The translations under genes and the position numbers were made by a program. Shown in pieces: positions 1 through 64,000 of a stretch of DNA of 64,000 bases (position 1 is its first letter; every line of letters begins with the position of its first letter). Source of the stretch: Cordylochernes scorpioides (taxonomy: Eukaryota; Arthropoda; Arachnida; Pseudoscorpiones; Chernetidae); the NCBI GenBank assembly GCA_030710605.1, contig CP092864.1:139607418-139671417 (forward strand), read 5' to 3'. The notes under the pieces are model-generated. The model had not been told where the DNA came from, searched no databases, and was given only the letters and a program-made list of their open reading frames with translations.

Positions 1-392
1 AATGGATCGCCTTTTGACTCAAACAAAAATACCTATGTTTGAAAATTCAGTCAAAGCAGTTGAATTTGTGGGACCACTGTCCAGGGTATATGAAGGTGAT
101 AAAAGGAAGTGGATCTATTTATTCTTTCTTGTAGATAGCACCAGATGTAATTGCATATTATAATACCATTGACATATATTTATTACCCTTAAAATAAATA
201 TACTTTTAGAAATATTTTAAAGATTAAATTATAGTGTGTAAATAAAAGATAAATATTTTTAGTGAAGACTGAAATTTCAAAAGTATATAAATAAAGTATT
301 AATTACTATGAAATCTAAGTAGCGAATTGAAAAGTTATCTCATTACATATCTATATACACATTTTAAAATGCCTCAGACTTTAATATGATTA
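1..392. other. AT-rich flank, no gene seen
   Basis: No coding exon is supported. The first 25 bases resemble a dispersed repeat piece seen again near 21049-21070. The rest is AT-rich and presumably 3' flank or UTR of the minus-strand gene that ends at 393. Confidence 0.4.
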
Positions 393-1001
393 TTAGTCTA
401 GATTTCGACAGGATTCAAGAAAAACATTTTCAGAAATTCCAGCCGTTTCTACATCCTTCAAGTTTGTATCATTGGCAAAAGATTCTACTATAGGTTGACC
501 CTGGGTCACATGTGGATGGTTGGAAGGTGGAGCACAGCAGACTGTAGTGTGTGTTGCCATGTCGCAGATAGTCAGAGGTTTCTTGAGAGCCAGCATCAGT
601 AGCACGAAGAACATGGCATAGATGAACGAGAGGTACTTGATAGTACAACGCAAGAAGGCTTTGTGAAAACTTAAGGAATCACAAAGATGCATGCACTTTC
701 CAGTTCGGTCTATGTTTTCATAGCTGATGACCTTCAAGCTGAAAATCTTTTTTCCTGGGGTATTCCAGCCCATGCTGATCAAGGTTGCTTCAAGAAGACT
801 CATGAAGAACAAGGTTCTGGCGATGTCTAGAGCCTTGGGATCCTCAATAAAGCCAAATCCCCAGCTTGGTACTGTTAAATCTAGAATATCAATTTTGAAG
901 AGCCAATGCAAGAGATTTTCCAACATCCAAAATATAAATAAATCAATTACCCCTGCAAGGATTCTTTTGAAATGAGTAGGAAACTCAATCCTGCATTCCA
1001 T
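393..1001 (-). CDS. FAM8A1-like RDD-domain membrane protein
   Basis: A 202-codon uninterrupted frame. The order of RDD-family landmarks is visible: an Arg/Asp-containing first hydrophobic segment (about residues 13-35, RILAGVIDLFIF), a TPGK loop with following strand (NTPGKKIFSLKVIS), a second membrane segment (about 120-140) and a closing TICDMATHTTV motif that aligns with the D-V-A-G-T end of the domain. FAM8A1 is a known ER membrane cofactor of the HRD1 ubiquitin ligase complex, and its RDD domain lies at the C-terminus. I chose the ATG at 1001 because an in-frame TAA lies at 1014-1016. FAM8A1 is normally about twice as long, so this may instead be the last exon, with an acceptor just upstream. 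The tail after residue 155 is not recognisable. Family call fairly sure, exact orthology less so. Confidence 0.7.
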   Translation of the reverse strand: MECRIEFPTHFKRILAGVIDLFIFWMLENLLHWLFKIDILDLTVPSWGFGFIEDPKALDIARTLFFMSLLEATLISMGWNTPGKKIFSLKVISYENIDRTGKCMHLCDSLSFHKAFLRCTIKYLSFIYAMFFVLLMLALKKPLTICDMATHTTVCCAPPSNHPHVTQGQPIVESFANDTNLKDVETAGISENVFLESCRNLD

Positions 1002-1273
1002 TTTCCTCAATTTTTACACTATCTACATTCTTTCCTCTTAAATTTGGTTAGAATTTGTTGTCCCATATATAATAAATAACAATGGGCCTTTGAAAAATAA
1101 TTATTTTTTAAAAATCTATCTCAAAGACCGAGTTTTCGGAAGTAGACTAGTGAAAAATTAAACAACTTTATTAACTGCTAGTCAATGATTAGAAATATTA
1201 AATAATAATATAAACAAAATATGGAAAATATAAAGAGGAATATAGATGGAAATTTTGCCGGGAGGATATTTAT

Positions 1274-1373
1274 CTAAAGAGACAAAGGTCGCCTCTCCTG
1301 TCAAAATAGACGAATAGATGGCGTCTAGTTTTGATGTCTCTTTTGATGGGAGAGGCGACCTTTGTTTCTTTAG
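1274..1373. repeat. Short inverted repeat (hairpin MITE remnant)
   Basis: About 24 bases around GGTCGCCTCTCC at 1280-1300 recur in inverse orientation at 1349-1373, separated by about 50 bases. This is typical of a small foldback element. Confidence 0.55.
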
Positions 1374-1399
1374 AAAGAGGAATATGTACAATTATTTTT

Positions 1400-2145
1400 T
1401 CAGCGAGGGAGGCCCTTATACCTTGAAATAATTCTCCTCCAAACAAGGACCACTCCAGACCACGCCCAAAGATCCCGCCCTGAAGGTTGGGGAGCCATTG
1501 AAGGGCTTCCTGAATGATCAGCTAGGGCGTAGTTCGTTGGTCTAGTGAGAGGAGCGGCAGGGCCAACGAAATCCGCAACGCAAGAGATGATCCACCAGGC
1601 AGGAGCCAGAAGGTCGGGTGGCCAGAGTAGACGGCAGCCTCCAATGATGGGGAGATTCGAGAGCTGTGACGGCGTCAGCTCGCGGTGGTTCAACGAGAGG
1701 ATGTCAGTAACCGCCTCTCAAATCTTGAGCAGCCGGAAACGCCGCGGCAGGACCCATATGGAAGAGAATAGAGTCACGAGCCGCTCTCTACCACCCAGGA
1801 GAAGACGAGGTGGCTGCCACGCAGTGTGGACTGCACGCTTTTGAAGCGTGACAATCGGAGCTGTGTCCCGATGTTAATTTGTCTGAATCATCTAAAAGAG
1901 AAAGGCCTCGCCAGGATGTTACCGGGCACCCAGGCGGTTCGCTCCAGACCCCAGATGAACGCGCAAGAAAGATCTTGGATCTTGTGGATGATATAGTCGG
2001 TTGGCAGGTAGCCGTGGATGTGATGGATTACTGAGGAGAGCACTAAGGAGTTGGCGGCTCTGACCCGGCTGACGAGAGGCCTCGGCTGTAGTGGGCCCAC
2101 CTCGCTATGGCAGCCTGAGCAGGACCAGATATTGAATTGTATCAC
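1400..2145 (-). pseudogene. LINE ORF2 C-terminal remnant
   Basis: Conceptual minus-strand translation contains RVRAANSLVLSSVIHHIHGY followed by AFIWGLERTAW. This is the layout just downstream of the reverse transcriptase in L1/Tx1-like non-LTR elements. Frameshifts and stops break the frame. It looks like the downstream continuation of the minus-strand element at 3838-5580, separated from it by a plus-strand LINE fragment. Confidence 0.6.
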
Positions 2146-2559
2146 AAATATTAATACGGCCCTTCTATGCGCTCAATACAAGTAGCTGGGCCCGGAAGCA
2201 GTACCTAACATGAGACCACAGGAACATACTCTGGTGGACTGTCGAGGCTCATATAAGAAGGAAGCGCCTGAACGGTCTTCGCAGGAGAGAGATTAAGGAG
2301 CTGGACCCGGCAATAAAAGAAAACAATTAAGGTAACCTACAGACGTCTCAAAGCAGAACACAAAAAAAAAAGTCATTTATTGAGTGAGAGAAGGATTGGG
2401 CCAGCAGTGAAAATCCCAGCTTCCCACGAGAAAAGTTTCGCCTCTCATCTTTCTGAGAAGAAAACAAGGTGATGGCTTGAAGATAGAGGAATCTGGACAC
2501 TGGCCCTCTTCAATAATTACCTGGAAATGCACTTTTTCCTGAATCCCTGGAAATGTTAC

Positions 2560-3830
2560 AAGGTTATGGTGAAAATATATGCGTCTTCTCGGATATGAAA
2601 ATCTCTGGATGACAATCTCCGATTCTCTCTCCTGGGGACTCTATGTTTCAGACATGGCCATAAATGCTGCCAGGACTGTGAACAACCTAGGAAGGCTGAA
2701 GATTGGTAGAGACGGTGTTGCTGGAGGACTCCACAAGAAGCTGTGTCTCTCCTGTGTTGAGAGCCCATCCTCTTGTATGGCACAAATGTATGGTCTGCTA
2801 GGAACCATAGACAAGAAAACTTTGCCATTTTTGAGCTAATTCAGCGAAGGGCAGCCTTGAGAATTACAGGCTGTTACAACACTACCAGTACCGAAGCGTA
2901 CTTCTAGTACTTTTAACCTGTACCAGTTGCTACCAATTGCAGTTTGGTGGGAAAGGGGTTTCAGACCTGGAAGAGACCTACTGAGAAGCCACCCATCCTG
3001 GAGGACCTAGAGTCAAGATTCCTCTCTAAAAGACTGGAAGCCCAGAATCCGCTGGGACAAGTTCACTCCTTAGGAGAGAGCGTCGAGATCTTCAGGATGG
3101 AAGCAAAACCAGCTCGGGGAAAAGGCTGTACTTTTGTTGTTTTCAAAGACAGTTAGATGGTGGACCAACGAGTCTTTGAGCTAGTAGAAGGTGAACTCGT
3201 GTTCCAGGCGGAGATGCTAGCTAAAGAAGGTCCAGGACCACTCCTCAGCGGAGGACATTGCTGCCGACCACCTTTATTCCGACTGTATTGAGGCTCTTTA
3301 CGTGATTTCTCACGAGATGTCCCACATTGGTCATGACATTGCCGAATTCTTAGTGCAGAGGAACCAGCGCCTAGTTGCGGATATCATTGTTAAAGAAACA
3401 GTTCCTTAGGACCATCAAGAATCAATGGATGGGAATGTGGAGAAGGATAGACGCGACGAGTTTGAGCGAAAATTACCAATGGTGCCCCAAACTTGGCTGC
3501 CTATCAAAACCTCTCTCAAGCGATCTCAACCAACTGGTATCTGGACATGGGCCCTTTTCCAGAACAGATTGCAAGATTCAAGCTAAGGAACAACCAAAGC
3601 TATGCCTGCAGAATCCCAGAGCCAGTGCAATGCACTATTTTCTAGAGTGTCCACATCTGGAAGGAATAGACTGACTAAGAAGAGCCGCTCGTAGAGCAAC
3701 AAGGCCAAAGACCTTAAGGAAAAACGGGACTTTTATAGTGGAGGCATATCAGTTTCCCCATATAACCTCTATGCCACCATTATTCAGAGTCCAGAACACA
3801 CCAGGGTCTGACCAGCACCACCTCCCTGTG
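2560..3830 (+). pseudogene. R1-like LINE ORF2 C-terminal remnant
   Basis: Three broken plus-strand frames match the post-RT region of R1/Jockey-type ORF2. At 2650-2700 there is DMAINAARTVNNLGRL. At 2760-2900 comes a stretch ending in a QRRAALRITGCYNTTSTEA-type block. At 3530-3660 comes VSGHGPF and a degenerate Cys/His end. The 5' part is missing and several stops are present. It lies in opposite orientation within a minus-strand LINE, so it is probably a later insertion. Confidence 0.6.
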
Positions 3831-3837
3831 GTCTCCG

Positions 3838-5580
3838 CTATATAAGCTTAGTTTCCCAATGATCTTTGTGACGGTAAATGAGCGAAACAAAGCGTGCCGG
3901 GATACAAATTATCCTAACCTGGCCCATGAGCCAGGATTGCGGTATACAAGTAATACTGGCGTACAGACTTCGGTCTAGGCAGCCCACTATCCATCGTGTA
4001 TTTGGGCACATTGCAACCCAGCACCTCCAGCTCGACCGACGACTAGGAGATTCCCAGCAGAGCATTGTTGCGGGCACGCCAGGCGCCACACCATAGACCT
4101 TTGTTCTTGGTGAAAATTTCCTTTATGCCTGAGACGTGCCGGAAGTCTTCGAAGATGGAGGTCACTACATTGAACTGCTCATCGCTGCGGATGAGGAGAA
4201 CGATATTGTTGGCGAGGACATTCCTAGGGCCAAGTGCTTGCTCAAGGCGACGCAGGAGAGGGATCGTATCGAAGCTGAACATTGTGGCACTGATGACGCA
4301 GTCCAGTTGGAAGGGTCTAGTGTGGAGGCCTCCGGTTAGGACAGTAGCGTCTGCACCGTAATAGAGTAGGAGAAGCCGCTCAATGAAGACCGGTGGTAGC
4401 TGTCACAAGAGCATCAGGGACACCAAGAAGCCGCAGTCTAAGGTGTCAAAGGCCGACTCGAGGTCGGTGGAAACGACGGCCAAAGGCGTGCCGATTTGCG
4501 CAGCCACATCAACCTTGTCGCACACATGTGAGATGTTCCAAGAAGGGGACCTTCCAGGAACGGTGTAGGTCTGGCACTGAGGTACCAGGACGAGGAGATG
4601 GGGCCGCAGACAATGGAGAAGGATGTTAGGACGCGGTAGTCTGCTGTGAAAAGGAAGATAGGCCTATAGCCACAAAGCCTTGGGCCGCCGTGGGATTTGG
4701 GGACCAGGCAGATGGTTCTGCGCCGCGTTAAAGGAGGCAAGGCTCCGCAGAGTTGGGAGGCTTCATATACGCGCTTAAGAGCGAAGACCAAGGAGTGTTA
4801 ATAGGCCAGCTACAACTCGCTGGGCAAGTCGTTCCATCTAAGTGCTCTTTCGAGCAGGATGCGGTGGCGATTTCGGAGCAGAGAAGGGGGGGGGTCGTTG
4901 TCCCCTGGGTAAACTCTGCAGCGGCGTTGAGGTCGCATGACTGGCTGGCGAAGCAGCGATGGAAGATAGAATAGACCCTGCGTCGGAACTCTGTTCTCTC
5001 GATTATGTTGCCTTCTACGTCGTGGAAGTTCGTCTTCACAGACCATCGCACGTGAAGCCCGCTCCCGAAGTTGGGCAATGATGGGCAGTCTGCTTCTGTT
5101 GATGCAGCTTCGAGCCTGGCCTGCAAAAACCTAATAGTCCTGTCGATTTGGCTGTCGTCAGCTACGTTGATTGAAGAGCTTCCACCCCACGGATCTTCGT
5201 TGGTTATATCTGCAATGGCTGTGGAAGTTCTTTCAATAATCGTTGCCAGATGTTCGACAAAGAGTCCTGAGCGTAGCATGGCAGCCACGCAGGGTTAGCG
5301 AGGTGAAGGAGGCACACCCAGCTGGAGAAGGACAATTTGATGGTCTGAGAGCCGGTAGTGAATGGTATTGTATTGGGTGACACAATTTTGTGAACCTCAA
5401 AGAGAGATGGATCTTGTCCTGTGAGAGGCGTAAACCCGGCTACCGTAGCTGGCCACTCTGTTTCGAATGTGGGCGGTATCGAAGAGGTTGTGGCGAATAT
5501 CGACGAGGGCTTTCCGATCCAGCAGCTCAGAGAAGGCCTCCACCGAGTTGAATGCTGTGTCGCTCGTGCTCTCCTCGCAA
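3838..5580 (-). pseudogene. LINE ORF2 remnant: endonuclease end and reverse transcriptase
   Basis: Minus-strand frames carry the end of an APE endonuclease (a Leu-Ser-Asp-His block near 5360). An RT palm region follows at 4790-4660 (RRTICLVPKSHGGPRLCGYR). After it comes a degraded active-site region near 4220 (VLANNIVLLIRSDEQF, where an intact element would have YADD). Then SIFEDFRHVSG and GLWCGAWRARNNALLG lead into the thumb. Several frame breaks make it non-functional. The arrangement suggests a Tx1/L1-like element, but clade assignment would need a tree. Confidence 0.65.
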
Positions 5581-5584
5581 TTCC

Positions 5585-6060
5585 ACGAGTTCATGCTGCT
5601 CAAGCTGTTTTATGATAAGCAGTGGCCTCTCCCAAAGGTCCTGTTTAGTGCATCTAATGCAAGCCAAATGTGTACTGGAGCTGCAGGTGCCAAGCTAAAT
5701 TTTGGGCAAGTGTGGTAGATTTTGTTATTATTTTCTATCTTCAATGGCTTGAGTTCTAAATCTTGTTAGTGTTGTTTGATTCTGTCTATTTCTTAGATTC
5801 AGAGCTCTTCCTTGGTTCACTTCACTGTACCAACTGTGCTTAGGTAGGATCCTCCAGTTCTTGTTCATTGTTTTGGCTACTGTCTATTTCTTTAAAAGTA
5901 AGTTTATTTTTTTCTGTGGCAAGGGTTCTCTTGTGCCTTTTTTTGCTAGCGTATCAGCAGCTTCATTGACTTCAATGCCAACGTGTGAGGTTATCCATTG
6001 AAGATTAATTTTTGAGGTTTTTGGAGATGACCAATGTTCCTACTTACTTTTTCTCAAGAT
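5585..6060 (-). pseudogene. LINE-A 3' end: RNase H and Cys/His tail
   Basis: Minus-strand translation near 5990-5940 gives LQWITSHVGIEVNEAADTLA, the C-terminal half of an RNase H domain of the I/Jockey type. A degraded copy of the Cys-rich tail (consensus IENNNKIYPTCPKCSL, ACIRCTKQDLWERP) follows. The same 3' end recurs at 8095-8365, 17675-17825, 41695-41925 and 46694-46975, and usually finishes in (CAA)n. I call this family LINE-A. Confidence 0.65.
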
Positions 6061-6207
6061 CCTGTGTGACTCAAGTGTTGTATGACACTTCTAAAAGTCT
6101 AAAAGACACATTGGAGTATGGGCAAAGCTGAGTATGACTATCATATTATTTTATATTATCATATAATCAAACACAATTTGGGTAGAGTTCTAACAAATAA
6201 GAAACTA

Positions 6208-6527
6208 CACAACTCCGCCTTTGCCGGTCCCAAACCCGGATGAAAAAGGAGGAGGGGGAGCAGTAATAAGCTCACTAAAAAACCTGGGTTCAGCTGGCCC
6301 GGCTGATAGTACCCTGTTAGGGCTCCTAATCCAGGGATACAGGATGAGCAGCATATGTACTCTATGTTAGGAGCGGCTGCACATGGTGTCTGTTACTCAT
6401 GTCAGAGGCGGCCATTTATTTTGGAGCTAAGTTGGTCTGCCACTGAGTAGTGCTCCCAGTCTTAATGACAAAGGCAGACGCATTCTACTTCACCCAGTGT
6501 GGAGATAAGAAAGAAGAAGAAGAAGAG
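6208..6527 (+). mobile_element. SINE-like element with LINE-B tail
   Basis: One of five copies of a body that begins AACTCCGCCTTTGCCGGTCC and ends in the GTGGAGATAAGAAAGAAGAA tail of LINE-B. Other copies: 33080-33418, 59805-60185, 62826-63190 (plus) and 27702-28015 (minus). Confidence 0.6.
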
Positions 6528-7421
6528 AAACTACACATATTGAATAAAAAATTTATTTTAGGATTATGGATGGCACACATATCAAAAATAGATTATTTTT
6601 TTACATTTTTCTTTTGATGCTATTTAACAGGTCTCAATAATAATAATAAAAAAACATCAAAAATACTATTAACAAATGGTAAAACAAGCACAAATTATAT
6701 ATATATATATTAGCTATATTAATTATTGGGAGACTTGATTATTAGAAACGTTTAAATTATTATATATAATGAGCTTTCTCTAAAAAAAAAAAAAGAAAGA
6801 AAGAAAGTTGACTTTTCTTAATGTTCATTTTTTTTTACAAGCTAGTTATCATTAGTTGGATTCTCAAATTTGCATAAGGAGAGACAGGACCTGGATTGGA
6901 GAGGAGAAAAAAGTAAAGAAGAAAAACACGGATGGAAAATTTGACTAGTTTATGATGAAGATACAAATAAATAAACTCGTTTATATAACTTTAGACAATA
7001 AAAAAATATAGGAAAAAAAGAAAATAATAATAATAAAAATGTGATTACTAAAATAAAAGAATTATTACCACCCCTATAATAATAAAATCATCATATACAT
7101 AGATTTATAAATATATATATATGCATATTACCCTGAAATATCAACAGCTATTTACATAAGTAGTCTGCATACTTTACATTGGGAGCAGGTTGCAAAGTCT
7201 CCGCTCTTTTTTTGTCCTAAAAAAACAGGAGAGAAAAGTATCTATAAGAAAAAAAACGGAGAGAAAGGAGAAAATTAAAAAAAACTAAAACAAAAGGAAA
7301 GTAGTGGAGGAACAAAACTATCCTCATAAATATATCAATAAATAGGAGTGTGTGCAAATATAAATTAGGTAAATATCTGTTTACAAAATGAAGCAAGGAA
7401 AGAGAGTGTATAGGAAGAGGG

Positions 7422-7679
7422 CTATTTATAATTAGGGGGGAGTGGCATGGGGTAGTTTGGGGGGTAGGGGGTTGGCATGTAGTAGTTGGCTCCAGTGGGG
7501 GCGGGAGGGGCCGGCCGTAGAGGCTGGTTGTTAGCTGGGATGTTGGGGATCCGGTGGAGCAGGTCGGCCATCTTCTCTGCCTTCACTCGCCGCAGATGGG
7601 CCAGCTTCCTCTTGGCCAGGAATTCCTCCAGGAAGGCTTCCACGGTGAGTTCGTTGGCCATGAACTTGGTGGTGAGGTT
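7422..7679 (-). CDS. VPS37B: VPS37B, coding exon 4 (C-terminus)
   Basis: Last coding exon, 85 codons plus stop. It begins after the acceptor TCTCTGTTCCAG at 7680-7691 in phase 0 and continues the Glu-rich end of exon 3. It encodes NLTTKFMANELTVEAFLEEF and AKRKLAHLRRVKAEKM, the end of the Mod(r) domain, where VPS37 has its conserved F-L-x(5)-R-K-L-x-H-x-R-R-x-K pattern. A Pro/Tyr-rich tail of about 40 residues with NYPMPLPPNYK at the end follows. VPS37 proteins are subunits of ESCRT-I (with TSG101, VPS28 and MVB12/UBAP1), which sorts ubiquitinated cargo into multivesicular bodies. The Pro-rich tail resembles VPS37B/C more than A/D. Total product 216 residues. Confidence 0.9.
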   Translation of the reverse strand, partial: NLTTKFMANELTVEAFLEEFLAKRKLAHLRRVKAEKMADLLHRIPNIPANNQPLRPAPPAPTGANYYMPTPYPPNYPMPLPPNYK

Positions 7680-7747
7680 CTGGAACAGAGAAGTCACAAC
7701 TCTGCTGACAACCTGGTTGGGAGGTGACAAATTTGACACAATTTGAT

Positions 7748-7907
7748 GAGAGAACACTCGCGCTAGAAGACACCTCTCTACAAAGGACAGTTTTCATCTC
7801 CAAAATTACCATGTAAACTAATTAGCAACTCTCCGGTAAGAGGACACCTCTTCCTAAAGGACACTTTGGCTCTGAAATTAGATGTCCTTTACAGAGAGGT
7901 TCTACTG
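7748..7907. mobile_element. Pogo/Tigger-like MITE
   Basis: Right end GGTTCTACTG is intact and the left end is degraded. The interior (GAGGACACCTCTC, CTCTGAAATTAGATGTCC) matches the 160 bp family defined at 23834-23993. Confidence 0.55.
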
Positions 7908-8094
7908 TAGTTCGGAATAGATCCCCTCTGCAAGGTTATGGAGATGCTAGTAACAGAGTTATACAAGGTCATTATCAAAGATGGTCAAATTAGGTTGTGA
8001 GTTAGGTTATCTCTCCAAAGAGATCAGAAATAAGAGGACAGTGAGGAAAACTTTTGCCCAACTTTTGTTGAGACACCTTTTACTCTAGGCATGG

Positions 8095-8365
8095 TGTTGT
8101 TGTTTCTTATCCCCTTGTGTAAAGATTACACATATTCCATGAGTTCATGCTCCTCGAGCTGTTTTATGGTAAGCAGTGGCCTCTCCCAAAGGTCCTGTTT
8201 GTACATCTAATGCAAGCCAAAATGTGTTCTGGAGCTGTAAATGCCAAGCTATATTTTGGGCAAGTAGGGTAGATTTTGTTATTATTTTCTATCTTCAATG
8301 GCTTGAGTTCTAAATCATATTAGTGTTGTTTGATGCTGTCTGAGGTTCAGAGCTTATCTCCAACC
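8095..8365 (-). mobile_element. LINE-A 3' end fragment
   Basis: Reverse complement of the LINE-A tail: TTGTTGTTTCTTATCCCCTT, then the coding remnant with the Cys-rich end. 5'-truncated. Confidence 0.6.
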
Positions 8366-8601
8366 TAGGCATGTCATTTATGTCAGGTCCTGGCATACCT
8401 CTCCAATGGCCCCACCAAGGCTTGGTCATCTATAGCCATAAGCTGGTGGTAAGACATTACCAAGGTTTAATTGGTCCATACCAGGGAAGTTTTTACAGGG
8501 ATATACACTGGCCCGCAAAATTAAAGGAACAGCATATTTTTTCCATATATCTAACATTTTGAAACAGCAAGTAGGTAAACAGCGTGGTAAGTTTCTTTAT
8601 T

Positions 8602-8650
8602 GGCAACTACGAGCTTTCGGACATCAGCTGCCCTTCATCAGGTACAATGG
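8602..8650 (-). ncRNA. Hammerhead ribozyme motif, PLE1 minus arm
   Basis: On the minus strand: CTGATGA (8635-8641), an extra A, a 4 bp stem II GGGC/GTCC, GAAA (8615-8618), then GCTC. The last A of GAAA plus GCT gives a palindromic AGCT for stem III, with C as the cleavage base. Stem I is short (TAC/GTA). Confidence 0.65.
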
Positions 8651-9131
8651 GTGGTTGGAAAAAGTGAACCAATATATACATGCAGTAAATTAGCATAAGA
8701 GAAAGCTAACTAACATCTATTTAAAATAATTAAGAAATTTACATAAGAACTAAAGATAAAAGTACGAAATTTCTAAAAAATACGAAATTTCTAAAAAATA
8801 GACTAAAAATCTGTGTATGACGGATAAAAGGTAAAACACGAGAAAAAGGATGGGAAGAAGAGCGATCTAGGCACAATGAAGGAAGGAAGCGAAATATGAT
8901 GTCAGTGGCCAAGTTTAGAAAAAGCAGTATATTGAGGGGGGAGATCTATTTTCCTATTAAAACTAGGGATGGAGTTGGACACGAGAGCCTCCAGGACCAA
9001 ACGTTGATATTTATTCTTAACTTCACTGTATACCGGAATCGTGTTGCGTAGATTAAAAGAGTGGTTAAATTCGTGGCTGTGTTGATATAGTAGTGACCTA
9101 CGATCGTGGGAACGGATGTTTCGTTCGTGTT

Positions 9132-9761
9132 CTAGGACACGAGTGGCAATGGTGCGGCCAGTTTCTCCGACGTATGATTGTGGACAGTCGTTGCACGGTA
9201 TTCTGTAGATGGCATTGGAGAAAGATTGGGGGCTGGGCCTGACGGAGCTTTTTGTGAGGGGGTGGCGTAACGATGTGCCGCGGATAAAAGGTGTAGGTAA
9301 ACGACCCGTTTTTCGATTCTACTGAATAAAGGAAGGGAGCAATGAGTAAAAACGCGCTTAGAAAGAGTTTTCACGGTGGTAATTTTATGGGAGACGGGAG
9401 CATGTGATGAAAAATGCAAGTAAGAAGGGGTAAAACCGGCTTTACGAAAAACAGTTGTATGGAAACGGCCCTGGAGATTAACCACTAAAACGTCTAAGAA
9501 CGGGATACAATTAAAACGGGAAGAATTGTGGGTAAAACGTAAATCGGAATGATAGGAGTTTAAAACAGTCAGGATAGGGGAGTGGTCAGTGCTCTGATGC
9601 AAACAAAAAATGTCATCGACATATCTCGCCCACATTACTACTCCTAGGTGGATCTGGGAAACTAACCATCGGTCCAAATATGACATTACGATCTCAGCTG
9701 CGGTTGTAGAGAGAGGGCTGCCCATGGGGGAGCCTCTTATCTGCAAGGAAAAAGCGGCCAT
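9132..9761 (-). pseudogene. PLE1 minus arm: RT with internal deletion
   Basis: Encodes RT motifs GSPMGSPLSTTAAEIV and RYVDDIFC (the YVDD catalytic motif) and FLDVLV. Compared with the plus arm, about 175 bases are missing (the counterpart of 10140-10314). This shifts the frame before the GIY-YIG domain. The N-terminal half of the RT is absent, so the arm is not functional. Confidence 0.75.
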
Positions 9762-9772
9762 TAAACTCTAGG

Positions 9773-10690
9773 GTGTTCATGCCCAAGCATGTCGATGTCG
9801 ATGACATTTTTTGTTTGCATCAGAGCACTGACCACTCCCCTATCCTGACTGTTTTAAACTCCTATCATTCCGATTTACGTTTTACCCACAATTCTTCCTG
9901 TTTTAATTGTATCCCGTTCTTAGACGTTTTAGTGGTTAATCTCCAGGGCCGTTTCCATACAACTGTTTTTCGTAAAGCCGGTTTTACCCCTTCTTACTTG
10001 CATTTTTCATCACATGCTCCCGTCTCCCATAAAATTACCACCGTGAAAACTCTTTCTAAGCGCGTTTTTACTCATTGCTCCCTTCCTTTATTCAGTAGAA
10101 TCGAAAAACGGGTCGTTTACCTACACCTTTTATCCGCGGGTTACCCACGTAACTTTATCGATCGACATTTTTATACACCAAATCACGACAGTTCTATTCC
10201 TCCCCCGTTTAAAGATGTTTGCGTTCTTCCGTTTTCTACTACGAATTCCGACATCGGTTTTTATCTGCGTAAATTTGGCATCCGCACGTTTTTTAAAAAA
10301 TCACCTTCCCTAGGCACATCGTTACGCCACCCCCTCACAAAAAGCTCCGTCAGGCCCAGCCCCCAATCTTTCTCCAATGCCATCTACAGAATACCGTGCA
10401 ACGACTGTCCACAATCATACGTCGGAGAAACTGGCCGCACCATTGCCACTCGTGTCCTAGAACACGAACGAAACATCCGTTCCCACGATCGTAGGTCACT
10501 ACTATATCAACACAGCCACGAATTTAACCACTCTTTTAATCTACGCAACACGATTCCGATATACAGTGAAGTTAAGAATAAATATCAACGTTTGGTCCTG
10601 GAGGCTCTCGTGTCCAACTCCATCCCTAGTTTTAATAGGAAAATAGATCTCCCCCCTCAATATACTGCTTTTTCTAAACTTGGCCACTGA
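9773..10690 (+). pseudogene. PLE1 plus arm: RT C-terminus and GIY-YIG endonuclease
   Basis: An open frame of about 300 codons. It contains the VDDIFC remnant of the RT catalytic motif, FLDVLVVNLQG, and a C-terminal GIY-YIG nuclease: YRIPCNDCPQSYVGETGRT (about residues 208-226), followed by a conserved Arg, HERNIR and an E-A-x-x-S end. RT plus GIY-YIG in one protein defines Penelope-like elements, which nick the target and reverse-transcribe into it. The arm is 5'-truncated at the palindrome centre and lacks the N-terminal RT motifs. Its nuclease domain looks intact. Confidence 0.8.
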
Positions 10691-10925
10691 CATCTTATTT
10701 CGCTTCCTTCCTTCATTGTGCCTAGATCGCTCTTCTTCCCATCCTTTTTCTCGTGTTTTACCTTTTATCCGTCATACACAGATTTTTAGTCTATTTTTTA
10801 GAAATTTCGTACTTTTATCTTTAGTTCTTATGTAAATTTCTTAATTATTTTAAATAGATGTTAGTTAGCTTTCTCTTATGCTAATTTACTGCATGTATAT
10901 ATTGGTTCACTTTTTCCAACCACCC

Positions 10926-10970
10926 ATTGTACCTGATGAAGGGCAGCTGATGTCCGAAAGCTCGTAGTTG
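10926..10970 (+). ncRNA. Hammerhead ribozyme motif, PLE1 plus arm
   Basis: CTGATGA at 10933-10939, extra A, GGGC...GTCC stem II, GAAA at 10956-10959, GCTC, then GTAG pairing weakly with the upstream GTAC. Mirror copy of the motif at 8602-8650. Confidence 0.65.
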
Positions 10971-11569
10971 CCAATAAAGAAACTTACCACGCTGTTTACC
11001 TACTTGCTGTTTCAATTTATTGAGCGTGGCTATAATTATGTCTGATCTAACATTTTATCGAACAATTATCAATGAAATTTATACACAAATTTATTATTTC
11101 ATTATTGATTAAAATACCCGAAATCAAAGAAATCGAACACGTATTTTATGCAAATTAGCCGGTCAAATAATGATCTTCTTGCAGTCAGTGTATAAATGTC
11201 TTGGAAATTGTTGTTAATATGGGGTGTGATCGCCTTTAACTGATAGACAGGCTCTACATCGGCGACCCATACTAAGAATTAGGGAGTTTATAAGCTCCTG
11301 TGGAATCAACGCCCACTCTTTTTTTAAAGTGTGTTTCTAGCTCATAAGTGTTTCTAGGAGGGGGTTGGAGGGATGAGATCCGTCGTCCTAAATTGTTCTA
11401 TGCATGCTCAATGGGATTTAGGTCTGGAGATCGATCTGGCCAATTCATCCGAGCAATTGCATGGTTTGGAGAAAAGTGTCGACCACATCAGCCCTATGTG
11501 GACGGGCATTATCATCCATTAGAAGAAAGTTTTCTCCCATTTCAACTGATACAATACGCAGAAGGCTTC

Positions 11570-12275
11570 ACATGAAGGGCCTCTATGCTCGACGACCCAT
11601 AATTTGTATGCCATTTACACCACCTCAAAAGAGAGCAAGGGAACTTTGGCGCAGACAACATGTCGCTTGGAATCCAGATGAATGGAGCCATGTAATGTTC
11701 ACTGATGAGTCCAGATTATCTCTAAACAGTTATTATCGCCGTGTCTTTGTCTGGAGAGAGGTAGGAACCAGAAATAATCCCCGAAATATGGTTGAAAGGG
11801 ATCCCTACAGAAGCCAATGTTTTATGGTCTGGGCTGGAATCTTCTTGGGCGGTCACACAGCACCCCACATTTTTCGGCAAGGAACCCTGACTGGACCGAG
11901 GTATCGGGACAAGATCTTGGCAGCATATGTGATGCCTCAATCATTAGAAATGGTAGAAAACCTTCTTATAATGGATGATAATGCCTGTCCACATAGGGCT
12001 GGTGTGGTCGACACTTTCTCCAAAAACATGCAATTGCTCGGATGAATTGGCCAGCTCGATCCCCAGACCTAAATCCCATTGAGCATGAATGGGACAACCT
12101 AGGATGGCGGATCTCATCCCTCCAACCCCCTCCTAGAAACACTCATGAGCTAGAAACAGCCTTAACACAAGAGTGGGCGTTGATTCCACAGGAACTGATA
12201 AACTCCTTAAATCTTAGTATGGGTCACCGATGTAGAGCCTGTCTATCAGTTAAAGGCGATCACACCCCATATTAA
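11570..12275 (+). pseudogene. Tc1-like transposase, broken
   Basis: DDE-type signature in order: MFTDESRLSL (first Asp, about 11697), LLIMDDNACPHRA (second Asp, about 11975) and ARSPDLNPIEHEWD (third acidic residue, about 12075). A frameshift near 12028 separates the second and third blocks. The N-terminal helix-turn-helix part is replaced by the inverted copy of the 3' end. It would not encode a working transposase. Confidence 0.8.
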
Positions 12276-12604
12276 CAACAATATCCAAGATATTTATGCA
12301 CTGACTGCAAGAAGATCATTGCTTGACCGGCTAATTTGCATAAAATACATGTTAGAATTCTTTGATTTCGGGTATTCTAATCAATAATGGAAAAATAAAT
12401 TTGTGTATAAAATTTCAATGATAAATATTCAATAAAATTTGAGATAAATGAAAAAAATATGTTGTTCCTTTAATTTTGCGGACCAGTGTATAATGCAGTC
12501 ATTTCCCTGTGTCTTACTGATGACATCAACTTAAAAGTAGGTTCATTCACTTTTAGAAGCTGTTTCCAACTAAAAGAGCAATATCTAGCAACGTTTACTA
12601 ACAG

Positions 12605-12855
12605 AGTTTTTTTTTTTTTTTCCTATTTGATACAGGCCATGATAATCATGGTTGGCAACTACTTTTACTGTAAGTGCACCACATGTCTACCCATGTAGAT
12701 AGCATTTCAACTTTTGCACTTACAAATGTGCCAAAAAGCCCCATTTAGTTACTTGCACTTACTGTAGGGTTGGACTTTTGAAAGAATCAGGGGCCATTGG
12801 AGCAAATTTTTTCCCATAAAAAAGTGAGGGATTTGATCCCAGGTTACCAGCCAAG
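12605..12855 (-). mobile_element. tRNA-derived SINE, 5'-degraded
   Basis: Same body as the SINE at 20400-20709, read on the minus strand, with a poly(T) start at about 12608. The tRNA-like head is degraded (GATTTGATCCCAGGTTACC). It ends about 16 bases from the splice donor of VPS37B exon 3. Confidence 0.65.
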
Positions 12856-12870
12856 TGGGATGAGCCCTAC

Positions 12871-12953
12871 CTCTGTCTCTTCTTCAGTCTGGGCAGCCAG
12901 AGTCTGCAGGAGGGCCTGGGTGGTGTCCATGGAGGTCTGCCGTGTCAGCTCAT
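12871..12953 (-). CDS. VPS37B: VPS37B, coding exon 3
   Basis: 83 bases, acceptor GGTAAACAG before 12953 and donor GTAGGG after 12871. With the last base of exon 2 it reads DELTRQTSMDTTQALLQTLA then AQTEEETE. This matches the middle of the VPS37 Mod(r) domain (S-x-D-T-x-x-A-L-L-Q) and its acidic coiled region. Phases 1 in and 0 out agree with both neighbours. Confidence 0.88.
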
Positions 12954-13004
12954 CTGTTTACCAACACTCTTGAGAGATTTGGACATGGAAAGGTAAAAAC
13001 AACA

Positions 13005-13062
13005 CATGTTGTTGTTGTTGTTGTTTCTTATCCCCTTGTGTAAAGATTACACGAATTCCATG
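13005..13062 (-). mobile_element. LINE-A tail fragment
   Basis: TTGTTGTTGTTGTTTCTTAT and the adjoining CCCCTTGTGTAAAGATTACA block only: a very short 3' fragment with the (CAA)n tail. Confidence 0.5.
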
Positions 13063-13109
13063 AATTCCATTCCAAAAACAACACATTATATATATATATA
13101 TATATATAT

Positions 13110-13407
13110 AGACTACTTCCAATTTTTCAGATTCTAAGAATTTAATGGATACCAATAGAGAACAACAGTCTTTGATTTCCAAACTTAAGTCTAGTCATCT
13201 ACGGACAATGATTTTCCAGAATGGTTACAAGGTTTTCCCACTATGTACTAAAGTGCAATTCTCAGCCTGCAACCCCAAGACATATTATTGACTGTATTGA
13301 CTCATCCATTGATGAGCTCTACTCTTCCCCGGCAGACACCATCAACAAGCTTTACAAGCTTGATACCTTAGTGTGATTGAGTGGAGATAAGAAAGAAGAA
13401 GAAGTAA
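13110..13407 (+). pseudogene. LINE-B 3' end
   Basis: Plus-strand copy of the ORF2 C-terminus seen at 22103-22675: a Cys-poor block then DCIDSSIDELYSS-like sequence, finishing in GTGGAGATAAGAAAGAAGAA. 5'-truncated, in VPS37B intron 3. Confidence 0.6.
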
Positions 13408-13439
13408 CAAGTGAAAGCAACAGCTAAAGAATAAAATAA

Positions 13440-13612
13440 GGAGAATTACCTCTAGGTAAAGGACACCTAGTTGCAGAACTAATGTGTCCTTTAAGGGAAG
13501 GTGTCCTCTTACTGGAGAGTTGCTAAATAGTAAAAATGGCAATTTTTGCAATGAAAACTGTCCTGTATAGAGGTGTCTCACTGCGGGAGTATCCTCTCAT
13601 GGGGGTTCTACT
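13440..13612. mobile_element. Pogo/Tigger-like MITE, degraded
   Basis: Interior and right end (GGTTCTACTATA) match the 160 bp MITE family, with several substitutions. Confidence 0.5.
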
Positions 13613-14022
13613 ATATGCAGAATTCTTATATAAACGATTGTATTAAAAAAGATCTGTATTGAATTATATTCAGTAAGATGGAATTAAGTAGGCTGATTGG
13701 ATTTGGAAAAACTGTTGAAGTCAGCTGAATTAAAGAGAAAAATACTGAATGAAAAAAAAAGTAGAAATGTTCATCACATGCATCAAAATTATTTTATTTA
13801 ACTATTGACAAAATTATAAACAAACACTAAAAACTGAAGATAAAATTGGGTTTACCATTGATAAGCCAAGCTCCCCAAAATTTTAAAACTTCCATTTAAT
13901 GATGGGTGAGTTTTAATAAAATAAAAAGTGCATCCAGGGCCATACTAGAAACATGGCCCTGGATGAATTATTGATTTTATCAAATCAAATATAATTATGA
14001 AAAAAACAATAGAAAAAAAAGT

Positions 14023-14210
14023 GGTCACAGCGCCAACAGCGCAAAACACGTTCGTGGATGGGTTTTCATGATTTATCAAGAAATTGGGTTGGCCAAATAT
14101 CACGGAGCAAGCTAAATAAACGTTTTGTTTATTTTTGCTCCACTAGATGGCGCTCTGCTATCTAAAAAGCACATGTGCTCGTGGTCAGGAGATGCCTTCT
14201 TTATTTTTAA
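14023..14210 (+). repeat. RZ1b repeat with decayed hammerhead
   Basis: GCGCCAACAGCGC followed by AAAACACGTTCGTGG is a decayed version of the HHR at 34432-34471. The CTGACGA core is lost (GTCACAG) and GAAA is AAAA. The downstream arm (CTCCACTAGATGGCGCTCTG, CACATGTGCTCGTGGTCAGG) matches 34620-34690. Confidence 0.55.
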
Positions 14211-14469
14211 ATATGATTATATCATGAAAATATTTGGTACACAGAGCAAATATACCTACAACCATCATAAAAAACAAGATTCTACTTATTCTGTCATTAG
14301 CTGTTGCATCAAATGGAAAAATATACACACTAAGTAACCAACAAGTATTTAAGAAGTATATGAATGGACAAGAAATATATAGAAAAGATGTAAATATGAG
14401 AAATGTACAAATAGACAAGAAGCCAGGTGTTGCAGAACTAGATCAGGTTTTATACTTTCAAATGTAGTA

Positions 14470-15143
14470 CAGTAGAACCTCTCCATAAGAGGAACCTCGT
14501 GCTAGAGGACACCACTCTACAATGGACAGTTTTCTTTTGCAAATTGACATTTTTACTTATTTGAAACTCTTCTGTAAGAGGACACCTCTCTACAATGGAC
14601 AGTTTTCATTTGCAAATTGACATTTTACTTATTTGCAACTTTTCTGTAAGAGGACACCTCTCTACAATGGACAGTTCTCATTTGCAAAATGACCATTTTT
14701 ACTAATTTGCAACTCTTCTGTAAGAGGACACCTCTCTACAATGGACAGTTCTCATTCGCAAAATGACCATTTTTACTAATTTGCAACTCTTCTGTAAGAG
14801 GACACCTCTCTACAAAGGACAGTTTTCATTTGCAAATTGACATTTTTACTTATTTGCAACTCTTCTGTAAGAGGACACCTCTCTACAAAGGACAGTTTTC
14901 ATTTGCAAAATGACCGTTTTTACTCATTCACAACTCTTCTGTAAGAGGACACCTCTCTACAAGGGAAGTTCTCATTTGCAAAATGACCGTTTTTACTAAT
15001 TTACAACTCTTCTGTAAGAGGACACCTCTCTACAAAGGACAGTTTTCTTTTGCAAAATGACCATTTTTACTAATTTACAACTCTTCGGTAAGAGGACACC
15101 TATGAAGAACATATTGGCTCTGCAATTAGGTGTTGTCCTACTG
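14470..15143. repeat. 72-74 bp tandem array inside a pogo-like MITE
   Basis: Starts with CAGTAGAACCTCT after TA and ends CTACTG before TA, like the 160 bp MITE. The internal unit beginning GAGGACACC recurs at 14505, 14578, 14650, 14724, 14798, 14871, 14944, 15018 and 15092. Confidence 0.75.
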
Positions 15144-15369
15144 TACACAGAAGTTGTTTGACTATATATAAATAGAAGTAACCGGAGTGGCCCAAGGGGA
15201 TCCACCACTTTTCATGGCCCTTGTGTGAGGTACGAAGAACTATTTTATTTATTTGTAAATTTATAAATGAAAGATTTGGTCTTGTTACCTTATGTTTATC
15301 AACGGATTAATTCATTTAGTTAATACTTAATAAAATATCATTATCTTGATATTATATTAATGCCTTTAA

Positions 15370-15715
15370 AAGAAGAACCCTTATGCTCAAAACTGGGCAA
15401 CTCTGAGCTTTACTCCCATCAATAATTGACAATATGACCCAGAATAAGTATATTGCTACGGCGTTTTATGGTTTCCACAAGTCCATATCTCAGAAGAAGG
15501 CCAAGTGACACTCACTCCTCACTTTCTTACTGCTACTCTTTTTGTGTTGTTTTTCTTGCTTCCCTCTTTCTCTTTCTTGTTTTTTTTCTCTTCTTTTTCT
15601 TCTGTCTATATCGTTGTTTCCTTTTTCTCACTGCTTTGTTCCTATGCATACCTCTGGTGAATCCTGTATAGGGTCAGTGACCCTAAATAAAGGCTTTTTG
15701 TTGTTGTTGTTGTAT
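15370..15715 (+). mobile_element. LINE-C 3' end
   Basis: A 345 bp block ending CCCTAAATAAAGGCTTTTTG and (TTG)n. Near-identical blocks lie at 35463-35830 and 61335-61605 (plus) and 62330-62635 (minus). It has an AATAAA-like signal before the tail. The coding part is not recognisable beyond the last residues. Confidence 0.6.
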
Positions 15716-15855
15716 ATTAATTCCTTTATGGATCCATTAGCCTGAATGCTACTGTATGATAGATCATTTTAATAATTAACCAGAAACCTTTTACAAATCT
15801 ATGTTGTTTTATAAGAGTTCTTACATGTAATTATATACTAAAAGCGAGCAGTCGT

Positions 15856-16000
15856 GATAAGAGGCACAATTTGGATTATAGATTAGAAATACACAAGGTA
15901 ATAGGACCAAATCCAAATAAATAAATAGTGTGTGACGTTTTGGTAACATTTCATACTATACATCACATACTATTTATTTGGATTTGGTCACCTTGTGGTT
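15856..16000. repeat. RZ2 repeat, ribozyme centre lost
   Basis: Inverted arms AGGACCAAATCCAAATAAAT and ATTTATTTGGATTTGGTC around a degenerate centre. Confidence 0.6.
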
Positions 16001-16101
16001 CTAAAAGATGGGTTAACGGAGCATTATGTTGAGGAGGTCACATCAGTGCCCCAGGCAGCAATATTATAGGGAGGGAAAGAAAGAATGTGCAGCCATGTTA
16101 C

Positions 16102-16273
16102 CGAGGGTTTTCTTGCGTTCTTCAATCTCAGCTTTGAGAGCGCTGGCCTCCTGGTAGAACTGGGTGAGTTGGCCCCGGGTCTCCTGTAGGTACGGCTCAA
16201 AGTTGAGGTTGAACTCTGCGATGCTCTTGTTGCTGGCCAGCAGGACTTCTTTCTCCGACTCCAGGTTCTTCAC
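16102..16273 (-). CDS. VPS37B: VPS37B, coding exon 2
   Basis: 172 bases, acceptor GTGTGTCCCAG before 16273 and donor GTAACA after 16102 (phase 1). It encodes VKNLESEKEVLLASNKSIAE and continues through NLNFEPYL to a Lys/Glu-rich coiled coil ending ERKKTL. This is the core of the Mod(r) domain; the L-A-x-N-(R/K)-S-x-A-E motif is the strongest family mark in the gene. Its base composition is clearly more GC-rich than the flanking introns. Confidence 0.92.
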
Positions 16274-16404
16274 CTGGGACACACATGTTGTCTTCTTCTT
16301 TCTATAGCATGGAGATATCCCAACTTTACACATGTACAGGCTATGATAGTGGGTAGGGATTGGTTGAACTGCTTATATTGCAAGAACATCCCATGTCTAT
16401 ATAA

Positions 16405-16510
16405 GGTAACAAGCCCAAATCCAAATAAATAAGTAGACAAATCCAAATATATTTGGATTTGGTCTTTTTACCTTATGTTTCTAATCTATAAACCAAATTA
16501 TACCTTATCA
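16405..16510. repeat. RZ2 repeat, degraded
   Basis: Short inverted arms (CCAAATCCAAATAAATAAG and ATTTGGATTTGGTC), no ribozyme core. Confidence 0.5.
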
Positions 16511-17049
16511 TCCCTTGTCAACACATATGTAGAAGCAGTTCAAATTTTGAACTTACAAGATGCCAGACTTTCCTCCTCTTTCAATGCCTTTCTCTACTGA
16601 GGGTGGACCACATGGTCTCTCTTCATTTGCCTGTGTCGTCATCTATTCCAAAGTTTCAGGTCATCCAGAGCCCCATATAATGTTGTTATAACGAGCACTG
16701 TATGTAGCACTAAGTTTGTGAACAGTACATGGAAAGACATTAGAGGGCTGATACAACATGAACACCAGGTGCTCCTAGTTTGAAAACAATTAAAAAAAAA
16801 AGGCAAAATCTTCAAATAAAACTTATTCACTAGCTTGATTTAGTTTCATATCTCTGAGAGCTGTTTTTTTGAAATCCTTAATTTTAATTAAAAAACACAG
16901 TAATTGGAATGCTATCCATTTAGCCAGAGCATCTGGTGGTGAAGTTCTATTGTCTACAAGGCACCAAAGGTTAACGAACCTAACAGTCATTTATGCTCAA
17001 TAGGCAATAATAAGCCCATGTACATGTACAAGCCTATTCAAACTGAATG

Positions 17050-17345
17050 TTATCAATGATCCAACATGTGAATGCCGCTTAGATGTTGAATCACCAGAGC
17101 ATCTTCTTTTAACTTGCCCTCTGACTAATCAAATTGTATGTAGATACTTTGAAACATTACCAAATTCTCTTTGTGTATATACTCTATCTTATGAGAACTT
17201 TGTTAAGTTTAGAACTATTTGTACAATAATTTACAAAACACTACTAATCCATCGTGTAAATATTTAATCATATATATGTAAATAATACTAGCACAGCACA
17301 ATAGTCCTTTGAACTTCGTGCTTTTGTAACAATAAATAAATAAAA
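17050..17345 (+). pseudogene. LINE-D 3' end
   Basis: Translates as NDPTCECRLDVESPEHLLLT, then CPLTNQ and about 40 more residues to a stop. This is the Cys/His block at the end of ORF2 in several non-LTR clades. It finishes in an (AATAAATA)n tail. 5'-truncated. Confidence 0.65.
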
Positions 17346-17674
17346 TTTTAAAAAAATGAGTAGAATATTTTTTTTAATTCAACAGACTATAATTCAACAC
17401 TTACTTTAATTCAACCCATTTTTCACTGTTCTTTTATGTTTTTTGTCAAATGTGGATAGATATATTCCCCTTCCACTGGATCTGGTGGACTGTAAGAGCA
17501 ATTAAAGAATGCACAAAGCTGCTTATCTTCAAACAGCTTGAGAAGCAGGGAACTGATGGAATCTGTGTAATCTTTTCACAAGGGGATAAGAAACATCACA
17601 AAGCTGCTGCCCCTCCTTGCTGCCTGTTTTGAATCCAAGTTATCTCTGCAACTTGTGTTTTCTGACTGTGTTGT

Positions 17675-18170
17675 ACTTGTTGTTGCTTATCCCCTTGTGT
17701 AGAGATTACACAAATTCCATGAGTTGATACTCCTCGAACAGTTTTATGATAAGCAGTAGCCTTTCCCAAAGGTCCTGTTTAGTGCATCTAATGCAAGCCA
17801 ATATATGTTCTGGAGCTGCATGCGCGACGGGTGACAAATCAACATCTGATCTCATGGGATAGGGTGTAGGAGTGCAGCTTTTATTGATCAGGGCACCATG
17901 ACCCAGGCACACTTTGGTGAAAGTCTGACTTTGCCTGTGTTTTGAGGTCGTTCCTAACATGGAAGCCTTTGCTGCCGACTCGAACATGAAAAAAGACACA
18001 GCTCCTCCGTATCCCTGGAGTGGGACCCTTACTGAGGTCCATCAACCGGGTCAGTGAACTCTGGATTTTTAAAATAAGTCTTTCTCCTCTTCTAACAATG
18101 CTGCTGTTGGTCCGTTACTGCTTATTCAATATAGTTATTCTGCTTGTTTCGCAGCTGGCCTACATACCTG
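17675..18170 (-). mobile_element. LINE-A tail joined to SINE-like A body
   Basis: 17675-17825 is the LINE-A 3' end. 17850-18170 matches the body of the SINE-like element at 51060-51445 (ATCTCATGGGATAGGGTG, GGTCCATCAACCGGGTCAG). The junction near 17825 is abrupt. Confidence 0.5.
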
Positions 18171-18364
18171 AAGGTTGTTCCCCTATCCGCCACCTGGGGA
18201 TGCGCCCTGTAGCAGTCAGCTCTGCCGAGGGCCTATATCAGTCTAATTACTTTAATCTAGCTGCCAATAATACAACACTGACTTTAGCTAAAAACTCTAA
18301 TCACTTGGGTGTTAAATGGCAGAACTGAATTTCCTGGCGCGTAATGAATAACTTTACATACTAG

Positions 18365-18910
18365 AACGAGGTAATAAGACCAAATCCAATTAAATAAATA
18401 GTGTGTGACGTTTTGGTAACAGTATTGTTACTATCATTTGACAAAAGTCCTGAAGGATGATGGTAACAACTCTGTTACCGAAACATCATACACTATTTAT
18501 TTGAATTTGGTCACATTACCTTGTGTTTATCTATCTATATATATAAAAATGAATGTATGTTTGTTTGTATGTCCGGTATACAAATTCGCAGTAGTTCACT
18601 AATTCAAACCAAAATTTCCATACATAGGTAAAAAAATACGGGGAAGACGATAGGCTATTTTAAAAAATATATAAATCAATTATTAAAACTATATATTCAA
18701 ATTATTCTACTTAGCTCACGAACAGCGCCCTCTATCAAAGATTAGAGTAAATTATGCTGATGCAAACAAATAGATAATGCTAATAACAAACAATTATTTT
18801 AAAAAATCTCATCTAAATATATATCGCTCGGGTAGATATGCACACAGGTCAATCCTGGGGCAAAGCCCGGGTCACCCGTCTAGTAATATATAATCCAAAT
18901 AGTCTTATCA
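18365..18910. repeat. RZ2 insertion with 12 bp TSD and nested Helitron
   Basis: Flanked by TTTACATACTAG at 18353-18364 and 18911-18922. Holds a damaged HHR centre (about 18450-18490: stem II GGTAAC/GTTACC and GAAA intact, CTGANGA core altered by an indel). A Helitron lies at 18534-18883. Confidence 0.7.
18534..18883 (+). mobile_element. Non-autonomous Helitron
   Basis: Begins TCTATATATATAAAAATG and ends with a GC-rich hairpin (CCTGGGGCAAAGCCCGGG) followed by CTAG, inserted between A and T. A near-identical 354 bp copy is at 48039-48392. Confidence 0.8.
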
Positions 18911-19198
18911 TTTACATACTAGTTTTCGAGCCATAAGCTCTTAATATGCCTATTTCCCTATTATGAGATCAACAAGCTGGGGTTACAAGAGGGTAAATAG
19001 GTTTAAAAAAAAAAAAAAAAAAATCCTCAATGCAAGCCAATTTTTGATATAATAGAATTGTCCAGCAATTGTGTATTGTACTAATTCCTATCACTTATCT
19101 ACCGAGTGACAAGTAATTGATCGTCCTTAAACCATTATAAAATTGTGAAAAAAAAATAGTACAAATGTGATATTGTACTGGGATAGGGTTCGTAAATT

Positions 19199-19362
19199 AG
19201 GAAAAGAAAAAGGCATCTCCTTATCGGGCAACTGAAAGTTGCTGATGGCTTGCGCCATCTTTCGGAATAATTAAAAATCAATGAATAGTTATTTGAGGGC
19301 GCAAGCCATTAGCAACTTTCAAGTTGCCCGATAAGGAGAAGCCTTTTTTCTTTTCCTATGAT
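19199..19362. repeat. RZ1 palindrome without ribozyme
   Basis: Arms AAAAGGCATCTCCTTATCGG and its inverse, including AAGTTGCTGATGGCTTGCGC. Same terminal sequence as RZ1 at 23340-23620, but the HHR segment is absent. Confidence 0.65.
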
Positions 19363-19420
19363 GAAATTGTCTAGGTTTGAAAGCTCTGGGTAGTGTGGCA
19401 ATATTTAATTCTATCAATGA

Positions 19421-19510
19421 CTAGCTGAATGACCCGGGCAACGCCCAGGTTTTACCCGATTAAATGTTTTTATTCAAATACTATTCGTTACAATTATAAA
19501 TTGGCGCCGT
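19421..19510 (-). mobile_element. Helitron 3' end
   Basis: CTAGCTGAATGACCCGGGC reads on the minus strand as a hairpin plus CTAG. It matches 41126-41437 and the end of 31206-31636. The 5' limit is not clear. Confidence 0.55.
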
Positions 19511-20154
19511 GGATGTCACTCTTGTGAAACGTCCCGCTCCAAACTTTGTGTCTGAGAAGCGATATTTTTATAAAGAGATGATCTGGCTTTGTATCTTCTG
19601 CTCGAATGAATGTTTTTCTGTTAGAATTTTGTTCCTGCACACTAAAAATGAACTGGCTTCACCCGTGGTCTCTGTTTTTTGGAATTTTTCCGGATATAAT
19701 TTTGTATCTGATAATCAAATGATGATACAGCAATATTGTCATAACCATTTTCTGACTAAAAAAAAACAACTATTTTTGCCCAGAACCTGTCAATTTCAAA
19801 TTTTCTTGGCTAAAAATGCGACAAATATCTCTTCTATATATTTTTCTATGTCCTGTTAAAACACGTTTTACATGTACATTAGGTCAGCTGATATTACCTC
19901 CCATCTTCACCGCTAGAGGCGCTGCTTGCGAGCGAAAGAGCAAATTTGCAAATAACCCCAAGAATATTCGGGATAGAGACCTGAAATATTTTCCAGATTC
20001 TACTATACATACTGCTAAAATTTCAGTCATATTAACTACGTATTTTACGTATATTATGTAAAAGCATTCCATTCACAAAAGCAAACGATGACAGAATTGA
20101 TAACTCTGATACTTGTATATTTTAATATAAATTTTTATTTTATATACAGTAGAA

Positions 20155-20290
20155 CTACCTTTCTGTAAAGGACAACACATAGTTGCAGAGAAAAAGTGTC
20201 CTTTAAGGATAAGTGTTTTCTTACCATAGAGTAGCTAAATAGTAACTATTACAATATTGGCATTGAAAACTGTCCTTTGATGAAAAACTT
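20155..20290. mobile_element. Pogo-like MITE, degraded
   Basis: CAGTAGAACTACC start and family interior (TAAAGGACAACAC), no clear right end. Confidence 0.4.
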
Positions 20291-20399
20291 CTTTAGGAAA
20301 CCAAGCAGAATTCTGTCCAAATCAAATAAAGCTATAGACCAACTCCACTCAGTATAATGTAGCCATTCAATGTGACAGTTTAGTTTTAAAACTACATGC

Positions 20400-20709
20400 G
20401 GGGGTCGGTGGAAGGCTGGTTAAACCGTTTGGTTTCCGACCACTACGACCCGGGTTCGATTCCCGCATTGGACACTTTTTTCTGTTTAAAAAAAAAAAAA
20501 AATGCTCCAATGGCCCCCGATTCTTGCAAAAGTACAACCCCACCAGCGAGTGCAAGTAACCAAACGGGGCTCTGGCACATTTGTAAGTGCAAAGTCGAAC
20601 TGCTTTTCACATGTGTAGACATGTGGTGCACTTACAGAAAAAGCAGTCGCTAACCACCCACCATGATTATCATGGCCTGTACCCACCACGTGTACTAGGA
20701 ATAAGCAAA
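20400..20709 (+). mobile_element. tRNA-derived SINE, full length
   Basis: Head GGGGGTCGGTGGAAGGCTGG with a B box GGTTCGATTCC at about 20453. An internal A-run, a conserved body and a poly(A) end follow. A 12 bp target-site duplication AAAACTACATGC flanks it (20388-20399 and 20710-20721). Other copies with duplications: 30606-30898 and 36958-37287. Confidence 0.85.
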
Positions 20710-20949
20710 AAAACTACATGCCAAGAGGTGATTCACCTTCAGAAAAGGCAGGGATTCTGGGGTTGAGGAAATGAGGGCCCTAAAGGAAAGTGGTGTTGAA
20801 AGCAAATGGTGGAAAAATGGCCAATTACAGGAAAGTAGGAATTTTAAAGTGGCAAGAAAAATTGGAAAGTATTTATCCTTTCTCACAACCTGATTGATAT
20901 CATTGTCATCTCAGATGTTGGTGATCTTCATTGCTAGGCTGTTATAACA

Positions 20950-21042
20950 AGATTATATAAAAGGGCGTACCTGGATCTGTAAAGAAAAAAAAAAAAACAA
21001 TTTTTTCTTTAGAGATCCAGGTACGCCCTTTTATATAAACTT
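20950..21042. repeat. Hairpin foldback
   Basis: TATATAAAAGGGCGTACCTG and its inverse, separated by an A-rich loop of about 30 bases. Confidence 0.65.
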
Positions 21043-21343
21043 ATTTGATGGATCGCCTTTCAACTCAAACTGTTATAACAAGGTTAAATGTTAGTTCATC
21101 CATGATATGGTACAGTTTGGATTATTTATTTATTTATGCTTATGAGGTGATTCAGCAGCGTATTTACAATTAGAGAGGAGACAAAATGAATTAAATCTAG
21201 AAAAAAGAAGTGAGGACATATCGGTCTTTAAAGTCTGAGAGGCAAGGCCTTCAGCCAGTTCAGGGCTTCCGGGGTGACAGAATGGAGATTGGAGATTCCT
21301 ACATTGAATTTGTACAGCGGGCAGTCATCTAGTATATGGGACA

Positions 21344-21580
21344 TTGATTGTGGGACGACCGGGGGAAAACCGCGCCATGGCTACAGAGGTGGGGGCTATA
21401 GGCTACACAAATGGAAAGTTACTACGCGGCCTGGACAACCGTGCAGCACCTCAACAGTCCAAAACAATCAAAAAACCTCTTGGCCGCTTCCTCAGAATCT
21501 GCCAAATTAATGTAGAAGGCCTAACCACAGCAAAGACTGAGATTTTGGAAAGAATGGGAAGAGATGAAAATATTGACAGT
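21344..21580 (+). pseudogene. LINE endonuclease N-terminal fragment
   Basis: Contains FLRICQINVEGLTTAKTEIL, the opening strand of an APE-type endonuclease (I-x-x-x-N-x-x-G-L). No other domain follows; a SINE 3' half begins at about 21600. Confidence 0.6.
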
Positions 21581-21599
21581 TTGGATTATAGATTAGAAC

Positions 21600-21775
21600 T
21601 CCCTACCAGAGAGTACAAGTAACCAAACGGGGCTCTGTCACATTTGTATGTGCAAAAGTCGAACTGCTTTTCACATATGTAGACATGTGGTACCCCTACA
21701 GTAAAAGCAGTCGCCAACTTCTACCCACCATGATTATGGCCTGTAGCCCGTGTACTAGGGTTAATAAAAAAAAAA
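21600..21775 (+). mobile_element. SINE 3' half
   Basis: Matches the body of 20400-20709 from GAGTACAAGTAACCAAACGG to the poly(A) end; the tRNA-like head is missing. Confidence 0.6.
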
Positions 21776-21776
21776 A

Positions 21777-21925
21777 ATAGATGAGACTACAAGATAATAA
21801 GACCAAATCCAAATGAATCAATAGTGTGTGACGTTTCGGTAACTGCGTTGTTACCATCATCAGAATCTGATATTGTCAGAATCTAATTGAATCTGCATAT
21901 CTGATGATGGTAACAATTACCTTTC
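21777..21925. repeat. RZ2 repeat with hammerhead core (minus)
   Basis: Minus strand 21870-21821: CTGATGA, one T, GGTAAC/GTTACC stem II (6 bp), GAAA, CGTC. Core and stem II are intact but stem I upstream is replaced. A second, truncated plus-strand core starts at about 21903. Confidence 0.65.
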
Positions 21926-22102
21926 CTTATTACCCTTCAAAAAATAAGTAACTATCTTAGGCATGCAGGTTTTAAAAATCAAATTTCAGAGGATCCAGAA
22001 GAAAGCATAATAACAGAAGATAATTTACGGTGCATTCCAACTAGAGACAATAAATGAAATTGATTTACAAAGCTTGTTCAATGTGGACATTAAAGAATTT
22101 GT

Positions 22103-22675
22103 TTACTCTTCTTCTTCTTTCTTATCTCCACTCAATAATATTAGGGTATCAAACTTGTAAAGCCTGTTGATGGTGTCTGCTGGGGAAGAGTAGAGCTCAT
22201 CAATAGATGAGTCAATACAGTCAATAATGTGTTTCGGGGTTGCAGGTTGACACTTAGTACATAGTGAGAAAACCTTGCAACCATTCTGGAAAGTAAGTAA
22301 TAGATTTAAAACGTACGAGGATGCGTTTCTTATAAGAAACGCATCCTCGTACGTTTTAAATCTATTACTTACATTCTTTAGAGGATTCCAACCTTCATTC
22401 TGGAAAGTCATTGTCTGTAGATGACCAGACTTAAGAATGTTTTTCTCTTGGGAGGACACAGAATCCGTGCTTGTCCCTCTTGCTCTGTACCAGTCATGTG
22501 CAGCATTAGATTTCCATTCTTGGAGGCATTGGGTTTTGATGGTACGGAGGACGTCTCTTTCGTCTAGTTGGGTGGTATACTCCCTGGCCTCAGGGAGGCC
22601 AAGAGCTCCAGAAGAATTTGTTAATGTTGACCAAGAAACAGCTGTAGCAGAGATGCCAACCGAGGATGACATCAT
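22103..22675 (-). pseudogene. LINE-B ORF2 C-terminus with tail
   Basis: A 190-codon open frame ending SGDKKEEEE, that is, the GAGATAAGAAAGAAGAAGAA tail read through. Contains HIIDCIDSSIDELYSSPADT. About 114 bases at 22293-22406, including an 80 bp palindrome, are inserted in the middle and flanked by ATTCTGGAAA repeats. Confidence 0.6.
22293..22372. repeat. Perfect 80 bp palindrome
   Basis: Two 40-base arms meet with no spacer at 22332/22333 (CTTA|TAAG). Outer ends GTAAGTAATAG and CTATTACTTAC. Confidence 0.85.
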
Positions 22676-22884
22676 ATGAATGGTTCAAGGAGAAGCTGAA
22701 GTTGACACAGATGAAGAAGATCATGAAATCACTCTCCCTTCAAAATCAAATTTAAAAGCCTCTATATTTACTGTGAAAGTGGAAGCTCTAAATTGTGATT
22801 CAGACCCTAAAAAAAACCCAGTTTTTACAATTTTTGGAAAAAACTTCTATGTGATTTTCCAGTTGAATATAAAAATTACACGAA

Positions 22885-23160
22885 CATTCTTACACCCTTC
22901 CGGCCTAAATACCCGTTTCATGGTTTTTCAAGATACTCCAAAGACCAGTTTTTTTGGTTGTTGAGGTAAAACTTGCACTTGAGGAGGGCCAACATCCCGA
23001 AACGCGTACATGGTTAGCTTTTCTTGATTAATCAAGAAACGGTATTTGGCCAATTATGCAATAATTAAAAAGCAACGATTAGTTGATATTTATTCCAATA
23101 GATGGCACAAGCCATCAGCAACTTTCAATTGAACAAAAAGGAGATTCCTTTTTCTTAATA
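22885..23160 (+). repeat. RZ1 monomer 1 with decayed hammerhead
   Basis: Ribozyme remnant at 22976-23014: GGGCCAACATCCC, GAAA and CGCGTAC remain, while the CTGATGA core reads TTGAGGA. The downstream arm has CTTGATTAATCAAG and the GGCACAAGCCATCAGCAACT segment. Confidence 0.65.
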
Positions 23161-23339
23161 GTTATATTAACCTAAAATATTATCCCAAGTGATGTTATGG
23201 TGAGGATTAACTATGTTTTATAAGAATAAATATTTGTGTTCATTAATACAATTTTAGTTTTTCTAACTTAGAAGTTGTCAAATGTATCGCTACTCAAATA
23301 TTAAATATTTCTGAGAAACAAAATACCTTTGTTCAACAA

Positions 23340-23620
23340 ACACCAGTGTTCTCACATAATTCTGGCCTTAACTACCCGTTTCATGATACCTGAATGACCA
23401 ATTTTTTTGGTCGTTGAGGTACAGCTTTCACCTCGCTGATGAGGGCCAACAGCCCGAAACGCGTCCGTGGTTAGTTTTTCTTGATTAATCAAGAATAGGT
23501 ATTTGGCCAATTCTGGAATAATTAAAAAATCAACGAGAATAGTTGATATTTATTCCGATAGATGGCGCAAGCCATCAGCAACTTTCAGTTGCACGATAAG
23601 GAGATGTCTTTTTCTTAACC
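23340..23620 (+). repeat. RZ1 monomer 2, head to tail with monomer 1
   Basis: Same sequence as 22885-23160, about 455 bases downstream and in the same orientation. Its hammerhead core is intact. Confidence 0.7.
23431..23470 (+). ncRNA. Hammerhead ribozyme motif, RZ1
   Basis: CCTCG, CTGATGA, stem II GGGC/GCCC with loop CAACA, GAAA, CGCGTC, CGTGG. Stem I has one mismatch (CCTCG with CGTGG). Stem III ACGCGT is self-complementary and cleavage would follow GTC. Confidence 0.75.
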
Positions 23621-23639
23621 TTCTATTACTGTTAAAATG

Positions 23640-23800
23640 TAAATGAAAGGTTATAAATTAGAACTACACGGTAATAAGTTCAAATCCAAATAAATTAATA
23701 GTTTGTGATGTTCATTTATTCTTTTGTTTGATGATGGTAACAGCGCTTTTACTGAAATGTTACACACTATTCATTTATTTGGTCTTATTACCTTGTAGTC
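23640..23800. repeat. RZ2 repeat with decayed hammerhead
   Basis: TTGATGATGGTAACAGCGCT then CTGAAATGTTACACAC: core first base changed, stem II weakened. Confidence 0.55.
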
Positions 23801-23833
23801 GAAGTAGAGTTAATTAGTCCAAATTAATTTGTA

Positions 23834-23993
23834 CAGTAGAACCTCCCTTTAGTGGACACCTCTCCACAAAGGACTGTTTTCATTTGCAAAATTATCATTT
23901 TTACTATTTAGCAATTCTCCAGTAAGAGAACACCTCTCCCTAAAGGACACTTTGGCTCTGCAATTAGCTGTCCTTTACAGGGAGGTTCTACTG
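23834..23993. mobile_element. Pogo/Tigger-like MITE, complete 160 bp
   Basis: Termini CAGTAGAACCTCC and GGAGGTTCTACTG, flanked by TA on both sides (23832-23833 and 23994-23995). A second copy of identical length is at 50598-50757. Confidence 0.85.
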
Positions 23994-24201
23994 TATTGCT
24001 AATCAAATGTGTTAATAAGTGAAACGGCCTTTAAATGGTTTATAAAAAGATGAAGGATATTACATTTTGGATTTTAAAAGCCAATCAAATCTTATATATT
24101 TTTAAAAATGAATTTTAAATGGTTATAAATGTATGACATAAATGTATGACATGAGTAATAAGGTAATATTAAAGGTATTTTTTGAAGGAATAAAAACCAA
24201 C

Positions 24202-24339
24202 CTGTGTTAAGTCATGAATCATGGCATCCAGACGTTCATCATTATTTAGCAGTTCTTTTAACTCTTCTGTTGAAAGATGCTTAATGAGACCAAATGCAGG
24301 ACTATAGTCAGGATTCAATTCATGCATATAATATGGCAT
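24202..24339 (-). CDS. VPS37B: VPS37B, coding exon 1
   Basis: 46 codons from ATG (24339) to donor GTTGGT. It reads MPYYMHELNPDYSPAFGLIK then HLSTEELKELLNNDERLDAM and IHDLTQ. The L-S-x-x-E-L-x-E-L-L-x-(N/D)-D-x-x-L start of the Mod(r) domain is clear. An acceptor-like GTTTTGCAG sits at 24346-24354, six bases upstream of the ATG, so a 5' non-coding exon probably exists further up. The four exons make 46+57+28+85 residues, close to but shorter than vertebrate VPS37B. Confidence 0.88.
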
Positions 24340-24345
24340 CTTTTC

Positions 24346-25316
24346 CTGCAAAACAACACACATTTATTCATATTAAACCCCATTTTTAAAAATTCAAAAA
24401 TTTAAATGCTAATTATAAATAAATAAATTGCTTATAAATTAGCGTTAATCAAAATATTGAATGATACAGAATATAAAAATCACTATATTTAATATATCAA
24501 CCCGATGTCATTTTAGGCCTATATTAAAAAAATTACTTTAAAAAATTTTGAATTTGATATTATATGTGATTCAAATACTGTATGCTTAAATATAATGGCG
24601 AAATGGTTTCAAAAGAGGTTGAAATAATAGAGTGAGATAGATTGTTTTTATCAATTTGTGAGTGAACTTTACCCCTAGAGTTTCGTTTAAATAAAAATGA
24701 TATTTTCGTTTAATACTATATATATTTTTATAACGAATAAATTATTTACACCCTAAATTGAGCAAAAAATAACACTTACCCACTATAATTTTGTATTTAT
24801 TATTGAGAAAAATTTTACCCAATATTTTCATTAGATGATGATATTATTTCTTCAACAAAGAATAGATCAGAGATGACAAATAAAATAAATTTGATTTGCG
24901 ATAAAGTGCGTTTATTTTAATTTATATAATTATATATTTTTAAATAAATATATAATTTCAAAAAGAATGTAGCAATTTTCAAATTATTTCTCAGCTTATT
25001 ATTGAAAAAAAAAATCATGAAATATATGCTAAAATAAAACGTCATTTTTCACTTAAAGTACAAAATGTAGCATACATATTTTATTAATTATTTAAATTGA
25101 TGCTTTATATGTTTTCTGCTGTGAAAAAAAAAAAAAAAAAAAGAAACCAGGTGGCGTCGAATTGTTTGAATTTATTGATATCTTATCGGATAGAGCAACA
25201 TTGGGGGCCTCTTGCTTTGTTTACAATGTTCTTTGAAAGATTTCTCTTTAAATGATATTTCATTTTTAAATGTACAGAAATATATTGAGACAACATCTAT
25301 ATAAAAATTACTAAAA
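24346..25316. promoter_or_regulatory. Shared upstream region of VPS37B and syntaxin
   Basis: 971 bases separate the two divergent start codons. AT-rich, with no transposable element recognised, unlike almost all other intergenic DNA here. Likely holds both promoters and the 5' exon of VPS37B. No specific motif is called. Confidence 0.4.
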
Positions 25317-25349
25317 ATGACCAAAGATCGGTTAACGCAATTCAAGACG
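25317..25349 (+). CDS. Syntaxin, coding exon 1
   Basis: Eleven codons, MTKDRLTQFKT, then donor GTAAGT. The M-(T/K)-K-D-R-x-x-x-(L/F) start and the exon boundary right after it are those of syntaxin 1-type genes, where exon 1 also ends just before the acidic segment. Syntaxins are plasma-membrane t-SNAREs. Phase 0 agrees with exon 2 at 42542. Intron 1 is 17.2 kb and full of repeats. Paralogue (1, 2, 3 or 4) cannot be told from 40 residues. Confidence 0.75.
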
Positions 25350-27425
25350 GTAAGTGTAATTGTTTCTTGTTATTTTACGATATATATATATATTGCGTAT
25401 GATATTGTTTTTTACAGCACAATACAACAATGTTGGCAAGTTTCTCTAGAGTGGAATGTCGAGGTTGATTAAAATCAATTAGTTTGTAGAGTCAATGAAT
25501 CAAATTTTCCATTCTCTTTTTGTTATTTTACGATATAAAAAGAGAATGGAAATTTTGATTCATTGACTCTACAAACTAATTGATTTTAATCAAAATGAAG
25601 GAGATATAGAATAAAATAAAAGTAAAATATACCATATACATTTTTTTTGCCAAATATATATTGCCAAATCGTATTATGTACTTTGAGATATTAAAATTTA
25701 TTGCCCTCTATCGTTAAAACTTTGAGATATAATGGGGGGAAGAGGCAAAGATAAACCTTTGCCATTTTGGAAACATTTCTTAACCTCTTAAGAAATCAGG
25801 TTACATAAATATTTAACATTTACTATTTCAACACATTATCTAACTAATATTAATTCCATATCAAATAAAATGATAAAAACACCAACTTCTTATTTTAAAA
25901 ATGGTCACAAAAATAAAAGTAGATGGTAATCCTTTAAAACATTTTTGGACCTATACTAATAATCTTAATTACAGAATAAATTATTTACTATACTATACAT
26001 ATCTTACATTTTCATATGCACATGATTTAATCTAATGTTTTTTAAATATTTATATTTGTTGTTTATAAGCAGCAAGTTGAAAAAGTATTGATTTTTTTAC
26101 ACTCCCATTATCGTCTGCCAAATTAAAATTTTCTTTTGCTACTAATTAGCTAATGGAAACATTTGTCTGACAGAAATATTTCATGGCAAAAAAAAAAATT
26201 TTTTGATTTCTCCCCTTATAAACCATTCTATGAATATTTCTATTTATTTTATAAAATTTAGTAATATATAATATACAGTAAAATTCTTTTATAGCAAGCC
26301 CTAACAGGATTGAACATTTGGTTCACTATAGGTATGGCTCATTATATACGCAGTCGAACCTCTTTAATTCAACACTCCAAGGGATCAGAGCTTTCTGTTG
26401 AATTAAAGAAAGTGTTGAATTAAAGTTAGATGATTAGCTAATCATCTAACTTGCTAAAATAATATTCTTTAAATAGCTTTGTCATATAAATTGATCATAT
26501 TAATTGAAACCATTGTGTGTGTGTACTTTTTTGTATTATTTTTTATTTTCATGATTAACTTTTAATATCAGGGACAAAATGGCAATAATACATATTTTTG
26601 AAGCAAATAATTACAAATAATATTTTATTCTAATTGAAGAATATAGCAGTTGAAAGGAAATAAATATGGAAAATAAAAAGAAAATTTAAAAATAATATTT
26701 TTAAATAATCATGGAGAGAGAGATATATTTTAAAAAATTCCTTTATAGATGTCTGTTTTTGCACTGAAATCCTATTCAGGATGTATTCCAGATGGTCTAT
26801 TTTAAAAAAACATGCATGTCTTTCTTCCTATGAAATGTGTTTTAAATAACAAAGTTTTTATTGTATTAAAGACATCCACTGCTGCTACAGGTGTTATTGA
26901 TTTTGTGTTTAAATCTTTTATAATAACATGGAAATGGAATATTGAAATAAAATGTTATCATAATCATTGTGGCTACATTTTACGAAGATTTATTTATTTA
27001 AAAGGAAATCATTTGTAAATTTCAAAATAACTAAAATATTTCAATGCTGAAAATTAAAAAGAAAATAATATTATTAATTTGCGCGCGATTCCTAAATTCT
27101 CGTGTAAAAATAAACAACACTCGCAACATTGTGCAACGGCACTGCAAAGTGAAACTTAAACTAACAGAAATCAAAAGTGCGCAGGCGCGATCCTATCGGT
27201 GCCCGCCGTTTTCGCCGCTTTATACCTTTAATACCCTTTTGGCAGTAAAGTTGTATGTAAAAAAAAACATTCAAATGTCGAAATTTGAATTTTAAAATGG
27301 TCGAACTATCGAACTGTCATATTATCGATACAGTCGAATTACGGTTTGTTATTTGATAAGTCGGAAGTCGGGATATCAGAATGTGGTCAAATTATCGCCG
27401 AGTGTCGAATTAAGGAGGTTATACT
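25350..27425. other. AT-rich intron with hairpin and pogo-like element
   Basis: 25468-25590 forms a strong hairpin (arms of about 53 bases, loop about 16). From about 26351 (CAGTCGAACCTCTTTAATTC) to about 27425 (its inverse, GAATTAAGGAGGTTATACTG) lies a pogo-like element without a recognisable transposase. The remainder is low-complexity AT sequence. Confidence 0.5.
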
Positions 27426-27429
27426 GTAT

Positions 27430-27560
27430 TATTATCCTCATATTCCTGCAAACTTCTATTTTTCCTTTTGATTACCTCATTTAGAAGGTTTTATTCTCCC
27501 TTATATCTTCTCCAAACTGCTTTGTTGTCACCCTATCTATTTATTGGAGCCTACACTGGG
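27430..27560. repeat. Dispersed repeat, copy 1
   Basis: CTATTTTTCCTTTTGATTAC to CTGGGTGTCAAAAGACT recurs at 36545-36685, where it continues to about 36940. Family not recognised. Confidence 0.5.
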
Positions 27561-27652
27561 TGTCAAAAGACTGAAATTAAGGTAGAGTGTCAAATTTTCG
27601 TGTGTCAAATTAACGAGGTTATACTGTATATAGCCATAGTTCACTGTACAGT

Positions 27653-28150
27653 AGAGCCTCCCTGTAAAGAACGTCTAATTGCAGAACCAAAGTGTCCTTT
27701 AGTCTTCTTCTTCTTTCTTATCTTCACACTGGATGAAGTAGAATGCGTCTGCCTTTGTCATTAAGACTGGGAGCACTACTCAGTGGCAGGCCGACTAAGC
27801 TCTAAAAGAAATGGCTGCCTCTGACATGAGGAACAGACGCCATGTGCAGCTGCTCCTAACATGGAGTACAAACGCTGCTCATCCTGTATTCCTGGATTAG
27901 GAGTCCTTACAGAGTACTATCAGCCGGGCCAGCTGAGCCCAGGTTTTTTAGTGAGCTTGTTACTGCTCCCCTCCTCCTTTTTCATCCGGGCTTGGGACCG
28001 GCAAAGGTGGAGTTGTCCTTTAGTGAGTGGTGTCCTTTTACTAGAGAGTTGCTTAATAGTTTAAATGATAATTTTGCAAATGGAAACTGTTCTTTGTAGA
28101 GAGGTGTCCTCTAGCGCGAGTGTCCTCTCATGAAGGTTTCATTGTATTAT
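27653..28150. mobile_element. Pogo-like MITE interrupted by SINE-like element
   Basis: CAGTAGAGCCTCC at 27653; the interior resumes at about 28015 after a minus-strand SINE-like B element (27702-28015), whose AAGTGTCCTTTAGT flank is repeated on both sides. Confidence 0.6.
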
Positions 28151-28410
28151 AAAATAAAAATGGGGATTAATTAAAGTTTTTTATAAGGGAAGGTTTGCTA
28201 AATCATAGGTTCATTTTAGAGGGGTTTAGCTGTATATGTGTGGTAAATAAACCACATTACTATTTAGGAAAAAGGCATCTCCTTATCGTGTAAATGAAAG
28301 TTGCTGATGGCTTGCGCCATCTATCGGAATAAATATCAACTATTCTCGTTTATTTTTAATTATTCCAGAATTTGCCAAATACCCATTCTTGATTAATCAA
28401 GAAAAGCTAA

Positions 28411-28450
28411 CCACGGACGCGTTTTGGGCTGTTGGCCCTCATCAGCGTGG
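28411..28450 (-). ncRNA. Hammerhead motif, RZ1, one core change
   Basis: Minus strand: CCACG, CTGATGA, GGGC/GCCC stem II, AAAA in place of GAAA, CGCGTC, CGTGG. Stem I is a perfect 5 bp helix. Loss of the catalytic G (G12) should abolish or greatly reduce cleavage. Confidence 0.75.
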
Positions 28451-28555
28451 TGCAAGCTGTACCTCAATAGCCAAAAAAAAAGGTCATTCAGGCATCCTGA
28501 AAAATCATGAAACGGGTAGTTAAGGCCAGAATTGCGTGAGACCGTGACACAATGT

Positions 28556-28596
28556 GAAAAATGATGAGGGCTAACAGCCCGAAATGCGTCCATGGT
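28556..28596 (+). ncRNA. Hammerhead remnant, RZ1
   Basis: ATGATGA (first core base lost), GGGCTAACAGCCC, GAAA, TGCGTC, CATGG. The stem I partner is missing. Confidence 0.5.
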
Positions 28597-28904
28597 TAGC
28601 TTTTCTTGATTAATCAAGAATGGGTATTTGGCCAATTCTGGAATAATTAAAAATCAATGAGAATAGTTGATATTTATTCCAATAGATGGCGCAAGCCATC
28701 AGCAACTTTCAGTTGCACGATAAGGAGATGCCCTTTTTCATAATAAATGCACCTATTCCCGTACAATATCACATTTGTACTATTTTTTCACATATTACTA
28801 TTGTTTTACCATACCTTCACATTGTAGACATTCCAATAATTTCCGTAACTGCAAATTGATTCAAAGTTAAGACCTAAAATCAAATTTAAACATTAGGTAC
28901 CTGC

Positions 28905-29056
28905 ACAAGGCAATAAGACCAAATCCAAATAAATAAATAGTGTGTGATGTTTCGGTAACAGCATTGTTACCATCTTACAGAAATGCCACACACTATTTAT
29001 TTATTTGGTCTTATTACCTTGAGTTTATAATCCATAATCCAAATTTTGCCTTATTG
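28905..29056. repeat. RZ2 insertion with 12 bp TSD
   Basis: TTAGGTACCTGC flanks it at 28893-28904 and 29057-29068. Inverted arms; the centre has GGTAACAGCATTGTTACC and decayed cores. Confidence 0.75.
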
Positions 29057-29233
29057 TTAGGTACCTGCTTCATGTGAAGAAGGGCAGACTAGGTTTGGCT
29101 AGTCCTCTTTTTTTTTTTCTTGTATTCATTTACATTTTTTTTTTCAGAATAAATTTATCCAATAATTAAAGAAAATAAGTAAATACAGCATAATCTCTTT
29201 AATTAAGCTGATTTAATATTAACACTTTGTAAA

Positions 29234-29385
29234 AACAAGGTAATAAGACCAAATCCAAATAAATAAATAGTGTGTGACATTTCGGTAACAGTTTTGTTAC
29301 CAAAATTTTACACACTATTTATTTATTTGGATTTGGTCTTATCACCTTATTTTTATAATCTATAATCCAAATTGTGCCTTATATC
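29234..29385. repeat. RZ2 palindrome
   Basis: AAGGTAATAAGACCAAATCC and its inverse around GGTAACAGTTTTGTTACC; no CTGANGA core. Confidence 0.65.
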
Positions 29386-29691
29386 ATTAACACATTCTTT
29401 AATTCACTTTTTGAATCCCAATCAATCAGCCTATTTAATTCAACCAGAGATTCTTGATTTCTTGGGGTGTCGAATTAAAGAATTTATATTGTTTTTTTTT
29501 TCTATTCTCAAAAGAGAGAGAGAGATTGAAACTACTTTATTTCAATATCCATATAAACACAAGGTAATAAGACCAAATCCAAAAAAATAAATATTGTGTG
29601 ACATTTCGGTAACAACGCTGTTACAGAAACGTCATACACTATTGTGTTTATTTTGATTTGGTCTTATTACCTTGTGTTTATAATCTAGATT

Positions 29692-29750
29692 CAGTACTTT
29701 TGTCTGAAGATGGTAACAACGCTGTTATCGAAACGTCACACACTATTTAT
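29692..29750 (+). ncRNA. Hammerhead ribozyme motif, RZ2
   Basis: CTGAAGA (29704-29710), one T, stem II GGTAAC/GTTATC, GAAA (29730-29733), CGTC, then ACACAC. Stem III is the palindrome ACGT. Stem I pairs TGT with ACA and is weak beyond that. Confidence 0.7.
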
Positions 29751-29892
29751 TCATTTGGATTTGATATTGGATTTGATTATCTTGATAAGGCACAATTTAT
29801 TAGAAAACTATCTTCGTCTTATCTGCTATCTTGTTTACCCCACTTGATAACAGTAACTATTTAAAACATGCTGTGATATATTTGTCATTCAG

Positions 29893-29950
29893 TACTTTTG
29901 TCTGATGATGGCAACAACGCTGTTACCAAAACATCACACACTATTTCTTT
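29893..29950 (+). ncRNA. Hammerhead motif, RZ2, decayed
   Basis: CTGATGA at 29902-29908, stem II GGCAAC/GTTACC with one mismatch, AAAA in place of GAAA, CATC. Confidence 0.55.
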
Positions 29951-30168
29951 ATTTAGATTTGGTCATATTACCTTGTATTTAGTCGCAACTAAGTTTATAG
30001 TAATGATAATGAATATATGAATGAAAATAAATGTAGTAACATAGAAAATTAGGAAAGACAAACCTCAGAATTATAAACGGCAATTTAATTAATGTAAAAA
30101 AAAAAACAAATTAACACTAATAATATTTGCAGAGAGGCAATGAGAAAATTTTATAGTGTATCAAAATA

Positions 30169-30336
30169 CAAGGTAATAAGACCAAATCCAAATAAATAAA
30201 TAGTGTGTGACGTTTCGGTAACAGCGTTGTTACCATCTTCAGACAAAAGTACTGAATGAGAAAATTTTACCATAGCATGTTTTTAAGTAGTTCCTGTTAT
30301 CAAGTGTGTAAACAAGATCCAAATTGTGCCTTATCA
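30169..30336 (-). repeat. RZ2 insertion with 14 bp TSD and intact hammerhead
   Basis: AGTGTATCAAAATA flanks it at 30155-30168 and 30337-30350. At 168 bp it is the best-bounded single copy with a ribozyme. It starts AAGGCACAATTTGGAT-like on its sense strand and ends CTTATTACCTTG. Confidence 0.8.
30200..30250 (-). ncRNA. Hammerhead ribozyme motif, RZ2, core intact
   Basis: Minus strand: TTTTGT, CTGAAGA (30242-30236), T, GGTAAC AACGCT GTTACC (perfect 6 bp stem II), GAAA, CGTC, ACACAC. Confidence 0.75.
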
Positions 30337-30404
30337 AGTGTATCAAAATAAAAATATTGAAAAAAATTAAAAAATTCTTTTCATAAAATAATATATAATT
30401 TGTT

Positions 30405-30590
30405 AGAACCTCCTTGTAAAGGACACCTAATTGCAGAGCCAAAGTGTCCTTTAGAGAGAGGTGTCCTCTTACCACAAAGTTGCTAATTAGTACAAATGGT
30501 AATTTTGTAAATGAAAACTGTCCTTTGTGGAGGAGAGATATCCTCAAGTGTGAGTGTCCTCTCATGGAGTGTGTTTTACTGTATATAAAT
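30405..30590. mobile_element. Pogo-like MITE
   Basis: TTAGAACCTCC start, family interior (GGACACCTAATTGCAGAGCC), right end GTTTTACTGTATA degraded. Confidence 0.55.
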
Positions 30591-30605
30591 TCTATTCTCT
30601 GTTTT

Positions 30606-30898
30606 CTTCTTCTTTCTTATCTCAAAGCCATGATAATCATGGTCGGTAGTTAGCGACTGCTTTTACTGTAAGCGCACCACATGTCTACACATGTGAAAAG
30701 CAGTTCGACTTTGCACTTACAAATATGCCAGAGCCCCATTTGGTTACTTGCACTCGCTGGTGGGGTTGGACTTTTGCAAGAATCGGGGGCCATTGGATCA
30801 TTTTTTTTTTAAACAGAAAAAAGTGTCCAATGCGGGAATCGAACCCGGGTCGTAGTGGTCGAAAACCAAACGGTTTAACCAGCCTTCCACCGACCCCC
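30606..30898 (-). mobile_element. tRNA-derived SINE
   Basis: Minus-strand copy: head at 30898, B box as GGAATCGAACC on the plus strand. Target-site duplication ATTCTCTGTTTT at 30594-30605 and 30899-30910. Confidence 0.8.
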
Positions 30899-31019
30899 AT
30901 TCTCTGTTTTGAAACCACCTAAGGCCAAATTGCAGAATTGAGACCAAGATGTTCCACTGACCCACATACAACTCAAGTGTAATAACAACTTGCAATTAAA
31001 TATAAACTAAATCAGATGT

Positions 31020-31760
31020 TAAAATGGAAAATGAGTTTGGGCTTGGGTTTGGACCAAATTTAAATAAATAAATGGTGTATGACGTTTTGGTAACAGAGCT
31101 GTTCCATCTTCAGACAAAAGTACTCAATGGATCTTTTGTCTAATGATGGTTACAGCATTGTTACAGAAGCATTACACACGATTGATAAGGCACAATTTGG
31201 ATTATTCTATATACAGTTACGAGCGTCATGCGTCATCTCTGTCACCGTTTGCTTTTTTTTTTGGAATGGCGCTCTCCTATTGATTGGCTACGATCACATG
31301 GCTACGATGGCGCTGCCACTACGCGAGACACTTTGTTTTTGACTTTGCCCCCCCCCCACTCGCTTTTTGGTTTTTGTAACTATTGTGTTGGAGCGGGTCG
31401 CTCCTTAAATAATTGCATATATTAGTTAATAACTAAATGGAATCCTCTCTTTCTTTTTCCCAGTAAGAGACGCCTATGGAAGCCAACAGTACATAGACAG
31501 ATAAAGCACATAGGCTATAGTTATTAACTAATATATGCATTTATTTAAGGCGCCAATTTATAATTGTAACAAATAGTATTTGAATCAAAACATTCAATCG
31601 GGTAAAACACGGGCGTTGCCCGGGTCATTCGGCTAGTAGATTATATACACAAGGTAATAAGACCAGAAATCCAAATAAATAAATAGTGTGTGACGTTTCA
31701 GTAACAGCGAAATGTCACACACTATTTATTTGGATTTGGTCTTATTATCTTGGGTTTAAA
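31020..31760. repeat. RZ2 copies split by a Helitron
   Basis: 31020-31205 holds two decayed HHR remnants (minus at about 31083-31125 with CTGAAGA; plus at about 31136-31180). Another RZ2 is split by the Helitron at 31206-31636 and resumes to 31760. Confidence 0.6.
31206..31636 (+). mobile_element. Non-autonomous Helitron
   Basis: TCTATATACAG start; GGGCGTTGCCCGGGTCATTC hairpin and CTAG end. Homologous to the minus-strand copy at 41126-41437. It sits in the GGATTAT/AGATTAT segment of RZ2. Confidence 0.7.
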
Positions 31761-31854
31761 AAATAGAATGAAAAAAGTATATATGGATGGATTTTTTTTT
31801 TTTTGCTGGGAAAATAAAGATTTATAAAAATAAATGTTGTCTCTCCTGTCAAAC

Positions 31855-32005
31855 ACGAGTTAATAAGAACAAATCCAAATAAATAAATCTCATTACCTTG
31901 TGTTTCTAATCTATAATCCTTATTGTACTTAACCTTTCCTGTAATTAATTTACAGGAGAGGTTAGAGGTACAATATGGATTATAGATTGGAAACACAAGG
32001 AAATA
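31855..32005. repeat. RZ2-derived palindrome
   Basis: CCTTGTGTTTCTAATCTATA and its inverse around TTTCCTGTAATTAATTTACA. Confidence 0.55.
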
Positions 32006-32272
32006 AGATTGGCATTTAATGTCAAAAACTAGGTATCATCTATTGACCATCTCCTCAAACTAATAGCCTCTGGCCGGTGACAAAGCCACAAAACCAGCTT
32101 TTGTAAACAGAAACGCCCACCTAGAGACCATGGTTTTGAGTTAATGGTCCTCTTCAGTCTAGGGCAGGCTTTGATATCATGAGATCCATAAGGGGATCAA
32201 ATGAAATCTTCCCAATCTGCCAAACAGGTGTTTAGCCGGTCAAGTGGCAAGGCCATATCTATGGCAAAAATA

Positions 32273-32593
32273 GGGGGTCGGTGGAAGGATGGTCTAAACC
32301 GTTGTTTTTTGACTGCTACAACCCTGGATCGAATCCCACTTTTGGCAAATTTTTCTGATAAAAAAAAAAAAGAATGCTCCAATGGCTCCCAATTCTTGCA
32401 AAAGTCCAACCCTACCAGAGAGTGCAAGTAACCAAACGGGGCTCTGGCACATTTATAAGTGCCAAAGTCGAACTGCTTTTCACATGTGTAAACATGTGGT
32501 GTACTTACAGTAAACGCATTCGCCTTCTTCTACCCACCATGATTATCATGGCCTGTACTACGTGTACTAGGGATAAGCAAAAAAAAAAAAAAA
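32273..32593 (+). mobile_element. tRNA-derived SINE, diverged
   Basis: GGGGGTCGGTGGAAGGATGG head with degraded B box (CTGGATCGAATCC), family body and poly(A). Confidence 0.7.
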
Positions 32594-32804
32594 TGTGGTG
32601 GTGGTACAAATTCTCCTGTCTACCATGCCAGAACCTTATCCACATCCTGAAAGTAATAAGTCATTTATAGGGGACACTTTAATAACACCATTGTTACCAT
32701 TCTCAGATTGGATTCAATAATAATGCTGTGTGGGTTATCAAAACTGTTGCTTATTTCGATACACAAGCATATGTCTGGAACGGAACACAGGTTCAGCCTA
32801 ACAA

Positions 32805-32965
32805 ATACAATAAGCCACAACTCATAACAGCCTTATTAAGACCACTGGTCTTATACAGATTCACTGCAGGAATAAAGCATAGATGGAACTCCTATATTCC
32901 AGGCAGCACAGAACCCAACAACAGTCTCCAGGTCCGACACATGTCCAGTGGGCACACCGTACATA
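32805..32965 (+). repeat. Single unit related to the 39.9 kb minisatellite
   Basis: GGTCTTATACAGATTCACTG and CCAGGCAGCACAGAACCCAA match the reverse complement of the unit at 39855-40977. Confidence 0.65.
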
Positions 32966-33079
32966 GGTGGCGTATCACTGAAAAGATGAGTGTGGAATCA
33001 GCCGTGTTCTAAGTCTTCACTTTCCTCATCCAAATGGACCATGACATTCATCAAATCCATTAATCTCTTCAACTTGGCT

Positions 33080-33418
33080 TTGCCGGTCCCAAGCCCGGAT
33101 GAAAAAGGAGGAGGGGGAGCAATAACAAGCTCACTAAAAAACCTGGGCTCAGCGGGCCCGGTTGATATTACCCTGTAAGGGCTCCTAATCCAGGGATTTA
33201 GGATGAGCAGCGTATGTACTCTTATGTTAGGAGCGGCTGAACATGGCGTCTGTTCCTCATGTCAGAGGCGGCCATTTCTTTCGGAGCTAAGTCGGCCTTC
33301 CACTGAGTAGTGCTCCCAGTCTTAATGACAAAGGCAGATGCATTCTACTTCACCCAGTCATAATGGTTGTCCAAGCTTGATACCCTAATATGATTAAGTG
33401 GAGATAAGAAAGAAAAGA
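33080..33418 (+). mobile_element. SINE-like element with LINE-B tail
   Basis: Complete-looking copy: TTTGCCGGTCCCAAGCCCGG head, GAGATAAGAAAGAAAAGAAG tail. Confidence 0.6.
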
Positions 33419-34287
33419 AGATTAATCTCCTCCAAACAATAAGCGGTCTTGTTATAAGAAATACCAGAGACAGCTACTATAATGACAGTATCAACAGGAT
33501 ATCTATCCCATCATTTTCAACACTTTCATTGCAGATATCATTAACAGAAGTTTGAGCAACATCCACTACCCATTTCCAACCTCAGAAGTAATATACAGTA
33601 TTTTTAACTTCTCTTTCCTCACTATCTACCTCACAAAATCAGATTTAGCTTGTTGAATTTATTTGTATTAGGTCTTATTTTCTTGTATCTATAATCCAAA
33701 TTGTGCTTTATAACCACAAATCTAGGTTATGTAAAATTGTCTTTTTCGAGGCCAACTTTGTTATTGTGTTTGCCTTCACTCTCTCTCTCTTTGTGTTCTT
33801 TTTTTTGGTCTACAAATGGTATCTAGTACAGCCACTTCTAATCGAGACTTTCTCTTGTTTAGAAAAGCAAAAAAAGCTCCCCAATTATCAGAAGCCCTAA
33901 TTAAAAAAAAAAAAAAACCTCAATACCACTTTAAACTGTACCTTGATAATTTTACATTTTTCGTTGATTCAGATTTCTTTTTGTGTAGTACCCCCAAAAG
34001 ATTAAAATTATCGTCCAAAGAGATACAAATTTTTCATCAACATTATTATTAAAAAAAAGAACACTTATAAGTATGAATAAATAGTACAAAAGTGAAATTG
34101 TACTGAGATAAATTGAGGAAAAGGCATCTCCTGATAAGGCAACAAAAAGTTGCTGATGACTTGTGCCATCTTCGGAATAAATATCAACTATTCTTTTTTT
34201 AAATTATTTCAGAAGAAGTATGTTTATATATATTTTAGAAAAAATAATAGAAAAAAATAAAAAGGTCAGGTGTTGATATTAAAAATA

Positions 34288-34697
34288 AAAAAGGCATCTC
34301 CTGACCACGAGCACATGTGCTTTTTAGATGGCAGAGCGCCATCTAGTGGAGCAAAAATAAACTAAATGTTTATTTAGCTTGCTCCGAGATATTTGGCCAA
34401 CCCAATTTCTTGATAAATCAAGAAAAGCCATCCACGAACGCGTTTCGCACTGTTGGCGCTCGTCAGCGTGGAGTAGGCTGTAACCACTGTGACCAAAAAG
34501 ATTTTTTGGTCCCAATGGCTTCCCGAGAAATCAAGAAATGGGTATTTGAGGCCAAATTTGCGTAAAGACGCTTAACACATGAAAAACAAAAGAAAAAATA
34601 AAAGATAAGTGGGTCAGGTGTTGACTTTTTGCTCCACTAGATGGCGCTCTGCCATCTAAAAAGCACATGTGCTCGTGGTCAGGAGATGCCTTTTTTA
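34288..34697. repeat. RZ1b inverted pair with intact hammerhead
   Basis: Arms AAGGCATCTCCTGACCACGA and its inverse, each with CACATGTGC and the GGCAGAGCGCCATCTAGTGG segment. The ribozyme is in the left (minus) arm only. Arm fragments also lie at 34095-34215 and 34740-34860. Confidence 0.75.
34432..34471 (-). ncRNA. Hammerhead ribozyme motif, RZ1b, fully intact
   Basis: Minus strand: CCACG, CTGACGA, GCGC/GTGC stem II with loop CAACA, GAAA, CGCGTT, CGTGG. Stem I is a perfect 5 bp, all core bases are present and stem III ACGCGT is palindromic. Relative to RZ1, stem II pair 2 is flipped from G-C to C-G on both strands. Confidence 0.82.
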
Positions 34698-34978
34698 TTT
34701 TTAATATATTTATATATGTGAAAAAATGATTAAAAAAATAAAAAAGGTCAGGGTTTTTGGTATTAAAATCAAAAAAGGCATATCCTGACCACTTTCACAT
34801 GAATTTTTAGAACGCAGAGCGCCATCTAGTGGAACATAAATCAATTAAATGTTGATTTAGCTTCTTGCTACTCTAATCAGTAATATTATTTTATCGAACA
34901 TTGTGGTCCACTGTTTGTATTACATCCCAAACATGATGCAGCACCAGCTATTTCTGTCATGAGCTCGATGTAACCATC

Positions 34979-35330
34979 TTGGCGACAGTCAAGCCAGTGA
35001 GTTTCGGCATTCCTACAATGGGTGTTCATGAAAAGGAATTCTTTGGTGGGGTCCCTTCCACAGACCTGCTGGGACTTAGCTGGGGTGGCCTACTCACCCC
35101 CATGTCTCGGGAGGAGCCTTCACACCTTGGGTGGTCCTACCAGGATCCTAAGATCCAGACATACTTCACTTCCTTCCCCTCAGGAACACCCCCCCTGCCC
35201 GCCACGTTAAGGCGCCCAGCTCAGTTTTTAGGGGGCTATCGAATCAATCGCCAACCAATCCTTCCTTGTTCTACCTCTTCCTTCATTCTTCAAGACATTT
35301 CCCCCTCCTCTGATACGATAAAATAAGCAA
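34979..35330 (+). other. GC-rich 115-codon open frame, unidentified
   Basis: Opens TTGGCGACAGTC and is clearly GC-richer than its surroundings. Pro/Ser/Leu-rich, no domain or splice borders recognised. Possibly a leader or ORF1 piece of a retroelement. Confidence 0.3.
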
Positions 35331-35462
35331 TCTCAATGATAAGGCACAATTTGGATTATAGATTATAAACAAAAGGTAATAAGAACAAATTCTATTGTAC
35401 CTTCTGTAATTCAAAACTAAAAAATGAAATCACTCACTATATTTTTGATTGCTCTGCTCTGA

Positions 35463-35830
35463 AAGAAGAACCCTTATGCTCAAAACTGGGCAACTCTGTG
35501 CTTCACTTCCATCAATAATTGACAATATGACCCAGAATAAGTATATTGCTACGGCGTTTTATGGTTTCCACAAGTCCATATCTCAGAAGAAGGCCAAGTG
35601 ACACTCACTCCTCACTTTCTTACTGCTACTCTTTTTGTGTTGTTTTTCTTGCTTCCCTCTTTCTCTTTCTTATTTTTTTTTTTCATTCTCTTTTTTTTTC
35701 TTTTTCTTCTGTCTATATCGTTGTTTCCTTTGTCTCACTGCTTTGTTCTTATGCATACCTCTGGTGAATCCTGTATAGGGTCAGTGACCCTAAATAAAGG
35801 CTTTTTGTTGTAAAAAAAAAAAAAAAGAAC
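35463..35830 (+). mobile_element. LINE-C 3' end
   Basis: Near-identical to 15370-15715; ends AAATAAAGGCTTTTTGTTG and A-run. Followed by an RZ2 fragment to 35920. Confidence 0.6.
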
Positions 35831-36084
35831 AAATTCTAATAAATAAATAGTGTGTGACATTTCGGTAACAAAACAACCACATTATTTATTTATTTAGATT
35901 TGGTATTCTTACCTTGTGTTAACACTTGCGATTCTTCAACCATTTTTTCATGTCCTGACCTCCAGCCTATCAAATCACCTCAATCCAAATCAATCTCAAT
36001 CATATGAGGGTATCAAGCTTGTAAAGCTTGAGACTTTTGATGGTGTCTGCCGGGGAAGAGTAGAGCTCATCAATGGATAAGTCA

Positions 36085-36380
36085 ATACAGAACAAAAAGT
36101 AATAAGACCAAATCCAAATAAATAAATAATGTGTGACATTTCAGTAACAGCATTGTTACCATCATTTAGACAAAAGTGCTGAATGAGAAAAAATATCACA
36201 GCATGTTTTAAATAGTTACTGTTATCAAGTGTGTAAACAAGATAGCGGATAAGAAGAAGATAGTGGTATTTTTTCTCATTCAGCACTTTTGTCTGAAGAT
36301 GGTAACAATGCTGTTACCAAAACGTCACACACTATTTATTTATATGGATTTGGTCTTATAACCTTGTGTTTAAACAATCT
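36085..36380. repeat. RZ2 inverted pair with hammerhead copies
   Basis: Left copy (minus) has a damaged core (CTAAATGATGG). Right copy (plus) has CTGAAGA at 36293-36299, perfect 6 bp stem II GGTAAC/GTTACC, but AAAA instead of GAAA. A LINE-B 3' fragment precedes at 36000-36085. Confidence 0.65.
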
Positions 36381-36544
36381 CAAATTATCCTCATCTTGTT
36401 CCAAAAAATCACTTTATAAGGTACCGCTCAAAAAGAACAACCTAGTTTATGATATTTGCAACAATGAATAATATGTGAAGGTTATTTACATATTAAAACA
36501 AAATATTAACACTGGATCCGATCCTGGTTCTTGGCTGTCGGGAA

Positions 36545-36940
36545 TTGTCATAGTCCTGCAAACTACTATTTTTCCTTTTGATTACCTCATTTAGAAGGTT
36601 TTATTCTCCCTTAAATCTTCTCCAAACTGCCTTGTTTTGTCACCCTATCTGTTTATTGGAGCCTACACTGGGTGTCAAAAGACTTTAATTTTCCGCTCCA
36701 TTTCTTTGGACCTTGTCCAAGCTTCACAATTCTCTCTATATGAAAATTCACCACACATCTTTTCCTTTAATTCCATATTTAAAAGCAGCTTTTGCCTTTG
36801 CAATTCTGCCCAGCACTTTTTTTTTTTTGCATCTTCTATCCTTAATTTTGATTCTTCCAGGATAAGTAATTTACTTGTTCTTAAATTCCATGCCATCAAT
36901 ATTTACTTTGTATTCTTTAGGTGCATGGTTGCAAGATAGA
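36545..36940. repeat. Dispersed repeat, copy 2 (longer)
   Basis: Shares 36545-36685 with 27430-27560. The minus strand reads a Lys/Glu-rich helix of about 70 residues that I cannot assign. Confidence 0.45.
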
Positions 36941-36957
36941 GAACTGGAAATTTGGAT

Positions 36958-37287
36958 CTTTTTTTTTTTTTTTTGCTTATCCCTAGTACACGTGGTGGTA
37001 CAGACCATGATAATCATGGTGGGTAGTTAGCGACTGCTTTTTCTGTAAGTGCACCACATGTCTACACATGTGAAAAGCAGTTCGACTTTGCACTTACAAA
37101 TGTGCCAGAGCCCCGTTTGGTTACTTGCACTCGCTGGTGGGGTTGGACTTTTGCAAGAATAGGGGGCCATTGGAGCATTTTTTTGTTTTTTTGTTTTTCA
37201 AACAGAAAAAAGTGTCCAATGTGGGAATCGAACCCGGGTCGTAGTGGTCGAAAACCAAACGGTTTGACCAGCCTTCCACCGACCCCC
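36958..37287 (-). mobile_element. tRNA-derived SINE
   Basis: Minus-strand copy with head at 37287 and long poly(T) at 36958-36975. Target-site duplication AATTTGGAT at 36949-36957 and 37288-37296. Confidence 0.8.
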
Positions 37288-37601
37288 AATTTGGATTTTG
37301 AAGTCATAGACAATCATTCCTCAAATCAATTGTCAAATCCCAATGGTCTCTGAATTGAAACTATCATACACTCTCAGACATTCTATCCACATACAGTAGA
37401 ACATACTCTCAGACATTCCATCCACATACAGTAGAACATACTCCATGAGAGGATTCTCTCTCTGAGAGGACACCTCTATTCAAAGGACAAACACAAGGTA
37501 ATAACACCAAATCCGAATAAATACAGTAGAACCTCCCTCTAGCGGACACCCCGATAACAGACACCTCTCTTCAAAGGCATTGCAAAATTGCCATTTTTAC
37601 T

Positions 37602-38131
37602 GTTAAGGCACAATTTGGATTATCTATATTAATAAAATGGAAATTTCATAAGTGGTGTTCGCTAAAAACTTTTGTTACAATGCATCAATTTCGACCAAAT
37701 TTTCAACATTTATGTAAAACGAGATGGAGCAGGTTTTGCTTAACATCAAAATATTTTTCCTAACATTAACATGCGTAACTTCGCTGTTATCGATTAAATA
37801 TAAAAAAAATCAACAGAGTTAATTTTATTTATATAAAATACAAAATTAAATTTCAACAGAGTTAATTTTTTTACATACTAGCTAATAATCTCAATCTAAA
37901 AAAATATTCAAAACAAGCAATTTTAAGATAACACCATATGTAAAACAGTCGGCCAAGAAAATAACTTCCCTCGAGTAAAACCCGGGCGGAGCCGGGTACA
38001 CCCGCTAGTAGATTATAAACACAAGGTAATAAGACCAAATAAATAATTAGTGTGTGACATTTATAGGTAACAGCGTTGTTACCCAAACTTCACACACTAT
38101 TTATTTATTTGGCCTTATTATCTTGTGTTTA
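37602..38131. repeat. RZ2 insertion with 11 bp TSD and nested Helitron
   Basis: Starts GTTAAGGCACAATTTGGAT, ends ATTATCTTGTGTTTA. Helitron at 37623-38008. Confidence 0.75.
37623..38008 (+). mobile_element. Non-autonomous Helitron
   Basis: TCTATATTAATAAAATGG start; CCCGGGCGGAGCCGGG hairpin and CTAG end; inserted between A and T in the RZ2 sequence GGATTA/TAGATT. Confidence 0.75.
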
Positions 38132-38231
38132 CCATTTTTACTATTTAGCAACTCTCTGGTAAGAGGACACCTCTCCCTAAAGGACACTTTGATTCTGCAA
38201 TTAGGTGCCCTTTACAGAGAGGTTCTAGTGT

Positions 38232-38365
38232 AAATAGTGTGTGACATTTCAGTAACAGCATTGTTACCATCTTCAGACAAAAGTACTGCTAGATCTGAAG
38301 ATGGTAACAATGCTGTTACTGAAACGTCATACACTATTTATTTGGATTTGGTCTTATTACCTTTT
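38232..38365. repeat. RZ2 inverted pair with two hammerhead cores
   Basis: Minus core CTGAAGA at 38276-38270 with stem II GGTAAC/GTTACT and GAAA. Plus core CTGAAGA at 38295-38301 with the same stem II, GAAA (38321-38324) and CGTC. The two ribozymes are separated by only 18 bases at their stem I sides. Confidence 0.7.
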
Positions 38366-38436
38366 CGAAAAGATAGAGGCTGCCTGGCCGCCATTCATAT
38401 TTATATAAAAAATAGACACTTCGGCCAGTTGGAGTT

Positions 38437-38950
38437 TTTTTATTTTCTCAACGTTTCGACAAAATCTATTGTCTTCGTCAGGAGAAGTAAATAAAAATAA
38501 AGCATTTGGCAAGGCGTTAAAAATTGTTCTGAGGTTTGCAAGGGCGTTCTCACGTGATTTTTCGAATTTAGTACAACATCTAAAGCGCGAGTCAAAAACA
38601 AATATTAAACTCGTCACAGACTATGATCTTGGGAATAAAAATATATAATAATAAAATTATAATAAATTAAGTAAAAATAAATAAATAAAGTAATATAATA
38701 ATAATAATCACAAAGATTATTATATATATTTATAACTATTATGTCCAATTTTTTATCTATCTTATTAACTACTTTTTAAATTTAAAAATGAAGCATATTG
38801 TTGCGGAATATCTTCAAAAGTATTTATAGTTCTTTTCCCAAATTCTCGTGATACCCATCCCTCTAAAAATAATTTTTCCTTTTTAATTTTTATATTCCTA
38901 TGAAATATCTCAATATCATTCCAATCTGGCCTATGTCCTGAAAATAATTA
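38437..38950 (-). pseudogene. PLE3 3' fragment (GIY-YIG end) with hammerhead
   Basis: Minus strand from 38942: GHRPDWNDIEIFHRNIKIKK, then LEGWVSREFGKRTINTFEDI and a stop at about 38770. This is the C-terminal part of a PLE GIY-YIG nuclease (G-H-x-x-D-W, conserved E and N-T). About 280 bases further is a hammerhead, as in PLE1 and PLE2. 5'-truncated, a different family from the other two. Confidence 0.7.
38441..38490 (-). ncRNA. Hammerhead ribozyme motif, PLE3
   Basis: Minus strand: CTTCTC, CTGACGA (38481-38475), extra A, GACAA/TTGTC stem II (5 bp), GAAA (38457-38454), CGTT, GAGAA. Stem I is 5 bp and stem III is the palindrome ACGT. All core bases are present. Confidence 0.78.
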
Positions 38951-38999
38951 CCTTGTGTTTATAATCTATAATCCAAATTGCATCTTATTATTCAAAGGA

Positions 39000-39122
39000 C
39001 AGTTTTTAATCACCAAAATGACAATTTTTACTAATTAGAATTGAATCTCTCTGGTAAGAGGATACCTCTTTCTAAAAGAGATTTTGGTTCTGCAGCTAGG
39101 TGTTGAGAGAGATTCTACCGTA
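39000..39122. mobile_element. Pogo-like MITE, degraded
   Basis: GGTAAGAGGATACCTCTTTC and a degraded right end AGATTCTACCGTA. Confidence 0.4.
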
Positions 39123-39854
39123 AAAATTACTAAGACCCCACATCCCTGTTCCCTGTCTTGGCCTTGGGAGCTAGCCACCAGTTCCCTAATGACCATGACA
39201 GAGCACCATGACTCCTATGTTCTCCAAGACTGCAGCGGCTTCCCCTGATCTGAGCCAGGACTTATGACTAACCCCATTGTTGTCATCTCTCTTGTCTTGA
39301 TATCATTGATTTTCACACTTAATAGAGCAAGTTTTTTTTTTCACCACAAATACAATTCTAGTGTGATAACCAATCAGAACTAAAAGACCAAATTAGTTTT
39401 AAGACCAGAAATGTATCCTCTCCTGTCTTAAAGGGAGACTGTTGTTGCTTATTCCTCAAGTTGTTTAAACGATCTCCATTAGGTTCCATTGTCTCAGCTT
39501 TTCTATTATAGTCCTGGGGTTTCCCAGAGGTCTTTTTTGGAGGATTTGATACAATTCAATAGATGTTCAGGACTGGCTGGTTGGGAATCGCATTTGGGGC
39601 ATTTCAGGAATGTTTTGATTTTTCCATTAAATTAAAGGGAGACTTGACTGTATATACACCCATGGACAAAACTTATACCTTTTAGCATGTATATCAGAAT
39701 CCAGACAATACCTCTGAAAGATATCACAGTGACCTTTATTGAAGACACACAAGATAACCAAATGTGAACAAATTGACTTTGTCTTAAAAAAAAAAAAAAG
39801 ATGACTAGTGACATCAAAGACACTTCCTTTTATTTAAGAGTGTATATGGATGAA

Positions 39855-40977
39855 CCTAGAGGCTGTTGTTGGGTTCCGTGCTGCCTGGAGTATAGGAGAT
39901 CCATCTATGCTTCCTTCCTGAGGTGAATCTGTATAAGACCCTGGAGGCTGTTGTTGGGTTCTGTGCTGCCTGGAGTATAACAGCTCCTTCCTTCCTGAGG
40001 TGAATCTGTATAAGACCCTGGAGGCTGTTGTTGGGTTCTGTGCTGCCTGGAGTATAACAGCTCCTTCCTTCCTGAGGTGAATCTGTATAAGACCCTGGAG
40101 GCTGTTGTTGGGTTCTGTGCTGCCTGGAGTATAGGAGATCCATCTATGCTTCCTTCCTGAGGTGAATCTGTATAAGACCCTGGAGGCTGTTGTTGGGTTC
40201 TGTGCTGCCTGGAGTATAACAGCTCCTTCCTTCCTGAGGTGAATCTGTATAAGACCCTGGAGGCTGTTGTTGGGTTCTGTGCTGCCTGGAGTATAACAGC
40301 TCCTTCCTTCCTGAGGTGAATCTGTATAAGACCCTGGAGGCTGTTGTTGGGTTCTGTGCTGCCTGGAGTATAGGAGATCCATCTATGCTTCCTTCCTGAG
40401 GTGAATCTGTATAAGACCCTGGAGGCTGTTGTTGGGTTCTGTGCTGCCTGGAGTATAACAGCTCCTTCCTTCCTGAGGTGAATCTGTATAAGACCCTGGA
40501 GGCTGTTGTTGGGTTCTGTGCTGCCTGGAGTATAGGAGATCCATCTATGCTTCCTTCCTGAGGTGAATCTGTATAAGACCCTGGAGGCTGTTGTTGGGTT
40601 CTGTGCTGCCTGGAGTATAACAGCTCCTTCCTTCCTGAGGTGAATCTGTATAAGACCCTGGAGGCTGTTGTTGGGTTCTGTGCTGCCTGGAGTATAGGAG
40701 ATCCATCTATGCTTCCTTCCTGAGGTGAATCTGTATAAGACCCTGGAGGCTGTTGTTGGGTTCTGTGCTGCCTGGAGTATAACAGCTCCTTCCTTCCTGA
40801 GGTGAATCTGTATAAGACCCTGGAGGCTGTTGTTGGGTTCTGTGCTGCCTGGAGTATAACAGCTCCTTCCTTCCTGAGGTGAATCTGTATAAGACCCTGG
40901 AGGCTGTTGTTGGGTTCTGTGCTGCCTGGAGTATAGCAGCTCCTTCCTTCCTGAGGTGAATCTGTATAAGACCTGTG
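39855..40977. repeat. Minisatellite, mixed 77 and 85 bp units
   Basis: About 14 units starting CTGGAGGCTGTTGTTGGGTT. Short units carry TAACAGCTCCTTCCTTCC, long ones TAGGAGATCCATCTATGC at the same place. Units are nearly identical. The array stays open in several minus-strand frames because the unit lacks stops; I do not regard it as coding. Confidence 0.9.
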
Positions 40978-41125
40978 GTCTTAATAAAGCTCTGTGAAGG
41001 TGTATGTGTGTGCATTGATCAAACCTTATAAAAGTACTGTCAGAGCTCTTTGTCTTGGAATGGTAAAAAGGCTGTCACTGAAATATAATATACAGATGAT
41101 AAAGCACAATTTAGATTATAGATTA

Positions 41126-41437
41126 CTAGCCGAATGACCCGGGCAACGCCCGTGTTTTACCCGATTGAATGTTTTGATTCAAATACTATTTGTTACAATT
41201 ATAAATTGGCGCCTTAATTAATTGCATATGTTAGTTAATAACTATAGCCTATGTGCTTTAACTGTCTATGTACTGTTGGCTTCCGTAGGCGTCTCTTACT
41301 GGGAAAGAGAAAGAGAGGATTCCATTTGGTTATTAACTAATATATGCATTTATTTAGGGAGCGACCCGCTCCAACACAATAGTTACATAAATAGCGAGTG
41401 GGGGGGGGAGGGGGCATACGCTCGTAACTGTATATAG
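41126..41437 (-). mobile_element. Non-autonomous Helitron
   Basis: Reverse-oriented relative of 31206-31636: CTAG and GACCCGGGCAACGCCCG hairpin at the left, TATATAGA at the right. Embedded in an RZ2 copy (41090-41535). Confidence 0.7.
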
Positions 41438-41694
41438 AATAGCTACAAGAAAATAAGACCTAATCCAATTTATACCTAATCCAAATAAGACCTAATCTAT
41501 TAATTTATTTAGATTAGGTCTTATTTTCTTGTAGCTATAATGTACAGAATGTAACCAAACCTCATTATAACAATTCAGTATTATGGACCAAAGTTTTATG
41601 TTATTATAACCAAGTTGTCACCCTACCCATGGGTAAAACAACCTGGGTCTAAAATAGGTTGAAAACACAGCTGATATTATGTAAATTTTGTTCT

Positions 41695-41925
41695 TGTTGT
41701 TTCTTATCCCCTTGTGTAAAGATTACACGAATTCCATGAGTTCATGCTCCTCGAGCTGTTTTATGATGAGCAGCGGCCTCTCCCAAAGGTCCTGTTTAGT
41801 GCATCTAATGCAAGCCAAAATGTGTGCTGGAGCTGCAGGTGACAAGCTACATTTTGGGCAAGTGGGGTAGATTTTGTTATTATTTTCTATCTTCAATGGC
41901 TTGAGATGGCCTGTTCTAAATCTTG
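41695..41925 (-). pseudogene. LINE-A 3' end
   Basis: Best-preserved tail: LKPLKIENNNKIYPTCPKCS and HILACIRCTKQDLWERP with Cys/His residues intact, ending in (CAA)n near 41700. Confidence 0.7.
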
Positions 41926-41979
41926 TAAATTTTATAATGTACATATAACTTGCCATAGCATAGTTAAGTTTCATTTTGT

Positions 41980-42030
41980 ATCATAATTTTCCTGTAGAAG
42001 GGCATTATCCCGAAAGCTCGAAAAACCTTT
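41980..42030 (+). ncRNA. Hammerhead-like motif, PLE remnant
   Basis: AATTTTC, CTGTAGA, extra A, GGG/CCC stem II, GAAA (42012-42015), GCTC, GAAAAACC. Stem I pairs TTTTC with GAAAA perfectly and stem III would be AGCT, but the core reads CTGTAGA instead of CTGATGA. Followed by TTTGTTTACCTTG, similar to the end of PLE1. Confidence 0.55.
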
Positions 42031-42541
42031 AAAAAAAGATACTCATCCTTGGAGGTTTGTTTACCTTGTTATCTAAAATTGCTAGCAAAGGATTATATTC
42101 TAAACATGGGACTTTAGAATTAATGTTATAGCCATATTACTGTTATAAAGTAGGCTGTTATAACTGCATTTGGTTTTAGAAACCATATAAAGATACGACA
42201 AAGAGATACACCATTTTTAGAATATAGATTAGAAACATAAACATATTTCATTAATTTGGTTTTGTTACCTTAGGCTTGCATTTGACTTTGTTATTTGTGA
42301 ATTTCATTGCATGATCCAAATTGTATCACTGTTGAAAATGACAAAATTATTTTCTACTCCTGATGTCTCAATTAAGGATGTTATTTATAGCAAGGGACCC
42401 CTCTTTCACAACAAGGATTAATTGTGTGATGGTTAATTAAATCTGGCCATTCATCTTACTAATTAGATGCAGCTACTTAATTAGTGTTGTGAATGGCGGA
42501 GGTTAATGAATCTTGAGTTAATTGTGACTTCTTGTGTGCAG

Positions 42542-42628
42542 GCTATTGGGGATGACACGGTGGTGATCCCCATTGAGAATGGCCACGCCAACAGCAACGG
42601 CACTTTCATGGATGAGTTCTTCACTGAA
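42542..42628 (+). CDS. Syntaxin, coding exon 2
   Basis: 87 bases, acceptor CTTGTGTGCAG, donor GTAAGT, phase 0 at both ends. Translates AIGDDTVVIPIENGHANSNG then TFMDEFFTE. The F-M-(D/E)-(D/E)-F-F-x-(Q/E) block and the exon end right after it are characteristic of syntaxin 1-4 genes, in which the next exon begins the Ha helix with V-x-x-I-R. That next exon is not found in this window. Confidence 0.75.
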
Positions 42629-42734
42629 GTAAGTCCCAATTTCTCTTGGTTGGATGTTCCCCCGCAAGGTCCCATGTCTAGCTTAAATCAGGACTAATTT
42701 ATCTAAATTAAATCTGCAACCCTATATCCTTATA

Positions 42735-42892
42735 TCTATAAAAATGAAATCCAAAATTGATGTTTGTTATCGCGTTGCGCAAAATCTACAGAATCAATCA
42801 TTATGAAATTTTGCATGTAGGTAGCTGAAGATTTCGTTTAACATAAAGGCTATTCAAAAAAACTAAAAAGGTTAATGAGCTTTTTTTAAAAT
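42735..42892 (+). mobile_element. Helitron 5' end, cut by assembly gap
   Basis: TCTATAAAAATGAAATCC opening like the other Helitrons here; the sequence runs into Ns at 42893. Confidence 0.45.
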
Positions 42893-42992
42893 NNNNNNNN
42901 NNNNNNNNNNNNNNNNNNNNNNNNNNNNNNNNNNNNNNNNNNNNNNNNNNNNNNNNNNNNNNNNNNNNNNNNNNNNNNNNNNNNNNNNNNNN
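42893..42992. other. Assembly gap
   Basis: 100 Ns; hides the RT core of the LINE on its right. Confidence 0.99.
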
Positions 42993-44537
42993 CCATTCTT
43001 AAAAATTGGTTGAATAACTGATTTCAACCATGTTGTCGGAAATTCAGACGTTCTCAAAATTCTATTAAATATATCCTTTAAGGAAATTAGATAATCTTTT
43101 GGGAGGGCCTTTATTGCTTCATTCATTATGTCATCAAAACCAGTCGCCTTGCCATGCCTTATTCGAGAAATTTCTTTGCTTATTTCATTAAGAGTTATGC
43201 ATTTAGTTAGCTCATTATCTGTATTTAGGAAAGTCATAGTAACGGGTTCGTAATCTGGTATTGATTCTGTATCCAGGAGTTTATTGTAAAATTGCTGCCA
43301 GTCTGATATTGAGATATTGCCCTGTGTATAGTTTCTTTTTCTGAAGCGAGCTATTGTTTTCCAGAATTCACTTGAATCGTATGTATTATTTAATTTTTCT
43401 TGTATTTCACAAAAATATTTTTTCTTTTTATTGTTCAAAATCGATGTATATTTGTTCCTTGTTTTAACATATTCCAAACGATCTAGATCCCTATTAGATT
43501 TAATATATTTGGTCAGAGTTGCTTTCATAATCTTTTTCGCTATGTAACACTCATGATCAAACCAAGGCTTCGACAGTAAGTTATTCGCTTTTGTTTCAAT
43601 TTGCATACCATTTTGTACCATTGCGCTTTTAATCTGATTAACCATGTTGTTCATTATATTCTCAATCGAGTTATTCCAAAATCCATAAGCTCCTCCTAAG
43701 TCCTCTACAAATAGCGTTGCTCTTTCGGGAAACCAAATATATTTTTTCTTAACCCGTGAAGTCGGGTTCGTCACTTGTTTCGGTCCCCAACTCATATCCA
43801 TTTTTATAATTAGAGGTAAGTGATCTGAGTGTGGTAATCCCTCGATGTATAGGTCATGTACGTAACCTAACAGCCCATGGGAGACAATACAGTAATCTAC
43901 CACCGAGGATCCCCGTGCTGATATATATGTGTAGTTACCACTTCTGTCACCCCTTGTTCTGCCGTTCAAAATTGTAAGAGTATTATTATCCAATCTATCT
44001 ATGAATTGTTCTGAATGCATAGATATTACAGGATCTTTAGAAGTGCGTCTAGTAGTTAAGTAGCAAGGAAGATGTAATGTATTATGAAGAATTCCCAATG
44101 CACCCGTTCGTGTATTCAAGTCACCAGCCAGTAAAACTTCATATCCTTCAACTATTTTCCTTTCTATTTGGTCGAGTAAATTTTTGCAGTTGGTCAAATA
44201 GTGTTCGTTTGGTGGCAAATAAGCAAAGATCAGACACACTCGCATTTCACCATCCAACCTCAGACAGATCATAATCCATTGTTTTTCAATTTCAGTCCTT
44301 TCAATCTTGTCTTTTATAGCTTCTCGAATCCCAACAATAATTCCCCCCCGATGATCTACCCTTCTTGTGGTCTCTCTGAGCAAGTGATTCATACAGATGA
44401 AATCCTGTTGGTTTAATCTTCAGATGTTGATCCTTCCATGTTTCTGTGAGTGCAAAAATGCTGCACTTTTCTAAATGTGTGAATAGGTCGAATTGCAGCA
44501 ACATCCTTTCCAAACCATTAACATTCCAACACAGCAC
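42993..44537 (-). pseudogene. 2A-LINE ORF2: APE endonuclease and start of RT
   Basis: Endonuclease motifs in order: MLCWNVNGLE (about 44530), FALTETW, then after a frame change GGIIVGIREAI, LLAGDLNTRTG, SSVVDYCIVSHG and LPHSDHLPLI (catalytic Ser-Asp-His). The RT begins with HGKATGFDDIMNEAIKAL and KSVIQPIFKN and is cut off by the gap at 42992. The frame changes around 44343-44349, a run of seven C. Reading across it restores RSSGG-IIVGI, so this is one indel in an otherwise open frame. Confidence 0.8.
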
Positions 44538-44633
44538 TTGTGTGTCGTCTTTGAACGAAAAACAAGATTGTCTATTTACAGTAGTTTGCCCAAAAGTATT
44601 TTTATTTACAGAGGATTGTGGATTTGTCAGTGG

Positions 44634-45305
44634 CTATAAAGCATTGTCGCCACTTTGGCTCATTATTCTACCATTTGTAACGTAATAGTCAATCCCACCA
44701 ACTATGAGCCTGTTATCCCGTAGTTTCGTGGCAATACCTTTTCCCATGAGTTCTTTCCTTTTTGTGATAAGTAGTTTCCGTTGTTCTCTAATCTTTACCG
44801 AATAATCTTTATTCAAATAGATCCTGGTGTTTTTTAGTCTAAACATGTTTTTAAAGAGCATAATACGCTCGTTGTGTTCCGGCACTTCGATCAGAATCGG
44901 CGAGTTTGCTTTTTTTGTCAATCTGCGACATTGCTGGATCGTGATGTTTTCTTGAATTTGCATTTTCTCAGAAAACAGGTTCATGATTATTGCGCGAGTA
45001 TCCGTTGGAGCCTCGCACTCCTTTCCCTCAATTCCGTAGAATATCAAATTGTTTTCTCTTTGCTTCATCTCGCAAAGATCTAGTCTTCTTTCAAAACTGT
45101 CTATCCTCTCCGAGTTAATACTCACTGCTCTAGCAGTTTTCTCAAGGGATGTCTCAATATGTTGGAAATGTTGATTTAATTCCTTCATCCCGCTTTCCAG
45201 CGAAGATAGTCGGGTTTCCAATCTCTGACCTAGATCGTCTATTTTAGTTGTTAAAGTTGCTATCATTTCAGCTAGATCTTTCTCTCTATAAGATTCCATT
45301 GTCAT
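44634..45305 (-). CDS. 2A-LINE ORF1 coiled-coil protein
   Basis: 223 codons. A long heptad-rich coiled coil (about residues 10-85, with LAEMIATLTTKIDDLGQRLE) is followed by an L1-ORF1p-like nucleic-acid-binding domain (NNLIFYGIEG, IQQCRRLTKKANSPILIEVP, RIYLNKDYSVKIREQRKLL). This resembles ORF1 of L1-like and some CR1/L2-group elements, which binds element RNA. Its ATG lies in frame with the upstream 2A leader, separated by TAA CAA. Confidence 0.75.
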   Translation of the reverse strand: MTMESYREKDLAEMIATLTTKIDDLGQRLETRLSSLESGMKELNQHFQHIETSLEKTARAVSINSERIDSFERRLDLCEMKQRENNLIFYGIEGKECEAPTDTRAIIMNLFSEKMQIQENITIQQCRRLTKKANSPILIEVPEHNERIMLFKNMFRLKNTRIYLNKDYSVKIREQRKLLITKRKELMGKGIATKLRDNRLIVGGIDYYVTNGRIMSQSGDNAL

Positions 45306-45308
45306 TTG

Positions 45309-45530
45309 TTAAGCTGACCTAGGGCCAGGGTTTTGCTCTATTCCTGAAATTATCAATAGCATAAGAATAATAGATCTTCGATTAGTTTTTGCAACAAAAG
45401 CAAGGTCTTTCATATCAGGAATTTTTGCCGGGAGAATTTGCGTCTTAAAATTTGAATAACTAACAATGAAACTACTTTCTTTTGTCTTCATAACTATGCA
45501 AATTATGGCTACCAAAAATAAAAATTTCAT
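45309..45530 (-). CDS. Leader ORF with signal-like start and 2A-like motif
   Basis: 73 codons. The N-terminus MKFLFLVAIICIVM resembles a signal peptide. The C-terminus reads IILMLLIISGIEQNPGPRSA, which contains the 2A ribosome-skipping core E-x-N-P-G-P preceded by the hydrophobic run typical of 2A. The usual Asp before (V/I)-E is Gly here. 2A leaders are known in CR1, L2, Crack and Rex1-type retrotransposons. The TAA at 45309-45311 is in frame with ORF1, so the ancestral product was probably leader-2A-ORF1. Confidence 0.7.
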   Translation of the reverse strand: MKFLFLVAIICIVMKTKESSFIVSYSNFKTQILPAKIPDMKDLAFVAKTNRRSIILMLLIISGIEQNPGPRSA

Positions 45531-45712
45531 TTTAAGCAGTTTTACCAGAACCTATCTGAAGTAATCCAACAAGTTAGAAATAAATTCCAAAATTAAATAG
45601 ATAAGGAGTAATAAGAAGAGAAAGTATTTACTTATCTGAGAAATAATTGTGTGTAGCACGGAGACGATGTTGTTTGCGACTTGTCTCGTTGGCCACCTGG
45701 CGGAGAATCCCA

Positions 45713-46026
45713 AATTGTATTATATTAGTGTTTAGGTATTTGATTTAATTAATATAGTTGATATAATAATATATATTTATATTATATATAATATAGGCGA
45801 ATGACCCGGCTTCGCCCGAGAAATCCCCCGATTGCAATTTCCTTCATACTGAAAGTACATCAATAATAAATAGTAGAAGTGCCATAGAATAGCAATACAG
45901 AAGAAACACATAAACTACAGGAAAAAAAGTGTGTAATGGCAAAAATTGTATTATATTAGTGTTTAGGTATTTGATTTAATTAATATAGTTGATATAATAA
46001 TATATATTTATATTATATATAATATA
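45713..46026. repeat. 83 bp direct repeat around Helitron-like 3' end
   Basis: TTGTATTATATTAGTGTTTA and the following 60 bases occur at 45713-45795 and 45945-46026; between them is GGCGAATGACCCGGCTTCGC, a Helitron-type 3' hairpin. Confidence 0.7.
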
Positions 46027-46356
46027 AATGAGTTTTAAAAATTGTAAAAAAAAAATGCATCGGCCGGGAATCGAACCCGAGCCGCCCGCGTGGCAGGCAA
46101 GCATTCTACCACTGAACCACCGATGCTTATAAAAAATGGCCATATTTGGGTATTCATTCCATTCCGGATTACTCCGCGTAAAAAAAAAAGTTCTTCAAAT
46201 GAAAAAAAAGAAATAGCCAAAAATACTAATCAAAATGTAGCCGAAAATTTTCCTCTTGTTTATAAAAAGCGACATGCAAAATTTGGTACCAATTGGTTCA
46301 GTAGTTTTTGAGTTTATCGCGAAACAGACAAACATTGACTTTTATATATATAGAGA
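45796..46356 (-). mobile_element. Helitron-like element containing a tRNA gene
   Basis: Right end reads on the minus strand TCTCTATATATATAAAAGTC, a Helitron 5' end; left end has the GC hairpin and CTAT in place of CTAG. The tRNA-Gly lies inside, next to the second 83 bp repeat, so the structure is nested. Confidence 0.5.
46056..46126 (-). tRNA. tRNA-Gly (GCC)
   Basis: 71 nt with discriminator A. Acceptor stem GCATCGG/CCGATGC, A box GGTTCAGTGGTAGAATGC, anticodon loop CTGCCAC (anticodon GCC), B box GGTTCGATTCC. One T-G wobble in the anticodon stem compared with the usual gene. No intron. A short T-rich stretch follows the 3' end. Confidence 0.85.
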
Positions 46357-46399
46357 TAGTGTGTGTGGTATAATGATAGTGAACATTGTTTATGTGCAG

Positions 46400-46546
46400 G
46401 CTTCAAAGGCAGCCAACAGAAAACCCTCAGAAGACAACTCTGGCATGCTAGTTCCGGATGTGGAGACCATCTTGGAAGAAATCCAGAACATGGGCTTGAG
46501 TGTTGTCAAGAACATTGAAGTTGTCAGGAAGACCCCCACATCTTAA
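46400..46546 (+). CDS. Terminal coding exon, gene uncertain
   Basis: Begins after TTTATGTGCAG in phase 0 and ends at TAA (46544-46546). 48 residues: ASKAANRKPSEDNSGMLVPD, then VETILEEIQNMGLSVVKNIE and VVRKTPTS. AATAAA follows at 46633-46638, so it is a plausible last exon. It is in phase with syntaxin exon 2 (DEFFTE|ASKAAN) but does not look like the syntaxin Ha helix. It may be an alternative 3' end, or the last exon of a separate gene. Confidence 0.55.
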   Translation, partial: ASKAANRKPSEDNSGMLVPDVETILEEIQNMGLSVVKNIEVVRKTPTS

Positions 46547-46632
46547 ATACACATCACTCACTGCATTTGTTGGAATTAAGTTTGTACATATTTCTTTGAA
46601 ATGTAATTAATTGTCCTTACTTATAGAATTTA

Positions 46633-46638
46633 AATAAA
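46633..46638 (+). terminator. Polyadenylation signal AATAAA
   Basis: 87 bases downstream of the stop at 46546, on the same strand, followed by T-rich sequence. Confidence 0.55.
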
Positions 46639-46693
46639 TCTATTCTAATTTTACTTTTTTTAAATTAATTAAGTTGCTCTATTTTTATTTATT

Positions 46694-46975
46694 TTGTTGT
46701 TGTTTCTTATGATGAGCAGCAGCCTCTCTCGAAGGTCCTGTTCAGTATATTTAATGCAAGCCAAAATGTGTTCGGGAAATGCAGGTGCCAAGCTACATTT
46801 TAGGCAAGTGGGGTAGATTTTGTTGTTATTTTCTATCTTCAATTGCTTGAAATGGCCTGTTCTAAATCTTGTTAGTGTTGTTTGATGCTGTCTGAGGTTC
46901 AGAGCTCCTCCTGGGTCCACTCCACTGTACCAACTGTTCTTAGGTGGGATCCTCCAGTTCTTGTTGTGACAGGCG
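46694..46975 (-). pseudogene. LINE-A 3' end
   Basis: FRTGHFKQLKIENNNKIYPT and HILACIKYTEQDLRERL; 5'-truncated copy. Confidence 0.6.
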
Positions 46976-47344
46976 AGCATTCTACCACACCATTCACAAA
47001 AGCAAACGGTGACAGAATTGATTATGACGCTGATAACTGTATATATTAATAATCTAAATTGTACCTTATCCTATGTAATGTGCCACATCTTAAATTAGAA
47101 CATGTATTCAAAACTTGCAGGTAAGGCCAGAGCATGTGCCATGTTTTATACTTTTTCCCAAACTATGGAAATAAAAGAAATCAGGGTGAGGGTCAGTGGA
47201 ATGGAACATAATCTAATGTTAGGCAAAATGCACAATATTTTACCATCTCAATATTCAATAACTTTCTGAGATTTATTCTCCCAAAACTTGATTTGATTCC
47301 ATAGTCAAATTCAACATGGATGTAAATTTTAAACCTATTTCTTT

Positions 47345-47600
47345 ATAATATGATGCACTAGCGCGCCATCTGTTATCAAAATTCAAAACTATTTTAAAGG
47401 CGTAAGATTCTTTTTGATATTAAACAATTTCTACTGCCCTTACTGCAATGGAAAAATTAATGAGAGGGCCTGGCTCATCAGTGGTGAACCCTCTCAGCGG
47501 TTTCGCCAGTTTAATCTACCATACCGCTGTTATATTGCATTTTTGGAACTTCCTTTTATAGTGATACTGTTGGTAGACTTTTTGAATCTTTCTTTATCCT
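47345..47600. repeat. Dispersed repeat pair, copy 1
   Basis: GCGCGCCATCTGTTATCAAA to TTTAATCTACCATA recurs at 61795-61985 with small differences. Class unknown. Confidence 0.55.
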
Positions 47601-47629
47601 AGCAGTGTTTTTTGGGTTGGCAGATGAGT

Positions 47630-47905
47630 GTTCTGAACCATTGGTTTTTTTACCACTTACAACCCACGATTGAATCTCACATTGGACACTTTTTCTATCT
47701 AGAAAAATGCTCCAATGGCCACCAATTCTTGCGAATGTCTAACCCCACCAGTGAGTGCAAATAACCAAACTGTGCTCTGGCATTTTTGTAAATTAAAAAG
47801 TCGAACTGCTTTATACATGTTTTGACATGTGGTTAAAAGTAGTTGCCAAATTCTACTCACCATGATTATCATAGCCTTTACCACGGGTACTAGGGATAAT
47901 AAAAA
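47630..47905 (+). mobile_element. tRNA-derived SINE, diverged
   Basis: Body matches 20400-20709 (GCTCCAATGGCCACCAATTC, CATGATTATCATAGCC); head strongly degraded. Confidence 0.6.
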
Positions 47906-48038
47906 TAGTGTTTTATCTGGATAGGTAATACCTAATGGAAGCTATTTGGAACAGAGAGAGACCCATCCAATAAAACCCACTTTTTATTTTTTATTTATAT
48001 AGATCAATTATCTATACATATATATATTACAGATGACA

Positions 48039-48392
48039 TCTATATATATAAAAATCAATGTTTGTATGTTTGTTTGTATGTCCGGTATACAAATTCGCAG
48101 TAGTTCACTAATTCAAACCAAAATTTCCATACATAGGTAAAAAAATACAGGGAAGACGATAGGCTATTTTAAAAAATATATAAATCAATTATTAAAACTA
48201 TATATTCAAATTATTCTACTTAGCTCACGAACAGCGCCCTCTATCAAAGATTAGATTAAATTATGCTGATGCAAACAAATAGATAATGCTAATAACAAAC
48301 AATTATAAAAAAAAATCTTATCTAAATATATATCACTTGGGTAGATATGCACACAGGTCAATCCCGGGGCGAAGCCCGGGTCACCCGTCTAG
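48039..48392 (+). mobile_element. Non-autonomous Helitron
   Basis: 354 bp, nearly identical to 18534-18883; TC start, CCCGGGGCGAAGCCCGGG hairpin, CTAG end, A/T target. Another Helitron 3' end (minus) starts at about 48598. Confidence 0.8.
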
Positions 48393-48745
48393 TTTTTTAT
48401 AAACAAAGCATGTTAAGTGAATGGCTATTTGAAAAAATATAAACATCTATAAAAATGGCCTGTTCAAAAAATGGATCTGGAATGACAGCCAGTTCCAAAA
48501 TGTTTCCTTACTAAATCAAAATAATAAAGTTGGGTGTTAGTCTTAGTGATGGATTAGCAAGATATTACATTTCACCACACATTTTTTATCTATATACTAG
48601 CGGATGTACCCGGCTTCGCCCGGGTTTTACCTGAGTAAAGGTTTGTCTAACGAATCTCTCGGTAAAAAGGAGAAGTGCACACACACACATACAATAATTA
48701 TTCTTAAATAAATTAATTAATGTAAATCATAGAGAGCAAGATTTG

Positions 48746-49205
48746 TTGTTGTTGTCATGTCCAATGAAGAGCCTCAGATGTCCCCATACATCTCTATCAC
48801 AGCAGTCGCAATGTCCACTATCTTGGGTGTGTATACTGTATTGTTGTTGTCGTGTCCAATGAAGAGCCTCAGATGTCTCCATACATCTCTATCACAGCAG
48901 TCGTAATGTCCTCTATCTTGGGTGTGTATACTGTATTGTTGTTGTCATGTCCAATGAAGAGCCTCAGATGTGTCCATGCATCTATATCACAACAGTCACC
49001 ATGTTCTCTATCTTGGGTGTGTATACTGTATTGTTGTTGTTGTGTCCAATGAAGAGCCTCAGATGTCCCCATGCATTTCTAACACAGCAGTAACAATGTT
49101 CTCTATCTTGGGTGTATATACTGTATTGTTGTTGTTGTGTCCAATGAAGAGCCTCAGATGTCTCCATGCTTCTCTATCACAGCAGTCGCAATGTTGTTGT
49201 TGTTG
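48746..49205. repeat. 95 bp minisatellite, five units
   Basis: CCAATGAAGAGCCTCAGATG starts at 48761, 48856, 48951, 49046 and 49141, exactly 95 bases apart each time. A LINE-A tail fragment follows at 49190-49265. Confidence 0.9.
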
Positions 49206-49269
49206 TTTCTTATCCCCTTGTACAAGGATTACACAAATTCCACGAGTCCATACTCCTTGAGCTAGTCGT

Positions 49270-50110
49270 AATGTTCTATATCTTGGTCGTATAAACCTGC
49301 TGTTCTGGATCAATGTCAAGTTTCTGCGGCCATTGCTGGACATAAGAATATGTAGGTAGGTGTTAGTTCCATGTTTCCTGTCCTGTAGGTTCTTGTGCCA
49401 TCTGGATGTATTGTCATCCCCTTATAATGTTACATTCTGAGTCTTGTAATTGTTCAGCATTTATGTCCCATATTTGATCTTTCCTTGTCTTTAGTTGGAT
49501 TTTGTGCCACCGCATCAAATATTGACATTTACAAATTTGATTATTTTAGCATTTATTATTACTTGCTTCCTTAAGATGACAATGTTATTTTTTGAAATTC
49601 GGTTTCCAAAAGAGATCAACATGCTCTAAAATGATTTTAATATTTTCCCTTTGATTTCCTTTTTTTTTTTTTTAACACTTTGTGAATGAATCTACCATAC
49701 ATACAAATATCATTTAATTTTTTTAAATACTTTCTTCAAAAATTTCTTTGTTTGAAGAATTTTTGTATATATTTGCTGCTTATATATAATATGTAAATGT
49801 TTTTATTTTTTTCATTTTATATTTGAATTTTTTTCCTCTCAGACTTTCATAGGAATCAGTTTATGTGACTAATTATCTTAATTTGCTTTCCCTGTATATA
49901 TCATCTGCATTGTTAGTGTTAAATATAAATAGCCTTTACTTTGTGCCAAATCCATGTATAGAACTTATGTCTTAATAAAGGCTTTTGTGTGAAAATATTT
50001 GCAACTTTTATAGAATAATAGAATTATGGCCCTATTGACTATAAAGATATATAATTACTTGATGTGGATCAGGGCTAATTTTTAACCAAAATGATAAGGC
50101 ACAATTTGAA
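49270..50110. other. AT-rich stretch, probable retroelement 3' UTR
   Basis: No coding exon seen. GTCTTAATAAAGGCTTTTGT near 49970 resembles the LINE-C end, suggesting an old 3' UTR. Confidence 0.3.
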
Positions 50111-50127
50111 ATATAGATTAGAACTAC

Positions 50128-50405
50128 ACCTATCCCCCGATTCACACGGTAGATACGTTCCTGAGAAAAACGTGTAAATCGGGGGATAGGTGTACACAGG
50201 AATAAAAATAAAATGCATTGACAGGTTAAAATATGTAGTCAGCACATAAGCTCGGGATTCCTCGTGAGATGTGTACACAGCGCATGTGTTCAATCACAGT
50301 AGCATTTAGTATAGTGCGATAAAAACAAAAAAAAACTTATTTGGAAAACAGTGTAAAAGCGAAAAAGTGTAAAAAAAAGTACTGTGTAAATCGGGGGATA
50401 GGTGT
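50128..50405. repeat. Hairpin with third copy of terminal motif
   Basis: CACCTATCCCCCGATT at 50128 pairs with AATCGGGGGATAGGTG ending about 50194, and the same motif recurs at 50387-50405. An RZ2 copy follows at 50403-50520. Confidence 0.6.
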
Positions 50406-50597
50406 ACAAGGTAATAAGACCAAATCCAAATAAATAAATAGTGTGTGAAGTTTTGGTAACAAATGCTCTCACTGAAACGTCACATACCATTTATTTGGAT
50501 TTGGTCTTATTACCTTGTAGTTTTAACCAAAAATGTTAAAGAATTATCTCTCTCTCACTCAATATATAATTTTTATAAAGTGTAAAGAAACTATATA

Positions 50598-50757
50598 CAG
50601 TAGAACCTCCCTCTAGCAGACACCTCTCTATAAAGGACAGTTTTCATTTGCAAAATTGCCATTTTTACTATTTAGCAACTCTTTGGTAAGAGGACACCTC
50701 TCCCTAAAGGGCACTTTGTCTCTGCAATTAGATATCCTTTACAGGGAGGTTCTACTG
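50598..50757. mobile_element. Pogo/Tigger-like MITE, complete 160 bp
   Basis: CAGTAGAACCTCC and GGAGGTTCTACTG ends with TA on both sides. Confidence 0.85.
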
Positions 50758-51059
50758 TACTATAAGTAAAAAAGCAATGATGGTATCTGAAACATATTTG
50801 AAAATTATAACAGATAAATTAAAATTCATCTTGAATTTTGAAAGTTTTGTTGCTTGAATACCTAAGAGGTTTGAGATAGACTCTTGTGAATTTTTCTTAT
50901 TTTCTCCTCCTTCGAGTTCCTGAATTATATCTCACAGAATCAAGTCTTAATTCCAAGTAGAGGTTCCAAGTTGAAAGAGTACATCCCACACAATCAGACA
51001 TTGTATTTTAATAAAAGACATATCAAAAATTTCTAATAATTAAAAAATAAATATAAAAG

Positions 51060-51445
51060 GTTGTTGTTGTTGTTGTTTCTTATCCCCTTGTGTAAAGATT
51101 ACACGAATTCCATGTGATCTCATGGAATGAGGTGCAGGGGTGCAGCTTTCATTGATCATGGCACCATGATCCAGGCACACTCTGGTGAAAGTCTGACTTT
51201 GCCTGTAGTTTGAGGCCATTCCTAACATGGAAGCAGACGCCTTTGCTGCTGACTCTAGCATGAGTACAGACGCAGCTCGCTCCTCCGTATCCCTGAAGTG
51301 GGACCCTTGCTGAGGTCCATCAACTGGGTCAGTTGAAGTCAGGATTTTTAAAGAGGTCTACTCCTCTTCTAACAATGCTGCTGTTGTGGTCCGCGACTGC
51401 TTATTTGTCAGAGTTATTTTGCTTGTTTCGCAGCTGGCCTTAATA
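51060..51445 (-). mobile_element. SINE-like element with LINE-A tail
   Basis: Minus strand: body with CAGGGATACGGAGGAGCGAG, then the LINE-A tail GGGGATAAGAAACAACAACA. The body is related to the SINE-like B elements, which carry the LINE-B tail. Confidence 0.6.
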
Positions 51446-51664
51446 TAAAAGGTATGTAGAGGATGTGAAAGACACTGTTTAATATTATTATTTATAAATA
51501 GCTTGTGGGGCCAAAATAAATTTAAAAGGAAATGAAGGTATGCTTAGTGAAGAGGGCAAGTTAACAAAGAAAAAAAATCATCTCTATGTGAGAATGTTAT
51601 GGAATGAGAGGCTCACAAATGCTCTGTCAACTGAGGCCCAATTATGCTAGCCAACTGGACCTAC

Positions 51665-53936
51665 TGATATAACACACACACACACACACAAAAGCCTTTA
51701 TTAAGACACACAGGTATAACAGAGGATTCTCCTTGGGGTTACAAGACGGAGAAACCTATGAAAGTGGGAAATATAAAATGGAGAAAGATTATATACATAT
51801 GGTAAATATATACAGATTATAAGAAAGAAAAAATAAGAAAAAAAAATTGGAAATATGGATGGGAGAAGTGGAGAGCTAAAAGAGGAAAGAAAACAAGTAT
51901 TTACATATGGAACAAGTCAATTTAAGCTCTTCTGCTCAAACAGCACAGGTGGGCCATAGCTTTTTCAAGAAATCTTTAAGAGATTTTCCAGGAAAATCCG
52001 AGTGTTCTACTGATGTAACATGCATGCTAAAAAAATCATGGCATCTTCTCACTCTCCAGAAGCCCATGAACACTTGCAAAGAAATTAAGACAGCTAACTC
52101 CTGTTGCAGGAGCTTATCACTGACAAGGAAGTGTGTGAGTGGACTACATTGAGCTTGGGGTGCTTGAAAGCTTGCATCTTTTCCACCAATAAAAAATTTA
52201 AGTTCTTAATCTTAATGGTGTCAAGCAGATTTCATCCAATAGAATTTCAAATTTAACATTTCATTACAAATCTCAACTAACCCAGAATGGGGGTTAACCC
52301 ATCACACTTTTAACAGTCAAGAGCCATTTTTCCACCAGTTTTATCCTGTTCCCAGAAAAAAACACTTCTGGTCAAGTAGTGACATTGATTAGAAGAGAGC
52401 TATTTTACTAGCCTTCCAACAGCTCATATCTTTATTTCAAGAAATGTCAGGTAATTATTCTTTGTATAATTTTATTTTTCTCCAAGTCTTATCAAAAATC
52501 AATCTTAACCCCAGAAAAAAGTGCCCATGAGCTACTCAAGCAGAAATTTTATTTTATTTATTTATTTTAATTTTTTTTTGCAAACAACACTTCTGAGATA
52601 ATTTCACTGTTGACCCAAATAGGATGGATATTCCATTACCCAGCAGAAGAATTAAAACTTCACTTCAATAGGAGAAATGAACTATCCCTGTGTGTGTGTG
52701 GACATAGAGATTGCTTCTTGTAGAGAAATAGTATAGTAATACCATCAGTTCTACAGAGAAGAACAGTGGAATAACATAGAGCTCAGTGGTCAATGGTACA
52801 AATGAAGGCCTTTTAAAGATGCCATTTATGGTAGCCAGAAATGAATTACAATAGAGAATAAGAGTCAGAAAGTATTGGTACAGAGCAATCTTTGGCAACA
52901 CTCAATTTATCTTTGAATATTACAAAATAAATTATGGCTTGAATTCACATTAATTAATGTTGTCAATTCCATGGAAAAAAACCTTTTTATCATTGAATCA
53001 CTCTAAGTGGCTTAAAACGATAATCATGGACATCTGTACTGCAGCAAACATAGGGCAAGTTTTAAGCCTCTTAGCCGTTCATGGTCTCCATACCTTAATT
53101 ATTCCAGATAATGGTCACACGTTTAGAAGGTGTTTTTTTTTTTTTTTTTTTTTTCAAAGTTGAATAGGATATAGTATGTGTAAGACAGGGAAAATTACAC
53201 CAGTACCAACTAATGAAGAGGAGTAAAAGGGACATGGAGGGTGTAGTGAAAGGTACAAAGCAAGAAGCAAAATACCCCAGGAACAAAAGGAAAAAAATTA
53301 AAAAGCCAAAGAGACACTAAGGAAAATGAATTTAAATTCGAAAGCAAGTAGATTAATTAGAAACTGACAAACAACAAAGTACTTAAAAGACTTTGCCACA
53401 GATTATGGTTAATGATTCTGATATACTAAACTAATTGGACAATTGATCATGTATTGTTTATTATACTGATAAGATAAATGATTTCGACTTTAATGTGATC
53501 TAGGTATATGGGTTATCTCAAGAGAGATATATTATTTTAAAATTAAAATAAATTTATCCGCTAGAGCATGATATTTTCACTTTAATATTGTGTGTGTGAT
53601 ACAAGGGATTATTTTGTTAAATTATTCTTTGTTATGTTAAAAGATATAATAGCTAAATTTGTTATTAATATTATTGACTATTATTAGGACTACTTAATTT
53701 TGTGGTTACATTACAGTAGCCATTTATTCCATGATCAATACATTTGATAACGCATATTTGATGTGTCTCAATATTTTAAAAGTTTAATGGGGTTATATTT
53801 TATTAAATTACACCTAATATCTCTGGAATAAGCTTCACGAGCTAACGTTATTAAAAGGTACTGCATCCTTCTGGTAAATGCAAAAGAAATCAAGAAAAAG
53901 AAAAATATATATAATATGCATAAACCAAGCGAATAG
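51665..53936. other. Mostly unique AT-rich sequence
   Basis: A (CA)n microsatellite and AAAGCCTTTATTAAG (LINE-type tail, minus) lie at 51670-51710, and a 20-base T-run at about 53132. Open frames here show no domain, splice border or family resemblance. Confidence 0.4.
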
Positions 53937-54000
53937 CATTAGTTTAATATTAAAACAATAATAAACAATAAGAGGAGCTTCTTGTGTAGATTTCTTTATT

Positions 54001-54042
54001 ACCACAAGCTTTCGAACAGAACGTTCTTCATCGGGCGTGGAT
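54001..54042 (-). ncRNA. Hammerhead-like motif, PLE2 minus arm
   Basis: Minus strand: CCACGC, CCGATGA, extra A, GAAC/GTTC stem II, GAAA, GCTT, GTGGT. Second core base is C instead of T in both arms, so activity is doubtful. Stem III palindrome AGCT. Confidence 0.55.
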
Positions 54043-54372
54043 AGTAAAACGTGCTAACATGCTATTAGAGGAGAAAAACTAATATATACACCAATAAATT
54101 TACATATTGAAGAGAAAATAGCGTAAAAAGAGAATAAAACATAAATATTTAAAATGAAATTTACATAATACAAGCGTGACGACTAAAAAATAAGCAATAA
54201 ACTTGAAAGAGATTAAAAACTAAGGTAAAATTATTATTAAAACGGCGACATCCCTACACCTAAAGAACAAAGAATAAAACAGTATATGGAAGTTAAAATC
54301 TACCAGACCAAGGAGGGTCCCACCCAGTGCTGCAACCATCTTTGAGATATAAGAGGGGGGGTGAAAGACAAG

Positions 54373-56321
54373 CTATTTATAAAGTATCTGGTAAATGTCT
54401 GGGAGGTCTATTTTGCGGTTACAACTATTGTTTTGTGTGGAAATAATAGATTCTAGGCAGAGTCGGTGATATTTGTTATGTATATGCCGGTATTTAACTT
54501 GAGGATGGTCGAGATCAAAACTATGGCCTGTTTGTGCTATATGCGTGAAAATTAAGGATTTGGGATCTTTATTGCGGATGTTACGTCTGTGATGCCAGTA
54601 GTTCTTCCTGTTTCTCCAACATAAGAAGTTGGGCAATCCAGGCACTGTATGGAATAAACTGCGCCGGTAGAGTTTATGGGTAGGGTGGGTTTGTCAGATT
54701 TGGTGATGTGATGTCTAAGGATGGTGGCTAAGCTGGGGGGACTATTGTAGAGAACTTTTATGCCGTATGGTCGTAGGACTCTGGAAATGGATACTGCGGC
54801 AGGGGAGAACGGGAGCCAACAAGTGGCCCTGTGAATTGTAGTGGCTCTTTGGACACGTGGATCAAAAGTATGTTTTACTATGAAATCTATGGGATAACCA
54901 GCGGTTGTTAATAAGGAATGGATTCTAGATCTCTCTATTGTTTTAAAAATGGGTAAGGAACAATGGGTAACAATTCTTTTAGTTAAGGTCCTGACTGTAT
55001 TAATTTTAAAGGAGATGGGACTATTGGAGGAGAAATGCGTATATTGGGGAGGGATATGCTTCTTATGAAAAACAGAGGTGTGAAAAGACTGAGGGGTGCG
55101 AATAATAAGGATGTCTAGGAAAGGCAAAACAGAACCTATTTCTGTTTCGTATGTAAACTTAATATGGGGGTTGAAATCGTGCAAGGTGCTGTATGTGAGT
55201 TGAAGGCTGTCTGTTTTAATAATGCAAAAGATATCATCTACATATCTCCTCCAATAGTAAATATCGGAAGGGAGGGCTTGATTGATCCACGCGTCCAAAG
55301 AACCCATGACTATTTCAGAGATGATTGATGATAGGGGACTACCCATAGGGGTTCCTCTGGTCTGTTTATAAAACTGCTTGTTGAAGGTGAAAGTGCAGAC
55401 AGAGAGGCAGAGAGAAGCCAGTTGCAGGATATGGGAGGCTGTTTGTGTGTCAATGTTATTGGCAACCAGGAACGATTGCAACTTGTCAGCAATGAGAGAG
55501 TGTGGCAGTGAGAGGTATAAGGACGTGACATCAAAAGACACCATACTGTGTAGGGGTGGTGGTTGTAAATTAAGGAGGTCTTCTATGAAACTGGGGGGGT
55601 GCGTAATGCTGTATGTGTTAGGATGGTCTTTCATGAGAGGGGACAAAAAACTTACCAAAAACTTGGCTACAGAGTAGGCTGGAGAAAGATGATAAGCTAT
55701 TATGGGCCTGAGTGGGACCCCCGGCTTGTGTATCTTAGGCAAGCCATAAATATAAGCTTCCCTATCCAGGCAAGATGTAAATAGGACAAATTGATCAGGT
55801 GTGATGATGCTGGATTTCTTCATTTCGCATAGCGCCTTTCTGAATGATTTGGTCAACGCAAGATTTTCCTGGGGTGAAATGGAAGAAAAGGTAGTGTTGT
55901 CCTGGAGAATGTCCGTCATCTTAGAAAGATAGTCTGAGCGGTCAAGTACGACAGTGTGGCTTCCTTTGTCAGCTTTAATGAAAATGAGAGACTTGTAACT
56001 TTGCAACTTCTTAATGATCTGGCGATGTCTATTGTTGGAAGGTGGTATCTGTGAGGGTCTGCTGAGAATTTGAACTGCGGCGTTTCGTACTTTAAGAGTT
56101 TCAAGATGATTAAGTGACCTTGTGACGCCTTCGATTCCGGCAATTATTCTAGGGATGTCCGGTTTAGCTGGGGGGATGAATTGAAGACCTAACGCTAAGA
56201 TCCTCTCCTCTCTATCAGAAAGCTTGGTTGAAGACAGATTTAGGACGTTGGGAAGAGCAGATCCCGTGGACTCGGCGACATCAGGAAAATTAAATTTTAT
56301 ACCACCAATTTTAAATACCAC
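54373..56321 (-). pseudogene. PLE2 minus arm: RT and GIY-YIG with frame break
   Basis: Main frame 56321-54552 (589 codons): N-terminal conserved block, RT motifs FIKADKGSHTVVLDRSDY, GLPKIHKPGVPLRP, MVSFDVTSLYLSLP, RGTPMGSPLSSIISEIVMGS and WRRYVDDIFC. These are all the signature RT blocks, including YVDD. Then comes a GIY-YIG start YSIQCLDCPTSYVGETGRT. The nuclease continues in another frame (54645-54373: HRRNIRNKDPKS, IAQTGHSFDL, CLESIIS). The break is in the GETGR region and also loses some residues there. The longer of the two arms. Confidence 0.85.
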
Positions 56322-56356
56322 CTTCCAACAATAGACATCGCCAGATCATTAAGAAG

Positions 56357-57990
56357 TTGCAAAGTTACAAGTCTCTCATTTTCATTAAAGCTGACAAAGG
56401 AAGCCACACTGTCGTACTTGACCGCTCAGACTATCTTTCTAAGATGACGGACATTCTCCAGGACAACACTACCTTTTCTTCCATTTCACCCCAGGAAAAT
56501 CTTGCGTTGACCAAATCATTCAGAAAGGCGCTATGCGAAATGAAGAAATCCAGCATCATCACACCTGATCAATTTGTCCTATTTACATCTTGCCTGGATA
56601 GGGAAGCTTATATTTATGGCTTGCCTAAGATACACAAGCCGGGGGTCCCACTCAGGCCCATAATAGCTTATCATCTTTCTCCAGCCTACTCTGTAGCCAA
56701 GTTTTTGGTAAGTTTTTTGTCCCCTCTCATGAAAGACCATCCTAACACATACAGCATTACGCACCCCCCCAGTTTCATAGAAGACCTCCTTAATTTACAA
56801 CCACCACCCCTACACAGTATGGTGTCTTTTGATGTCACGTCCTTATACCTCTCACTGCCACACTCTCTCATTGCTGACAAGTTGCAATCGTTCCTGGTTG
56901 CCAATAACATTGACACACAAACAGCCTCCCATATCCTGCAACTGGCTTCTCTCTGCCTCTCTGTCTGCACTTTCACCTTCAACAAGCAGTTTTATAAACA
57001 GACCAGAGGAACCCCTATGGGTAGTCCCCTATCATCAATCATCTCTGAAATAGTCATGGGTTCTTTGGACGCGTGGATCAATCAAGCCCTCCCTTCCGAT
57101 ATTTACTATTGGAGGAGATATGTAGATGATATCTTTTGCATTATTAAAACAGACAGCCTTCAACTCACATACAGCACCTTGCACGATTTCAACCCCCATA
57201 TTAAGTTTACATACGAAACAGAAATAGGTTCTGTTTTGCTTTTCCTAGACATCCTTATTATTCGCACCCCTCAGTCTTTTCACACCTCTGTTTTTCATAA
57301 GAAGCATATCCCTCCCCAATATACGCATTTCTCCTCCAATAGTCCCATCTCCTTTAAAATTAATACAGTCAGGACCTTAACTAAAAGAATTGTTACCCAT
57401 TGTTCCTTACCCATTTTTAAAACAATAGAGAGATCTAGAATCCATTCCTTATTAACAACCGCTGGTTATCCCATAGATTTCATAGTAAAACATACTTTTG
57501 ATCCACGTGTCCAAAGAGCCACTACAATTCACAGGGCCACTTGTTGGCTCCCGTTCTCCCCTGCCGCAGTATCCATTTCCAGAGTCCTACGACCATACGG
57601 CATAAAAGTTCTCTACAATAGTCCCCCCAGCTTAGCCACCATCCTTAGACATCACATCACCAAATCTGACAAACCCACCCTACCCATAAACTCTACCGGC
57701 GCAGTTTATTCCATACAGTGCCTGGATTGCCCAACTTCTTATGTTGGAGAAACAGGAAGAACTACTGGCATCACAGACGTAACATCCGCAATAAAGATCC
57801 CAAATCCTTAATTTTCACGCATATAGCACAAACAGGCCATAGTTTTGATCTCGACCATCCTCAAGTTAAATACCGGCATATACATAACAAATATCACCGA
57901 CTCTGCCTAGAATCTATTATTTCCACACAAAACAATAGTTGTAACCGCAAAATAGACCTCCCAGACATTTACCAGATACTTTATAAATAG
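56357..57990 (+). pseudogene. PLE2 plus arm: RT and GIY-YIG with same frame break
   Basis: 484 codons from QSYKSLIF onward, matching the minus arm throughout except Pro to Leu at the FLDIL motif (VLLFLDIL). The same frame break occurs after GETGRT, and the nuclease end continues at 57718-57990. 5'-truncated relative to the minus arm by about 90 residues. The extreme similarity indicates a recent event. Confidence 0.85.
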
Positions 57991-58324
57991 CTTGTCTTTC
58001 ACCCCCCCCTCTTATATCTCAAAGATGGTTGCAGCACTGGGTGGGACCCTCCTTGGTCTGGTAGATTTTAACTTCCATATACTGTTTTATTCTTTGTTCT
58101 TTAGGTGTAGGGATGTCGCCGTTTTAATAATAATTTTACCTTAGTTTTTAATCTCTTTCAAGTTTATTGCTTATTTTTTAGTCGTCACGCTTGTATTATG
58201 TAAATTTCATTTTAAATATTTATGTTTTATTCTCTTTTTACGCTATTTTCTCTTCAATATGTAAATTTATTGGTGTATATATTAGTTTTTCTCCTCTAAT
58301 AGCATGTTAGCACGTTTTACTATC

Positions 58325-58366
58325 CACGCCCGATGAAGAACGTTCTGTTCGAAAGCTTGCGGTAAT
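58325..58366 (+). ncRNA. Hammerhead-like motif, PLE2 plus arm
   Basis: CCACGC, CCGATGA, extra A, GAAC/GTTC, GAAA (58351-58354), GCTT, GCGGT. Differs from the minus arm at one stem I position (GCGG versus GTGG). Confidence 0.55.
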
Positions 58367-58459
58367 AAAGAAATCTACACAAGAAGCTCCTCTTATTGTT
58401 TATTATTGTTTTAATGATCGTTTTAAAGAGTTTAATTTCTACAACATTAGTTTAATATG

Positions 58460-59800
58460 TAACTCTTTTTCTCGGGGAATGAAGCGTGTCTTATGCCTTT
58501 TCTGTAAGAACAAAAATAGTGCCACGATTTTTTTCTATCTTGAAAATATTTTGAAGATATTCCATTTTATAAAATTTGAGAGAGAATATGAAAAAAAAAT
58601 CTTTTTTAAAAATATTAAATATAAGATTTTTCAAATAAAAAATAAGTTTAGTATTTTAAACATGTATATTCAAGCAAAAACCGTATGTAGGTTTCAGTGT
58701 TCATAAAAAAAAAAAAAAAAAAATTCATTGAATTATTAGCCGATCACTTAAAATCAAACTCTTTATCAATTGTTTTGCTTCTGTTTCGATTTTTACGTAA
58801 AGCAGAGCTTTAAATAAACAGTTTTTAGGAGTTACAAATTCTCAGGAAATGCCCTCTAGTCAATTAGATTGTTTTAAAATAAATGGAAAGACTCAGGAAT
58901 ACGCCCTCACAGATTTCACACGCGTTTTTATCTCTCTTTGGTTTAAATATTCTGAAATCCAAAAATATTAAAAACGAACAACGACCTGTTTTAAAAAGTA
59001 AGAATTCAAACGGAAAACTTTTTTTACGCACGCAGTTTATAATTAAATGGTGAGATTCACATTCAACGGACCATCGGAGATTGTATTATTTATAATATAT
59101 ATATATGCGATGTCTGTCTGTCCGATGTCGTCGTCTGCCTGTGATGCACGATTTCAACTGGAAGTTGAAACATGATATTCTCGACGATTTTTCATGACCT
59201 AATAGGAAGAAGAATTACAAAAATTCAGTTTTCTATCTCAAACCTTCTTGAAATTACAAGAAAAACCCGTAAAAATAAAGATAAATATTAACTTATCTGT
59301 TACAATCAAATAATCTGCTTCAAATATAATCATGCATATATTTATATTCCATAATATAATGGATAATATATTATGGATTGCTCTATTTGCAGAATATTTA
59401 TATTCCATTATAGCATCAATAATTATTTTTAATAAATATTTACAAGTCTTCAAAATTTTTGATTTTATTGTTAAAAAAAAAAAAAAAAAAAGGCCTAATC
59501 CTAATTAATAGTTTAAATATTTTGATCAAATGGGTCATAGTTCTGTTATTTAAATGTGACTCAGTTAAAGAAGGTTCCAAACAATTGAATTCTCATTGCG
59601 AGTGAGCAAGTTAAAAAATGCTGAAATAGCCAAATTTATATTCAAAAAGCTTTTATATGAGTTAAATAAAAATGAGGCACCTGGATGTGGCTGGTATATA
59701 TACCATCATATATATGATAATAGAATAATTAAAAGAACTATATGGAAATACTACCTCTTAAAGTGATTAGTTTCCTCCATTTTTTTCACATTAGGTATAG
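58460..59800. other. AT-rich sequence, nothing recognised
   Basis: Long A/T runs and no family resemblance. Open frames here are AT-rich noise without splice borders. Confidence 0.4.
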
Positions 59801-59804
59801 ATTT

Positions 59805-60185
59805 TAACTCCGCCTTTGCCGGTCCCCAAGCCCGGATGAAAAAGGAGGAGGGGGGAGCAGTAACAAGCTCACTAAAAAACCTGGACTCAGCAGGCCTGGA
59901 TGATAGTACCCTGTAAGGGCTCCTAATCTAGGAATACAGGATGAACAGTGTTTGTACTCCATGTTAGGAGTGGCTGCTCATGGTGTCAGTTCCTCATGCC
60001 AGAGGCGGCCATTTCTTTTGGAGCTAAATCTGCCTGCCACTGAGTAGTGCTCCCAGTCTTAATGACAAAGGCAGACGCATTCTACTTCACCCAGTCATGA
60101 TGGTTGTCAAACAGACACCATCAAGGGTCACAACTTGATACCCTAATGATTGAGTGGAGATAAGAAAGAAGAAGAAGAGAAGAAG
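59805..60185 (+). mobile_element. SINE-like element with LINE-B tail
   Basis: CTCCGCCTTTGCCGGTCCCC head and GTGGAGATAAGAAAGAAGAA tail; longest copy, includes a LINE-B-derived segment before the tail. Confidence 0.6.
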
Positions 60186-60219
60186 GTATAGATTTACACT
60201 TATTAGTGAAACATAAACA

Positions 60220-61330
60220 TAAGGTAATAAGACCAAATCCAAATAAATAATGTTTTTATAATCTAAACTCCAAATTGTGACTTATCATAGTGAAACATAG
60301 TTTCACACTTACATTACTTTTAGCTCTATTTAAATAAAACTAAAAAAGCTTTGAACTGGCTGTTATTCTAGATCTATTTATAGAATGGACTAATATTCTA
60401 GTAATAATATATATTTCAACTTTTTGTCTAATTTTTCAACCTTTCATTTACTCAATTTTTACTTTTCAGGTGTGAAAAGATATTAAAAAAAAATATATAT
60501 ATATATAAATTTTATACCTAAAATAGCCATTAGACAAAAAACTGCTGAGTGGTTCAGGTGTAGATTGGGGTGTATCTTGCGCGGAGTTTCTGGAATGGAT
60601 GATAATTCCTGCGCAGAAAGGCAGAGTAAGGTGAGTAGATCTAACCTCTGTCTGTGGTTCAGGTTCTGATCAAAGAACCTAAAATAGTCTTAATGGGTTT
60701 TCTGTATAGAAATAAAGCATTTTTTGTGAGATTAAGAAAAATGTGTTCATGATTTAATTCTAATGAAAAAATGATTTCATCAGAAAATATAATAAAAAAC
60801 ACAGAAAGGTATCTTCATTTTATTTTATAGTATTACAACAATGTCATATACAGTTAAACCTCTTTAATTTGACACCCCAAGGATTAGAGCTTTCGGTTGA
60901 ATTAAAGTTAGTTAGATGATTTCATCACAACATTCACTGCTTGTGGATGCTTTTATAGGACAACCAAATATATAATTAAAAACTAATAATTTTATAAAAT
61001 ACTCTTGTAATATATTTTAATTAATAATGTGAATTTTTTGGATATCATATTGGGACTTAGATAATAAGTCAGTGGATGAGAGGGTAACACGCTCGATTCC
61101 CGACAGTCATGAACCGGGATTGAATCCCTCGTTAAAAATTGTTTAATATGTGAATAACCTTCACAATATTATTCACTGTTTCAATTATCATGAACTAGGT
61201 TGCTCTTGCTGAGCGGTACCTATTAATGTGATTTGAACCAGGCATTGGGACTTTTGAAATAAAAAGTTGGGGGTCGGCGGTATAAACCATCCATTTCCGA
61301 CAGCCATGAACCAGGATCAAATCATGCATT
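60220..61330. other. Repeat scraps and AT-rich sequence
   Basis: RZ2 fragment at 60220-60290; pogo-like end CAGTTAAACCTCTTTAATTT at about 60851; SINE-head fragments at about 61071-61130 and 61267-61325. No gene seen. Confidence 0.45.
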
Positions 61331-61334
61331 GTAC

Positions 61335-61605
61335 TTTTTTATATTGCTACGGCGTTTTATGTTTTCACAAGTCCATATCTCAGAAGAAGGCCAAGTGACA
61401 CTCACTCCTCACTTTCTTACTGCTACTCTTTTTGTGTTGTTTTTCTTGCTTCCCTCTTTCTCTTTCTTGTTTTTTCTTTTTTTTTCTTTTTCTTCTATCT
61501 ATATCGTTGTTTCCTTTGTCTCACTGCTCTGTTCTTATGCATACCTCTGGTGAATCCTGTATAGGGTCAGTGACCCTAATTAAAGGCTTTTTGTTGTTGT
61601 TGCAT
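61335..61605 (+). mobile_element. LINE-C 3' end
   Basis: Begins in the same sequence as 15453 onward; ends AAAGGCTTTTTGTTGTTGTT. Confidence 0.6.
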
Positions 61606-61993
61606 TGTACTTTTTTTTTGGTAAAGAACCTGTTCATATTATTTATTGTAAATAACATAAGTTAGGGGTTGCTCTTTTTGAACGGTACCTGATATATTTT
61701 GGAACATGGGACGTTTTATTTAATTTTTTTTTCATATTGTTTCATGATTACCTTTAAGTGATGGATAAAAATGCATTAATACATTAGTGAACAAAGGAAA
61801 AATTATATTAGGATGCATTAGCGCACCATTGTTGTGAAAATTCAAAACTATTATAGACGTGTATGATTCTTTTAAAAATTAAATAATTTCTACTGCCCTT
61901 ACTGCAATGGAAAAAAATTAATTGGAGGGCCTGGCTCATCAGTGGTGAACCCTCCAGTGGTTTCGCTAATTTAATCTACCATAGTCTATAATA

Positions 61994-62144
61994 AACACAA
62001 GGTAATAAGACCAAATCCAAATAAATAAATAGTGTGTGACGTTTCGGTAACAGCGTTGTTACCGAAACGTCACACACTATTTATTTATTTGGATTAGGTC
62101 TTATTACCTTGGGTTTATAATCTATAATCCAAATTGTGCCTTAT
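61994..62144. repeat. RZ2 palindrome with 14 bp TSD
   Basis: CATAGTCTATAATA at 61980-61993 and 62145-62158. Nearly perfect inverted arms meet in GGTAACAGCGTTGTTACC, the ribozyme stem II; no CTGANGA core remains. Confidence 0.8.
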
Positions 62145-62329
62145 CATAGTCTATAATAGTTTCAAAAGGAAAAATTACAAATAATATTTTAATATTGGAC
62201 CAGGATGTATTAACATTCACCTATACCATCCAATAACCACAAGGATAGAATTACTGTGGTGATAGAATTGTCAAAATACCACCAGGTTGATAAACCCAGA
62301 TTGTCTCTGCTAACTATGAAGACAACAAC

Positions 62330-62635
62330 AACAACAAAAAGCCTTTATTCAGGGTCACTGACCCTATACAGGATTCACCAGAGGTATGCATAAGAACAAA
62401 GCAGTGAGACAAAGGAAACAACAATATAGACAAGAAGAAAAAAAAAATAAGAAAGAGAAAGAGGGAAGCAAGAAAAATAACACAAAAAGAGTAGCAGTAA
62501 GAAAGTGAGGAGTGAGTGTCTCTTGGCCTTCTTCTGAGATATGGACTTGTGGAAACCATAAAACGCTGTAGCAATATACTTATTCTGGGTCATATTGTCA
62601 ATTATTGATGGAAGTGAAGCACAGAGGCTAACTAT
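62330..62635 (-). mobile_element. LINE-C 3' end
   Basis: Minus-strand copy starting (CAA)n AAAAGCCTTTATTCAGGG; same block as 15370-15715. Confidence 0.6.
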
Positions 62636-62825
62636 GAAGACATTCCCACTAGAGGACTCCCCTCTCTCCCTACACAAAGGAGAGTTTTCATCATCAAAAT
62701 TATAGTTGTTATTGATTAGCAACTCTCTTATAATGATAAAGCACAATTTGGATTATAGATTAGAACTACAAGGTAATTAGACCAAGTCCAAATAAATGAA
62801 TAGTGTGTGACGATTCAGTAATAAC

Positions 62826-63190
62826 ATAACTCCGCCCTTGCCGGTCCCAAGACCGGATGAAAAAGGAGGAGGGGGAGCAGTAACAAGCTCACTAAAAAAC
62901 CTAGGCTCAGCTGGCCCGGCTGATAGTACCCTGTTAGGGCTCCTAATCCAGGGATACAGGATGAGCAGCGTTTGTGGCTGCACATGGCGTCTGTTCCTCA
63001 TGTCAGAGGCGGCCATTTCTTTTGGAGCTAAGTCAGTGGCCTGCCACTGAGTAGTGCTCCCAGTCTTAATGACAAAGGCAGACGCATTTTACTTCACCCA
63101 ATCATGATGATTGTCCCTCGGCAGACACATTCAAAAGGCTCAAGCTTTACAAGCTGATTGAGTGGAGATAAGAAAGAAGAAGAAGAGTAA
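62826..63190 (+). mobile_element. SINE-like element with LINE-B tail
   Basis: CTCCGCCCTTGCCGGTCCC head; tail GTGGAGATAAGAAAGAAGAA. Inserted in an RZ2 copy whose halves lie at about 62740-62825 and 63190-63260. Confidence 0.6.
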
Positions 63191-63516
63191 TAGCATTGTT
63201 ACCGAAATGTCGCGCACTATTAATTTATTTAGATTAGCTCTTATTTTCTTGTAGAACTCTCTGATAAGAAGACAGACTCTGCAACTAGGTGTTCTTTACA
63301 GGGAGATTCTACTGCACCTGTTTCAGCATCTTTGTATCATCATCAGTAGAGCTTAGCCCCTTTTTTTATTGACGACACATAGCATATCTTTCTAATTTTA
63401 AATATATTTTAATATTTTTAAAGGTGATTGTTTTTCATTCTTTATGGCAAACTATTTTTCTCTTTTGCACAAATATATACACAGTAGAATACCTCTCAAT
63501 AAAGGACACCTAAATG

Positions 63517-63616
63517 NNNNNNNNNNNNNNNNNNNNNNNNNNNNNNNNNNNNNNNNNNNNNNNNNNNNNNNNNNNNNNNNNNNNNNNNNNNNNNNNNNNN
63601 NNNNNNNNNNNNNNNN
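63517..63616. other. Assembly gap
   Basis: 100 Ns between pogo-MITE and RZ2-like flanks. Confidence 0.99.
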
Positions 63617-63761
63617 ATATTATTTGGATTAGGTCTTATTTTCTTGTATCTATAAAACATGATTATGTTTAAATAGAATTTTAAAGAAAAACTTTTTTTT
63701 AATGATCAATTTATAACTGTGAAAACCTAACCAGACCCTGATATATCCCTGTGCTACATAC

Positions 63762-63865
63762 CTTGGTGTAGATAATGATGAGGTGGGACACTGCCCAGAA
63801 GGGAAGGTACCAGAGGTGGAAGTAGAGGGCCATCTGTAGGGGCAGACTGCATGTCAGGAGACTGC
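63762..63865 (-). CDS. TMEM17-like exon
   Basis: Minus-strand exon of 104 bases, acceptor GGTGTGCAG before 63865 and donor GTATGT after 63762. Reads SLLTCSLPLQMALYFHLWYL then PFWAVSHLIIIYTK. The S-L-x-L-Q-M-x-L-Y-F-N-x-(Y)-(F/L)-P-x-W start of the first membrane segment is that of TMEM17, a component of the MKS/tectonic complex at the ciliary transition zone. Other TMEM17 exons should lie on both sides, one set beyond the window. An alternative acceptor (CCTACAG) closer to the donor is possible. Confidence 0.62.
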
Positions 63866-63943
63866 CTGCACACCCCGCTTCTTTATAAACTGGAGGAACA
63901 CTATAGCCCTGAATATAAATCCCCCTCTAATACTGATCAATTA

Positions 63944-64000
63944 CAGTAGAACTTCCATGAGAATACTCTCACTAGAGGACACCTCTCTACAAAATAAAGT
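63944..64000. mobile_element. Pogo-like MITE, cut by window end
   Basis: TACAGTAGAACTTCCATGAG and GAGGACACCTCTCTACAAA; family start only. Fragments also at 63253-63315 and 63482-63516. Confidence 0.5.

What the first reader, a model, noticed from the sequence alone, without database searches (positions are those of the whole stretch)
8602..58366. Dense set of hammerhead ribozyme motifs in PLEs and small repeats
At least a dozen sites share CTGANGA, a 3-6 bp stem II, GAAA, a very short stem III, a cleavage base and often a pairing stem I. They occur in three PLE families (8602, 10926, 38441, 54001, 58325) and in RZ1/RZ2 short repeats (21821, 23431, 28411, 29692, 30200, 34432, 36293, 38270, 38295). 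HHRs in PLEs and small circular-RNA retrozymes in animals are established classes. The specific families, and several per 10 kb, are what I see here.
Basis: partly seen in the sequence, partly recalled or inferred. Interest (0 to 1): 0.9.

Follow-up and report, generated by a model that had tools for sequence, protein, structure and literature searches.

The report
Hammerhead motifs in Penelope-type retroelements
This stretch of what looks like an animal genome is crowded with mobile elements whose ends carry the sequence of a small self-cutting RNA, and the short ones look as if they were inserted by the same kind of machinery as the long Penelope elements beside them.

Summary
A full hammerhead (HHR) descriptor finds 6 strict and 8 relaxed sites, against 0 in 130 shuffles and 0 for 400 permuted cores. 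None reaches an Rfam gathering score. The PLE sites fit the published class of minimal, dimer-type HHRs.

The short repeats need re-reading. RZ1 (41 matching arms) is not a tandem retrozyme: 15 of 17 close neighbour pairs are head-to-head, 0 tail-to-tail. Five RZ1 insertions have 11-14 bp target-site duplications (three exact) and a roughly 30-nt tail at one end, like the two PLE insertions here and Penelope elements in print; the other RZ1 twins lack clear signs. RZ2 is a defined unit of about 280-335 nt with a canonical core; its twins have one tail, and one single copy has a 13-bp duplication. Best reading: short non-autonomous elements inserted by PLE-type machinery. RZ2 bears on the open question of what mobilises animal retrozymes. 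Cleavage, circular RNA and host are untested.

The parts
8561..11044 (.). PLE1: head-to-head pair of 5'-truncated Penelope-type copies, 3' ends outward, inserted in the terminal repeat of a Tc1-like element
   Evidence: arms 97.2% and 99.7% identical; 12-bp TSD ATCTAACATTTT at 8549-8560 and 11045-11056; the other terminal repeat of the Tc1-like element holds the site unsplit: rows 8502-8560/12492-12434 and 11045-11550/12445-11940 overlap by the same 12 bp; RT match in left arm 26.5 bits, under Pfam cut-off 29.6; 42% identical to PLE2
8605..8647 (-). PLE1 HHR, left arm: extra A, stem II 5 bp, AGCU palindrome, stem I 3 bp
   Evidence: also listed by a model built without it, 14.2 bits, E 0.32
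10927..10969 (+). PLE1 HHR, right arm, same design
11014..11044 (+). PLE1 31-nt tail, right end only
   Evidence: sequence, ends set by TSD
53951..58444 (.). PLE2: head-to-head pair with RT frame, 3' ends outward
   Evidence: arms 99.86% identical over 2101 bp; 14-bp TSD at 53937-53950 and 58445-58458; RVT_1 46 and 45.5 bits
54000..54040 (-). PLE2 HHR, left arm, core CCGATGA (C4 instead of U4)
   Evidence: relaxed core only
58324..58364 (+). PLE2 HHR, right arm, core CCGATGA
   Evidence: relaxed core only
58414..58444 (+). PLE2 31-nt tail, right end only
   Evidence: sequence, ends set by TSD
38444..38487 (-). PLE3 HHR: extra A, stem II 5 bp, ACGU palindrome, stem I 5 bp; short C-terminal frame at 38768-38938-, PLE-like by eye only
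41986..42025 (+). relic of a further PLE-like HHR (stem I 5 bp kept, core damaged)
   Evidence: model match 20.0 bits, E 0.0077, read
29698..29743 (+). RZ1 HHR, intact (extra U, stem II 7 bp, ACGU, stem I 3 bp)
30203..30248 (-). RZ1 HHR, intact
61994..62144 (.). RZ1 short twin; arms overlap at HHR stem II; tail at right end only
   Evidence: 14-bp TSD 61980-61993/62145-62158; tail and overlap
28905..29056 (.). RZ1 twin, tail right
   Evidence: 12-bp TSD TTAGGTACCTGC; tail
30169..30336 (.). RZ1 insertion: long left arm with intact HHR, right arm reduced to about 20 nt of tail
   Evidence: 14-bp TSD AGTGTATCAAAATA; sequence
29229..29385 (.). RZ1 twin, tail right
   Evidence: 10 of 11 TSD match; tail
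16398..16508 (.). RZ1 twin, tail right
   Evidence: 10 of 11 TSD match; tail
34277..34611 (-). RZ2 copy B, single 335-nt unit inserted in another RZ2 copy, no tail
   Evidence: 13-bp TSD GGTCAGGTGTTGA 34264-34276/34612-34624; RNA fold z -8.67 for the 363-nt stretch 34250-34612
34431..34472 (-). RZ2 HHR of copy B: canonical core, stem II GCGC/GUGC, ACGCGU palindrome, stem I 6 bp
   Evidence: Rfam HH9 26.0 bits, below cut-off 52
23344..23626 (+). RZ2 copy A with canonical-core HHR at 23436 (mismatch in stem I)
   Evidence: RNA fold z -6.27
28263..28551 (-). RZ2 copy E, left arm of a twin, HHR with G12 to A
28562..28738 (+). RZ2 copy E2, right arm of the same twin, starts inside the HHR; tail follows
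22887..23158 (+). RZ2 copy F, decayed HHR at 22979
19203..19351 (.). RZ2 twin without HHR, tail at left end only
14029..14208 (+). RZ2 copy C, starts at, or has a deletion up to, HHR stem II

Best explanation
The window holds at least five families of elements that carry a type I hammerhead motif near the 3' end. Two are Penelope-like elements and a third probably is. Two, RZ1 and RZ2, are short families without coding sequence, inserted in the PLE manner; most likely they are non-autonomous PLE derivatives or satellites. Proposed cycle: (1) a copy or tandem copies are transcribed (inferred). (2) The HHR, whose stem III is only the palindrome ACGU, AGCU or ACGCGU, can cut only when two copies pair (inferred from anatomy and the literature). 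(3) A PLE enzyme cuts AT-rich DNA on both strands and starts copying inside the RNA at one of two sites about 30 nt apart, giving an end with or without tail (reported for an anole PLE; inferred here). (4) Two 5'-truncated cDNAs are joined head to head, often at a palindrome; in some short RZ1 copies that palindrome is HHR stem II. The products (head-to-head twins, one tail, short target-site duplications) are seen directly in part of the copies. The HHRs in most RZ1 copies are decaying, mostly at CpG, like neutral dead copies.
For: HHR descriptor 6/8 hits versus 0 in 130 shuffles and 0 for 400 permuted cores. RZ2 stems on five copies: two pairs changed on both sides, two on one side, stem II 95% of cells paired. 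Head-to-head neighbours within 80 bp: RZ1 15 of 17, 0 tail-to-tail. TSDs in 9 of the 12 insertions given to (a chosen set, mostly those with a tail): exact 12-14 bp for PLE1, PLE2, RZ2-B and three RZ1; 10 of 11 for two RZ1; 9 exact for one RZ2 twin. PLE1 also has its unsplit target site in the other repeat of the Tc1-like element. Tails: PLE1 and PLE2 one each; RZ1 twins 5 of 15 one tail, 10 none; three RZ2 twins one each, one of them inferred by setting nested copy B aside; no twin with two. The same anatomy, with a 31-bp tail on one of two inverted pLTRs and head-to-head palindromes, is described for bdelloid Penelope (PMC3846280, passages). An anole PLE cuts and extends both strands and starts inside the RNA (PMC11167929, section 3 in full).
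Against: Only 2 of the 19 RZ1 stretches that span the core (at most 4 gaps) pass the descriptor, and core positions are hardly better kept than flanks (10.3% versus 12.0% mismatches outside CpG), so RZ1 copies show no selection on the ribozyme. Of 15 RZ1 twins, 10 have no tail and 11 no TSD at their ends. PLE2 carries C4 in both arms yet looks recent, so catalysis may not be needed. Covariation in RZ2 is reached by 56 of 500 shuffles and stem I is only 63% paired. ViennaRNA gave no open hammerhead core in any of 7 dimers. A model from PLE3 and RZ1 found PLE1 only at E 0.32 and did not list PLE2 or RZ2 up to E 10. RZ2-B is a single unit without tail. Of five RZ2 neighbour pairs, three are head-to-head (one is nested copy B against its host), one direct, one tail-to-tail. 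No PLE coding was found by RZ1 or RZ2; the partner PLE is unknown.
Confidence: 0.75

Rival explanations
1. RZ1 and RZ2 are only solo pseudo-LTRs or 5'-truncated 3' ends of ordinary PLE families whose coding copies lie elsewhere in the genome; nothing is non-autonomous.
For: Tails and TSDs as in PLE1 and PLE2; truncated single ends such as 33671+ and 35386-; solo pLTRs are known (PMC3846280 passage).
Against: RZ2 copies A, E and F start within about 10 nt of each other in unrelated flanks and share a 3' end, so RZ2 is a defined unit of about 280-300 nt; no PLE coding match next to RZ1 or RZ2 better than chance; 41 RZ1 and 11 RZ2 stretches far exceed coding PLE copies in the window.
Confidence: 0.35
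2. RZ2 (and perhaps RZ1) are animal retrozymes: tandem transcripts self-cleave, circularise and are copied back.
For: RZ2 size 335 nt, canonical core, strongly folded RNA (z -8.67 and -6.27); two RZ2 copies lie in direct orientation at 22887-23158 and 23344-23626; retrozymes are about 170-400 nt with TSDs longer than 4 bp, and PLEs are the suspected mobiliser (PMC7229834, parts 1-2 of 6 and passages).
Against: No RZ1 or RZ2 tandem array in the window; RZ1 twins are inverted repeats in which the HHR faces its own complement; circular RNA not testable here.
Confidence: 0.3
3. RZ1 is a MITE (DNA transposon) and the HHR likeness is accidental.
For: Palindromic, short, very numerous, ends look like inverted repeats; 10 of 15 twins have no tail.
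Against: In 5 of 15 twins the two ends differ by the tail; TSDs vary from about 11 to 14 bp; one insertion is a single arm plus 20 nt of tail; HHR descriptor hits with matched stems.
Confidence: 0.05
4. The motifs are chance or repeat-inflated matches without ribozyme identity.
For: No Rfam gathering hit; the looser pattern CTGANGA..GAAA is only 13 versus 4.8 expected.
Against: Full descriptor never met in shuffles or with permuted cores; five unrelated families; changes on both sides of two RZ2 pairs; a review says all available PLE sequences show such motifs (PMC6155905 passage).
Confidence: 0.05

Closest known systems
Minimal type I HHRs of Penelope-like elements (Cervera and de la Pena 2014; Lunse et al. 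2017; neither held, known here from passages of citing papers)
   Same: Type I core in PLEs, no real stem III, dimer-type design
   Different: Specific families; one extra nucleotide after A9 in the passing PLE and RZ1 motifs (whether those papers note it I could not check); PLE2 has C4
EN-containing Penelope of Adineta vaga (PMC3846280, passages)
   Same: Head-to-head copies, palindromic junctions, 31-bp tail on one inverted end, short TSD
   Different: Here the same anatomy also marks non-coding insertions of about 110-530 bp
Poseidon PAc of Anolis carolinensis (PMC11167929, section 3)
   Same: Tail explained by two RNA start sites; HHR present; a stem-loop at the start site, and a hairpin also in the RZ2 tail
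   Different: There no start-site difference between strands was seen; here no twin has two tails. The RZ2 tail hairpin loop is not notably AC-rich
Metazoan non-LTR retrozymes (PMC7229834, PMC7761336)
   Same: RZ2 size, type I HHR, no coding, highly folded RNA, TSD longer than 4 bp
   Different: No tandem array seen; twins and tails of PLE type
Short nonautonomous Penelope elements of heliconiine butterflies (PMC6685494, two passages)
   Same: Short, non-autonomous, called Penelope, prominent in some species
   Different: The word hammerhead does not occur in its main text

Membership tests
Minimal PLE-type hammerhead (dimer design) | Core CUGANGA...GAAA with stems I and II and cleavable H17 | tested here: met
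   6 strict sites, 8 with C4 allowed
Minimal PLE-type hammerhead (dimer design) | No hairpin stem III | tested here: met
   Only palindromes ACGU, AGCU, ACGCGU without loop
Minimal PLE-type hammerhead (dimer design) | Sits near the 3' end of a PLE | tested here: met
   PLE1 and PLE2; PLE3 is a PLE by eye only; RZ1 and RZ2 lack PLE coding
Minimal PLE-type hammerhead (dimer design) | Self-cleavage as a dimer | not testable with these tools
   needs in vitro transcription
Classical type I hammerhead of Rfam | Gathering score of an Rfam HHR family | tested here: not met
   No HHR hit; best HH9 26.0 bits versus 52
Penelope-like element (PLE1, PLE2) | Reverse transcriptase | tested here: met
   RVT_1 46 and 45.5 bits for PLE2; PLE1 26.5, under cut-off 29.6, but 42% identical to PLE2
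Penelope-like element (PLE1, PLE2) | GIY-YIG endonuclease | tested here: inconclusive
   VYSI...SYVGETGR-type stretch by eye; Pfam listed no GIY-YIG domain at E 0.001
Penelope-like element (PLE1, PLE2) | TSD, inverted copies, optional tail | tested here: met
PLE-type non-autonomous element (RZ1, RZ2) | PLE insertion anatomy: head-to-head twins, one tail, TSD | tested here: met
   met in part of the copies: 10 of 15 RZ1 twins lack a tail and 11 of 15 a TSD
PLE-type non-autonomous element (RZ1, RZ2) | Ends shared with an autonomous PLE of the same genome | tested here: inconclusive
   none in the window; genome not held
Metazoan retrozyme (RZ1) | Tandem repeats with HHR in each | tested here: not met
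   15 of 17 neighbours inverted, 2 direct
Metazoan retrozyme (RZ2) | Tandem repeats with HHR in each | tested here: inconclusive
   no abutting tandem in the window; two direct copies 185 nt apart; genome not held
Metazoan retrozyme | Circular RNA | not testable with these tools
   no RNA-seq
MITE (RZ1) | Equal terminal inverted repeats and constant short TSD | tested here: not met
   unequal ends in 5 of 15 twins, TSDs of about 11-14 bp

The most novel reading that the evidence does not exclude
RZ2 is a true animal retrozyme, and its insertion scars (head-to-head twins with one hairpin-bearing tail, a 13-bp duplication on a single unit) show that Penelope machinery mobilises retrozymes; in RZ1 and RZ2 the hammerhead's stem II also acts as the place where reverse transcription stops and the two cDNAs join.
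Probability: 0.22. Interest if true: 0.75.

Novelty: new variant of a known kind. Interest (0 to 1): 0.5.

Why it matters
A review of animal retrozymes says that their repeats show no conserved motif that would betray the autonomous element they use (PMC7761336 passage), and the metazoan retrozyme paper names PLEs as a strong candidate (PMC7229834 passage). Insertion scars of PLE type on short HHR repeats would make that testable in any assembly. PLE2, which looks recently inserted with a C4 core, also suggests that cleavage may not be needed for insertion, in line with the in vitro anole result.

Tried and rejected
Rfam at gathering cut-off gave no HHR. A first descriptor without the extra nucleotide found 4 sites against 1.1 expected and missed the PLE motifs. 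A DNA pattern scan of viral contigs for RZ1 found nothing; a PLE2 protein scan matched a peptide pattern in 3 stretches, none a relative. MAFFT misaligned PLE1 with RZ1, so the covariance model was built from three sequences only. Rejected: MITE reading of RZ1 (unequal ends, variable TSD); retrozyme reading of RZ1; microRNA reading of those Rfam sub-threshold hits that coincide with RZ1 and RZ2 palindromes (others were not followed). RZ1 covariation was not counted because stem I hardly varies. The host could not be identified; no genome is held.
Full report
Observation. The loose pattern CTGANGA N4-30 GAAAC occurs 8 times against 0.96 expected, and CTGANGA N4-30 GAAA 13 times against 4.83. 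A full descriptor (adjacent stem I of at least 3 bp, core, at most one extra nucleotide before stem II, stem II of at least 4 bp, GAAA, palindromic stem III, H17) is met 6 times, or 8 times if U4 may be C, and never in 130 shuffles. With 400 permuted cores the same descriptor finds nothing in the real window. I fixed the descriptor after seeing the hits, so these controls measure specificity and are not a blind test. The hits belong to five families: PLE1 (8641-, 10933+), PLE2 (54034-, 58330+), PLE3 (38481-), RZ1 (29704+, 30242-) and RZ2 (34466-). The two copies of PLE1 and of PLE2 are arms of one insertion each, so they are not independent.

Design. In the passing PLE1, PLE2, PLE3 and RZ1 motifs one extra nucleotide (A or U) stands between A9 and stem II; RZ2 has the canonical core. 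An extra nucleotide in the core is known from a viroid hammerhead (title of De la Pena and Flores 2001 in reference lists; figure legend in PMC3705267 with an extra A; its exact place in the core is recalled). Stem III is never a hairpin in the passing sites: it is a palindrome, AGCU or ACGU, or ACGCGU in RZ2. Two molecules or two tandem copies would have to pair, as a review states for PLE HHRs (PMC7761336 passage). Rfam gives only sub-threshold matches: HH9 for two RZ2 sites and Hammerhead_1 for PLE3 at 10.8 bits, E 8.1, in a local scan. ViennaRNA folds of 7 motifs: the PLE2 monomer gives stems I and II with an open core; PLE3 and both RZ1 monomers give stems I and II plus extra pairs across the core; none of the 7 dimers gives an open hammerhead core.

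PLEs. PLE2 encodes RT-type protein (RVT_1 46 and 45.5 bits); PLE1 reaches 26.5 bits, under the cut-off, and is 42% identical to PLE2 over 216 columns, up to a SYVGETGR stretch that looks like GIY-YIG; Pfam listed no GIY-YIG domain. PLE3 has only a 57-residue C-terminal frame, PLE-like by eye, without a tblastn match to the other two better than chance. PLE1 and PLE2 are each a pair of 5'-truncated copies in head-to-head orientation with both 3' ends, and so both hammerheads, facing out. PLE1 has a 12-bp and PLE2 a 14-bp exact target-site duplication. PLE1 lies in the terminal repeat of a Tc1-like element, and the other terminal repeat shows the site unsplit: the two self-matches on either side of PLE1 overlap there by exactly 12 bp. 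At the right end, and only there, each PLE has 31 extra nucleotides before the duplication. This is the published Penelope anatomy: inverted pLTRs, a 31-bp tail on one of them, short TSD, palindromes at head-to-head junctions (PMC3846280, passages). An anole PLE cuts and extends both strands and starts copying at internal sites that define the tail; its hammerhead mutants still insert in vitro (PMC11167929, section 3 in full). PLE2's arms are 99.86% identical over 2101 bp, yet both carry C4; if C4 weakens cleavage (recalled), a seemingly recent insertion did not need it.

RZ1. A profile finds 41 stretches at E at most 1e-3, most of them single arms. Of 17 neighbour pairs within 80 bp, 15 are head-to-head, 2 direct, 0 tail-to-tail. 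Of the 15 twins, 5 have exactly one tail (15889, 16399, 28904, 29228, 61985), 10 none, none two. TSDs: exact 12 and 14 bp for 28904 and 61985, 10 of 11 for 16399 and 29228; none at the ends of the other 11 twins. A further insertion at 30169-30336 has an exact 14-bp TSD, a long left arm with an intact HHR and a right arm of only about 20 nt of tail. In 6 of 15 twins (23662, 28904, 29228, 29554, 38009, 61985) the overlap of the two arms contains HHR stem II; in three of these (29228, 29554, 61985; 17-20 nt) it is little more than stem II. A hairpin at the junction overlaps by its nature, so this is a hint, not proof, of joining there. Among 19 stretches spanning the core with at most 4 gaps, mismatches to one intact copy are 18 of 175 at core positions outside CpG, 79 of 656 in flanks and 26 of 72 at CpG columns: neutral decay, no visible constraint. 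A few of the 19 are twin junctions or distant matches.

RZ2. Eleven stretches match. Copies A, E and F share their 5' start within about 10 nt and their 3' end while flanks differ, so this is a defined unit of about 280-300 nt; copy B is a 335-nt single unit with a 13-bp TSD and no tail, inside another RZ2 copy. Five copies hold all or part of the HHR. On their alignment 76% of stem cells pair against 26-44% when slid; stem II is 95% paired, stem I 63%; two pairs show a change on both sides and two on one side; against shuffled 3' letters the paired percentage is reached by 6 of 500 and the covariation by 56 of 500. With five sequences this is suggestive, not proof. RNA of B and A folds far better than shuffles (z -8.67, -6.27). 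Of five neighbour pairs three are head-to-head, one direct, one tail-to-tail; one of the three is B against its host copy. Three RZ2 twins each have one tail: 19203-19351, 28263-28738, and a third (34113-34213 with a right arm ending at 34704) that I infer by setting nested copy B aside. All three tails hold a 6-7 bp hairpin. The 28263 twin has a 9-bp exact TSD; none was seen for 19203, and only an off-end match for 34113. Copy E2 begins inside the HHR; copy C begins there or has a deletion up to it.

Independent model. A covariance model from PLE3 and two RZ1 motifs listed 53 matches up to E 10. The strong ones are RZ1 and its own members. PLE1 appears twice at E 0.32; PLE2 and RZ2 do not appear; a match at 41986-42025 (E 0.0077) is a relic with a 5-bp stem I, an extra A, GGG/CCC and AGCU but a damaged core.

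Interpretation. The PLE hammerheads are ordinary members of a published class. RZ1 and RZ2 show PLE-type insertion scars in part of their copies and no PLE coding sequence beside them, so they are best seen as short non-autonomous PLE-type elements; short nonautonomous Penelope elements are mentioned for butterflies (PMC6685494 passage). What seems new is the combination of hammerhead, defined short unit and PLE scars. Of the listings from searches, no title or abstract shown, and no passage I opened, describes it; the library holds open papers only, and the two key papers on PLE hammerheads were not held.

Limits. No host genome, RNA data or assays were available. That the host is an animal is inferred from the elements and gene fragments. 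All counts come from one 64-kb window.

Noticed in passing
6206, 33066, 59801, 62823 (+) and 27969-28014 (-): Five repeats of about 300-370 bp each begin at a truncated twister-like motif (Rfam twister-P1 37-44 bits, below cut-off 67.2). Truncated twisters at RTE 5' ends are mentioned in PMC7761336 (passage).
   Followed up: partly
62019-62090, 29257-29328, 38229-38342, 19198-19358, 34620-34845: These sub-threshold Rfam microRNA matches coincide with RZ1 and RZ2 palindromes and are not microRNA evidence.
   Followed up: yes
54034 and 58330: Both arms of PLE2 carry C4 in the hammerhead core, and both break reading frame at the same place.
   Followed up: partly
34332-34349 (-), and similar in copies C and D: RZ2 carries CCACTAGATGGCGCTCTG, which resembles a CTCF site (recalled, not tested).
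   Followed up: no
20952-21039, 1273-1374, 25468-25590: Further palindromes without a hammerhead; possibly other fold-back elements.
   Followed up: no
33671 (+), 35386 (-), 38945-39000: Single RZ1 3' ends with tail, without a hammerhead.
   Followed up: no
18870 and 48379 (+): Another repeat family ends at 18870 in TATAATCCAAATAGTCTTATCA, similar to the RZ1 tail; its copy at 48379 does not.
   Followed up: no
8502-8560 with 11045-12492: A Tc1-like element with inverted ends, split by PLE1; its transposase match is below the Pfam cut-off.
   Followed up: partly
393-1013 (-), 46056-46126 (-), 39852-40973: An RDD-family frame, a tRNA gene, and a tandem array with a 77-bp unit.
   Followed up: no
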